Under the pieces are notes generated by a model. It was not told the DNA's origin. It did no database searches and saw only the letters and a program-made list of their open reading frames with translations. DNA of 64,000 bases. Source: Metridium senile. Its lineage: Eukaryota > Cnidaria > Anthozoa > Actiniaria > Metridiidae. Made by a program: the position numbers and the translations under genes. Where the stretch lies: assembly GCA_949775045.1 (NCBI GenBank), contig OX459097.1:2639598-2703597 (forward strand), in the 5' to 3' direction. Each line of letters begins with the position of its first letter. Positions within the stretch are counted from its first letter, which is position 1. Below, piece after piece: positions 1 through 64,000 of the stretch.

Positions 1-2893
1 TCTTCAACGTTGATGAGGTGATCATCTTTGATGAGTCAAATAAAACCCTTGATAAAGATGCTGCATTCCAAGGAATTGGCAAGAAAGGCAATGCAAATGT
101 ACAACTTGCAAGAATCCTACAGTATCTAGAATGTCCGCAGTACCTCAGAAAATCCTTCTTTCCTAGGCATGTGGATTTGCAATATGCAGGTACAAAACAA
201 TATTTTGTGCTCTTTACTGCAATTTACACAAACATGCAAACTCCAACGCTAAAATACCAAACTCGTTTTATGAGTTTTCGCTTCCGTCAATCAAACTTCC
301 GACATTTCCCGGATGCTCTTGGTAGTAACGACATTCAATATGGTGGAATTTGAAAGATTTTGTGACGATTTTCAAGACTTTTTTAGAGGAAATAATAGCT
401 GCAAAGCAACTCCCAGATTTAGAGGATACTCAAATTGTTTGAAGTTCGATTGAAGTGAAGTGTAAATTTCACCACAAAAGCAATGATTGAACACGTTTGT
501 TTTAGAAATCCACTCACTTAGAAGTATTGTGATACTTGGTCTTGCTCTTCCTTGACGATTTAAGTCTCCTCTAAATCTAGGAGTTTCACGGATATTTTCT
601 CCTCTGAGAATTCTTCAACATCATGAACAAACCTTCCAAACTCCGCCATATTGAATGTCGATACTTCGGAAAGCAGTCGGGAACTATCAGGCGTTTGATT
701 GACGGAAGTAAAAACTACAAAAGCGAGTTCAGTATTTGAGCCTGTGAGTTCGTATGTTTGTGAAAATAGCAGTAATGTATGTTGTACACATACATGTGTT
801 ATGTCAAACAAAGACATTTCCATTATAGAAATTTTCAGGAGTTTACCAAAAACGATTTTCAAATAAAAATATTTCACTTCTCCACAGCAAGTTGTTTCAC
901 TGCTAAAGCTGTCTTTATGTTTTTCAATATGTTTTTTTTGATCATCCTTGGGATAATTTAAGCTTTTTTATTTTTTATATTTATTAAAAACAATTTTAAC
1001 TTAAGTAATTGTTTCTAAAGGTGTACTGAACCCCTTGGATAGTCCTCATCATATGAGAATAGACGACAATGTCCTATACCGAGAGGGTGTGGTCTTAGAC
1101 AGACCTGTAGCTCAGAAAAAGGGGTCTTTTGTAAATGCTGGTGCAAGAAAAGAAGTCAGAATTGATAAGTGTCTCCGTCCAGGAATCAGAGTAACGGTCA
1201 AGATGGAGAAAACCATAAAACAAGGTATTTTACAGAGTCTGAGATGACATTCATTATTTTGTCAAAAGTTGAATAACATGGAACAACTGACACCAATACT
1301 TACTCAACAAGAGGATAGGAAATGGTATCCCCTAAGCAGGGATCATAGGACTTGATCAAAGGAGAAGTGAATTGGTTATATCAGACTGCTATAATTATTC
1401 ATCATGACAGTTTTACATTAATTATCTAAAGGACTCAATATACTGTTTCATAAGCTGTAAATTGCTTCAGCGCTGTTTAATTACAACATGAGTTAGTGAA
1501 TGCCTCCAAGATCAGGCCGTTGTACTTGGTTAGCCCTCGTTCACATGGTTGAGAAGGATTGGAATTCTTTATGGTTACAAGTATGCCATTGACTTGACAC
1601 TATATGTCAATGAATTTCCATGTCTCAACAGTGTAAACAAAGGCTAATTGTTGTACTGAGAGACAACCCCTACCCTTAGCAAACTGTACCTTTCATATCA
1701 ACTTTAGATCAGATTTATGTATTTACTCTGTGTACCTTTTAGATCCAAAAGTTCTCAATGGTACAGTAGTTTCACCTAGTGCACCAAGAACAGAGTGTGG
1801 TATTTACTGGGGATATACTGTCAGACTAGCTTCAAGTTTTGGTGCTGTCTTTACACAGAGTCCTTACGATGATGGTTATGACGTCATGGTAGGGACATCT
1901 GAAAGAGGAAGTGATGTGGACTCCTTGAAGCTGCAGCCATTCAAGTATGTGATGGTTAAAAAACAAACTAAGAATTGTACTTTCTGACACAGATAAAGTA
2001 AAAGTTGAAACTACCTTCTAAAACTCATGAATAATTAATGAAGAGAAAACAAAGACAAAATCACTAGCGTGAAGGAGTTTGAAATCTGATGAAACACTTG
2101 CATAAAATTAAGCCAACTTCGCTTTGAATTTCTCCAATAATTATCCAATAATTTGAGAAGTAATATCCAACACTCGAAAGAGTGATTCATCAGGTTTTCA
2201 AACACCTCAAAATGGGCCCAAAAAAACTCGGCTGCGCCTCGTTTTTTTCAACCCATTTTTCGGTGTTTGAAAACCTGATGAAACACTCTTTCTCGTGTTT
2301 GATATATTACATAAATAATGCTCTTCTCCATTTCTACTATGCTCTGCTCTTTTCCTGTTTTTCAGTAAAGTCCTTTTCACAGTACTCACCAATGAACTTC
2401 AGCCTCAATAGCTTGTTACATATTCTTTACAATTTGACTACGTCCCGTGGTAATTTCAGGAATGTACACATTTATAGCAAACACTTGAAATACTTAAAAA
2501 TTCCACAGGTTGTACTCAAATTCTAAAGAATATATTACAAGCTAACCAAGGCTGAGGTTGATCAACAAGAACTCCCCCTCTTTTCTCAATTATAATGTCT
2601 TTTAACTTGCTGTGCTCAAATATTATTTCTTTTCTTTCAGGCATATGCTGCTAGTATTTGGAGGACTAAAAGGTCTTGAAGCAAGTCTTGAATCAGACCA
2701 AAGCCTTGATGTGTCCACTCCCGATATCTTGTTTAATCATTATATTAATACATGCCCTGGTCAAGGCAGCAGAACAATACGGACTGAAGAAGCCATTCTG
2801 ATAACTATGTCAACTATGAGGCCTGTAATTGAAAGAACTATGAACTGGACGTATAACGAACATAGTATAGAAACATTACATGTAGAAAGCTAG
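1..2893 (+). CDS. SPOUT1: SPOUT1/CENP-32-like RNA methyltransferase, 3' part of gene (5' end outside window)
   Basis: Four coding exons join in frame: 1-189, 1021-1224, 1743-1944 and 2641-2893 (stop TAG). All junctions have GT/AG borders, with phases 1, 1 and 2. The reading runs FNVDEVIIFDE, then NPLDSPHHMRIDDN, CGIYWGYTVRLASSFGAVF, LLVFGGLKGLEA and finally NTCPGQGSRTIRTEEAILI. This matches the C-terminal half of the SPOUT-fold family of human C9orf114/SPOUT1 (CENP-32), a putative RNA methyltransferase linked to spindle and centromere function. The GSRTIRTEEA segment is the conserved end of the trefoil-knot domain that would bind S-adenosylmethionine. The N-terminal part lies before base 1. 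The gene is convergent with the FAAH2-like gene. Introns hold a MITE (2167-2302) but the coding exons look intact. The identification rests on recognising the family and is firm; the exact molecular substrate is not shown by the sequence. Confidence 0.9.
2167..2302. mobile_element. Palindromic MITE in SPOUT1 intron
   Basis: Inverted arms with CATCAGGTTTTCAAACACC and GGTGTTTGAAAACCTGATG around a GCCTCG core. Similar palindromes occur at 13540-13620 and 13790-13945. Confidence 0.7.
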
Positions 2894-2953
2894 TCTTATA
2901 ATTGGTTACACATTATGTAATGATCATGAAAATTAGCTGAAATTGGCATCACT

Positions 2954-3139
2954 TAGACTGCAAGCAATCCCTACTTTTCCCTCTGGATTCAGAAATTTTT
3001 TAACTTTAATAAAACAAGTGAGCAGGGATTGGGGGTGAGTTGGGGAGGGGAGCCACGTGTCCGTGTTTTATTTAGATGCTCATTTTTCTCTCGTTTTCTT
3101 CAGAATCTGGACGGAAAAGAAGGGACTGTTCACAGTCTA
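2954..3139. mobile_element. MITE family 1, copy 1 (9-bp target duplication)
   Basis: Ends TAGACTGCAAGCAATCCCT and its inverse. Flanks GGCATCACT (2945-2953) and GGTATCACT (3140-3148) differ at one base. The same family, inverted, is at 18357-18556. It lies between the convergent SPOUT1 and FAAH2-like genes; the rest of 2894-3788 shows only 3'-UTR-like AT-rich sequence. Confidence 0.8.
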
Positions 3140-3788
3140 GGTATCACTGGGATTTATGTGCAGTCTTCGTTAAGTGTTAAAGAACTCAAACAACAACAAA
3201 TAAATCAAACATATACACAACCATGCAATCTCTCACAATCAATGTTCTTGTTCCCTTATTCCAGTACATTGAAGATGTTTGCAAATACAAATCCAAGCTG
3301 TTTGTTCTCTCACTTCTTTGTTTTACTTGAAGTAGTATGTGTAACCAGGGTTCAGCTAAAAACTCTGCTAGTTATGTATTAATTATAATATCTAGTAATA
3401 GAATCATACAAGGAGAAAAGGATTACTTTATGCAATTAGCTAGTACTTGTTGTGAATGGGCAAAAAGGAGTATTAAACAACATGTCAAAATTTTACTGTA
3501 TTTTTTATTTGTAAATAAAATGTTTGACATCCTTCCTTTGTTCAATATTTTTAAAATAACTTCTGTGTTACTTAAACATTAATTTTGATACATAATATAC
3601 TAATATTTATAAATAAATCCATATATATTCATTGTATTTCAATTAATATTTTTACTGCAAAGCTCTCATTTCAATGTTTAACAACGGCAGTACAAATAAA
3701 TATGTATTAATTATCTAAAATTCAGTTATCATTTAATAAATTAATTATTTTCCAATTCTGTTAAAACCACAATCAAAACCAAAGTCAA

Positions 3789-6439
3789 TCATTCCTGCTG
3801 CTTATCTCTGCACATTTTCTCCCATCCACCAGTTATCTTCTCTATCTCCTCTGCTACAGCTAAAGTTAAATGATCATTACCATTTGAGGCAACCACTTGT
3901 ATTCCCATTGGTAGACCATCACTGTTTAAGCCAATCGGGCATTGTGTTACAGGTAAGTAAAGCACATTAAAGATACCAGTATATGCAAAGTTAAAGGGAT
4001 AAAACATTGGCACATTGTGACGCAGTGCTACTGTTGGGTGTGATGGGAATAGCAACACTCCATTATCCCCCAAAATGTCCTCAACTTCTTGTCGCAAATC
4101 TCTTGCCATCTGAACATATACATTAGTGGTAGATTGAGGGACTAGCGCTTCAAGCTTCTCCATCATACCAAGGCCAATTGCTGGTATTGTATGCACCGAA
4201 AACCCAAACATGGCCTTGAAAAACTCACAGAACGGATTCACAGGGGCAATCTCATTTCCCATGTAATGGCAAAATGGCTTTCCTCCAGATGTTGCCATCA
4301 TGCGCGCCCATATCTGTAGAGAGTAGTCAAACTTATCAAGCTTGATGACCTCCACCTTGACGCCACATTCAGCTTCTATGTTATTGCAGAGGTTTTGTTG
4401 GGCTTCTCTCAATTCTTTGTCCACTTTTGACACCAAGAAGTTCTTCATGGAGTTGTCAATGCTGAAGTATTTTAGTTTCTTTGTGTCAACTGATTTGTCA
4501 AGATTCAATTTCACAGCATTGTCACCAGCCAAAACCTATTAAGAAAACATGTTATTACTGCAGTGAACATGTGAATTGTGAACACTTCAATTTTTTTGGT
4601 TCCTTTTTTTTAACCCACATCCCATGAGTAGAATATAAAATTTTATAAGATTAATTATGAATAGTTTATAGTATATTTGAGCTCAATGCTTCATTCTTAG
4701 AGGTTTTGAAGCAGTAGAAGGTTCAGAAAAAAATAACATGAAGTGTTCTGACACTGTTCAAGCATCCTCACTATAACACTCGTATAAATTGATTTCTTAT
4801 TATTTGATTTTATAAATTTTAAAACAACATTTTGGCATGTACATTAATTTTAAATTTAATGTACTTGTTGTCAAAGCTCATGTAAGGGACCTTAGACAAT
4901 GAATTTAAATGCTAATTAGTGATATAATTACTAGAGCTCAACAACTCCAGTCAATCACTATTTTGTATAATGCAGAGTGAAAACAATGAGTTTTTAAAAT
5001 AAAAGTTATTTATGTCTCTAGAACTCACTTTGAGTAGTGGCTTCATATCTTCTGCATAGCGGCACATTGGTCCAGTACACAAGTAATGCTTCTCCTGTCC
5101 CTCGGCATTAGGAAACTGACCACCATTAGGCACAATGTCTGGACTGGGCTTATGACCAAAAATACCATTGAAAAATGCTGGCATGCGAATACTGCCACCT
5201 ATGTCTAAAATAAAACAATAATACCAAACAAAATAAATAGATGAAGAAAAGCCGAAAAGCGAGAGAAAAATGGCTGAGTAATATGACGTAGGTCAAATGT
5301 CAACAGAAAATTCACAAATGCTGGTGACGTGGGTGGGGAAAAAACGGTTTTAAACCAGTTTATTTGATGGATAACCCATAATTTTTACATCCAGAAGTTC
5401 GGATGTAATTATCGGGAGTCGGCAGAACCATTTCTCTCTCTCTTTTTCGGTGGGGGAGAAAGGTGGCTCTGTTTGCAGAGTAAATAGTTACATGCAAAGC
5501 AACAAGAATGTAATTTAATATCCAGTTATCATCATATTCATTTTTATCACTATCATCATGCATAAAAATGATAATCACTAACATTGTCATCCCTGATGCC
5601 AATTCCATTAATACTATTAACATTTTATCATTCTATCATCATCATTACCACCAATATCAACAAGAATGTAAATTATTACTGTTAATTAAGCATCAACATA
5701 TATCAATCCAATATCTAGGTATCATCATATTCATTCATTACCAACAATATCAGAAATTATTATCGTGTTCTACATTGTCATCATCGCTGATATAATCATG
5801 GCAATCTTCATCATCATTATATTAACCCCATCATAACAACAACATATAAACCACAATGTTCTTACCAGATCCTATCCCTATAACAGAGCCAGCCGCACCC
5901 AGAACAGCTCCCTCTCCACCCGAACTACCTCCAACAATCCTTGTAGTATCGAATGGGTTCTTAGTTCGCCCATACACACGATTAGCTGACTCCCACCACA
6001 TACAAAGTTCACTGCAGTTAGTGACAGCAATGAGTATTGCACCGGCATTACGAAGCCGGCTAACGACTGGGGCGTCTTCGGTAGATTTGTAGTCTTTGCG
6101 TGCAACAAGACCACTACAATTCGGCATGCCAGCGACAGCGAACGATTCTTTGGTTGTGAATGGTACGCCGAGAAATGGCTGTTGATCGAATAATATCTGT
6201 CTTGCCTCATTGTCCAGACCGTTCAACATGCTGTCAACTTTACGAGCATCTTCTGTCGCTTCTTCAAAACGATCTTCAACAACAGCATTGATGATTTTAT
6301 TGACAACTCGTACTCTTTCGATGTAGGCATTGATGACGGCCACACAGGTCACTTCAAGGTTTTGTATTCTTCTTGATAAACTCGTAGCCGACTCGAGCAG
6401 AAGAGGCTCCAGAGAAATCTCACTGAACACATTTGTCAT
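3789..6439 (-). CDS. FAAH2: FAAH2-like fatty-acid amide hydrolase (amidase-signature family)
   Basis: Three exons on the minus strand (6439-5866, 5204-5029, 4535-3789) join in frame to 498 residues, close to the roughly 530 of FAAH2. The start ATG at 6439 has a good context (gccATGA). The amidase-signature triad is visible: Lys97 in PFTTKESF, the cis-serine at Ser172/173 in VGGSSGGEGA, and the nucleophile Ser196 in DIGGSIRMPAFF. The Asp of that last motif is rebuilt exactly across intron 1 (G|AC). The C-terminal exon carries the family segment DGLPMGIQVVA. These enzymes hydrolyse fatty-acid amides such as anandamide-like lipids. Human FAAH2 has an N-terminal membrane anchor, but here the protein starts directly with a helical region and shows no clear membrane segment. 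Another family amidase is the alternative; the short exon count and motif spacing favour FAAH2-like. Confidence 0.9.
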
Positions 6440-6662
6440 GGCGAAGAATTCGATGACAACAGCTTAGACCGACGAAGCACAGTCTTGAAGATAACCAGGG
6501 AATGATTGATGAAAGAATAAGCGTTTATCGACCGAAAATAAAAGAGGAAAAACAACGAACAAAGGCACTCCCATCCTCCGCCATTTTACTTTGACAGTAA
6601 CTGAGAGTGTATCTTCGCTGACCAATGTCTACAGGCTCAAGCTTTGCAATGACGTATTTAAA

Positions 6663-7040
6663 CACATACTGTGATTTATTTATTTATTTAATGATATTTT
6701 AACAGGATGCTCCTTCACATTAGTGATTTTCAAGAAGGTCCTGTAAACTAATTATATATACCATATGACGTAGTTAAAATGAAGAAGGCAAATTATCGAT
6801 ACAAAGTGAGAAAAAAACAATAATGCAAAAATGTAAATATTAAATAAACAGATAAATAGTTGGTTTAGAAAAAAGACTTAAGTTGGTTAATTTTTGAGGA
6901 TTGTTTAACAGCCTCACTTAGAGTGTTCCATTCCTTAATGGCATGATATGACAGCCTTTGTTTCCCCCAATTTGTTTTTACTGTTGGTAAACGATACTCG
7001 TTTCCATGCCTTGTGTTATGTCCATGCTTATTTAATTTTC
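6663..7040 (-). pseudogene. 3' end of a non-LTR retrotransposon (reverse transcriptase tail)
   Basis: On the minus strand the frame reads HNTRHGNEYRLPTVKT and then YHAIKEWNTLSEAV..FF and stop, followed by a 3' UTR ending in AAAT repeats near 6675. This is the usual C-terminus of CR1/L2-type reverse transcriptases. Only the last part is present. It lies upstream of the FAAH2-like gene. Confidence 0.65.
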
Positions 7041-7578
7041 ACTGTTTTGTTTATCTATTTATTTATTATTTACAAAGCTCGATATACAATTCTTGCTTCT
7101 CGCCTTTGTTTTATGTCTACTATAGAGAAAATTCCCAAAGGAAGTTTATCGAGCTATTAGCACAATAATAAAACTTCGCCGAATAGACTACCACAGTTCA
7201 TTATGACGTCACAATGTGTTTACAGTGGGGGATAGAACCGCCGAAAACAATGGCAATTTCAACTAAATCTTCCTTCTCTTTGAAAATTGAGCTTCATATT
7301 ATCTAGTTTTTATGTATGTTATGTGTCTATGTTCATACTTTCATATTTATGCCATTTTGTTGTCATTTCTTTCCTATCCGTCTTGTAAATGCATTTTTAT
7401 TGTGTATTCTCGTATTGTTGTTATGAATCTGTCCCCCACTGGCGTCCATGATCCTCAGGGTTAAGACAATAGAATGTTTAGATGTGACGTCATAATGAAA
7501 TAGGGCAGTACGCCGGCTACCATCTCCCTCCCTCCTTTTTTTTTGTTTTTTTTTGTTTTGTATTTCAAGCTAAGATCT

Positions 7579-7664
7579 AGTCTCCCTCGCAGCCGTTCTT
7601 AGTGTCGGGCTTCCTGTCCCTCCCCACTAGAAGCCCGACACTAAGAACGGCTGCGAGGGAGACT
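7579..7664. mobile_element. 86-bp palindromic micro-transposon with 11-bp flanking repeat
   Basis: Perfect arms AGTCTCCCTCGCAGCCGTTC and inverse, with a loop of about 18 nt. Direct repeats AGCTAAGATCT flank it at 7568-7578 and 7665-7675. Confidence 0.8.
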
Positions 7665-8082
7665 AGCTAAGATCTAGACTAAGTTTTATGTTTCCCTAGA
7701 TAGCGTGGATGGGGCCGAAATCTTCATCCTATACGTAAACCGATTCGGTGCTTCAGCTTCATCAGCCCTTTCGGAGTTGCGCAGGGAACTGGTAACTAAT
7801 TGGCTACGCGCTGCATTATGGGGTTATTTTATGGGACGCTAGCTACCACAATATTGCCGCTAAAGACTGCAAAACCTTTGAGTGAATGTTGAAATATTGA
7901 GACGAAAAGCGATCAAGAACAAGCAATTCCTGGAGCAGATCCACCAAGGCCATCAGAGCTGTGATTGAAAGCTAATTTGAAACGCTGGCGTTATTATCCG
8001 CAAAATTCTCCCTTGTTTTTCATTTATATATACAACTAGTTTTTCAGTTTTTCCGGGGCGAAGGGGTGCAATAAATATACTG

Positions 8083-8237
8083 AAGGAATAGAAAACGCGC
8101 GCGCGTGCTTTGTGCAGTTATAAAGCACGCGGGGTTGTCAGAACACGAGAGAAGTGTTAAGCACTTCTCGAGTGTCCTGACAATCCCCAAGTGCTTTATA
8201 ACTGCATACAGCACAGAAAGCAAGTTTTCTATTCCTT
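8083..8237. mobile_element. Palindromic MITE (GTGCTTTATAACTG family)
   Basis: Arms AGGAATAGAAAAC... and inverse, with internal CAGTTATAAAGCAC/GTGCTTTATAACTG. A half copy follows at 8250-8320. A related element is at 25945-26129. Confidence 0.7.
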
Positions 8238-8407
8238 TTATAAAATACAAATTGATCAACATGCAAACGCGCGTGCTGTGTGCTCTCATAAAGCACGCGC
8301 CTCAACCAATCAAAATACGCGTGATTTCAAATAGTTATATTATAAAACATGATACAACATAAGTTCGATCCTTGGTAAGGTCGAGTTCGACTTTTTTGTC
8401 TCTATCT

Positions 8408-8485
8408 GTGTTTTTTCTTCTTCTTTTTTTTTTAGTCTTCTTCTTCTTCGATATTCTTCTTCTTCTTCTGTTGTCTTTGATGTTT
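8408..8485. repeat. CTT-rich microsatellite
   Basis: Repeated TTC/CTT units with poly-T. The rest of 7676-9036 shows no coding signal. Confidence 0.8.
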
Positions 8486-9036
8486 ATTCTTCTCTTTATT
8501 TTGTACAATATGTAAATGTTTAGTCGAGGTAGTCATAATCGTATTTTTACTTCAATCCTAATTGGTTTGGTTGTCTTGGCAACTGTTGTATTCTTTTTTC
8601 CTTTACAACACAGCAACTAGAAAGCAATAGAAACACTATATCATTATCAATATCAACAATTAATTTAATTATTTAAATAGTATATCATATTTAGCAGTCT
8701 TTTCCAAAATAAAAAGTTTTCGGCTAGAATGGTACTTTTCAGTACTGCCCTTCATGTGCTGAGGTCTGAGTCGGATCTTCAATTAATGTTCACATTATTC
8801 GATAAAGTTCAGTTACCAATTTGTTTTGTGCACTTTTTTTTTGTTCTTTCGAAACAATTTGAGAAATCACTACTAATTTAATTAACAGTATTCATACATA
8901 TTTTTACTCCGACGAAGGGATAAAGCTCGAAACGTCAGTAAAGTTTATAAGTCAACATTTTTTACGGTGTTACAAATTTCATTATATTACCTATCGTTTA
9001 TATCAAACACCGACGCAGCCTATACTAGTTTACTCG

Positions 9037-12000
9037 CTAGTTTTCATATAGTATCCATACATTCATTACCTTTTGGAAAGCATGCCTAAACTTGGCGTTA
9101 AATATCGTGTAAATAACAGCATTGCATCCACTATTGAAGTAAGCCAAAAGGGATGCACCCAAATCAGCAGCACCAGGTGGAGACTTGCCTGAAATGGCGG
9201 ACCACTGATTTAGAGCAGCATACGGTAACCAACACACCTGAAAAGAGATTTGCATGTCACTGATGCAATTGTCCTCGTGGCTTGAGTAAGATCTGATGAG
9301 GTTAGGCCAGTACAAGGACAGGAAGAAGAATGGAAACACGATAAAGTAGAAGGCAGGAAAGAACTGTGAAGGGAGCCGGGGAAATAAGAATAGAACGAAG
9401 GAAGGATGGAGTGGAAAGAAGGAAGGATGCAAGGAAGGAAGAAAAGAAGGAAGGAAGGAGGGAAGGAGGGAAGGAGGGAAGGAGGGAGGGAAGGAACAGA
9501 AAAGAAGGGCTGTGTAAGAAAAGAAAGGAAGGGAAAGAAGGAAAGATGAAAGTGGCTGAATGAATGGCAAAACTGGAGTGTAAGATAAATCCCAGTACCT
9601 GAAATACTCCAATGACGATGAGAATAACCCGGGCCGTTCTCCTCTCTGCTTTTTCTCTAATATCATCTGTAGTTAACAATGCTTTCACTGTAGTATCTTC
9701 TACTGCAAATGACGTTCTACCTTGACCTTTCTGTTCTCCTGATGTTGTGCTCATCACCTCTAACGTCAGCTCATCGACGTTCAAACTATTGTTTGACCTT
9801 GTTGCCCTAGCAACGTGTGGTGATACTTTACAAGTGGAGTGTGAATGTCTTAGTTTAGACGCGCCCACGGTGGCTGCTGTCTTGAATTTCTTAGCCTGAT
9901 TTCTTGCTGTTGAGAATATCTTGTAATAGCAGAATACCATGATCCATGTCGGAACAACAAAACTAGATACTGACAGAAACACTGCATAAGCCGAGTGTTT
10001 CCCTCCCATCTCCCACAGTATCATACAATGTTTACGATCATCAATATAAACGTACTTATTCCAGCCAAGTATAGGCATAATTGCGAAACATATTACTATA
10101 AGCCAGATTAACAGAATCATGTATCTTGCTCTACGCTTGGTGATGATGACTTTAGTTGGACGAGTGATGCAGAAGTATCTATTTGAAACAAAAACGTATA
10201 ATACAAAACTGAAGAAAAATAACATAGATTTTACTAATGACGAATGATATATTTAAAATTAATTGGTATAAAATATCAAATGAAATTTTTATAATGCGAA
10301 TCGAAAAACCGTGGGCACCCAGAAATATTTTAGAAATCGTTTATTGTTCGTATAGCAACTCACAAACAACTCTAACTACAAAAAGGTTTATCACACTACA
10401 CATCAGTCAAACTTCTTGGCGTGATATAGTAATTTCTGAGTTGTTCAACGAACAAAAAACGATTTTTAAAATATTTCTAGGTGCGGCCGGCCACGGTTTT
10501 GTGATTCGCACTGTAATATGCGCAACTACTATTTGTTATATTATCATTAAAACAATTGGCCTAAATAAAAGAAGCCTTTGTAATTTTAATAATGAAATGA
10601 GTGATAATATCTGGGAAATAAAAACAAAATTCGCCATACGGTTTACATTAAGATGTAAACAACTAAAAGTTTTTAATTAATTCAACATCCTCAGCTCTTA
10701 AAAAAAAACACTAATGTGCTATAGTGCGGTTTTCCTCACAAAATACTACAGATAAAAAAAATTAACTATAAAACAGTTTTTGTGCAATATTCCAATATGA
10801 ATCTAACTTTCAGCGCGCACTTTCTCAAAAAAGCATGATCAACTTTTAGAAAAGAAATTGACAAACTTGACATTTGATTTACAGATGTTCGTTCATTTCT
10901 TTTGGGTAAATAATGACGATAGTTTTCATTATTACTGCGACAACACCTTTAGATTATAATCAAATAAAAATACTTGAAACTTTCAACATAGACACTGAAA
11001 TAAACCCCTGGGGTTAATGAATACACACCCCGCATACGTACTCATTGTATTAAGGAGGCTCGAAATGTTTTTTTGACCGAGCGCGCGCGCGCGCAATATC
11101 GCCAATTTTACAAGACCCCTCTGACGCGTACAAAATGTATTTCTATTAATAACAACACTATTGGTAGATTTTTTTATTTTTTTGGCATTTTATTCCAATT
11201 AATGTTTAGATTTAGTAGGTCTTTTTTTAAAAAAATCTGTAATGAAAAACCATTTATATCTAGAAAAAATCTTTTTTTAAATATTTTAAAGGTTTCGCAT
11301 TACAGATTTTTTTTATTTTTCCTCAGTTGCAAGAACATGTAGGGAACTAGATATGTACAAGTTCAAAAAAACTTTCACCTAAAGGATTTGGAGATATCAT
11401 CTTTAATAAAAGAATTCAAGGTCTTTTTTACAGCAGCCTGCTGTTGTCATGACAACGTCAAACGCAATATTTTAAAACAAATTGATTTTCTAGATCCATA
11501 AGCTTTAATATGATATATCGGTTAACTGTATAGTTTCACAATAATGCTGCATAAAATGCAATATAAAGTAGGTATATAGATATATACAGAAACCATTCCG
11601 AGCCTCCTTAAAGGTGAAAATGATTGTTTTAACGTCCTATATACTACAACTACCAGAACGCTTTACCGACTTTCTTTTGTGAAATAATTAGAGTCGGTTT
11701 TACTCCTGAACAAAAAAAAACAAAACAAAAACTAGAACTGTAAGAAAAATCGTAAAGCATTCTGGTACTGGTAGTGAAATGACGTCATCGTTAAAACTGT
11801 CTATTGTTAAAATATTAATATTTGCGAACGTCAAACGTTGGTCAATAGAAACGGTTTGTTTTAATTGTTTATTCGCGGAACTTTGTGTGTAAAATTAAAT
11901 ACTAAGTCAGTCTTTTGCAATTATCCTTTGGTTCAAATTAAAACTATAATCATGTGTATTTGTATTGATCAAAAATCAACAAGCTTAAAATGGCAGTATA

Positions 12001-12561
12001 CATCTTATGCTCTTTTTAAGTTCATTTTGTATAAGTTATATATTAGTCAGTAAAGAAATAAACTAGCAAGAGTAAAAATACCGCTATTAATTAGAAGTGA
12101 TGAAAAGGGACAGTGAACGAGCTGTTTTAATGTCTGACTTAGGTTTATTGTTAATAAAACATATATTGAGGGGCTGTTTATATGAAGGCGAGTTGTCCCT
12201 ACTAGCAGGGATAACTCTATTGTTCTATATTCCCCTGGCGATACAAAACAATAGAGTTATATCCCGGCTAGCAGGGACAACTCGCCTTCATATAAACAGC
12301 CCCTTAGTATTAAATAAAAATGAAAACTTATACGACGAAAAAAGAGAGTATTTATACACCGTAGAAAAGAGAGTGTTACTTATACAAATGGTAACTTATA
12401 AAACGGAAAAAGAGAGTATTACTAAAATATATAATAGGCGTATTAAATAGAAATGGTTACTTATACACCGAAAAAAGAGTGTTACTAATAAAAATGGTAA
12501 CTTAAACATGGTAAAAAGCATAATTGTCTGAGTGCATGTAATATAGTGCGCTAAACAAGTA

Positions 12562-12593
<32 letters not shown>

Positions 12594-12977
12594 GACAGTG
12601 TTACTTACTGTATTTAATTTCAAGCGCTAGCCATTTATTAAAGTAAAAACAACCTCTTACCTGTCAATGCTGATTGCCGTTAAGGTGAGAATCGACGCGC
12701 AGCAGAAAGCCACATTAAGGAAGCCAGAAACTATACACATAACATCACCAATTATCCATCCTTTCGCTAGGATGGCTAGAAACATTAATGGACAATTAAA
12801 TATCGCTACAAGAAGGTCTGTGATCGATAGATTTACAATGAGAAAATTGGTGACAGTTTGCATAGCCTTGTTTTTGAACACAGCCAGCACGACTAGTATA
12901 TTACCAAACAGGATAAGAAATTCCGTTAATATTAGAAAAGACGAGGAAGCTACGATTGAAATAGTATTCAAAACCAT
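9037..12977 (-). CDS. Rhodopsin-family (class A) G-protein-coupled receptor, orphan
   Basis: Exons 12977-12661, 10178-9599 and 9237-9037 join in frame to 365 residues. Intron 1 splits the DRY arginine codon (AG|A) and intron 2 is phase 0, just before CWLP. Visible class A marks: Asn26 in TM1 (FGNILVV), Asp54 in TM2 (NLSITDLL), Cys81 before TM3 paired with a Cys in the second extracellular loop (RKHCMILW), DRY at 105-107, CWLP in TM6 and NAVIY in place of NPxxY in TM7. The position equivalent to Asp3.32 of amine receptors is Asn88, and the retinal-lysine position in TM7 is Tyr. It is therefore neither a canonical aminergic receptor nor an opsin. The third intracellular loop is long and Ser/Thr-rich. 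The ligand cannot be inferred. Introns carry several MITEs and a GGAA-rich tract. Confidence 0.88.
9360..9560. repeat. GGAA/GGGA purine-rich tract in GPCR intron 2
   Basis: Almost pure purine run with AAGGAAGG and GGAGGGAA units. Frames across it code only for low-complexity Lys/Arg/Glu or Ser/Pro-Phe. Confidence 0.85.
10296..10509. mobile_element. MITE in GPCR intron 1
   Basis: Imperfect arms of about 55 bp, starting GCGAATCGAAAAACCGTGG and ending CCACGGTTTTGTGATTCGC. The open frame across it is not a gene. Confidence 0.75.
11054..11607. mobile_element. TTAA-flanked non-autonomous element in GPCR intron 1
   Basis: Ends GGAGGCTCG and CGAGCCTCC, flanked by TTAA at 11050-11053 and 11608-11611. 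554 bp, no transposase. The short inverted repeat and TTAA suggest a piggyBac-type mover. Confidence 0.65.
11650..11783. mobile_element. Small inverted-repeat element in GPCR intron 1
   Basis: Arms CTACCAGAACGCTTTAC and GTAAAGCATTCTGGTACTGG enclose about 100 bp. Confidence 0.55.
12169..12304. mobile_element. Palindromic MITE (GGGGCTGTTTATATG) in GPCR intron 1
   Basis: Perfect 31-bp arms AGGGGCTGTTTATATGAAGG... at both ends, with a second inner inverted pair (ATAACTCTATTGTT). Confidence 0.8.
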
Positions 12978-13529
12978 TCTGAATCAGATAAGGTAAAGCA
13001 TGTACTTGCTTTGAAAGTACATTAGTAGGATTACAAAAACTGCCATGGTTAATGGTTTGGCGATTTCCTCTATAGTTCAATGTTTACACCTCACACTGCA
13101 CAAGGTGCGTATTGAATGATATAAATGTGATATGTGAATGTCACAATTCATCTTTGTGTCAATAAAACTTCAGCTGCTTCAATAATTGGTCTGTTTTTTT
13201 TTTTTATTGAAAAAAATATTATTCATTTATTGTTCACTTTAACACAGATAAGGAACACAGACACATAAGCATCCATATCTAGCTATTATTATTACATTTG
13301 TATTGATTAACTATTTCTAAAATTCATTAACTGATTCTTCAAAAACTCATTAATAATTCATGAGAAATTTTCAAAAGAAATCGTAACCGTGACGAGTGTT
13401 TAAACTGAAGATATAGATTCACCCTAATTTACATAAACTTTAACCTTAATTTTCTCTAATAAACTTTCATAAATCCTTGATTTTTTTTACAAAAACACAA
13501 AATATAGGTTGGAGTTTTTGAAGTCGTTC

Positions 13530-13945
13530 AATAAACTCGCAGATCGTGTTTTATCAGGTTTAAAACCACTTGGCTTCGCCTCGTGGTTTTAAATCCTGAT
13601 AAAACACTCCTGCTCGTGTATTAAACTATACATGAAGACAAAACAAAGGAAATCACCACCGTGCACGATTGGATATGTAATCTCAATTAGCATAAAATCT
13701 ACCGTGAAGGAGGTTTGGATATGCAATCTTTTAAAATTAGCATAAATTCTATAGCCAACATGTGCATTGAATTTCTCGAAGTATTATCTATGGCTTGAGA
13801 AGCTAGATCAAGCACTTGAAAAAGTGTTTCCTCCTATATCCAAAAACACTTCGAAGTAATTTGTTAATGCGCCTCGTTTTTCAACTAACTTTTCCGTGTT
13901 TGGATATCGAAGGAAACACTCTTTCTAGTGCTTGATCTATTACTA
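13530..13945. mobile_element. Two palindromic MITEs (13540-13620 and 13790-13945)
   Basis: The first has ATCAGGTTTAAAACCAC and GTGGTTTTAAATCCTGAT arms around GCTTCGCCTC. The second has TAGATCAAGCACTTG and CTAGTGCTTGATCTA arms. Both resemble the element at 2167-2302. No gene is seen in 12978-15591; apart from these and the next two elements it is AT-rich sequence. Confidence 0.65.
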
Positions 13946-14522
13946 TAAGTTTTTTGTTGTATTGACATCATGGACGTTATGACCTGTATCCTGTATATAC
14001 TTGAAGCTGCAGCTTTAGTTTGGCACCGAAAGTATAAAGGCATGATATCGGCTAATGAGATGAGGAGCATGCACGCTTCGTCTTATATCGTCTAGAGTCT
14101 GAGCCAGGCCTCCTCTTCACTCCAGGCTATCTATATCACCTATCGGTGGAGACAGGCATGCCATCTGCATATCAAAGATATGCCTGTTGCAATCTCAACC
14201 TGTTTTTAAAAAAAGCGCGCTAATCAAAGTCTTTTGTTACTTCTCACTTACACAAGATTGCATACAGTATTTCTGATACGGATCAACGTTTGGAATATTT
14301 ATCGGTGGAAATTAAGAGACAAGATTAACGACAGGTATTACTTATACTTGGTGTCCACTTGAGTCTTGGAATCGAGTTTCTTGGAATCATCATTCGATGC
14401 CGAAACTATTGTATCATATACCTGTAAGGTCTCCCTCGATCCTTAAGTTGCAGTTACTTAATGCGACTTAGTGTGACTTAAGGACGTTCGCGCGGAATGT
14501 TCACACGCATCCTACTATACGC

Positions 14523-14718
14523 TAGTCTAGAGCTGGACCCAATTTTCGCAAAAGATTTTTTTTTTACGCGCGCGGTCTTATTCTTCTATCCATTGGAAAG
14601 AGTTGCGCAGACAATTATCTTCCCTGGAGCCACTTTTCGCAACTCTCTCAATCCAGAATAAGACTACGCGCGTAAAAAAAAAATTTCTTTTGCGAAAATT
14701 GGGTCCAGCTCTGGACTA
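14523..14718. mobile_element. 196-bp inverted-repeat element
   Basis: Arms of about 63 bp starting TAGTCTAGAGCTGGACCC and ending GGGTCCAGCTCTGGACTA, each with a poly-A/T and an ACGCGCG segment. Confidence 0.8.
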
Positions 14719-14786
14719 ACTATACGCACGACAACACGCTGTGAGGAACGCCTGGTTGATTTTGCTTCTATAAGAAAAACATGCAA

Positions 14787-14838
14787 CTTCGTTCCCAGGG
14801 CCTTTTTTCGCGGAAAAAGGCCCTGGGAACGAGGTTGG
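14787..14838. mobile_element. 52-bp hairpin micro-element flanked by 12-bp direct repeats
   Basis: GTTCCCAGGGCC and GGCCCTGGGAAC arms with a tiny loop. AAAAACATGCAA occurs directly on both sides (14775-14786 and 14839-14850), as a target duplication would. Confidence 0.7.
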
Positions 14839-15591
14839 AAAAACATGCAAACGAGCCGATTTTCGATGTTTGAAGCACAATAACTCAAAAAAAACGAATA
14901 ACTCGAAATAACTACTAAAGATATGTCTTCGTTTAGTTTTTGGAAAAAATGACATTTTTTATCCCACAGAAAATAGGCTTTTTCCAGTTTTTTTTTTTTC
15001 ACACTCGAAAACGGCAAAAAGCGGCCATTTTGTTGGAGACGTACATTCTTTTTCTCCAAAAAAGGTATTTTTTTTCTCATTTTGTGTCAAAAAATCGCTT
15101 TATTTCGAAATATTATGTGTTTCAAAAACATTTTAGGGCCTTCTTTTAATATGACTGGTATTTTTTACTAATTTTTTTTCTTGCTTTTGCCACCAAGACA
15201 TTCCGTCACGATGCTTGCGAAAAAGGACGACCTCCAATTTTGTTTAGCTTATTCGATGTGTCTAATTTAGTTTTATCAACTGTCAAAGTCTCAGAAAATT
15301 GACATTTACTTTGCTTTTTCCCGCGAACGTCCTTAAGGCGTTTTAAGACGATTTTAGAAAAAAATGGAAAATCAAAGGCAACATTTGTCAATTTTAAGCG
15401 ATTTGAGAAAATATATGGAAAATAAAGGTCATTTTTTGGCAGTTCAAGATGTTTAAAATTCAAAATGTTTAAAAAAGCGATTTGAGGCGATTTCGCGCGA
15501 CTTAGGACCCGAGGCAGACTTCCTGTACATTTGTGTCACTTGTTCTTGTCTTGGAATTGAAGTATAAATATAAAATAATAATTGTTTAAAA

Positions 15592-18500
15592 CTAAGGTTT
15601 TTTGCTGATGTTGGACTTGGCTTCTACATAGGTGACTTGGTCTTTCTTACAGCATACTTGAGTACACGTTGATGGACAGACAGTAGCAGTAGTGCACACA
15701 GAAGGACAAGCTTTTAAATGAAGGAAAAATTTAGTGAACGTAACGCTTTATTACACTTGTTTTCAAAAACGTTGTCCTTGTTGAAATTAGTAATCAGTAA
15801 TTAGTAATTTGTAAATAGTGAAATAGGAATTAAGAAGTGAACCAAAAACAGACGCGGTCATTAGGGGTTAGAATAAATACTGAATGAATTTTTCGGTTCA
15901 CCAATGTATAGTTGCTCTACTGATGTCGACTTGATGTCGATAATTGTGCAAAATCATTAATATTCAAACTGTCAAATTTAAAAAAACCTTTGTTAGGCAC
16001 GAGCGCTCTCGAGCTCTCTTTGGCATATTATTCGGTTACGAATGTCTTCTGATAATGCCTTCGGCATGACTGCAACATGTGTTTTAGTTTAGTTTAGTTT
16101 ATTTGTCACACTACTACAATTACAATAAGAATACTATTAATACAAAAAAAAAAGGATATATAGATGTGACGGGAGTAGGAAACAGAGCTTACTCCCCAAT
16201 TGAATATCCTATTCCTACGTAAAAATATATATAATAAAAATATAAATATTAAATATAAATTGCAAAAAATACTAACGAATGTAACAAACTAAATACTAGG
16301 CTTAACAAGAATTACTGTAAAAATACACTATTGAAAAGTTTTAAAATTATTAATAATATATTTGATATATATATTTTATTATGGAGGCAAATAAGTTGAT
16401 AATTTCTCATTAAAATAACCTAAAATAAGTTTCTTGAATTTGGATAATGTTAAATTTGTTGTTTTAAAATGTCCTGGAAGACTATTCCAAAGCTTTACAG
16501 TTCTTGGTAAAATGAATGTTGGAAGTAGTTTTGTTTATGAGTGTTTAAGACTGTGTAGTTGTTTCCATCAAAGCTGCGAGAGTTAAAGTTTGGATTAGTA
16601 GAAGGGAGAAGATGTTGTTTAAGGTCAGTTTGTATGCGGTCATACGGGGTTCTCCCTTTATCCAAGTGGTAGGGGTGATCGGCGTACCTTTTAGGGTTAA
16701 AATATTTCCTGTGCGTACCTTTTAGGGTCCATTTAGAGTTTTGGCTCAAAAAACAGTTGTAAAGGTCGTTTTTACTCTGCTTTATTTGTATCTGTGCGTA
16801 CCTTTTAGGGGTCATTTTATAAAAATGTCCGCCGATCACCCCTACCACTTGGACAAAGGGAGTACCCCCCCCCCCCCCGGGAGATCAGCCATCTGTCGTC
16901 TGTATTCCAAAGGCTGCATCTCAAGAATAAAGAGTCTTTCAGTGTATGTCAGGTCTTCAGGATAGTTGAGGGTGAATTTTGTAGCTCTGCGTTGGATGTT
17001 CTCTATAAGACTTCGATGTTTTGCAACATTTGGTGACCATAAACTTGAAGCGTACTCTAGTTGTGGTCTTACCGGTGTGGAGTATAAATGGCCCCTAGTT
17101 TTCTGGTCAGTGATGACCCTGCCGCATATTCTTTTTATAAGGCCAAGTGATCGGTTGGCTTTTGTGCATGTCTCCTCTATATGTTTTGTCCAACTTAAGT
17201 CACTTGTGACGGTGACGCCAAGATCTTTAGTGTGCGTAATTTGATGAAGATCTTCATTACCAAGGTTATATTGATTTAAAAGAATAGATCTACCTCCTTT
17301 TTTGGACATATTTAATACCTTGCACTTTGCTACATTAAATTCCATATTAGAGTCGACACTCAACAATGTATACCATCAATGTCACTTTGAAGGGTGCGCT
17401 GACTTGATTCATATTCAATGACATTATAAAGCTTTGAATCGTCTGCAAAAAGAGCAACCTTAGAGCCATCTTTGACATATTCAGGCATATCATTGGCGTA
17501 GACAAGGAAGAGGAGTGGTCCCAGTATAGATCCTTGGGGTACATCTGATGTTATGGGTAACCACTCCGAAAAGGATCCGTCAATAACGACACGCTGTTTT
17601 CTGTTGCTTAAGTAATTAGTGAACCAATCAAGACGATTACCGCAGACTCCAAACTTGTGTAGCTTATTTAGAAGTATGTGGTGCGAAACCTTGTCAAATG
17701 CTTTAGATAAGTCCGTATGGACTGCATCGACTTGTTTCCCACTTGCGAGATTGTCTAAGATATCATGGTATACTTCGAGAAGCTGGGTAACAGTTGACTT
17801 CCCTTTCAAAAATCATATATCCATGTTGTGTAGCATGCCGAGTGAATTTATTTACGTTGAATGCAATGCAAATTGTACCATTAATTAATTCCTATTTCAC
17901 TATTTATAAATTACTAATTGCTATTTGCTTTTTTCAAATAGGACAACGTTTTTGAAAACAGGTGTATATAAAGAAAACATTAGTTGGCAAAAATACATTA
18001 TGAAAACATACAAGTTTTCAAAAATAAATCCAAGAACAGATTCAAGCTCTCGTAATAAGACGAATGCGTCTTTGTTTCAGTGAAAAAAGGTTTACAGTCT
18101 ATTTCTGATCATGACATCTAAGACAAACCACAGGGAGCCTAAGCTCGTCACTTGTGATGTTTATTGTATATTTGAGGCACAGTGAAAGGATATTTCGCGA
18201 CTCCATACATTTACTGTAAAACATCAGAAGCGACGAGCTTGGGAACCCTGTGGACAAACTAACCAGTTGCAAAGTTTGATGTACAGTACGTAGACTGAAC
18301 GATAAAGTTTGTAGTAAAATTGGAATGTAAGCTATAAGTTTCGAGTGCATGTGCATTAGACTGCGAACAGTCCCTTCTTTTCCCTCTAGATTCCGAGGAA
18401 AACGAGAAAAAAATGAGCATTTAAATAAAACACGGACGAGCGGGGATTGGGGGCGAAAAGGGGGAGGAGCGATGGGAGAGGAAAAGTGCTCGTTCGTTTT

Positions 18501-21500
18501 ATTAAAGTTAAAATTTTCTGAATCCGGAGGGAAAAGTAGGGACTGCTCGCAGTCTACATGTGCATGTGCATGTGCGTGTTTAATTACGAAGTGCAAACTA
18601 AATAAATTCATATTCACATTCAGTTCTCAGACCGAACCGTCAATCTTTTTAAAACTGATAGGTACAGTAACTGGAAATCTTCTCTTGTTCGTATTTTGAG
18701 TTCGTTGGAATGTATACGCATGTATACCGTTTTTGGCAATGTTTGCGCTAAACTTTTACAAATTGTGATCATGAGATTTCAAAAAGTTAAGTATATAGAG
18801 AGACTTCATGGCAGCCATGTTTGTGGACAGAACAATATAAAGCTTTTCTCTAAAGGGAACTGAAAGTCCTTCAAAAACATTTGTACTTGGGCACAAACAT
18901 GGCTGTCATGAAATCCCTCTGTAATATTAAATATTTTAAAGATAATGTTTGTCATGTACGTATATATTTATATCAAGTTTGTTTAAAAACCACGAACTAT
19001 CTTGAGATTGGCTATATCATATACAAATATAAATATGTAGATAGCAAAGAATAATTTATGTTCTTACCAGTAGGTTGAGGCGATGGTGCTGGTGCTGGTT
19101 GTGCATGGTAGTGGTAATGGTGATGTATGGGATTTGGTACTAAAATAGATAAATTGACATACTATAGCTCAGATACAGACAACCCAGGATATTAAGCGCA
19201 CAAAATAAAAAAGTTTTTTGTTTTAATTCCGGAACTCATGCCATTCAGCGATGTTTGACTTATACCTCAAATAGTAACCTAATCACAGAAATGAGATAAG
19301 TTGAAACTAGAACGACAGGTACGTACGTAACTGGGAATCAAACCAGTCGAGCCTTTACTATGTTATTGTTACCTTGCTGTGGCGTCTTGTTCTCTTTCTT
19401 TGCTTGTGGAACTGGAGTTTGAAAAAAAAAGCAGCGATTACAATTCAAATTGGTAATAAAAGGTGAAGACACACAACTGGAAGCCCCAACTATAAATGAA
19501 GATAACTATCCAAGTAACGCAGAATCGAGATGCGGCCTGGGGCGAATCGAATTAAGTCTCGCAAAGGCACTTGGGATCTTTAAATGTCACACCAACGCCA
19601 TTTTGCATTTGTTACATCAAATTTAACATTCCCAAACGCTTCATCATTCTTTCGCATTGGGTCCATTGGTGCATCAGTTGAATATCTTTCTACTATGGAG
19701 TGAAAATCTAATTATTATCGGGAAGTAGATAAGTTTCAAGTTCTTCATTGCACAGTCCATGGATTTAGTCAAAGTGTTGAGGTAAAACCTGTGACGGCAT
19801 TGCGCTGTCTGATGAGAACAGAGCTATCAAGACTTAGACTGAGCAATGCAAAACACGAAACTAATGTATTGAAACGAAATTGACCAGCGTTTCATCACAT
19901 ATTTATGGCTTGGGATACCTGTGGAAGTACACGATATGAAATCACAGCTATGACATCACTTACCAGGTTTTGACGTCACTATTACGTCAAGATAATGACG
20001 TTTGTCATCACAGTTAGGTGTTGGTGTAACAAATATTTCTCTACCTCCAGACAGCAAGACCCGATATCTATTCATTGGATCAGTTGCTCTAAAGATGACT
20101 AAACGGTGTAGTTCTGGACTCTTTACCACGTTCTTGAATCGTAAGTTGCCTTGTTTGATCAGAAAGGGTTCGTCACTGAGGTCGGTTTGTATTTCGAAAG
20201 GAATACCTGCTTTGTTGATGAAATGGACCGCCACACAGACCTCTGTGAATTAATGTAAGACATGGAGAGTTAGATAAGAAAGATACCAGCTAAAAGAAGC
20301 ACTAAGTTTTAATTACAAAAAGAACTATATTAGCGTCAGAAAAGCAAAATTTCATAGAAAAGAATTGTGTGATTGTCTGTCTGTCTGATTATGGGTTTGC
20401 TTTGTATTATCAGTTACGTTTGTCTGGTTCAGTGTCTGTCCGTTCGTTCGTTCGTTCGGGTTTTTTTTTCTGTTTTTTTTTTTCCTGTTTGTTTGTTTGT
20501 TTGTTTGTTTGTTTGTTTGTTTGTTTGTTTGTTTGTTTGTTTGTTTGTTTGTTTGTTTGTTTGTTTGTTTGTTTGTTTGTTTGTTTGTTTGTTTGTTTGT
20601 TTATTCGTTTGTTCGTTCGTTCGTTTGTTTGTTTGTTCGTTCGTTCGTTCGTTCGTTCGTTCGTTCGTTCGTTCGTTCGTTCGTTCGTTCGTTTCTTCGT
20701 TCGTTCTGTTTGTTTGTTTGATTGGCTTTAAAAAATCAGACTAGTTTGCAGAAATATTTTCGAAACTATACGTGTTTTTAAAACATTCTTGGAACATATA
20801 TAAATTGTTTATAACAATAAAACATGCCTTTTTCTTCTCATCTTACCTTTTTTTCTTTGAGAATCCAAGTGCGCGTGCTTGTTCTTATCTTTTTGCTTAT
20901 GACCTGGTAATTCAGGCGTGTTTATCGCTACAACGTCTTTACAATTTTGTAATGGGTTCTCGCTACTTGGTAATGCTTGGAAATAGAAGGAGCACCTCTG
21001 TGCAAGCTTTCCACTAGATATATCCCATTGTGAGAGCATTGAGAGTCCTTGGTTGGTAGGGGGATCGTCGACTTTAGGATTCCCACAAACAAACCAATCG
21101 TAAACTACCGGTCTGTCAGCTCTGACTTGGGCGTTGATCTCCAAAGCAGCAGGATATTTAATAGAACGATAGAGACGAAATGTCGCTGTGTTGGCTATAT
21201 GCAAGAAATAATGAATAAATATGTTTGTTATTGCTGCGAGCCATGATCAGGCGAGCAGCAACACTATTCTTGGGGTTCATGTGTGCGATATACCAGCAAA
21301 AATCAGCATGTAGGTAATTTGTTTGCGCATGCGTTGCGGAAATCATTTTTGTTGAGATGACACACACCTATTCTGTTTTGTTAAAAGTAAAACATAAACA
21401 TGGTTTGCATCACACGGATTTAATTTCGTTTTCAATTTTATAGCTCTCCAGGAAATGCACAGCATACTGAGGTTTGAATATAACGCGAACAATAAGAGCT

Positions 21501-24500
21501 ATACGTTAATTAAATTATCCACGAAGATCTTCTTTGTTTATGGCTCGACACAATCACCATCGTTCACCTGGATCGAATGAATTGAAGATTTTTCAGTTTG
21601 CTCACGATATTTTGCACTATTTTAGAGTCTTTAGACACTTTTGCTTAATTTTGAAAAATTATTAGTGAATACCGAAATTTTGTTATAACTTTAGTTGTAT
21701 TTCACAGTGATTAAAAGCCACCAAATATAAATGAACAAAGGCTAGTACATCAGCAATTTTATTTCATGAATATCACTCTAAATGGTTGGGGGTAGTACTC
21801 GAAGCAAAATAAATAAGTTTTGAAATGCTATCAAATGACAAAAAGAGCAATAACTTCATATGTACATAAAATAATAATGAGAATAAATGTCTGTATCAGT
21901 TCAGAGTTTATTGAGCTAGCACTGAGGCTGAAATTAAAAGGGAATTCTAACACAAAATATAATATTGTTTTGCAAAGTTTGATTACATTTTTATTAAAGG
22001 AAGAGCTTTGTAGTCTTGTGATCTGGAGACTATAACTATGAATGACCCGTGACTATACACCCCAAAGACCCCAAATGATGTTTATATACAAATACACATA
22101 TAACAATATTTTTAAAGAATTAAGAGCCATACAACAACGAATTTTATCTTTGTTTTATGAGGATATCATTGCACATTGGGCATTGATTTTGTTTTTCTAA
22201 TTGAATGCTCAGAAAATGAAAATGTCATGTTTTTGTTAGAAAGTAAACATTTCTCCATACATATTACATCAACTATACTAGCTTTCATCTTCCTGAAAAC
22301 AGAAAAAATAATGTTAAGCCACTTTATTGAAATACTTCGTACTTTGACAAGTTTAAATGAACAATAATTCAACAACAACAATTGCTAGAACAGACAAACA
22401 TAATTATTCCAATAAGTACACATTTCAGAATGGTAATTATTTTGCTAAGCAATCACAATTAATTACTTCTCGTATTAGTGTAAAAGTTTCAGACCTATAA
22501 TCTGGCCATTTTTTTTTTATTTCAGGAACTTTTTAGTCGATGAATAAACCTTCGAATAAAATCAAAATCTTTTGAAAATGTATTTTCCTTAGCGAGATAT
22601 TTAACGAAACGTATTTTATGGCCAAATAAAAATAACGACGAAAGTGTCCTAATCCGGGGTGTCGGGAAAAGACGGATACGGACCGTCCGTCGGCGGACCA
22701 ACGGACCAACGGACCGGCGGACCGGCGGACCGACGGACCGGTCCGTCGACGGACCATTTAGGAAAACGCGGACCAAAAAAAGAATAATAATTAAATAAAT
22801 AAAAATAAAAAATAAAAAAAATAAAGATACAACAAAATAAAGATACAAAAAAAAAAAAAAATGAAAAATTAGATAAAACGGTAAAAAAAACTTCCAAATA
22901 TTTATAAAATGTTTCTTTACCCGAAAAAAATCAATAATTCAGAAGAATTAACCTATTAGTGAGTGTCCCACTGTGTTTCTCGATGCGACTCGAGGAATCG
23001 GGATACGTGAATTATACTGCAGACTTTTTCTGAGATTTTTTTCTCTTAAACTGCAACAATCGAAACGACAAGCTAGTTCACAAGCTGCCTGCAAACAGAG
23101 TACGAATCATCTTGTGATGTCGAATGTGTATAATGTCAGTCATCACTTGATAAGACACGCACGTCCCTCTCTCAGTACATAAGCCTTAAAATAAGAATAT
23201 TGATCGATTGAATATTGATTACTCAACGAATTTGATAACACATTCAAGATGCTGAGATCAATGGATTTTAACAAGCGATCATTATAGTAGCCCATTCATT
23301 GCCCAAAGTGAAGCTGGCCTGAGATTCGTAGCCTCAGATTCACAGTCATTTCATGGTGGGAGGTCAACAAGGTCAGTTTATAAAAGCTTTTGATGACACA
23401 ACTGATAAATGTCGTTATTAATACTTGAGTTCAATTTATTAAATCCATTTAGGGATGATAATCAAAACTAACAGCCTTTACTTCAGTTTAACGCATTTAT
23501 CTCTATCCAAATCGCAGCGTCAGATTCACGGGCTGTATTATGTTATAATAACTTTTATAATAACATATCAGAGAATAATTCTAGATTTATGTACTGAGAG
23601 AGGGACGTGCGTGTCTTATCAAGTGATGACTGACATTATACACATTCGACATCACAAGATGATTCGTACTCTGTTTGCATGCAGGCAGCTTGTGAACTAG
23701 CTTGTCGTTTCGATTGTTGCAGTTTAATTAAGCAAAAAAAATCTCAGAAAAAGTCTCTCAGTATAATTCAAGTATCCCGATTCCTCGAGTTGCACCGAGA
23801 AACACAGTGGGACACTCACTAATAGGTTAATTCTTCTGAATTATTGATTTTTTTCGGGTAAAGAAACATTTTATAAATATTTGGAAGTTTTTTTTACCGT
23901 TTTATCTAATTTTTCATTTTTTTTTTTTTGTATCTTTATTTTGTGTATCTTTATTTTTTTTATTTTTTATTTTTATTTATTTAATTATTATTCTTTTTTT
24001 GGTCCGCGTTTTCCTAAATGGTCCGTCGACGGACCGGTCCGTCGGTCCGCCGGTCCGTTGGTCCGTTGGTCCGCCGACGGACGGTCCGTATCCGTGTTTT
24101 CCCGACACCCTCCTAATCCGTCCTAATCGCAGTGTTGCGTGATTCATTCCTGTGGAGCGTTTTTCGGCAAATTATTATAATTAGCATACACAACGTGCAA
24201 GACTGTTTACAGTTCGGATATATGTTGAAAATTTTACTTTAAAACCCGCTTTAATATCGCTTACATGTCAAAGAGAGAGAGGAAAAACCCTTGGAGTTGG
24301 TTGGTTCGGTGACCTTTCGTGATCCCGATGACAGATAGAGACTCAATGTTTACACAACTTCAAAGCCTTATAACTTTGTTCGAGTTTAATGCGTATAACA
24401 CAACTTTGAACGAATTGATCTAAAAATACTTTCAACCAAATAGCCTGAAAAATGCCATGTAGCATTATCAACTCAACAAAATTCAAAACGTATGAGCGTT

Positions 24501-27500
24501 TGTCGAATAACAGCTTAGATTCAGATTTATGACCAAAAGTTTCGAATTTCACAAAAATAATTGAATCTCCGGCTTCAACTCTAATTTATATCTAAACTAA
24601 GTGAAATATTGACAAAGCCTCATACGTTTTGGAAGGCACGTATGTGTTGATTGACATTATGCAGAAAAGGCGACAATACAATGAGAACTTATTTAGATCA
24701 ATTCGCTCAAACAAAGACGGTCGCGCGTTTTGAGTTTAAAGCATCACAACTCTTTATACATCAACTACACAAGATGATGTGAATTATTCAGATTATTATT
24801 GCTGTCAAGTTGCATAACAATTTTTAAGCAATTTTAGAACTTTGGTCTTGTTGGTCACTGTATACTTGCAAACCGGTATACTTGTAAATCTGATGATCAG
24901 TCCTCAAGATGGCTGACCCAGGGTTCTCATGCACTCAGTTAGGAGTCACCGTGCAGAGCCCGTCCAATTTTGCAAGACAAACAACAAGTAAAATATATTC
25001 TATGATCTATCAGCTGTGAAATCATAAAAAATCAACTTGGGGCAAAACCTTTATCATAAGTTATTATATATTTGAGATACTACGCGCGTTGTGATTGGTC
25101 GAGCACTGTGCTTTATAGGTGAACGGAGCACAGTTGTGACGACATCATCACGAATCTCTGTCACGCACCGAACTCGATTTCTTTCAAGCTCTGGCAAAAT
25201 TAGAAAACAAAACACTAAAATAAGATATTTTAAATCAGGAAATATTGAGAATCAGCCTATTTTCACACAGAAATACAATCTATTGTTTATATTTAGAAGG
25301 CAAAGTGAAGTTTCAAAAGAAAAAAAACGTAAAATACAACCAAAAAGTCACCAAAAAACAAATCGCAAAATATATAGGACTCAAAACCGGCCAAATATAA
25401 AATTACACCAAACTTGATGATTTCAAGACTTCTACAAAAAGCATAGCTTTCCAAACGATCCCTAAATATTGCATTCTCTAACAAAAACAACTTTGAGCAT
25501 GTTTTTGCTGAAAAAAATTAAGATTACTATCAGTTTCAGCAAACGGTTTGCTTGGGACGAACAGTTGGTGAACATTTGTCAAAAGGACTGCAAACGGCAT
25601 AAATTTAAAACACATATGCTCCATGAGAACAAACTGGCATTTATTACAATTTTTTACTTACAGAAAAGTGATTTTCATTCATCGTTTATCCATAAAAACT
25701 TGTTTTTATCGGCCTTTTGCAGTCCCTTTTGCATAGATTGAATTTCATTCGCACAAGTGTAGCGTGGTGTGACAGTGTTATAGGAGACCGAAATAGGAAA
25801 CCAAGACGGTAACCAATCAGCGCTCGAGAACTCACATGAATGTTAGTAGGGAGAATTTTGAACAAGAATCAGTAACTTAATCGATAAAAAACGTGAAATT
25901 AAAGTGATTTAAGCTTAAAATAAATGAACAAATATATAATAAAACAAATAGAACAGTCTTTTCCGTGCTCTGTTCAGTTATAAAGCACTCAGAAAGTGAA
26001 GAGAGCACTCAAGAAGTGAGGAGAAGCACTCGCTTTCAGCTCGTGCTTCTCCCATCACTTCTTTCGTGCTCTCGTCACTTTCATCGTGCTTTATAACTGA
26101 ACAGAGCACGGAAAAGCCTGTTCTATTTGTTAATTATTTCACATTTTTTTGAAACGAGGTAGCACTTAGTGAAGAAGAATTTAACTGCATAATGATTTAC
26201 ACATTAGAGCAACAACAGCTCGATAATGAAATGAGATACTGAAAATTAAACTATTGATGATAATTTTTAAACATTCAAGTTACCTTATAAACTGTGTTTC
26301 GACTACCAAACACATGAGGATCTTGGTAAACTATGCCAGTGAAAAACAATAACAATCTGACAATTCTCCGAGGTAGATAGGGTGATACTGACAATTTCAA
26401 TTCTTTAAAAACACATTGTCGTCCAATTTTGTGGAGCAAATGGACTGTAGTACTAAAAAGATAAAATAAACTGCTTTGTAACATTGCAATTTTTATTTTG
26501 GGGCGAAAACATTTATTCTGTGTAAAAGGGTTTTGAATTTGAGTAAAAAAAAACAGATAAAAGCCGAATTTCACCTCAATACAACATAGAATCATGTTTA
26601 AAAAATAAATTATAATTTGGCAATTTTAAAACAATATGTGATTACGTCTTACCTTCAAGCAACGTTTCTTCAAAATGCTTCTTGGATGAAGAAAAAACAC
26701 AGCAACAAAGATTGTCATTTCTCGAGGTTTACTCATTTTTAGGCCCCTTTGACGAATGTTTTTTTCTCATAATTAAAACACGATTAACATATCCATAAGC
26801 CTAAGTGCTAGCCCTTCGCATGTAGTGTGCATCTCATTCAAAATATTCGAACAAAAGCCACTTGGTTCTCTGATCGTTAAGTAGAAAAACCCAGAATCGT
26901 CCCTACCAATAAAATGGCAACCTGTGCCTTCTTTCTGTCATGACCTTGCGCATGCGCATTACAAATTACCCATATGCTGCAAAAATCTCGATTCGAAAGT
27001 TCTGCCATTTAGCCCTCCCACATATATTATATCAGGGGCAAATTATTCCAGGGCATCGTTTTGTCAAATTAATTATCCGAGTTAAATCTGTTTTTCGCAC
27101 TGTAATAATGTCAAAGTCAAACTTATTTATTGCTGGAAGCATTGATCAAGGTCACGAACAACTTTTGGTGACATATATTTATCTGTAAATCAGATCTTTA
27201 CCGAAGGAGATTGACTTTATCTGGATGCTCTTGGAAGTAGAATCATCCCTGATACAATATAGAATTCCAGTACGATTCTAAACTTATCACTTAATTTACC
27301 GTATTCGAGATTCGATCACGCTACTCCACGAGCGCTAATCACATGCATGTAATATTACTAAATATTACAATTTCGACAAGTTATTGAATATAATGCTTAC
27401 ATAGATTGGGCTGCCTGTGGAATATTATGTAAACAGCTCGCAGCAATTAACTTTTGATAGAAACGACTAGTCACCAACTTTTTTTACCATACAGTGGAAC

Positions 27501-30500
27501 CTCTTTATACCGGACCCTCAGAAAACTGGAATTCTCTCTAATCCGGAAACAATAGCTCTTATCGCAGATGAGCATGTGAGTCAAACAAACCAGCGGTATC
27601 GCCATGAGCGTACCATGAAAACGAGGCTCTCGGGCCAAGCTTTGCTTCTCTAGCAAAGAGTTTACTACAGATCAACACATCATCGCATCGTTTTGATAAA
27701 TATATTTGATATAGAAAGTTATTTCTGCCTCTACAATTATGATCAAACACCTCAGAGCTTTTGGATGTATGAACATATAAGCTCAGTGATACCGCTGGTT
27801 TGTTTGACTCTATTGTTGGTCCCAATTTCAATTCCAGAGACGTTGTGAAAAGAAACTCGATAAACCGGAACCCTCTTTAAACCTCTTAGTCCCAGCACTG
27901 ACCGGTATATAGGGGTTCACTGTTTATGTATGTATAGATACACCTATTTCAAAAAATCGTTGTCGCAGCCGAAGATACAGTCCATACTCTGAAGCCTGCA
28001 AAGGTTGTCGGTCTTATGAACATAATTATAGATTTATAACACGTTTTTTAAAGAAATATCAGTGTTTCATCATCTACCACTGTAACAGTGTTATAACACA
28101 ATACGTCCATCCAAAATATGCTATGAATATAACAAATAAAGAAAAAATACCGACATCAGTATACGCTCATCTCAGATATTAACAAACCTAAATTGGCCCT
28201 GCTTGGAGGAAAGACGTTCTACACAATTTATAAAGCACCTCTACAAAACTAATAACAAGAATGTCCCGGATTATCTCCAAGACATTTTTGTTCGGACAAA
28301 TCATGTACATCAACACCACCTAAGAGGCGTACATGATAATATCTTTGTCCCTAGGCCTCAAACTGAAGCGCTTAAAAAAAGCTTCATTTACAGGTGAGCG
28401 ACAATTTGGAATAGTCTTTCCACCAAAGCCAAACAGGCAACCACTCTGAAGTCATTTATTGACAACATTTAATTAATATAACATTATATCACATATTTAT
28501 TGTATATCATATATTAACTATTTTCGATACCCTTATATAATGTAGTATGTATATATTTATATCATTTTTAACACCGCTCAATGGGAGAGCACTGCATGTA
28601 AATATTTTAGTGATTTGACACCGTGTGTAAATAAAGTTTATCTATCTATCTATCCTTTGCAAGGTTCAGAGTGTGGACTGTAGCCTTGGCTGCGACAATG
28701 ATTTTTGAAATAGATGTAAATATACCCGTACTCTGTACTCACCAAAGGCTGCTGTTTCTTCTAGCGGCTCGAGGACAAATTTGTAATTTTTCTGTCGTAG
28801 ATAGTAGCCGGGAACACAAACTGATTCCAAGGATATAAATTCTTTTCCTTTTCCTGATTTAAGGATATAGGAAGAAAATCCCTTTCGAATTTTGAACACA
28901 TGACAAAAACTTGTCAGAGATACCTTACTCTCAATGGATTGAAAGCACAAGTTTTTTGTGCTGTTCTCTTGTTCTGCTGGTTTGTCTAAGGAAAATATTT
29001 TGTAGTAGGCTTCTTTAATAACTGAAAGAAAAAATGAACACGTCATGATCGATAGGAAAATGTATTATTATTTATTAAATAATTATTTCCGATTAAAGGG
29101 CACATTTAATGTGGAGCCTCGCTCTGTTGTGTAATCCCCCACCACTTATTCATGTATTTATTTTTTTAGCAATTCTTATTCTAGTATTTTTCTGTATTAT
29201 ATATTGTATGTTTAATGTGGAAGTGATTAAATAAATGTAAATTATAATTACTTACACTGCCGAGTAACAAAGAGAACAGTCAAAGAGACAAAATACCGTG
29301 TCTACATCCATTGCAGCTTCATTTGCCGCAGTTATTGTTAACATATTGCAGAAAAATCCTTATCGTAAGGGGTTTATTCCATCAGGTGAAAGTCGGCAAA
29401 AGCTTATTCTGTCAAATGTCATAGAAGATCCTATACCAGTTATAAAAACTCACGGAGCTGTAGAGCATCGGAGAAGTAAAAAAAAAAAACACTCGACTAT
29501 GGCTCATGATGTCGTCTTGCTGTACAACTCCCAGCGTGTATATATTAGAATATACAAACACGCAGGCCGTTTTATATTCCCTCGATATAAACTTATTATA
29601 GACCATATTAACTTAATAGTGTTTATACAAAATATCAAGTTAGTTTACCTCTATCAGCGAATCCAAGAGTATTTACGGCCACTCGGGCCTTTGTCATTGG
29701 ATCTTCTCCGGGTTTTGCACTAGTTACAATTTTAACAAGGTTCATTGAGGCTTGTTTGGTGACATGTTTAGGATTCAGAAACCCTGCAGGAGAGACTTTT
29801 TCATCTGTGCTTAATGGCAGGAATGGTGTCACAACCGTCTCTGCTTGCTTCTTACCAGAAGCAAATAATTGAGATTGTGCACCGTATGATGAAACGTTAA
29901 CAGATGAATTACCACCAGCTGAGCTTGATGAAGAACCTCTTTGGGATGATGAAGAGGTTGTAAAGTTGGATGCTCTGGCCACAGTTTCTACTCCTGCTAC
30001 TACTCTCACTCCAGTTCCCCCTCCTGCTCCAGCTGCTGCTCCTACTTCGGCTCCTTCTCCTGTTCCTGCTCCTTCTCCTGTTCCTGCTCCTTCTCCTGTT
30101 CCTGCTCCTTCTCCTGTTCCTGCTCCTGCTCCAGTTCCAGTTCCAGTTCCAGTTCCAGTTCCAGTTCCAGTTCCAGTTCCAGTTCCAGTTCCAGTTCCAG
30201 CTCCAGCTCCAGCTCCAGCTCCAGCTCCAGCTCCAGCTCCAGCTCCAGCTCCAGCTCCAGCTCTTCCAACCAAGTTAGATGGGTCAGTGATTGACACAGA
30301 CGAAGCAGCTCCTTTACTTACAACAATGTTACCTTTAGTGTTTGTAAACAAATTAATGATTCTTCTACTGCTGCGAGGATCGGCCTTCAAAGCCAGTGAA
30401 ATAGCCTTTGTCATAATGCTCTTTGCAATGTTTCTACCAGCCTCGGCACCAACTTTGGCTCCGTATTCTTGGCCAGCTATCGCGCCGGCCTTTGCCCCTG

Positions 30501-33500
30501 CTTTGGCTCCGTTGACTGCCCCTGATGTCTTCCCTGCTGCATAACCAAATTTAACTGCTGTCCGTACGGCAAGCTTCCAATTGAAATGTCCTGAAGAGCT
30601 ATTAGTGGCCCCTGAAAGGAAAGGGCAGTGTTATTGACTGATTGGAAGGGCCGGACGGGACAATACCTTGGCTCGAGGTTATGCCTTACGGAACGAGCGC
30701 AGTGCAAGGTCTGTAAAAGTGACCAAAAGCCAAATATTTTCCCGTTCGGCCAGACTTAACTCAGTCAATAAGCATTTTATCATATATGACCCTTTCATGT
30801 TTTTTCGCAAGCGGGTCCGTGCGCTTTTGTAAACGGACCGGACGTTTTCAACAAAAGACGTAAGGCTCCCATCACGTGACTTGTCTGCATGTTTTCTATT
30901 AGGGGCGTGCGAGCTGGGAAATACGGTTAGTAATGTTAACAACATGAGCGGCCGTGTTGTATCGGCATATACAATCACAAGCCGAAGGCGCAACAACACG
31001 GACGCGAATGTTATAAACGACTAAAAAAAACGTCTATGTTAGCTCTTTCATATTTTACCAAAATGTTCAAGATTAAAGTAAATCTCGCCGAGAAATTACA
31101 AGTTAAAACTTATGCAAATCAGGATAGATATACAACACTCGTCATGGTCATGGTTTCTTTTGAAAATGTCTCAATAATTATTCATGAGTATTTCAATATG
31201 ATATATAATATGATAACATATATTATGTGCGTAATTATGATTGCGCTGTAATATATTAAGCAATTATTGGATGAGGTTGAGCATGATATCTTAAATTATC
31301 AAGGCCGAGGTCTGTGTTATTTGCCGAAGCCTCCTGACTCGAGGTCTTGATAATTTACGATATCATGCGAAAACCGTTTTATTTAAAATTGTTTTATTAT
31401 ACATTTTTTAAAGTAAAAGTACAATTATAATCAGGCAAAAGAGACAATAACAAGCAAATCTCGCTGAAATTTTCATACCAACTCCCTGAGAACGGAGAGA
31501 GCCTGGGAACTTGACAGTGATAACTACAGATACTGCAATTATCACTGTCAAGTTCACATGCTACTCAGATTTAGCCGTGTGCTCTCGGCCAATCAGATTC
31601 AATGTAGTTAGTAAAATGTATAATAAATATAGCTATATGTCAGTTCATTTACATACCGTTATAATAATTTGAAGCAGTAGTCCAGAGAAATTCTGATGTG
31701 ATTGGAGCATGCATCTGACCATCCGGTGTCTTGACTGCGACATCCAAGTTATCATCGTTAAATCTTTCTTTCATCAGCGTCTCCATGTAGTAATAGTTTC
31801 CTTTTTGAAGCAGAATCGGAAATGATTGTTGTTCGTCGTACCTATTAATTATGTAAAAGTACTGTTTTAAATAGGTAGGAGTAGTAATAAGAATAAGGAA
31901 ATAATATGGTGATCATTAGAAAAAACATTGTTCTTGACTGGCTGTCCATTCATACAAGATAGCTGCGTTCAAATTTAGCGACCAATATGAAAAACTATTG
32001 TTTTGGACTGAAGGTGAGGTTTGAGTCCCTCTGACCATCCGGCGTCTTGACTGCGACACTCAAGCTGTCATCGTTAAATCTTTCGTTCATCAGCGTCTCC
32101 ATGTAGTAATAATTTCCTTTTTGAAGCAGGATCGCGGAAATGATTATAGTTCATCGTATCTATCAATTGCATAAATATGCTTTTATAACTAGTAAAAGTA
32201 CGCAATTATATGAAATAGTAAATATGATATCACTGTTTTCAGAGGGTCCTGAAGGGGTAAAATGGGAGCTGGGATTTATTGGCCTTATTTGTGACTAGGA
32301 AAATGGGATTGGATGCGCTGGGACTGGGATTTACAAAAAAAGAACATTTTACCATAACTTGTAAATTTCTCGCGCGCTGATTGGCTGAGAGCCATTGTCG
32401 ATTACAGTCCAGACCTGCTTGTGCTCACGACATCCGTGCGCGAGCGGATAAAACTTGTTTTAGTTGTTTTTCGCTTATTGATGGTAAAAAAAAACAAATC
32501 CAAGTCAGTTTTCCATGGGTCTATACTGTAATCGACAATCAAAATTAATTAATTCACAAATGATCAAAACTCAAGTGGAACCACGAGCGCAGCGATTTGT
32601 TGAATAGAAAATGGGAATGGGATTGAAATCTTGAGCCAAACGGATGGGATTATGTGATTCCCCCCTCCCCCCTCCCCCCTTTCAGGATCCTCTTTTCATG
32701 ATATACTTTCATTGAAAAACCCTCCGTCAATTAACAGCCAAGTGAAACACGTCATGAACCTTCTCTATCGCATTACTAGTACACCTCTTGTTTATTAGAG
32801 TGGTTTCAATTAACTTGTGAAACAAAGGATATGATTACTGTCACAACTTACTTGTTGTATTGTTTTGCGGATGCAAAATGAACATTTGAGACAGTAGCAA
32901 TCAGACTTTTATGATTCTCGTGCACATCTGGACTCATGTACAGTCTTCCTTCATTGTTACTTTCTGTAGAGAAAAAACGTATATTATCGTCACTTATAAC
33001 ATTGTATTTAGTAGGCCTCCAATATTCTACTACTTCTCTTCTAACAAAACAGCATGAAAAAGGACCTCCATCTTTAGCTTTTTAACCGAGAAGACTAGGC
33101 ACTGTGAGAGCTAAGAGTCTTCCTTAAACAATTCCTCGTTCAGGGTCGTCAAGAAAACGAATCAGAATCCACTCCATTAATCACAAGATCTAGAATATTA
33201 GAACTCTATTTTAAAAGTTGCCATTGTTGCAAAACAATAATTACTTACCCAGATAAAAGACATGATATCCAGTTTGAAGTGGGACAAAAAACGTTCTTAT
33301 TCTTGCGCCATAATTGTCTCCCCAGTTTGAAGGCTGTGCCAAGTTTGACAAGTAACCGGTCCATGTAGGCAAGTAGGGATACCGACTGTCGTCTAGTAAA
33401 CTATCAATCTTAAGATCATCAATTCCTTCCCATTTCTGTACGAATGCGCCATGACGGTTAACTATACCTTCATTATGGACAAAAAAACAATAAAATTAAT

Positions 33501-34841
33501 TTTAAGGAAAGGGAAATATAGACCTATTTATCCCACATAATAAAAAATACACCCGGCCTAATCATGCAGGTCCAATCCGGCCCAATCAGAATGCTTGAAA
33601 GCCGTTGTATATTCGACGGTATCTAACTGCCTTTTCTCATGGGACATTGTCAGACATTTATTTTATATGATATGGGATAAAATAGTTGTATTATAAATAA
33701 TACAATGTGTTTTTGTGACATACCGTGGATATCCTACTCTTCACTCGTCACAGCTCGCCTAAAGGTTCGTGTGTAACTTGGAATTAAAATAAGTGACTCG
33801 TAGGATATTCCCCGGTATACCACAAACCATTGTATATAACTAGTAAATATTCAAATATTCAATATTCGAAAATAGCACAGTTTGATCAAGTGGCATCGAA
33901 CCAACTTAGTTTTTCAAAGTAATTTTGAAATGTACGTACTGCCGAAGAGTGTTCTTTTACGGGGAAATTCTACACGTTATCTTCCTGCGGTAAGGTTATA
34001 AAATATCTCAGTGCATATCGTTTTAACTCTTACACAAAATCCATCTGGGGATGGTTGTACCGCGAATCCTGAATAGCGCTATCCATGCACCGGATAAATC
34101 CCTATTCAGCGGATAAAACCTATACAAATTCTATACACTGGATAACTCTTATATTCTTATCCAGTGCAAAACTTTGTCCAGGGTTCGTACACCTGGCAAC
34201 TGACGATCAAGTGTTCTTTTTTCTCTCACAACCGTTTGCGTAGCCACGAGTCTCTTTACGATTGGGAATTGAACAATAGACTGTCAACATCTCCGCCTAC
34301 ATGTCTTAGCAATTCCCATAGAATAATATTACGTAGCTACGCGTCTCTTTACGATTGGGAATTGAACAATAGATTGTCAACATCTCCGCCCACTTGCCTT
34401 AGCAATTCCCATAGAATAGTTATGCAACCGATGGTACGTTGGTACTCTGAGGGATTTTCATTAATAATTAGTTTTTGTCGAACAAAAAAAATGCTTGATT
34501 TGATCATAAGATGAATGTCATGTAAGAGTAAATTGATCGTGAATGAGTATACAAAATACATATTAGATTGATGCAAATTAATCAAAATAGAAACAAAAAT
34601 CATTTCCGGTGCAATAATAAAAAAAAAACCTGATTGACTAACATTTAACTCTAATCATATCATAGCTAAGGCTATAAATATGAAAAAATAAATCAAAATA
34701 CTGATAAACTGATCGAAAGGTCTTACCTGGTACAAAAGGCTTTGGTTTATCAATAATTTCAATACCTTGAACCAAAACAATCAACAACCACGAGACGATA
34801 TATACGATATTTCTCTTGAGTGCCATCACCATCAACCTCAT
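15592..34841 (-). CDS. Secreted PA14 / silk-like / AbfB / minicollagen-type CRD protein, paralogue A (putative nematocyst structural protein)
   Basis: Eleven exons on the minus strand: 34841-34727, 33467-33249, 32963-32852, 31841-31657, 30611-29649, 29021-28743, 21194-20847, 20242-19964, 19411-19373, 19139-19068 and 15710-15592. They join in frame to 909 residues. Residues 1-38 are a signal peptide (IVSWLLIVLVQG; in-frame Met at 34841, 34832 and 34826). Residues 39-210 match PA14 (WGDNYGARIRTFF, GRLYMSPD, YYYMETLMKE). Residues 211-531 are rich in Gly and Ala (KTSGAVNGAKAGAKAGA) and then carry (GA)n, (GT)n and GAGTGE repeats. Residues 532 to about 650 resemble an AbfB beta-trefoil repeat (SLESVCVPGYYLRQKNYKF). 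Two further Cys-containing modules (to 833) are not recognised. A linker with HHHYHYHAQPAPAPSPQP precedes the tail C-PSV-C-TTATV-C-PST-C-TQV-CC. In cnidarians this tail suggests disulfide cross-linking in the nematocyst capsule; that role is inferred. Confidence 0.85.
16083..17880 (-). pseudogene. Broken non-LTR retrotransposon reverse transcriptase (CR1/L2/Rex-like)
   Basis: Minus-strand frames at 17809-17360 and 17366-16842 carry reverse transcriptase blocks: VDAVHTDLSKAFDKVSHHIL, VPQGSILGPLLFLVYANDMP, the FADD box (ALFADDSKLYN), then KDLGVTVTSDLSWTKHI and LEYASSLWSP. The C-terminal part continues at 16640-16495 after a short inserted element. The 3' end shows a short tandem repeat tail (AAACT repeats, read on the minus strand, near 16083-16100). 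At least two frame breaks are present (about 17360 and 17805), so it is inactive. No endonuclease domain is seen; the 5' end is truncated. Confidence 0.85.
16651..16862. mobile_element. About 210-bp MITE inserted in the reverse transcriptase fragment
   Basis: 33-bp terminal inverted repeats (CTCCCTTTRTCCAAGTGGTA..., 16651-16683 and 16830-16862) flank three or four copies of GCGTACCTTTTAGGG. The right side continues into a run of about 14 C. The insertion splits the reverse transcriptase tail. Confidence 0.75.
18128..18253. mobile_element. MITE with 5-bp target duplication
   Basis: Ends CCACAGGGAGCC and GGAACCCTGTGG, flanked by ACAAA at 18123-18127 and 18254-18258. Confidence 0.7.
18357..18556. 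mobile_element. MITE family 1, copy 2 (perfect 9-bp target duplication)
   Basis: Ends TAGACTGCGAACAGTCCCT and its inverse, 200 bp. Flanked by CATGTGCAT at 18348-18356 and 18557-18565. Confidence 0.85.
20485..20720. repeat. (TTTG)n/(TTCG)n microsatellite in intron of paralogue A
   Basis: Long runs of GTTT followed by GTTC tetranucleotides. A shorter (GTTT)n array lies at 36225-36380. The open frames here are repeat artefacts. Confidence 0.95.
22657..24110. mobile_element. Mutator-like non-autonomous element with long TIRs and 10-bp target duplication
   Basis: Inverted repeats of about 520 bp (22657-23182 and 23591-24110) start GGGTGTCGGGAAAA, followed by GGTCCG/GGACCG-type repeats. Identical 10-bp flanks TCCTAATCCG lie at 22647-22656 and 24111-24120. 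Long TIRs with a duplication of 9-10 bp are usual for Mutator-like elements. No transposase is present. Confidence 0.8.
25945..26129. mobile_element. Palindromic MITE (GTGCTTTATAACTG family)
   Basis: Arms CAAATAGAACAG... and inverse, with CAGTTATAAAGCACT/CGTGCTTTATAACTG inside. Related to 8083-8237. Confidence 0.75.
27492..27922. mobile_element. pogo/Tigger-like non-autonomous element
   Basis: Ends CAGTGGAACCTCTTTATACC and, inverted, CAGTGAACCCCTATATACCGG; internal arms include GTCAAACAAACCAGCGGTATC. CAGT-starting TIRs of this sequence type are typical of pogo/Tigger elements. 431 bp, no transposase. Confidence 0.65.
27938..28718. mobile_element. Inverted-repeat element enclosing a CR1-like 3' fragment
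   Basis: Imperfect arms of about 65 bp (TTGTCGCAGCC...CTCTGAA...GCAAAGG) at 27938-28005 and 28651-28718. Inside, on the plus strand from 28196, the frame reads LEERRSTQFIKHLYK, LRGVHDNIFVPRPQTEALKK, then IWNSLSTKAKQATTLKSF after a stop, ending in TATC repeats near 28630. This is the C-terminal tail and 3' end of a non-LTR retrotransposon. Confidence 0.65.
30011..30268. repeat. Hexanucleotide array coding for (GA)n/(GT)n in paralogue A exon 5
   Basis: Plus-strand CCAGCT and CCAGTT hexamers and CTCCTGTTC-type units. On the minus coding strand they read Gly-Ala, Gly-Thr and GAGTGE repeats. Such coding arrays usually vary in length between alleles. Confidence 0.9.
31281..31369. repeat. Inverted repeat in intron 4 of paralogue A
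   Basis: GCATGATATCTTAAATTATC and GATAATTTACGATATCATGC arms with a GCCGAGG-type core. A second hairpin (AACTTGACAGTGATAA) lies at 31508-31555. Confidence 0.6.
32028..32165 (-). pseudogene. Relic duplicate of PA14 exon 4 in intron 3 of paralogue A
   Basis: Bases 32028-32165 match the exon at 31657-31841 (CTGACCATCCGGCGTCTTGA..., CGTCTCCATGTAGTAATAAT) but carry substitutions and an inserted base (GATCGCGGAAATG) that breaks the frame. The end of the exon with its donor is missing. Confidence 0.8.
32394..32539. repeat. Inverted repeat in intron 3 of paralogue A
   Basis: ATTGTCGATTACAGTCCAGAC and its inverse GTCTATACTGTAATCGACAAT flank about 105 bp. Confidence 0.55.
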
Positions 34842-35162
34842 CTGTAGGGTTGTCTATTATAAACACCCGCCCTTATAAGACACGCTAATTATTCTTACTT
34901 AACGGCCACATGAACGACACCATGACAACCGTATTACCATGACAAAGAACGATAATTTTAATTAATTTTGAATTTTAAAAGAGCAGATTTGAAAATTTAC
35001 TATTTCTGAAAATTTACAAATTTCAAGACTTGAAAAGTGACAGGCAGACTGACGAACAAGCAACTAGACAGCGAGCCAAACAGGTATATAGAGACATAAC
35101 ATAACCAGCCATCAAAACAGAAAAATATATAGAGGATATTACACGGTGGCGCGAATGGCGCG

Positions 35163-35331
35163 ATATGAATTTTATTTTCGAGTGGTGAAAGCAATATTTT
35201 ACGAGCGAGCGAGTAAAATGTTGTTTTTAACACGAGAAAATAAAATTCATATCTTCAAGCCAATGTGTAATGTTCTTTGTATTATATGTCCATATAATAA
35301 AAAGAACATTACACGTTGACTTGAAGATATG
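35163..35331. repeat. Two adjacent palindromes upstream of paralogue A
   Basis: First arms ATATGAATTTTATTTTCG and inverse (35163-35252). Second arms TTCATATCTTCAAG...TGTAATGTTCTTT and inverse (35246-35331). They share the ATATGAA/TTCATAT boundary. Confidence 0.65.
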
Positions 35332-35644
35332 AAAAAAAAAAAATTAGAACGCGTTCGTACATATGGGAAATTTGGTGATAACTTTTTCATATCTTCACTA
35401 GTGAAAATATGGAAAAAACGAGTGTTTTAGTTTCCGGTAAAACAATATTATCCATATAGAGTGCAGACACTATGTCCGTGAAATATCACCAAAGTTATTT
35501 GTTGCTAACCAGAAAATTGTACAAACAATATATATTAAGACAATAAAACGTATTTTCATTAAGTAATAAAATCATTTAAGTCATCAGTTGTCCATGGTCC
35601 AAGTCTATTGTGTATTTAATGTCTCCAGTGTATTTCTGGTTGAG

Positions 35645-35880
35645 TGATAGTGACAAATAGTATTTCTCTTGGGAGCCATTACCAAAAGGAACCGTTACAA
35701 ATAAGCAAACTTCGTTTTTTTACAAGCCTATTATTCATACTTAACAGCCACATGAATGTCGCCATGACAACCGTATTACCTCCATCTTATTACCTCTATC
35801 AATCTAAGACAGCCAAACAGTTATATCAAGAAATAACTAACCGGCCATCAAAACAGAAACATATAAATAGTTAGCTTTTT
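35645..35880 (-). pseudogene. Relic copy of the first exon and 5' flank of the PA14/CRD family
   Basis: On the minus strand ATG GCT CCC AAG AGA AAT starts near 35683, matching ATG GCT/GCA CTC AAG AGA AAT of the real first exons, but the signal sequence is lost afterwards. The 5' flank (CTTAACAGCCACATGAATG...CCATGACAACCGTATTACC) matches 34895-34940. The remaining 34842-36516 has no gene. Confidence 0.65.
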
Positions 35881-36516
35881 TAGTCATTGTTCAAGATTGA
35901 AAAAAAGATTAATGGCGTTTCATATTAGAATGTTTACGAATAGCTGTCAAAGTGTGTTTATTTAATTTGAGATTTACATTTTTTTAAAGTGTTTTACTTT
36001 GGTATTATTTATAATGCACCTACATTTTTTTCTATCGTTTATATAACTAATCAGTGTTCTAGACAAGTGGACAACGGGCTCATTATTGTAAGCTGTCACG
36101 TGTTACTCTTCAAATTGCTTACAGCTAATTTCTGAAATATAATAACCTATTTAATAACTAATCATTCTCAGTATTTTTGCTCTTTATGTATTTGTTTGCT
36201 TGTATTTGTTTTAATTATTTATTCATTAGTTTGTTTGTTTTGTTTGCTTGTATGTTTGTTCGTTCGCTCGCTCGCTCGTTCATTCGTTTGTTTGTTTGTT
36301 TGTTTGTTTGTTTATTTGTTCGTATGTTTGTTTGTATGTTTCTTTGCGTGTTTGTTTTTGTTTCTGTTTTGTTTGTTTCTCTTTGTTATGTACGTCATGT
36401 GTAGCAGTAGTTATATATTGGATAGTGAAGTTTGCGGCTGCCCAGACCTCCATACATACAAACATTATAGTCCGTGTTTCTGATAATTTTCGGACTTGAC
36501 ATATAAAAAAAGAAAA

Positions 36517-39500
36517 TTAAGGTTTACTGACAGTTTTTTTGCTGATGTTGGACTTGGCTTCTACATAGGTAACTTGGTCTTTCTTACAGCATACTTGAGT
36601 ACACGTTGATGGACAGACAGGAGCAGTAGTGCACACTGGAGGACAGGCTTTTGAATGAAGGAAAAATGATTTGTTTGGTACGTATATAAAGAAAAAAGAA
36701 AAAAAATAGATTGACTATCGACTAATATTTATTGTACAGAAAAATTGTTGCGAATCGACCCGTATAACATCGCTTTACAGCAGTTACAAGTAGCAAGCGA
36801 GTGGACGTCAATGAACTGCATATGCATGGGACATATAATAAAAATTTCCCGCACCGGCTTGGATGAGTTCTGAGAAACTTTGCACTTTTTTATAAGATAG
36901 GGGATAACTCATAATTATATATGTTATTTACTCGAATAAGTTCCGCCCTTGAATAAGCGCCGATTTTTAACAATATAATGTTACTCAAGAACAGCATTGG
37001 AAATGAATTTGTATCAAAAGCTATATTCTTCAATTCTTATAAGTTGTTATAATCCACTGCTCGTCCATTAAGTTATATCCCCAATATTCGTAGTTCTATT
37101 CGTAGGGGGAAAGTGAGATCGATAAGCACAGCGGCGCTTATTCGAATAAATACGGTACGTATCTGATATTCTTAACTATAGACAATAAATATCTAAAGTT
37201 TCAAAATAATTTATGTTCTTACCAGTAGGTTGAGGCGATGGTGCTGGTTGTGCATGGTAGTGGTAATGGTTGTGAATAGGATTTGGTACTAAAATAATAC
37301 AAAATATATAAATTAACAGACAGCCTAATGTATTATCTTCAGTTAAATAGACAGCTCTATGTACAGATTAATGAGAGAAATATCATTTGCCCTTGGCAAT
37401 TGGTCACGGTTTGAGCGGTTTCGACCGACGTGTTAACCACTACACCAGTAGGACCAACAATGCTGAATATGCAGCCGGACAATGTAGTGTTGGACAACTA
37501 TGGGGTCCCAGGGCGATATTAATCTCTAAGGGTAAGTTGAACACCGTAAATGGAAACGCACAATTGAATTCATTAGCTCTACGTACAGTCAATCTCTTAA
37601 AGGAAGTCTAGCTAAAACAAAGTTAATATCTGAAATATTCCAAATATATCACGTGTCTCAGTTATTAAGAACTTGTTTTTTGTACCAAATATGGTTTATG
37701 CTCTTGGAATTCCTAGCCAATCAAGATAAAGCATTCATCAATGTTTAATAAGACGCTGGGCATATAGAAAATTGTCAAAATCTCTTCAGTTTGGACCAAC
37801 TTAACGTTAACAGGTAACAAGATTGGGTAAATTAAAAAAAGTAAAAGCAAGTACACTCCCCAGTGAAAATCTGTCTGAGATGTAAATGATGACACTATTT
37901 GTAAAAAGTTCTTGTTTTTCTTCGGTAATTTATGCCAGTCAGTGACTGATGAACTCATCCCGCTCTTTTCATTAGTCCTCCGTTTAACAGGTATTCAAAG
38001 CTAAATAATTAGTTATGCGGGAAGGAGAAAAGTCGAAGCAAGGATGTGAGGTCACTTGGAATCGAAATGGGACCTCTTGCACCGAAAGCCACGCACCGAC
38101 CAACAGTACATTCCTGGTTATTTTAATAGGCTATTTGCAACACTTGACCCTACCTAGTCAAGTGACCCTACCCCTTTTAAATCGAGTAGCAATGTCAAAA
38201 CGAAAATCAGAAATGAGAAAAGCACCTCAACATTAATAAAAAAAAAACGAAATCTCAGCTTAAAATGTAACACGAGAGAAATTTCATCAAATTTAAAATT
38301 CAATATCTTATAAGAATTGGAAAATATATAGCTGTACGTTTAATATAGCTATATAAGTGTTTAATATAGCTTAAGTCACGTGTTGCAAAAGGCGTATTTA
38401 CTATGTTACCTTGTTGCGGTTTTTTGTTCTCTTTCATTGCTTGTGGTCCTGCAATTTGACAAAAAAACGTAGTCCAAAATAAAGATAAAAGTGATATTCT
38501 AAGTACGATTTAGTCTCCTTCGCAGGCTACTACTTTTCTCCTTTTTTCTCCTTTGGGATTCCTGTGATTTCTTACTGAGAAGTAATCCCGATGAAAAGAG
38601 ATATAAAAAATGCCTGCAAAGGAGGATATGTACGATTCACATTTATACATAACCTATAGTAAGAAGATATGTACTTAAGAGAAAAGGGAATCTAAAACCC
38701 CCGTCGTGGATTTATTATAGCTTGGGTTACCTGTAGACGTATACAATAAGACGACACATACACTGCAAAAACGGCTGAGTAGATACACCTCACTATATTG
38801 AGTTAATCATGCATTCAGGATGACACTTTATAGTGAGTTAAACCAACTGATTATTAAGAGTTAACATAGATATAGACGGCCATTGAGTACAATGTACTCA
38901 ATATATTGAGTTTAACTTCACTTTTACTCACTATAGAGTTGGGTTAACTCACTATAGAGTTGGATTTACTCACTCAATATAGTGAGGTGTATCTACTCAG
39001 CCGTTTTTGCAGTGTATATGACATCACTTACCAGGTTTTGACGTCACTATTACGTCAAGATAGTGACTTCCATCATCACAGTTAGGTGTTGGTGTAACAT
39101 ATATTTCTCTTCCCCCAGACAGCAAGACTGTGTATCTATTCGTAGGATCACTTGCTCTAAAGATGACTAAACGGTGCAGTTCTGGACTCTTGACCACGTT
39201 CTTGAATCGTAAGTTGCCTTGTTTGATCAGAAAGGGTTCGTCACTGAGGTCGGTTTGTATTTCGAAGGGAATACCTGCTTTGTTGATGAAATTGACCGCC
39301 ACACAGACCTCTGTGAATGTAAAGACGAAGGAATGAAATATGAAATCAAGAGAGAATATTTTCTTGGATAATAAGTGGGTTCACACTAGCGATCTTAAGT
39401 AGGTCTAACGTATACTTTGGTTATACTTGAAGTGTGAACGGTACTCGACTCTTCAAAGAAGCCGAAGTACGATTCAAGCAGGATGCAGCCTATACTGTAG

Positions 39501-41055
39501 GTCTTCGTAATCCGTAATAAAAACAGCAAATGTACACCAAACCTGTTAGCTGCCAGTTCTTCTGTTGCAAAGTACACATTAGAGATATTTATTGACCATC
39601 TTAGAGGGAAATATGGATCTTGTATTATTACTGCGAGCATTTTTGTATTATTTATTTACAAGATTCGCCACACAACGTTAGGCAGGGATAAAACCCACAG
39701 AGAAGATCTCCAATAATGGTTTCCCAATTTTAGGTTCATAGGAAGTATTAAAGCTTCTAAAAAACGATTCCACGGGAAACCAACTTGATTCAAAAATGGC
39801 CTATGATTGACAGATTAAAGGCTATTACGGTAATATACTTGTTCGTCAGTGTGAACGCCTTACTCGCTTATTATGTCAAACGAACCTAAACAACATACTT
39901 TGTTACACCTGTAATTTAGACCTACTTGGAGTCTTGTGTGACCCAATTTACTCATCGTACCCTTTTTCTTTTCAGGAAGCTTATTCCAGTGTTTATCTTC
40001 TTTCTGCTTGTGACCTGGTATTTCAGGCGTGTTTATCGCTACAACGTCTTTACAATTTTGTAATGGGTTCTCGCTACTTGGTAATACTTGGAAATAAAAG
40101 GAGCACCTCTGAAAATTTTTTCCATTAGATATGTCCATTTGTGATAAAATGGTGAGGTCATGGTGGGTCGGGGATCCGTTGTCTTTAGGATTCTCACATA
40201 AAAACCAATGGTCCTCAGTTTTGACCTTGACATTGATCTCCACAGCAGCGGGATATTTAACAGAACGATAGAGCTGAAATGTTGCCGATTTAACTAAAAG
40301 AAAACAAAGGAAAATAGTCGTTATGGACGCATACTATCTTCATGTTCCTGTCTAGCTTCTTTTTCATTATCCAATCAATCATTGATCATCGTCATCATCA
40401 TTATTGACATCGTCATCATGTTATTATTATTATCTTTATCACCACTGTAGCTGTCCATTAGTTCTTAGTTATTTTTGTTGTTTAGTGTTTTGTTTGTTCT
40501 TTGAGAATTCGCTGCCATTGATCGTATGTAAATAGTTCAAGGCCTTTGGACTGTTCGCACTAAAAAAACCTTGCAATGCAATTTTCGTCGATAAATACTT
40601 TACTTAGATGCTTGAACGTTGTTGATCTGAAACTTTTCTCTGTGAGTTGGTTATTAATTGTTGATCCATTGATTGGCCTTTCAGACTCTCTGTGTAATGT
40701 TTGTGTACTACGTTTCGACGCAATTTAATTTTGGTTGTCTTCTTCAGGTACTGATCTCGTTTTTGCTTTTATTGTTATTAAAAGTGGTTTCCAATAATCA
40801 ATGTCTGCATGAATATTCAATAACTTTTTGTTGTTGGTCTGTGTCTTAAAGGGATTCTAAGAATCATTTCTTTTTTCGCTGTGTGTGTGTGTTTTGTGTT
40901 ATATTTTTAATAACGTAACAATAAGACCAAAAATTAAACGAAATCAGTATCTGAAGAAGACGGACACAATGGCATCATCATTATTTTTGATTATCATATA
41001 ATAATCATCAGTTTCAATGTCCTCCTCCTCCTCCTCCTCCTCCTCCTCCTCCTCC

Positions 41056-41116
<61 letters not shown>

Positions 41117-44100
41117 TAAACCAATGTAAATCAGAATCGAACTTACTAAATGATAATGCTCTTTCTGGTCGTGCCAGGACAAATTTGTAGTTTTTCTGTC
41201 GTAGAAAGTAGCCAGGAACACAGACTGATTCCAATGACACAGTTTCTTTTTCAGCATTGCGGACATACGAAGTAAATCCTTTTTTTATTTTGAACACATG
41301 GCAAAAACTCCTCAGGGATACTTCACCCTCAACGGATTGAAAGCACAAGTTTTTTGAGCTGTTCTCTTGTATTGCAGGTTCGTTCATTGAAAATATTTTG
41401 TAGTAGGCTCCAGTAACCACTAAAAGAAAAAAATGAATACGTCATGATATCACTAATGATTATTACAAGTTTTTTTTCACGAGTTTTTCGAATCATATCG
41501 AGCACATATCGAGGCTCAGTTGAGAGCAAGTGAGCGATACTATACCAAAAACGAGTGAATAATAACGAAAGCAGGCTCTTTACATGCTATAAATTGTTTA
41601 TTAGTCGGGCTAGAGGGCCCGACTCTAGGTTTACCTTTTAGTCAATCTATGTATGTATCAGCAAGGAGCCATTTTGCATGACCATGCGCGAAATGCTGTA
41701 CTATGGCATCGCAAAGCAGGCTCACCACATGCAGGCTACCCACTCATTCACTTGTAACAAAATGTCGCTGAGCTATCGCGTTTTGTTATATTTATCTATC
41801 TTTCTTATCATTTCCATCGCTAATTGTGAGTGTAGCAAAAGCACAGTCTACGTAATTCAATAGAAATAACAAAAGACTTAATTTAAACAATGAATGAAGC
41901 TAACAAAGAATACAATAGATTTCCGGTACAAACAGAAGGAGCCAAAATTCAAGGCAAAACAGCACTTTTTATGGCAGAAAATTGAACATTTCGCTACCTT
42001 ACCCAATTTTTCCAACAAATCAAACATGATAGATCGAAAGCACAGAAACAAAGGACATAAATTCAAATGGAATTTGTGTGGTATTCTCTCACACAAGTTA
42101 GCCATGTAATCAAGAATAATAATAACCATATTCGCATAATCATACTGTGTTTGATGCTACATAAAAATCCAACAAATTGTTCAATTGCTGGGATATCGAG
42201 GATCTCCTTTCGTGAATGGTACATAAACTAAATGTGTCTAATTTCAGGGTCGAGTATTTCGAAGTTCAAGAGTATTGACCAATTAATAATGACCATGTAA
42301 ACAATGTTTACATCTTTGATTTGCAAAAAAAAAAAAAATCGATCTTCCCCAATTTTTCAATTAAAGATTCACTATAAAACATTACCAATGCATATGGATA
42401 TCATCATTTCTGCTTAAAACACATTGGTATTTTCACTACATTTAATAACATTTCAAGATGAAAAATGCCGAACAGCTCGAATTTATCAATTATGACATGA
42501 AGGCAATGTGAAAATTTCGCCACCCATTGCAGTTGATTTTAGCACAAAAAGGTGTGATACAGTACAAATAGCATCCCACTCATCTTGTTAAAAGACCTGG
42601 CATCAGATAGTCTTATTTCCTGAGTAACACCGACGGTAAAGTATGGCCTTAACCACGTTACAGTCGCCATTTTCTCTTCTCCGCTTGAATGAATCTTTTA
42701 ACATGTTTTCTCGAAACTATACTCCAAGGACACATATTGAATATCAGCCTTAATATTTGAGTCTTCTCAATTAATTGCAGAAGAAGCAAAAAACGGATAT
42801 CTTGAACACATAATTATGTGAGCATGCGCACCTCGACTGAGAGAACGTGATACGAGCAAGTGCTATGACCAGGGCAACTCAAGCGTGACGCGCATGCGCA
42901 GTGAAATGGCCCCTTGTTGTATGTATCTATCTTTTATGTCGCGTATAGTCCCCCATGATGCTTTGGGAACAAACACAGGAAGCCCAAAGTAGAATTTTTT
43001 AGCCTCCTGTGTTGATTTTATGACTTGCCCGACTTCACGCTCATAGAGCGTCTAGTTACGCATAGGTTTGATATCCCTTGATGAAGCCGTGAATAAAAGG
43101 CCGATGCTGACCTGTATAAATACATTTTACAAGAAAGACTGATAAATGTAAGTTAAAATATTACATCGAAAATACATCAATTATACTGTAAAAAGACAGT
43201 AATAGATTAAATGCTGAAGGGAACTGAAATTTAACCGAATTTATCAGGGACTAAACGTAGTTGGTTTGATGCAAAAATCTCTCGATACTGTCTATAACAA
43301 AAATCACCAAGAATGAATTATTTCAAACAACAATTTAAAACCATTTTTGCGGGGTGTTTAAGTTCCATGTCACTTGTTTAGCTTAAGAAAGCTATCAGTA
43401 AACAACACTGTGGCGTCTTGTTTTTCTCGACGTATTTTTATGTTTTTCTCCAAAAATCGGCAATATTTTACTTAGAAAAAGAACAAATCTAAGTTTTGAA
43501 TCGTCCACTTTCATTCATTTCAAAGCAACACCGTACAATCTTGCATAGTAACGTGACCTCACAAAATATATATGATTGGATAAAACATTTTATCGGGCGA
43601 TTTGATTGGACCGTTTACTGGGATATCGTATCACTTCACGCCAGATATCGTTTTATTCACGGCTTTATCACATGGATATCAACCCTTGTAAAATGTGTAA
43701 TAACAATGTATATTGCTAGCACTAATGGTTTTCTAATGATTTACTTGTTTGTGTATTACTCAGTCAGTTTTTCAGTCTGTCTGTTTATCATATTTTAAAA
43801 CACTAACTATTACGTTCAATACCTCTATTGGCAAATCCAAGAGTATTAACAGCTAATCGGGCTTTTGTCATTGGATCTTCTCCTGGTTGTGATTTAGTAA
43901 CTATTTTAGCCAAGTGCACTGAGGCTTGTTTCGTAGTATATTTTGGATTCAGAAATCCTGCCGGAGTGACTCTCTCATCTGGGTCTAATGGCAGGAATGG
44001 TGTAACCACCGTCTCTAATTGGTTCTTACCAGTAGAAAATAGTTGAGATTGTGCACCGTATGATGAAACGTTATAAGATGAACTACCACCAGCTGAGCTC

Positions 44101-47100
44101 AATGAAGAACCTGCTGACGATGCTGTTGTGCTGGATGATGAATTCCCTTGAGCTCCAGCTGATGATGATGATGATCCTCCGGTCCCTGCTACTACTCCAG
44201 CTCCAGCTCCAGCTCCAGCTCCAGCTCCAGCTCCAGCTCCAGCTCCAGCTCCAGCTCCAGCTCCAGCTCCAGCTCCAGCTCCAGCTCCAGCTCCAGCTCC
44301 AGCTCCAGCCAGTTTAGACGGATCAGACGAAGCAGCACCTTTACTTAGAACAATGTTACCTTTAGTGTTGGTAAACAAATTGATGATTCTTTTACTGCTG
44401 CGAGGATCGGCCTTCAAAGCCAGTGAAATAGCCTTTGTCATAATGCTCTTTGCAATTTTTCTACCAGCCTCGGCACCAACTTTGGCTCCGTATTCTTGGC
44501 CAGCTATCGCGCCGGCCTTTGCCCCTGCTTTGGCTCCGTTGACTGCCCCTGATGTCTTCCCTGCTGCATAACCAAACTTAATTGCTGTCCGTACGGCAAG
44601 CTTCCAATTGAAATGTTCTGAAGAGCTATTAGTAGCCACTGAAAGGAAGGGTAGTATTTTAGCATATATCCATTTAAACATATGTCTTTCAACCCACCCA
44701 TTCATTCATTACTTATTCATTAACTTTTAAGTTTTTAGGATCGGATTTTCTGTTCAATTTTCAAATTCTTTCTTGTTTCTTAACCTCTACTTTCGTTTCA
44801 CATTCCTCACTCGTGGATATGTTTTTGATGTCGATGGTTGTTAATTTATTTACATACCATTATAATAGTTTGAAGCAGTAGTCCAGAGAAATTCTGACGT
44901 GATTGGAGCATGCATCTGACCATCCGGTGTCTTGACTGCGACATCCAAGTTATCATCGTTAAATCTTTCTTTCATCAGCGTCTCCATGTAGTAATATTTT
45001 CCTTTTTGAAGCAGGATCGGAAATGATTGTTGTTCGTCGTATCTATCAATTATGTAAAAGTACTGTTTTGAATAGTACGACATGAAGGCTATGGCGTTGG
45101 TTTTGTCTTCATATCATTGACAAGGCGGTATTAGACCTACCCGGAGTTGGGTGAGGATTGTCACAACTTACTTGGTGTAGTGTTTAGTAACTTGACGTTG
45201 CGACATAAGTTGTTGACCTTATGAGAGCGAAACATTGGGACTAATATGGTGGTAGCATTGTAGTTTATTTCATTCTTAATTTTGTAACTTGCAATGTAAC
45301 CAATTATTTGCAATTATGGAATTAAAATAAAGATATACATGTAGGCCATGGCGCCATGGCGTTGGTTTTGTCTTTTTACCAGATATATAAGTATGGTATA
45401 AGGCCTTCCCGGATTTGGATGAGGGTTCTCACAACTTACTTGGTGTATTGTTTTGCGGATGCGAAATGAACATTTGAGACAGTAGCAATCAGACGTTTTT
45501 GATTCTCGTACACATCTGGACTCATGTACAGTCTTCCTTCATTGTTACTTTCTGTAGAGAAAGAACGATATACTTATATATGATCATCAATACATAACAA
45601 TGTATTCACAGGACCTCCAATACCGTATTAGCTCTCTTCGATCAATACAACACCCAATCTTTTAAGGCATCAGGGGACCTTCGCGACCGATGTTCATTAG
45701 CTCCTCACGCTAACTACTGATGCAATCACTATAAATGTATACATTTTCTTAAAGCTGAATAAATGGAAATTTCAACTGTATTATTTATTTTGAAAACGGC
45801 TGGGTTTTTTTTAGTTGGTATTTTTTCAATTTTTGAGCCCTCATTTTTAAGAATTGAAGTTCCAGGAATACCGGAATTTGTTGTATTTACAAACTGTTAC
45901 CGCCATTGTTTAGAACACAGTTTGATCTTTAAACCGTGTCTCATTTTTTGATATCTTGTCGCGTTTTAAAGTTATTGTAAGATTTTTATAAAAATAGCTA
46001 AACAATCGCGTCTATCAACTTGGAAAGCAGATAATTCCGTGGCAAACGCGTTAATAAAAAAAGAGACACGGTTTTAGAGATCAAACTGTGCTTTAAACGA
46101 AGGTGGTAACAGCTTGTAAGTACAACAAAATCCGGTGTTCCTGGAATCAAACTTCTTAAAAATCAGCGTTTAAAAAAACATAAAATACCGACCAAAAAAA
46201 AATACGAGCCGTATTTCTTCGAAACATAATTAATTATATCACATAGTTTCAATCTCCCTTTTTTCAGCTTTAAGAAAATGTATACTTTTATAGGGATTAC
46301 TTCAATAGTTAAGTTAAACGTGATATGAGGAGTTAATGAGCATTGGTCGCGAAGGTCCCCTGGTACCTTAAGTCAATTTATAGTTCTATCCACTATCTAT
46401 TGCGTTTTATCTTAGTTACTGTTGCTACGTCCGACAAGCCAAATACGTTTTTCTATATACAGCACGAATATACATAGATTGCGGAGAATTTTATAAGTCT
46501 GTCTTGGAATTTATGTATTCTAAGAGTACGTTATGAAAAAAAAAAAAAAGTAAACGCGGTAAAACTTTCCGAAATATTCGATGATTGTCAGACATTCTAT
46601 ATTCTAGTGGGAATACTGCGCAATTGTTTCGTGTTAGGCAAATTGTGGATCTATGAATAGGATTGAAGGGGTAGAGACCTCCATCTTTAGCTTTTTAAGA
46701 GACACTCTGAGGGCAAAGCTTCTTGCTTAGACGAGTCCTGGTCTTGGGAAAAATCATAACGCACTCCACGAACCACTAGATTCTTGGAAAGCAAGAATTA
46801 CCTACCAAGATAAAAGACATGATATCCGGTCTTTAATGGAACGAAAAACGTCCTTATTCTTGCGCCATAATTGTCTCCCCAGTTCGAAGGCTGTGCAAAG
46901 TTTGACAAGTAACCCGTCCATGTAGGCAAGTAGGGATACCGACTGTCGTCTAGTAAACTATCAATCTTGAGATCATCAACTCCTTCCCATTTCTGTACGA
47001 ATGCGCCATGACGGTTAACTATACCTTCATTATGGATACAAGCAATATAGTCAAGTCAATGAAATAATGTATGATTAAAATTCCAGCCATAAAGGTAAGT

Positions 47101-50100
47101 GTATAGTATTTCTAAGTGTTGGTGTTGTGATGCTAATTTGCCAACCATTTTAACAATTTATGTTTTAATTTCCTTTTTTTTTTTTTTTGACAAAATATGT
47201 CACTATACGTCCACTAGACTGCTGTGCAGACTCGGTTTTTTGCGCTTAAAATATTTGCCAAAAAATTTGAGTCTGCTGAACCGAGCTGCTAATCTGTATG
47301 CAATATGCACGTGATGACGTAATAAAATATTACCTCAACTATCCAATCAGAAGCTGGATTTTTTGGCAAAGTCGACTATGCACAGTGCCGAAGCTGCGAG
47401 AAGCGAACAAAATCCGTTGAGGATCTTATACATTTCGTTGATTGGTTACAGTGCTCATTCCCAGGCTTTTTCAGGTATGAAAAAGATAACATGCATGAAC
47501 GCTCATTGGATGATTTGGACGAGCTGTTCCAAGGTAGAGAAAACTGCTTTAGAAAGATTTTTTACACGTCAATTCAAAACAATGGAGAAAGACCAAGAAT
47601 GCGAACAAGCATTAAGATCGCACTTTCGAAATTCACTTGTTTGATTTTATTGAAATCTCAAAGTTCAAACCACGGGCGCCAGAGTATCCTTCGCGTTTGT
47701 ATATGCTTTAACCCTTTGACTCCTACGGCGCCCGAAACGGCCCGTAAAAAATGACCTTGCTTTGAAAATGTTTTTTAAACTAGCCAAATTTTTCCAGCCG
47801 TTTGAATGTTAGTAAGCACTAGGAAGTTTTTCAAATTTTCATAGCATGTCAGTCACAAGAAACGAGCAATTTTAGCACAAAAATTCCATATGAACTTTAG
47901 GAAAGTCAAAAATGACCGTTTTTGCCTTATTTTTCAATAGTGAAAATCACACTTTTTTTACCCTGGATTTTTTATCGAAAAAAAATCGTTTTTAGACGAA
48001 AAGGCCGTTTTCACAACAAAATTCAGTCCTTGTGCTATAGCTTTGGTAAGTTTTTTCACTTTTTTTTCACTTCACGAACTGAGCTGCGGTCGTTTGTTTA
48101 CGGCCATTTTGATACGCACGTGTTTTCAAGTATTTACGACTGCAAAGCATTGTGGGTAACCATGACAATTTTCCACATGGAGTACCCCCACCGTCCTTTT
48201 ATACATTTTTTAGAAGTCTACTGTCACCTTACCCTGGGTTCCAGCGGCTCTAGAGGGGATTGGGGCGAGACAACGGCGGGGAGCGAAAGGCGGAGAGAGC
48301 CCCTGGTCTCACGAGGCACGAATCTCACTTTCGCGCCTAATGAGGTATCAAATTCTCGCCAAACCGGTTTTTGTACTTTGTTGATTCTCGCCAAACCGGT
48401 TTTTGTACTTTGTTGACATTAAGGCTCACGTGGGCGGTCGACCGGGAAAAATGACAACTCTGACAGCGTAGCATGAATTTGTCTCCTCCAAAAACTCCCG
48501 TTAAAAAAATCATAAATAAGCAAAGTTTCGGCCTAGAAGATATCTGCAGACTGTGCAATATAAACGTACGAATATCTGGACTTGGTCGATTTAATATTTC
48601 AAGCGGAAAAAAGTCTATCGAACTTAAACTCGCAGAAAGGTTATCTGTTGTGGTCGGAGCGCCAATAGTTCAAGATGATAATCTCTCATCTATTATTTGC
48701 TCCAAATGCAAACGAACCTTTGAAAAACTTGAAAAAAGCTCAAACGAACTGCGCGAATTTCAACAGATGTGCATTCTTTCAATGCAACAACATAGCGCGT
48801 ACAAAGAGGTGCCACCGTGATTCCCCAAGCTCAAGTTCTAATGCGAGGAAGAAGAGAACTATACTATCAGAGAATACCCAAACCCATGAACTTAATGTTC
48901 ACGACGATTTTATAGTTCCACCAAAGCCCAAAGACAGAAATGCTGTCATTGAGGTAAGGATAAAGAGGAATTACGGTCGCAGTCGCGGCCCGTATGTAGT
49001 ATTTAGTACGCACTCACACATATAGCACTCACAGTGTTAGACCTATATTCGTAAAGTGGAACTGTTGTCGATGAATAATAGTAGAAATACTATGTTGTTA
49101 CAATTCAGAATCATAAATCAATTGACGGACAATTAAAGTACAATTTATAATGAAGTCACAGGTCAAGACTAATCGTAGTTAAAGAGGGGATAAGCGACTA
49201 TTAAAATAAGCGACAGTTCAAAGGCCGTCTCGGTTTAATAATAACACTAGGTGGTCACTTAAAGAATACGTATAGATCCGAATTTCCATTCAGACAACTA
49301 GCTATGTACGTGGTAGACCTTCATGTGACCAAATCTTTAATATTAATATCTAAGATTTAATTCTCATATGAAAATTGTAATATTCAGTTGAAATTGATAT
49401 GTACGTAAGTCGTACAATATTATTGGTATTTTTAAAGTATGATTTTGAATGTTTATGTATATTCATACTGTTGCAGGTTATAATCTATTACCCCTCAAAA
49501 CAAGTAAAAAAGCGCATTGTCGACGAATTGGATGCCCGTCTTGTAAGATCAATTGCCTGTGAACAACGAGAAGCTGCAACTAATGCTATATGGTGTTCCA
49601 CTGATCTGAAAGAGCTAATTTTGCAGAAAGTGGAACGCGATGTAAAGAAAGAGAGCACAGATGTGTGTAGTAGAAGCAATCCTTCCTGCCTATCTAATTC
49701 AGAACCTGAAAGTTTGATATGCCTGAAAGATTCCACTGTGGTAAAAGAGCTTCAAGTACGTGGACCAATACTGCATAGAGTTTTGAAGGCTGTTGCTTCT
49801 GGGAAAGACTCGAACATAAAGAAACCTGAACAAATGGATAAAGTGACCAGAGCAGTAAGCATTTCTTCATCTGTGTTGTTCAGATGCCGCACTCCATCAA
49901 TGTCAGCTTTAGCTTATCGATTGTCAATATTAATGTGGCATGGAGGAGCTGAAAAACAGGTATATAAATACTGATCATAAATCTCAAAGCTTGACATTTC
50001 AGTAATTGAATAATAATTGTAATAATCAAAAATATCAAAGAATTTAAGGAAATATGATCATTGTTATTATTTAACAATCTTTAGCAAAATTGACTATTTT

Positions 50101-53100
50101 TAATTTAAATGGAAACTAGCAAGTAAACAAGTATAGGCTACATTGGTGTCTAATATAAATACTAGGTAAATATGTAAATATTAACACACTTAACTTTGCC
50201 AACATTTTGAACTTGAGCATTTTAATTTATATAATTAGCTATATTAATTTTAGTTCACAAATTAATAGATCAATGGTATACATTATCATGTGGCTAATTA
50301 ATCTATTTACTATTGCAGCTGTATTCAAGATTATGCAAAAGTGGACTCTGTATGAGTCATTGGAGAACGTTGAAAAAAATTGACCAGCTTGGCCTTGGCT
50401 TTGACGAGAAAGTCAAAGAATGGAAAGAGACCCAAATCAATCATACCCAGATATGTACAGTAGTAGATGCTATTCAGGATATTTTTGATGTAACACCTTC
50501 AACAACAACACCTTCTCTTGCCCCTCTAGAGCCCCTGGAACCCTGGGTAGCAACACCTGTACAAACTGTAATAACTGCTGCAACAACTGTTTCACCCGTC
50601 CACACATTTGATGGCACATCTTTGAAGGAAAGAGTGAACACAATGGTTGGAGGAAAGTTCAACGACGAGGTCTTTGCAATGGTGGTAAAGCATACTAAGG
50701 AAAACACTCGAAAAGCAGACATCATTGAAAAATTGTCAAAAGGTCCTTCTAGCTACCAACTCACAGGGGACAATCTAGACTTGCTCATCAAAGTGAAACA
50801 CATGTCTAGCACCAACCAAAACAACAGTATTCACTGGTTTAATTTAAATGGTGTGCTAAACAGGATCCAAGGAACCCATTTGTCGGACAAAGTACCTATT
50901 AAATCCATCTTAGATGTTGAAAATTCAGATTTTCTTCCCTCGTACCAAGATAACCTGGACTTCCTTTGTGACATGATACCACTAGTTACTCGGGTAGCAG
51001 TAACAAAGATCCCTGCTCTCCAAGAATTTAGAAATATAGTGGTTTGGCATATTCCACACCAATACTCTAAGGAGATGTCTATGAAATCACAGCAGGTATA
51101 ATTACAATCATTATTCATGAATATTATCACATTCATTGTGATCATTGTTATAATCCTTATTGTAATTATTCATTGTCATTGTCAATAGTTCTGATAATTA
51201 TTATCATAATCATTGTCATTGACACAATCATTATCATAATTGTCATTGCCACAACCATCATCATAATAATTGTCATTGCCACAACCATTATCATAATTGT
51301 CATTGACACAATCATTATTGTAATCATTGTCATTGACACAATCATTATCATAATCATTGTCATTGACACAATCATTATCATAATCAGTATCATAATTGTC
51401 ATTGACACAACCATTATCATAATTGTCATTGACACAATCATTATTGTAATCATTGTCATTGACACAATCATTATCATAATCATTGTCATTGACACAATCA
51501 TTATCATAATCAGTATCATAATTGTCATTGACACAACCATTATCATAATTGTCATTGACACAATCATTATTGTAATCATTGTCATTGACACAATCATTAT
51601 CATAATCATTGTCATTGACACAATCATTATCATAATCAGTATCATTTCCACAATCATTATCATAATCTTTGTCATTGCCACAATCATTATCATAATACCT
51701 ATTATAATGTATCACTATATAATTAATCATCATAATTTTATTATCAATCTATCATCATTATTTTTTTCATGCAAGGTTCCTCTTGGATTGCTGTTCAAGA
51801 ATGAAAATGTCAACGAGGAGATGATAGACATCCTACAAGTTCTTCATGATAAGTATCTGCCAATTAGTAAGAACATCCAAGGTGATGAAGAGGTTGTTGA
51901 GATAATGGAAAAGCTGTTTTTTGGTGGAGATGAACTAACAGATGAGCGGGCTACACACTCGAAGGATGCCAGATCTGATGGTGACAACCAATTTGAACGT
52001 CTAGAGGGTTTCCTGTCCAAAGTAGAAGATTGGCATGCAGTGCGTATTTTATACCAGGTGATATTTTACAACTAGTATCTGGAAAGTTAACACATATTTT
52101 TTAACTACCTTCAAAGAAAAATCATATTTTGTCAGTGTTTTTGGACAATTACTATTTTGAAACTTCACAATTTTAGATTAATTTGACATAAATTGAAACT
52201 TAAAGTGAAAACACTAAAACCATGAAATACAAACAAAACAGTTTCTAACCAATAGTTTTTAATAAGTCACTATTTAGTCAGTATCACTCATCCAGAAATT
52301 TGATTCTATTTCATGGATATAGTGTTTGCACTCTATCACCTTAAATTGTATGTTAACAGTAACCTTAATAACCACTTTAAGATATACACCTATTTCAATT
52401 AACATTGTCCATCTGGAATGGTTGATCTGATACAAATAGGAATTGTGGGAGTTCATTAAATTTCAAATACATTGTTTTAATCACACTTGAATGGTGCTGA
52501 ATTACAGATAATAGTATTTCAGAAGTTAACATTAATATTCAAGTGTGATTATAATAGTACATTTACAGTTCAATGACCTCCCACAATATATCAGTCTCAG
52601 ATCAACCATTCCAGATGGAAAACATTAATTGAAATAGGTGTATATTCAATTTTCAAGCCAATGATATTGTGTTTTGATCATTATAGGTCTTGTATGACAT
52701 ATTCTTCCGCCCTAACTCTGGTAATGATATTGGTACTATGTGCAGTAATATGAATGTTATTAACAATGTGAATGCTAAGACCACTAACGTGTTGGATAAT
52801 CTGAACTATTGTAAAGACTATGTCAATTTGGAGACTGATGCCTACATTGCTGCAGCAGTTCTTAAGTATTTCAGCATGGATTCACTAACCACACCAGCAG
52901 AATCATTTATCCCTCCTAACATCTTACATACTAGCTCAAAAGAGATCAAGAGGAAATGGTTGCATCGACACATGGAAAAAATGCTTTTCAAATTTGTAAT
53001 GACTGATCAGCAGAAAGAGTTGGATGGGATGAGAAACCAATTAATAGAGGCAAACCGTCCTAAGCCAGTGCCTAAATTTAGCTGTTTTGTCTGTGGTAAG

Positions 53101-56100
53101 GAATACACATATTTAAAATCCAGAGACAACCACATGAGAAAGGTACATCCTGATTCTGAGGGCCCAATTGAGTCAAGTGATCCATCGACAAAGAAACCAG
53201 AACAACCTGATTCAAAAGAAAGAGATGATGTGTACAATTATGCAAGATTACGTCTTAGCATGGGTCTCTATCTAAGAAACTTTGATGACTCTATAAAGGA
53301 GGGAGATGGGCTACGTACCCTTAGATGTTGGAAATTTGCCTTGTTATTGTACAGAGCAAACAACCACACTAAATATGCCCTTGCTGCTTTACGACTTCAG
53401 GCATTTACCCAAGCTATGCTATCTCCACGCCTTGCCCACACTCTGATGTGGAACCGGACAGTGAATAATAAAGGTGGTGTTGGCAAAAACATTCCTATGG
53501 ACTTGAGATTAGAACACTTAAATAACCTTCTTAAGGGATTGCTAAAGCATCTAGGTCCAAACCTAACTGAAAGTGCAGCAAGCAGATGCAGCAAGTCCAT
53601 TGGTCACTTTGAGAGATTGTTGGACGCTGTTGATGATGACCTAAAATTAAACCGACCAACTGGGCATCACAAAGTGCAGAAGTCTGAAGCTGACTTCAAA
53701 GCACTTGTATCTCAGTTGGCATACAAAGCAGATGTGTTCAAAGATAATCCCTCGAGCGAAAGAGAGTACACAGTTTTGACAAATTTTAGACGTAACTTGT
53801 TGTCTGGTCTTGACTTTTCATCACTGAACAGGTGGATAACACAACACAAGAAAAACTTTTTCAAACAAGAACCCATTGTATGACAGTGAACTGTTTTATT
53901 TATTAATTTTATATAGAAGATATACAAGGAAATATTGGAATTTTTGATATGTGAAAGAAATTATTATTCTAACCACTCCAGTAATTTCATGTTGAGCATT
54001 ATGTTTATTACCTTTTAATATTGCTTGTTCAAGTTTATTTCAGTATTATCAGCCCTTTAAACTGAAATTGCACTGTGTAATACAATTATAAAAAAATATT
54101 TTCCATTTGAAATGCATTTTATTAAGCTTCTTCCAATGTGAAGTACAATATATTGAATTTACTACTATTCCCAAAAAAATATTTTTGGATTTGTGATAAG
54201 ATATATAACTGTTAACTAACAGTTTTTTTTAATTGTATTTGGTTATTTACAATTAACCATACATTTACCGGTAGTGTACATACAATATATAATATTCACT
54301 ATCATTGAACAATTATTAGTAATACATCAATCAAATAAATGCCAATTTGTATTTTGATTAAAATTATTGCTTGCTGTGCTGTACATTGTCACTTGGAGTA
54401 TATAAAAATGTTGAAAACTTCATGAGAACAAACGGTATAACTGCATTAGTAATTCTTACAACCAAGTACTATTAAGAACCCTATTAGAAATCACACATTG
54501 TTGGTGCTGACAAATACTTTATATGAGTACATGGCATTTCTTGTATGTTGATCAAATATGCCAATTTGTATTTAATTAAAAATTTAAAACTTGCTTGTGT
54601 GCAGTCCTTAAGCATTCTCTTAACAGTTCTCTCATGTTGACAACCCATGGATGCTTTATAAATATACACATCACACATATTGTATTACTCTAGAGTGCAT
54701 TTAGTAAAAGCGTGAAACACTATTTTGTACTATTTTATGCTAATTCTTTTGTTTTCTATTTTTCAACTAGAACTATTTTGCACAATTTAGTAATTAGTGT
54801 TTCACGCTTTTACTGAATGCACTCTACTAGGTTTTTGCTAATTCTATTGTTAAGTTAGCAACTCAATTTGCCAATTTATACCGTTTGTAAAATATATCTG
54901 TGTCTCAACAAGATTGGTTATTTTGGAATATACTTAAATGTGAATATATTACAGTAAAAACCAGCATATGACCAGGTTAAGGACCACTAGGCTAAAAATC
55001 TAGACTGGTTCTTATATGAAAGGTTTCAAGATTTATTTGGTCATTTGAAAAATACACTTTGAGTCTGAATATGACCAAATTTAAAATCAATGAAAAAAAA
55101 AATGTTTTACAAATGTTTTATCAGTTATTTTTCAATGAGAATACATTCATCATTCAGATGCTTCTACATAACAATTTATATAACATAAAAAAAACTATAT
55201 AAGGGAAATTGTTTTTGCTTTGTAAATAAGAACCATTTAAGAACCACCTTATCCTAATTCCTCACTAAATACCAATTATATAAGAATCACTTACGCCTAA
55301 CCTTGAAAAATAGTGCTTCTTATATGCAGGTTTTTACTGTACTTAATACCATGTAGTAGCTGCAATTTAAATAACCAACTTGAATAACCATTGTTCTTGA
55401 CTCACTGGCCTCTCATTCATGTAAAAACTCCATTGTATTCCATCATGAACACAAAGCTTGTCAGTCAAGAACAATAGCAGGCCGTCATATTTCGATTTGG
55501 TCTATTAGTACAATATAAAAATAGCAAACGTTGCAATTAGAGTACAAACATTAAAAGCGGGGAACATAATTAGTACTAAATAGTGAAATTTTTGGTTAAT
55601 TATATTGTTTTCTATTGTTTAATTATCACTAATTAGTACTACTTGTTTCACGGGTATGATATTTGTACTCTAGCTTTATAAACCTTAGTGTATCAAACAT
55701 GTAACTCCATAATACCTGATAACTCTGTCATATCTGAAGCCACAGAACCATCAGAATCACTTTCACTGTCTGATTCATAATAACCTCCAAATGCATAGTC
55801 AATATCCATATTGATGTTATCATCATCCTCTGCAATTTCAGACTCCATGTTAAGTTCAAAGTCCTCAAATACATCTCTAATCATGTACAAAATTTTAACA
55901 GCTTGTGATTTCTTAAATACTGGAGTAAGTTCAATTAAGTCATCTAAGTTGAAAATGCTCTTGGCATTTTTAATCACACTCTTGATAAGGGAATCAGTAA
56001 ATCCGGTTGTTGCTTCAGACGACAAAACATAAGCTGGACAATTCAATTCCAATTGTTTTTTATGGTCAGTCAAAAGTTCTCTCAGTTCATCTTTTTGCTG

Positions 56101-59100
56101 TTTTGTTACTTTCCTTTTGGTAATTGGTTTTTGTGTAGAAGGTATATTAGCAAATACGGGAACTTCAATATTACACTTGCCATCAAAACAGTTACATTGT
56201 TCATGACATATTATGCAGCAGTCGTGACCTGCCTGCAATTCACTTCTTTTGACATCCTCCCCAAAGTCTTTGAGCAGTATTTCTCTAAGGCATTTGCCAA
56301 CAGTATTAGTAGCATATTCTTTCATGGATGGGGAACATTTCTTGAGATGGATACCTGCATAAAATAATAATGACTTTGCAGGATTTCCATCTCGACCAGC
56401 TCTTCCCATCTCTTGTACAAAGTCATCCACTTCACGGGGTGGTCCATAATGAATAACATTGCGTACATCCTTCAGGTTGACACCCATTCCTAAGGCTGTT
56501 GTTGCAAATACAACCCTACATATACCATCTGTATTAAACAGAGACTCTGCAACAGTTTCTTTGTGTTTGGGCAAGGTGTTAGCATGGTACATTGCAATTA
56601 ATGAATTTTGGCAAACTTGCTTTGCACCTTCTGGGAAAAATGCCTTTTTCCCAAGTTCATACTTAAAAAATTGATATAGTTTTCCACAATGCTTTTGCGA
56701 TTTGCAATATACTATAGTTCTTGGAGTGGTGTTTCTTTCATCTCTAAGAATATCTACCAACCACTGAAAACAATCCAATGTCTTATTCACTTTAGTCTTA
56801 TACAAATAAATATTTGCACGATCCGGACTGACAGTTATCTGATGTGTATCTGGCTTTAAACCCAGGCCTTCAATGGTGTCCTTCCTGACTTCTGCTGTGG
56901 CTGTTGCAGTCAAAGCTAGCACTGGACAACCAGCAGGCAACAGAGACCTTACTTCTCCAAGCCTGAAGAAGGATTGTCTAAAGGCAGCCTTTTTCTCCTT
57001 GGCATTTCCTTTTCCCCTTGAAAATAAAGCATAGATAAAGAGACATAAGTAAAAGAACATAGTTTAAAATGATATAATGTGAGTTGGTGGAAATGAAACA
57101 TGCTTAAAGTAAACTTAGGGTTGTGAGCATGTATGTAAAATCAATTCAAAATCAGTGGCAAAAAAAAAACATTTCTAAGTTAAGAATCGACTTCTTAACT
57201 TGTTTAGTAGTTTTAATAAATTAAAACTAATAGGAGTTGATTCTTAAAAGAAGTGAATTAGAACTAATAAATACTTTTATACTGATTTGTGTGGATTTAC
57301 TACGATTAAAAGTTTAATTTAGTTTGATTTGTGTGGATCAAGGTTTAAAGTTTAAGTAATTTATACGTTTTTTTATACAGTGTGCTCCATGTTCTCGACG
57401 TCAAACAACACAGTCCAATTTAAAGTGAAGTTATTGTGTTTGTATCGGTGAATCCAATAAAATTATCTGATAAGTTATGATAATAATCAACTATGTTTTG
57501 TTAATGTAAGTAAACTAATCGGAAAAATCAAAATGTTTTGAGGTTTTTAGTTGTTATTTACTGTCGGTTGATCCGTTACAGAATGCGTTGCTCTTTTATT
57601 AAAACTTGTAGTTCAACTAAGTTATATAAAGTGCAATTCAAACTTACCACTTAGGAACTACATGTGCCTCATCTGTTACAAGACCAAATAACCGTTCCTG
57701 GTATACAGGAGATTTCAGCATTTCACGCCATTTTTGGTTCTCCACTATCGATTCAGGATTTGCGAATACAATGGAGAACTTGCCAACTTTCACGTCCGCT
57801 TCAGCGACATTTTCATCAGAAAGCGAACACGATGAAATGCCAACAGCTTCCAATTCTTTCATGTGCGAAGAAATAAGCGAATTCAGCGGCCATACGACCA
57901 CAATTATTGGCTTTGAGGGGTAATCAAAACCTGTCTTGCTTAAATAAGAAGCGACTCCAGGAACAGCTTGGAATATCAGCGATTTTCCGCTTCCTGTAGG
58001 CAATACAGCTATTACATCTCTCCTTTTAATAAAAGTCAAAAGGGCATCTTCTTGAACTTCTTTCATCTGCTGGACATTTGGGAAACTTTCGAGTGTATTC
58101 TCTACAGCTTTACGATATTCTTGAACAAACACTAGATCATCATCATTCACTTCGCTCGCCATTTTGTTTGTGGAAACCGGTTTTATCACAAGGTGATAAA
58201 AATAACTCAGACTGACCAATGAGAGCGCAGTTTCTATCGGATCTTATTGAGAGCCAATCAAATGACGAGTACAGATTCTGTACTCGCGAAAGTGAGATTC
58301 GTGCCTCGTGAGACCAGGGGCTCTCTCCGCCTTTCGCTCCCCGCCGTTGTCTCGCCCCAATCCCCTCTAGAGCCGCTGGAACCCAGGGTACTGTCACCTC
58401 GGTTTTCTGCCAAAATTTCGCGCTTGTTGTGTTCCTCTATCATCACAACTTCGATAAATAGCCGCGGCAGGTCCGAGAATTTGCCTTTAGTCCAACTCCA
58501 AACCTGACTTTGTTCTAAGCCCGCCAAAACCGAATGAACCAAACATCGATCATTTTTTGCTGACAAAGTGAAATTCCTCGCTGATTTCTTCCAGAAAGTG
58601 AGCTCTTTGCTACCTTGAAGCTTAATGATGCTTTTCCAGTAGTGACTAAAGGCAAAATATGACCCTAAAATTAACGAAATTCCCATTTAAGCCAACTTTG
58701 AACCAGTGTAAATATCCAACAATGCTTCCAAACGATCTAAAAGTCATGTGGCCTGAGAACTTGAGCCCCTGAGATTACAAAACCGCAGCACTTTCCATGG
58801 TAACGCCAAATATGGAGTCAAGAAATCCTACGGATCGTTTATATTCAGAAAATCGCTCAAAAATGTCAAAAAAGCCCAGTAGTCAAAGGGTTAATCTTTC
58901 TTTTATTCACTGATAACGTTCAATGGTCACTTTTGCATGGGTACGATTGACCTTTTAAATTCATCTGGTACCCATGCAGGTTAAACGCCTTCTTGATTGT
59001 ATTACTATCTATTTTGGATTGAGGCAATAACAGGTCCAGTTTCCAAGTCGATTTTAACAAAGGCAATGTTAAGTTGAACCTAATACCTTCATTTAAAAAA

Positions 59101-61673
59101 CAGCATTGTATTATGTATACTCATATTCACAAATAGCAGTTTGAACAAGCCGAAATAATGAAATTGAACCTTTACTGACAAACAGTACCTACTTTTACGC
59201 AAAAAATCCAGCGTAACAGTTGTCTTGTTTTTTTTTTTTTATTATCGGCGATGGAGTGAAAATTCATCTGGTACCCATGCAGGTTAAACGCCTTCTTGAT
59301 TGTATTACTATCTATTTTTGATTGAAGCAATAACAGGTCCAGTTTCCAAGTCAATTTTAACAAAGGCAATGTTAAGTTGAACCTAATACCTTCATTTAAA
59401 AAACAGCATTGTATTATGTATAATCATATTCACAAATAGCAGTTTGAACAAGCCGAACTAATGAAATTGAACCTTTACTGACAAACAGTACCTACTTTTA
59501 CGCAAAAAATCCAGCTAACAGTTCTCTTGTTTTTTTATTATCGGCTATGGAGTGAAGTGAAAAACATATGAAGAAAACAATTGTGAATATAACAAAATTG
59601 AATTGAGGAGGATAAATATAGTGAGATAAGGGACACTTGATCATGAGATCATGAGATCATGAGATCATTTTCAAGAGGCCTTTAGTGTATAGAATAAATC
59701 AACACGACCCTTATATAGCGTGACTAACGTTTACCTCAATATTATAGCTACTACTAGTATTAAAGAAAATATCAAAATACACTTTAAGGTCTTACCTGCT
59801 ACAAAAGGCTTTGGTTTTTCAATACTGTTAATACCTTGAACCAAAATAAAAAACAACGACGAGACCATATGTGCGATATTTCTCTTGAGAGCCATTACAA
59901 TCAGAGGTTATAAAATAACGTTTGTCGTCAGGGATACCCGCCTTTGAAAAGAGACGCTAATTATTCTTACTTAACGGTCACTTGGACGTCAACAACCAGT
60001 TTATCGGTAAATAAACCCATTCAAAAGGGTTAATCAAAGAACAATCGTCAAAAGACGGTCTGGTATTGTCCAATCTCTTGGAGATTTCGCTTGGACGAAG
60101 GAAACAAGAAGTACACAACCCCCAACGCAGCCTACGATCCAACATTGCAGTCTGCTTGGTCGTCCCTCTTCTCGACTCTTCATAAAGGCACTTTCCGAGT
60201 ATTTAACAATTTACCACCTGATGTTACAAACTGTCGACTACATTTCAAATCTTTATCAAATCAAACATTTAAAATACTAATGAAAGAAACAAAACTTATT
60301 TATTCAAATCATTCGTAATCAAGTTTCTTAAAGTTCAATTTCATATATATTTATTGTTTCATTTTATACAAATAAATTTTATATATTATACTTTATGTAT
60401 TTTCTATTTTCTATTTAAATTCTTATATTATATACTATTCAAAATGTTAGATATTACATTTGTCTTTTTATTAGTATTATTATCTAATTTTTTCTTAGTT
60501 TTATAATTTATTCTTAGTTTTAAAAAATTTGAGTCTGCTGAACCGAGCTGCTAATCCGTATGCAATATGCACGTGATGACGCAATAAAATATTACCTCAA
60601 CTATCCAATCAGAAGCTGGATTTTTTGGCAAAGTCGACTATGCAGAGTGCCGAAGCTGCGAGAAGCGAACAAAATCCGTTGAGGATCTTATACATTTCGT
60701 TGATTGGTTACCGTGCTCATTCCCAGGCTTTTTCGGGTATGAAAAAGAAAACATGAACGCTCATTGGATGATTTGGACAAGCTGTTCCAAGGTAGAGAAA
60801 ACTGTTTTAGAAAGATTTTTCACACGTCAATTCAAAACAATGGAGAAAGACCAAGAATGCGATCAAGCATTTAGAATCACTTTCGAAATTCACTTGTTTG
60901 ATTTGATTGAAATCTCAAAGTTCAAACCACGGGCGCCAGAGTATCCTTCGCGTTTGTATATGCTTTAATCTTTCTTTTATTCACTGATAACGTTCAATGG
61001 TCACTTTTGCATGGGTACGATTGACCTTTTAAATTCATCTGGTACCCATGCAGGTTAAACGCCTTCTTGATTGTATTACTATCTATTTTGGATTGAGGCA
61101 ATAACAGGTCCAGTTTCCAAGTCGATTTTAACAAAGGCAATGTTAAGTTGAACCTAATACCTTCATTTAAAAAACAGCATTGTATTATGTATACTCATAT
61201 TCACAAATAGCAGTTTGAACAAGCCGAAATAATGAAATTGAACCTTTACTGACAAACAGTACCTACTTTTACGCAAAAAATCCAGCTAACAGTTCTCTTG
61301 TTTTTTTTATTATCGGCGATGGACTGAAGTGAAAAACATATGAAGAAAACAATTGTGAATATAACAAAATTGAATTGAGGAGGATAAATATAGTGATGTA
61401 ACATTATTTCAGTCTTGAGATAAGGGACACTTGATCATGAGATCATTTTCAAGAGGCCTTTAGTGTATAGAATAAATCAACAAGACCCTTATATAGCGTG
61501 ACTAACGTTTACCTCAATATTATAGCTACTACTAGTATTAAAGAAAATATCAAAATACACTTTAAGGTCTTACCTGCTACAAAAGGCTTTGGTTTTTCAA
61601 TACTGTTAATAACTTGAACCAAAATAAAAAACAACGACGAGACCATATATACGATATTTCTCTTGAGAGCCAT
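36517..61673 (-). CDS. Secreted PA14 / silk-like / AbfB / minicollagen-type CRD protein, paralogue B, with two alternative signal-peptide exons
   Basis: Exons: first exon 59895-59796 or its duplicate 61673-61574, then 47024-46806, 45551-45440, 45042-44858, 44638-43823, 41419-41147, 40293-39961, 39310-39032, 38448-38410, 37288-37223 and 36647-36517. From either first exon (both 100 nt, phase 1) they join in frame to 850 residues. Intron positions and phases match paralogue A exactly. The PA14-like part is nearly the same as in A. The silk-like block is a pure run of Gly-Ala without the Gly-Thr section. The linker is shorter (HNHYHYHAQPAPSPQP). The Cys-rich tail is C-PPV-C-TTAPV-C-PST-C-TQV-CC, followed by a C-terminus four residues longer than in A (KKTVSKP). 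Most of intron 1 (12.8 kb) is a nested transposon that carries its own two genes. Same inferred role as A: a secreted, cross-linked structural protein. Confidence 0.85.
36925..37155. mobile_element. MITE with CGAATAAGCGCCG ends in intron 10 of paralogue B
   Basis: Arms TTTACTCGAATAAGTTCCGC and GCGGCGCTTATTCGAATAAA, about 230 bp apart. Confidence 0.55.
38511..38629. mobile_element. hAT-like MITE with 8-bp target duplication
   Basis: Ends TAGTCTCCTTCGCAGGC and GCCTGCAAAGGAGGATAT. GTACGATT at 38503-38510 and 38630-38637. 119 bp. Confidence 0.7.
38761..39014. mobile_element. MITE with about 40-bp TIRs beside a splice donor of paralogue B
   Basis: Near-perfect arms starting CACTGCAAAAACGGCTGAGT. 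The right end lies within 20 bp of the donor site of exon 39310-39032. Confidence 0.8.
41020..41115. repeat. (TCC)n and (TCA)n microsatellite
   Basis: CTC repeats followed by ATC repeats just after exon 6 of paralogue B. Asp/Glu or Met/Arg runs in open frames are artefacts. Confidence 0.95.
41600..43690. other. Intron 5 of paralogue B, repeat-derived
   Basis: Includes a GTCGGGC/GCCCGAC palindrome at 41618-41640 and an inverted-repeat element 43065-43684 (arms TTTGATATCCCTTGATGAAG and inverse). No coding gene was supported in 41420-43822. Confidence 0.6.
44180..44310. repeat. Hexanucleotide array coding for (GA)n in paralogue B exon 5
   Basis: Uniform plus-strand CCAGCT hexamers, read as Gly-Ala on the minus strand. 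More homogeneous than the array in paralogue A. Confidence 0.92.
45093..45196. repeat. Local duplicate of intron/exon 3 border in paralogue B
   Basis: Matches 45353-45465, including TGGCGTTGGTTTTGTCTT and TCACAACTTACTTGGTGTA, so it carries a short piece of exon 3 with its donor. Confidence 0.65.
45671..46362. mobile_element. 692-bp foldback-type element in intron 2 of paralogue B
   Basis: Ends CAGGGGACCTTCGCGACC and GGTCGCGAAGGTCCCCTG; imperfect complementarity runs through most of its length. Intron 2 of paralogue A (32964-33248) lacks it. Confidence 0.75.
48230..48335 (+). repeat. Left terminal inverted repeat of the 10.16-kb transposon
   Basis: 106 bp, a perfect reverse complement of 58285-58390. 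GC-rich compared with its surroundings. Confidence 0.95.
48473..53883 (+). CDS. DUF6589-like putative transposase with CxxC/CxxC and C2H2 zinc fingers (frameshifted in exon 1)
   Basis: Five exons: 48473-48953, 49477-49959, 50319-51095, 51776-52057 and 52687-53883. They give about 1070 residues, all introns being phase 0 with GT/AG borders. The N-terminus has paired cysteines (CRLC near residue 24, CSKC about 55 residues later), like a ZAD-type finger. The last exon has a C2H2 finger (C-x2-C-x12-H-x4-H, from 53082). The segments GDELTDER, ERLEGFLSKVEDWH and NIPMDLRLEHLNNLLKG match the DUF6589 family common in cnidarian and fungal genomes; the acidic residues there are candidate catalytic positions. 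Exon 1 is 481 nt and needs a one-base shift near 48800-48818: without it TGA at 48818 ends the frame, and the downstream frame runs to the splice donor. The gene starts 137 bp inside the left TIR of the 10.2-kb transposon. It is probably the transposase, a role inferred from context. Confidence 0.8.
51185..51690. repeat. 126-bp higher-order tandem repeat in transposase intron 3
   Basis: Units of TCATTGACACAATCATTATC are grouped into a 126-bp period (CAGTATCAT at 51385, 51511 and 51637). Long open frames on both strands here are artefacts. Confidence 0.9.
52382..52646. mobile_element. MITE in transposase intron 4
   Basis: Arms ATATACACCTATTTCAATTA and inverse, with CATCTGGAATGGTTGATCTG/CAGATCAACCATTCCAGATG inside. 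Confidence 0.75.
53884..55692. other. Non-coding centre of the 10.16-kb transposon with three inserted MITEs
   Basis: Lies between the converging stop codons of transposase and helicase. Contains palindromic elements at 54691-54826 (TAGAGTGCAT ends), 54952-55339 (CAGTAAAAACC ends, TA duplication, Tc1/mariner- or pogo-like) and 55539-55672 (AGAGTACAAACAT ends). No gene seen. Confidence 0.7.
55693..58162 (-). CDS. RecQ-like superfamily 2 DNA helicase carried by the transposon
   Basis: Exons 58162-57648 and 57016-55693 join in frame (TG|G, Trp) to 612 residues. The start is the ATG at 58162 (MASEVNDD), since the frame upstream of it has no other ATG. Helicase motifs in order: motif 0 with Gln (QQMKEVQEDALL), Walker A PTGSGKS at 55-61, WPLNSLISSHMKEL, DEAH at 164-167, LALTATAT at 205-212, TIVYCKSQKHCG, FATTALGMGVNLKDV and QEMGRAGRDG. 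After this comes a RecQ-type zinc-binding set (HDCCIICHEQCNCFDGKC). No HRDC domain is seen. The C-terminus is acidic. Host RecQ helicases are the alternative, but this gene begins 122 bp inside the right TIR and converges on the transposase-like gene. The coding frame is intact. Confidence 0.88.
58285..58390 (-). repeat. Right terminal inverted repeat of the 10.16-kb transposon
   Basis: 106 bp, a perfect reverse complement of 48230-48335. Ends ...GGAACCCAGGGTA and is followed by the 9-bp target duplication CTGTCACCT. Confidence 0.95.
59796..59895 (-). CDS. Signal-peptide exon of paralogue B, copy 1
   Basis: Reads MALKRNIAHMVSSLFFILVQ and continues INSIEKPKPFVA, ending in phase 1 with donor GTAAGACC. 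It has a charged N-terminus and a hydrophobic core, as in a signal peptide. It lies in the first unit of a tandem duplication and joins in frame to exon 47024-46806. Confidence 0.8.
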
Positions 61674-62265
61674 TACAATCAGAGGTTATAAAATAACGTT
61701 TGTCGTCAGGGATACCCGCCTTTGAAAAGAGACGCTTATTATTCTTACTTAACGGTCACTTGGACGTCAACAACCAGTTTATCGGTAAATAAACCCATTC
61801 AAAAGGGTCAATCAAAGAATAATCGTCAAAAGACGGTCTGGTATTGTCCAATCTCTTGGAGATTTCGCTTGGACGAAGGAAACAAGAAGTACACAACCCC
61901 CAACGCTGCCTACGATCCAACGTACATTGCAGTCAGCTTGGTCGTCCCTCTTCTCGGCTCTTCATAAAGGCACTTTCCAAGTATTTAACAATTTACCACC
62001 TGATGTTACAAACTGTCGACTACATTTCAAATCTTTATCAAATCAAACATTTAAAATACTAATGAAAGAAACAAAACTTATTTTTTCAAATCATTCGTAA
62101 TCAAGTTTCTTAAAGTACAATTTCATATATATTTATTGTTTCATTTTATACAAATAAATTTGATATATTATACTTTATGTATTTTCTATTTAAATTCTTA
62201 TATTATATACTATTCAAAATTTTAGATATTACATTTGTCTTTTTATTAGTATTATTATCTAATTA
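60523..62265. repeat. Tandem segmental duplication, unit 2 (keeps the empty TTAA site)
   Basis: About 1.74 kb, highly similar to unit 1. It contains the distal signal-peptide exon 61574-61673 and an uninterrupted TTAA at 60965-60968. Frames near 60091-60318 and 61980-62100 (VFNNLPPDVTNC..FKSLS) look like the 3' end of a non-LTR reverse transcriptase and occur in both units. Confidence 0.88.
61574..61673 (-). CDS. Signal-peptide exon of paralogue B, copy 2 (distal)
   Basis: Near-identical to the exon at 59796-59895: it reads MALKRNIVYMVSSLFFILVQ and then VINSIEKPKPFVA, with the same donor. A Gly-to-Val change sits at the probable signal cleavage region. Either exon could be the real start. 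The flanking upstream sequence is duplicated too, so both may have promoters. Confidence 0.7.
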
Positions 62266-62565
62266 ATTATATCCATTTTGAAATCACTAGTGAATCCTGC
62301 AATCTGATTGGTTCCTTACAGCTTGATTTCAGCCTAAATCGCACCATTTTGAATGTAAATCGCACCATTTTGAGTCTCAAATCGCACCAATTTGAACAGC
62401 CAATGACATTGCAGAATACTCATCATTAAACCAATCACATTACAGAAAAAAAATTATGCAAGCACAATGTATGGTAAAAAAAATTTGAGGTGATTTGCAT
62501 GGAAAATCTTTAGGGAAAATAGACTCACAAGAAGAAAATGGATGAAATATTTAACAGAGACTTAC

Positions 62566-63930
62566 CAGTCCGGTACATAACCATTTTTGGTGACATGACT
62601 AATTAGCAAGATGGCGGCCCTAGGCCTCATTCGAGTCCCTCTCTATTTCGAGCCTTTTTTTACAAGAAAATGTCCCTTTCCCATAATCGTTTACCCACTA
62701 AAACATTGCTGTGGCATAAAGGAAGTCATATGTATGATAAAAATTGTAAAGCGATCGAGTATTCGAGTGTTCAAACTGCATTTTAAGGCTTTCTCCTTCG
62801 TTTATTCGTCAGATTTTGCTAAGAAAATCGCAATTTGTAGAAAATTTCCCCACAAAGTTTTCAATTTTCCCTAGCTAGAGGCAAAGTTTAGTAGTTTTGA
62901 CTTCGTGTGACGCTGGTTTTGCGTGGGTGCAAACGATATTCGGTGGGTGCAAGGACTTCGAAGTTGCGTTGCTATATATGTTGGCGGTTCGGGATGGCGT
63001 GAGGGATATAACGTGGCACAGAACATACCAGATATGTCAGATAAAGATGCGATGAATGCATGCTCCAAAGCTGGGAAGACATGCCGGAGCACTTCAGAAC
63101 TCAACAAATGACCAGCAAATCCACACGGAAATCATAGGATGGAGAATAAAGCTGGGCAGCAAATAGGCCGCATACAGTACTGTATTTAAAGAATTAATTA
63201 CCACTGGATACGCTCAAGAAATCTATGGGTAAATACATTTCTTGTTGTTTGAAAATTGAAACATTTATTGTTTGATTATGTTAAAACCCACATATGAAGT
63301 CAAATACGAATGCTTATGTCGAGCAAAGCAACAAATTCAATCATTAAATGGTAAATAACCGCTCATTATGCTCCTAATGACAATTTCTTTAACTTTCTAA
63401 CTTTATTAGGACTATCACTGGCAATGCTGCCATATCGAAGCGGCCTCATGTGCCCGTTCACCAACGGTGGCAACAATCTCACCAAGAAGGCGGAGGGACG
63501 GTAATTCTATGTGAGTGGAAGTTAGTCTGCTGCGCTCAAAAATTAACTCACATTTTGCAGAATGTCCACAAAGGAATTTGAAAATTCGAGGGAGGATATC
63601 AAATGACTGTGCGACCAGAAGATGTTCACTGAACGCATCCGGTATACAACTTAAAAACAAACATTTGATCAAACATTTGAAATAAACTAGTATGGATAAT
63701 AAAATTAATGTTGTACGTACAAATTGTTTACTGTAGTATTGATTTTAATCTCGCATTTATCTTTCTACTCTAAGCTAGCTTTCTATCAAATTATAACATT
63801 GATGAGATCATGTGAAATAATATCCCCTGGTATTGATTGACATTTACCATGAAATCCAATTGAGCTTCTCTGTGATTGGTCAAGACTAGTGTTTACAAAA
63901 TATCACCAGAAATGGTTATGTACCGGACTG
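62566..63930. mobile_element. 1.37-kb DNA element with 31-bp TIRs and 5-bp target duplication
   Basis: Ends CAGTCCGGTACATAACCATT and inverse, about 28 of 31 bases matching. CTTAC at 62561-62565 and 63931-63935. No transposase is recognised inside. It contains an ATGGCGGCC start context at 62611 and an open minus-strand segment at 63415-63672. Confidence 0.65.
63415..63672 (-). CDS. Possible exon or captured gene fragment, unrecognised (ARM-repeat-like helices?)
   Basis: The minus-strand frame reads IPDAFSEHLLVAQSFDILPR and later LPSLRLLGEIVATVGERAHE before a stop. The composition is that of a real helical protein, and LRLLGEIVA recalls armadillo-type repeats. An acceptor-like TTTTTAAG precedes SCIPDAF. 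I do not recognise the family, and no clear partner exon was found. Confidence 0.3.
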   Translation of the reverse strand: MIKCLFLSCIPDAFSEHLLVAQSFDILPRIFKFLCGHSAKCELIFERSRLTSTHIELPSLRLLGEIVATVGERAHEAASIWQHCQ

Positions 63931-64000
63931 CTTACAGTTTCAGCTTAATGATGAATATACTCCTTCAAGCAGCAGATATGTTTGATGCATCCAGCCTTCC

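Follow-up and report, generated by a model that had tools for sequence, protein, structure and literature searches.

The window, that is the whole stretch of DNA that was analysed (64,000 nucleotides from Metridium senile), corresponds to C3:2639598-2703597 of a 389-Mb genome. Two complete genes of 11 exons each were identified in it, both on the minus strand: gene 1 (34826-15592) and gene 2 (61673-36517), the interval 15592-61673 having the gene 1 stop at one end and a gene 2 ATG at the other. Exon models were built from homologous blocks detected by blastn and from the reading frames of the window. The features, with their window coordinates and the evidence for them, are as follows.

34727-34826, minus strand: gene 1 exon 1, which is presumed to encode the signal peptide (phase 1 with a GT donor, hydrophobic segment; a further in-frame ATG lies at 34841)
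33249-33467, minus strand: gene 1 exon 2, PA14 part 1 (gene model and PA14 relatives)
32852-32963, minus strand: gene 1 exon 3, PA14 part 2 (gene model and PA14 relatives)
32030-32194, minus strand: decayed duplicate of exon 4, inside gene 1 intron 3
31657-31841, minus strand: gene 1 exon 4, PA14 part 3 (gene model and PA14 relatives)
29649-30611, minus strand: gene 1 exon 5, GA/GT silk-like tract between an Ala/Gly region and a second flank, both of them conserved
28743-29021, minus strand: gene 1 exon 6, first part of the AbfB-like trefoil (gene model, Pfam, PDB match)
20847-21194, minus strand: gene 1 exon 7, rest of the AbfB-like trefoil (ungapped match across the exon 6/7 join)
19964-20242, minus strand: gene 1 exon 8, undescribed domain of 92 aa that contains two Cys (no Pfam family exceeding the cut-off)
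19373-19411, minus strand: gene 1 exon 9, linker (gene model)
19068-19139, minus strand: gene 1 exon 10, His/Pro-rich linker (gene model, copy alignment)
15592-15710, minus strand: gene 1 exon 11, C3C5C3C3CC tail and stop (gene model, tail search)
61574-61673, minus strand: gene 2 exon 1, upstream copy (gene model)
59796-59895, minus strand: gene 2 alternative exon 1, duplicate (donor placed by homology)
46806-47024, minus strand: gene 2 exon 2, PA14 part 1 (gene model)
45440-45551, minus strand: gene 2 exon 3, PA14 part 2 (gene model)
44858-45042, minus strand: gene 2 exon 4, PA14 part 3 (gene model)
43823-44638, minus strand: gene 2 exon 5, Ala/Gly region and GA tract (gene model)
41147-41419, minus strand: gene 2 exon 6, first part of the AbfB-like segment (gene model, Pfam, PDB match)
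39961-40293, minus strand: gene 2 exon 7, rest of the AbfB-like segment (gene model, PDB match)
39032-39310, minus strand: gene 2 exon 8, undescribed domain (gene model, outside relative)
38410-38448, minus strand: gene 2 exon 9, linker (gene model)
37223-37288, minus strand: gene 2 exon 10, His/Pro linker (gene model, copy alignment)
36517-36647, minus strand: gene 2 exon 11, C3C5C3C3CC tail and stop (gene model, tail search)

In the predicted models all 20 introns of genes 1 and 2 are bounded by GT and AG, and they are of phase 1 throughout apart from intron 3, which is of phase 2. The exons join in frame to give predicted products of 904 aa for gene 1, counted from the ATG common to gene 2 (909 aa if the upstream ATG is used), and 850 aa for gene 2. 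The two genes share 82% identity over 846 aligned codons, with an overall dN/dS of 0.39. Since the exons could be aligned almost completely (2644 of 2730 bp) and the introns hardly at all (525 of 16520 bp), the models represent true coding structure rather than a chance reading. All 14 cysteines are common to both genes; exons 1-5 have none, exons 6-8 have eight and the tail has the other six. The hydrophobic stretch that follows the ATG is presumed to be a signal peptide. Two residues at the start of exon 2 are uncertain because another in-frame AG lies 6 bases downstream of its acceptor. Exon 1 of gene 2 is present as a near-duplicate pair (61673-61574 and approximately 59895-59796) on a 1.78-kb tandem duplication, the copies of which lie at window 59260-60489 and 61031-62264 (95.7%).

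Several other elements were observed around the exons. Gene 2 intron 1 carries a DNA transposon of approximately 10.2 kb (window 48230-58390) with perfect 106-bp terminal inverted repeats and a 9-bp flanking direct repeat, the frames of which correspond to DUF6589 and zf-AD (under cut-off) on the plus strand and to RecQ-like DEAD/Helicase_C on the minus strand; a satellite-like array of approximately 30-bp units is located within it (window 51196-51696). Frames resembling reverse transcriptase were noted by eye in gene 1 intron 10 (window 16842-17812), and the one that was tested had no Pfam match. Downstream of gene 1, on the minus strand, are an amidase (fatty-acid-amidase-like) gene and a rhodopsin-family receptor gene (window 3789-6463 and 9302-12983); these neighbours and the presence of introns are consistent with animal DNA. 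Rfam and tRNA searches found nothing. Pfam matches to TrAA12, Yae1_N, DUF6861, DUF1269, Rick_17kDa_Anti and HMG_WDHD1 were all below cut-off and were treated as chance.

The initial annotation had described two paralogues with an 11-exon plan remaining in frame to the stop, which the splice sites, the 82% identity and the exon-only conservation bore out, and every element that it had named was found (a PA14-like block, GA/GT repeats, SLESVCVPGY(Y/F)LRQKNY, a Pro/His linker and a C-x3-C-x5-C-x3-C-x3-CC tail). It had also spoken of a tandem pair; the window does contain two complete genes, but these proved to be part of an array. Exon 11 was located at no fewer than eight places, all on the minus strand of C3:2655192-2888468, i.e. 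within 233 kb of one contig. The same eight copies matched exon 10 as well when the linker and tail served as the query of a protein search, in which 23 candidates were scored, the counts being lower bounds; the remaining 4 matches of that search had E values of 0.34 or worse. Genes 3 to 6, which lie in the flanking DNA outside the window, are on the same strand with 11 of 11 exons each, while copies 7 and 8 are based on their exon 10 and exon 11 matches alone. In the 100 kb left of the window, nothing matched gene 2 at E 1e-3.

Genes 3 and 4 belong to a recent duplication of approximately 39.7 kb that is 99.9% identical over 20 kb, or alternatively represent an assembly effect; the segmental duplication that holds them was observed at C3:2717554-2745233 and C3:2757221-2784890 (99.8%). 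In these two of the six copies read, exon 10 differs by a single base where it begins, which shifts the tail out of frame. Because exon 10 is symmetric, the frame would be retained in genes 3 and 4 if this exon were skipped. An alignment of genes 1, 2, 3, 5 and 6, in which gene 3 was included to exon 9 only and gene 4 was omitted as its duplicate, contained 605 invariant columns out of 908. The eight non-tail Cys were found in all five of these genes, gene 5 having two extra, and the six tail Cys in all four in-frame tails (genes 1, 2, 5 and 6). Based on the six pairs formed by genes 1, 2, 5 and 6, module-average dN/dS was 0.19-0.25 for PA14, the exon 8 domain, the linker and the tail, and reached its highest values among mature modules in exon 5 (0.49) and AbfB exons 6-7 (0.47). 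The figure for the signal peptide exon, 3.59, is unreliable, there being very few synonymous differences. The family is thus under purifying selection.

Exons 2-4 gave scores of 14.2 and 16.2 bits against Pfam PA14 (PF07691) in the whole proteins and 18.6 bits when the gene 1 module was searched alone, all below the curated score of 24 bits. An overlapping match to GLEYA, which we take to be a fold related to PA14, was likewise under cut-off. A search of the anemone's own genome with PF07691 returned 17 matches over cut-off elsewhere, among which the array was absent. When frames from 8 of these 17 loci (a set of 54 frames) were compared with the joined exons 2-4 of gene 1, all eight gave colinear matches (E 2e-14 to 4e-7), extending up to residues 10-168 of 172; for exons 2-4 of gene 2, locus L004 was among the matches listed, at 1.5e-14. 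This colinearity gives good support to PA14 membership and to both internal joins, and that exons 2-4 encode a PA14 module appears well supported, the assignment being weak alone and secure through relatives. Searching the PDB with the PA14 part gave one chance match from the single sequence and one from a two-row profile, and no PA14 chain. The PA14 domains of the eight loci (L001-L008) lie in long frames free of interruptions, which have a hydrophobic segment near the N-terminus, and two of these loci, L002 and L005, carry SPGVPEKITE-type repeats and His-rich stretches.

Exon 5 consists of two strongly conserved flanks, approximately 95 residues at its start and 80 at its end (first part …GAVNGAKAGAKAGAIAGQEYGAKVGAEAGR.IAKSIMTKA…), and a middle composed of a CTCCAG-type DNA hexamer repeat that encodes GA/GT runs of greatly differing length among genes 1, 2, 3, 5 and 6. 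One relative was identified, a 363-aa product (P0002) of a 13,314-bp contig other than that of the array, which was the sole match among 304 candidates and showed 72% identity over 94% of the first 112 residues (E 4.5e-39). It has both flanks, its similarity begins and ends near the exon borders, and its middle is as rich in G/A/S/T (79%) as that of gene 1 (79%; gene 2, 88%) while having no long GA run. Since the flanks are kept and the run is variable or absent, the conserved unit is the flanks, and the silk-like part is a spacer constrained in composition and free in length. The first flank was predicted to be all-helical with a mean pLDDT of 67 from a two-row alignment; Foldseek with this model gave a top match of E 1.8 and no convincing structural relative, and no match to the exon 5 part was found in prokaryote genomes and viral contigs.

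Exons 6 and 7 exceeded the curated score of 22.8 bits for Pfam AbfB (PF05270) in both genes (33.6 bits in gene 1, 29.3 in gene 2), the match covering about 46 of 137 profile positions (approximately 46-93). Repeats 1 and 3 of the AbfB fold were read by eye, one repeat being clear. The top PDB match was 3kmv (E 1.4e-8 for gene 1 and 1.4e-4 for gene 2), and its ungapped course across the exon 6/7 join supports that splice. The aligned PDB motif is YL[RK]H, with His in all five alignments shown among 9 PDB sequences listed; in the array the motif is [YF]LRQ, with Gln in place of the His in 6 of 6 copies. This His is presumably an arabinose-contacting residue of the ligand site. Given the partial match and the His to Gln replacement, glycan binding by the AbfB-like trefoil is unproven; it is possible, and not to be deduced from the residues. 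A six-frame AbfB search of the own genome missed the exon-split array and found two other matches, both on C1, which were rejected as relatives, being distant and having in common only the AbfB motif.

Exon 8 matched no Pfam family over cut-off, its PDB profile search gave four matches at E 0.34 or worse that were taken as chance, and its structure model was uninformative (pLDDT 36). A single relative was detected among three candidates, a product of 103 aa (P0001) on a 502-bp contig, with 66% identity and an E value of 1.8e-29; the similarity ends at the exon 8 border. Exon 8 is a real domain-sized unit, undescribed within the libraries searched. A protein search with the larger region of gene 1 residues 560-860 matched none of 1221 candidates.

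The proteins end in a single CRD-like unit, CPSVCTTATVCPSTCTQVCC and variants, which has the pattern C-x3-C-x5-C-x3-C-x3-CC in 4 of 4 in-frame tails (genes 1, 2, 5 and 6) and is preceded by a Pro-rich stretch (AQPAPAPSPQPT or AQPAPSPQPT). In minicollagens the canonical cysteine-rich domain (CRD) reads CX3CX3CX3CX3CC, and its position 11 is a conserved Pro (PMC4863159); a second paper gives an identical Cys pattern (PMC3145756). The tail does not conform to it, the gap between the second and third Cys being 5 instead of 3. The position-11 Pro is absent, a Pro being located directly after the third Cys, at position 10 counted from the first Cys (genes 1, 2, 5 and 6). In the available description of myxozoan Ncol-5, the C-terminal CRD reads C...C.........C...C...CC and the KR motif is absent (PMC7981951). 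In the translations of genes 1 and 2 no Gly-X-Y repeat was seen. The one KR in their first 60 residues, at positions 4 and 5, belongs to the presumed signal peptide, and none lies between that peptide and PA14. A phmmer search of the tail against the PDB, a library in which short chains may not be present, returned no minicollagen CRD. With six clustered Cys at the chain end, the tail may plausibly be CRD-like in action.

The modules named in the initial annotation fared unevenly. Profile searches placed AbfB over its cut-off and PA14, taken alone, under its own; the former upholds an AbfB-like module, but not its glycan binding, with some 46 of 137 positions matched and the His replaced in all six copies. 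The silk-like Gly-Ala tract is present, but as a hexamer microsatellite whose length varies strongly and which has no long run in P0002. What was called a minicollagen-type tail is indeed a Cys tail behind a Pro-rich stretch, but it departs from the canonical CRD spacing and comes with neither KR propeptide nor Gly-X-Y.

Judged from these modules, the genes most likely encode a structural protein that is secreted and crosslinked by disulfides, with a folded head for binding and a spacer that can extend, and the locus is best explained as a family of such proteins amplified in tandem. Through its folded head (PA14, AbfB-like trefoil and the new domain) the protein would attach to glycans or to other partners in the matrix, the Ala/Gly region together with the G/A/S/T tract would serve as a flexible, extensible spacer, and the Pro/His linker and six-Cys tail could enter a disulfide network, as with minicollagen-type tails. 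The copies of the array might then provide dosage and variants in spacer length. As to where such a protein acts, our first choice is the stinging or sticking capsules (nematocysts) of cnidarians, be it in the wall, the tubule or the matrix, because of the tail and the lectin-type, silk-like and CRD precedents in capsule proteins, although we hold it tentatively and put it somewhat short of an even chance. Modules that are lectin-like (as in NOWA and nematogalectin), silk-like (as in cnidoin) or of the Cys-tail type already occur in capsules, in other combinations. Against a capsule location are the noncanonical tail, present as one C-terminal unit, the lack of a KR propeptide and of Gly-X-Y, the replacement of the AbfB His, the absence of a minicollagen CRD from the PDB matches of the tail, and a tail that is out of frame in 2 of 6 copies unless exon 10 is skipped. 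The absent KR weakens the case, though Ncol-5, in the available text, is reported without it too (PMC7981951). The cnidarian AbfB-domain transcripts found in print are, in the accessible part of the source, those of the basal disc and not of the nematocyte (PMC5080974). More doubtful, and rather unlikely, is the proposal that these proteins form a third capsule-building class besides minicollagens and cnidoin, in which a single chain with two binding-type folds, an undescribed domain and a length-tunable silk-like spacer would dock by its widened CRD into the minicollagen disulfide network; it would come from an array of about eight genes, with copies differing most visibly in spacer length.

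The main rival is a protein that epidermal gland cells secrete as part of an adhesive, mucus, cuticle or tube, which is quite possible though short of probable. Here PA14 and the trefoil would attach to glycans on surfaces, the secretion would be cured by the His/Pro linker and the Cys tail, and the low-complexity tract would toughen it. The absence of a nematocyst-type KR propeptide from genes 1 and 2 fits this account, as do, in the available portions of the sources, two AbfB-domain transcripts in the gene list of the adhesive basal disc of Hydra (PMC5080974), the beta-trefoil PPODs of the Hydra cuticle, which bind sulfated glycans (PMC3531485), and the common occurrence of silk-like proteins across animal materials (PMC4944945). 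A six-Cys tail after a Pro-rich stretch is, however, nearer to minicollagen-type tails than to the secretions described in the accessible texts, and the loss of the AbfB His also speaks against it. Extracellular-type modules and mostly phase-1 introns would suit a disulfide-crosslinked protein of the extracellular or skeletal organic matrix (mesoglea or calcifying epithelium) with no capsule link, and mineralised matrices contain Gly-rich modular proteins according to the available text of one study (PMC4944945); yet no classical ECM module was matched in Pfam, only AbfB and weak PA14-type matches, and the main text of a Nematostella matrisome paper (PMC12549020) mentions neither PA14 nor arabinofuranosidase; we consider this origin improbable. 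A fast-evolving array of secreted or surface recognition proteins of immune type, with the trefoil as the variable recognition part, would account for the tandem arrangement and for the top dN/dS values of exon 5 and exons 6-7 (0.49 and 0.47), but the mature-module values, which are averages and not single sites, are all 0.5 or less, the rest of the protein is strongly conserved and a crosslinking-type tail would be unusual in a soluble receptor; we consider it very improbable.

Should the preferred capsule location be correct, one chain would unite functions so far found in separate cnidocyst proteins, and the array would offer a natural length series of elastic spacers, of use for capsule mechanics and biomaterials. 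Even as an adhesive or cuticle protein, it would present a combination not found described, one domain outside the searched libraries and about eight copies. An array of about that number makes dosage and spacer length testable copy by copy.

Among known systems, NOWA has a lectin domain and reportedly also minicollagen CRDs. NOWA and nematogalectin resemble the array proteins, as far as their available descriptions go, in joining a lectin-type fold to a structural tail; to our knowledge their lectin folds are different and they are without PA14, AbfB-type or GA tract. A silk-like protein of a sea anemone, which we take to be aneroin, is said to have been described by Yang et al.; the likeness to it, as a silk-like protein of a sea anemone, is by name and description alone. 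Nematogalectin is presented, in the accessible text, as a scaffold between minicollagens and glycans (PMC9205923). Cnidoin combines a silk-like core with CRDs and is alike, as available descriptions show it, in being secreted and in having a low-complexity silk-like stretch together with a minicollagen-type Cys-rich domain; its own features, in the accessible text, are GXGQQ-type repeats containing Cys, a CRD at either end and a long propeptide that terminates in KR (PMC4321713), whereas the array proteins have a Cys-free GA/GT tract, a single noncanonical tail, PA14, AbfB and new domains, and no KR propeptide.

Minicollagens are similar in the Pro-rich stretch adjoining a six-Cys tail. Unlike them, the array proteins have no Gly-X-Y triple helix, no N-terminal CRD and a large folded head. 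Ncol-5 also has a widened gap between the second and third Cys (9 residues, compared with 5 in the array and the canonical 3) and no KR, but its flanks are Ser/Gly-rich and not Pro-rich in the text available (PMC7981951). The two AbfB-domain proteins of the Hydra basal disc (HYRNA1402_6988 and HYRNA1402_5493, with 5.17 and 4.80 in the FC column) share an AbfB segment in a cnidarian protein; they are of 310 and 588 aa, and their description in the accessible part of the paper mentions no PA14, silk tract or CRD (PMC5080974).

In the titles and passages of the open-access literature no description of the module combination was found, nor of PA14 together with nematocyst or minicollagen. The accessible parts of this literature gave only a thrombospondin study for the PA14 domain in Cnidaria and only the Hydra adhesive work (PMC5080974) for arabinofuranosidase with nematocyst, and no such architecture appeared in titles or abstracts on cnidoin, silk-like anemone proteins or the minicollagen CRD. 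The modules and the type of tail are rated as known or nearly so, and the combination, the exon 8 domain and the array as new.
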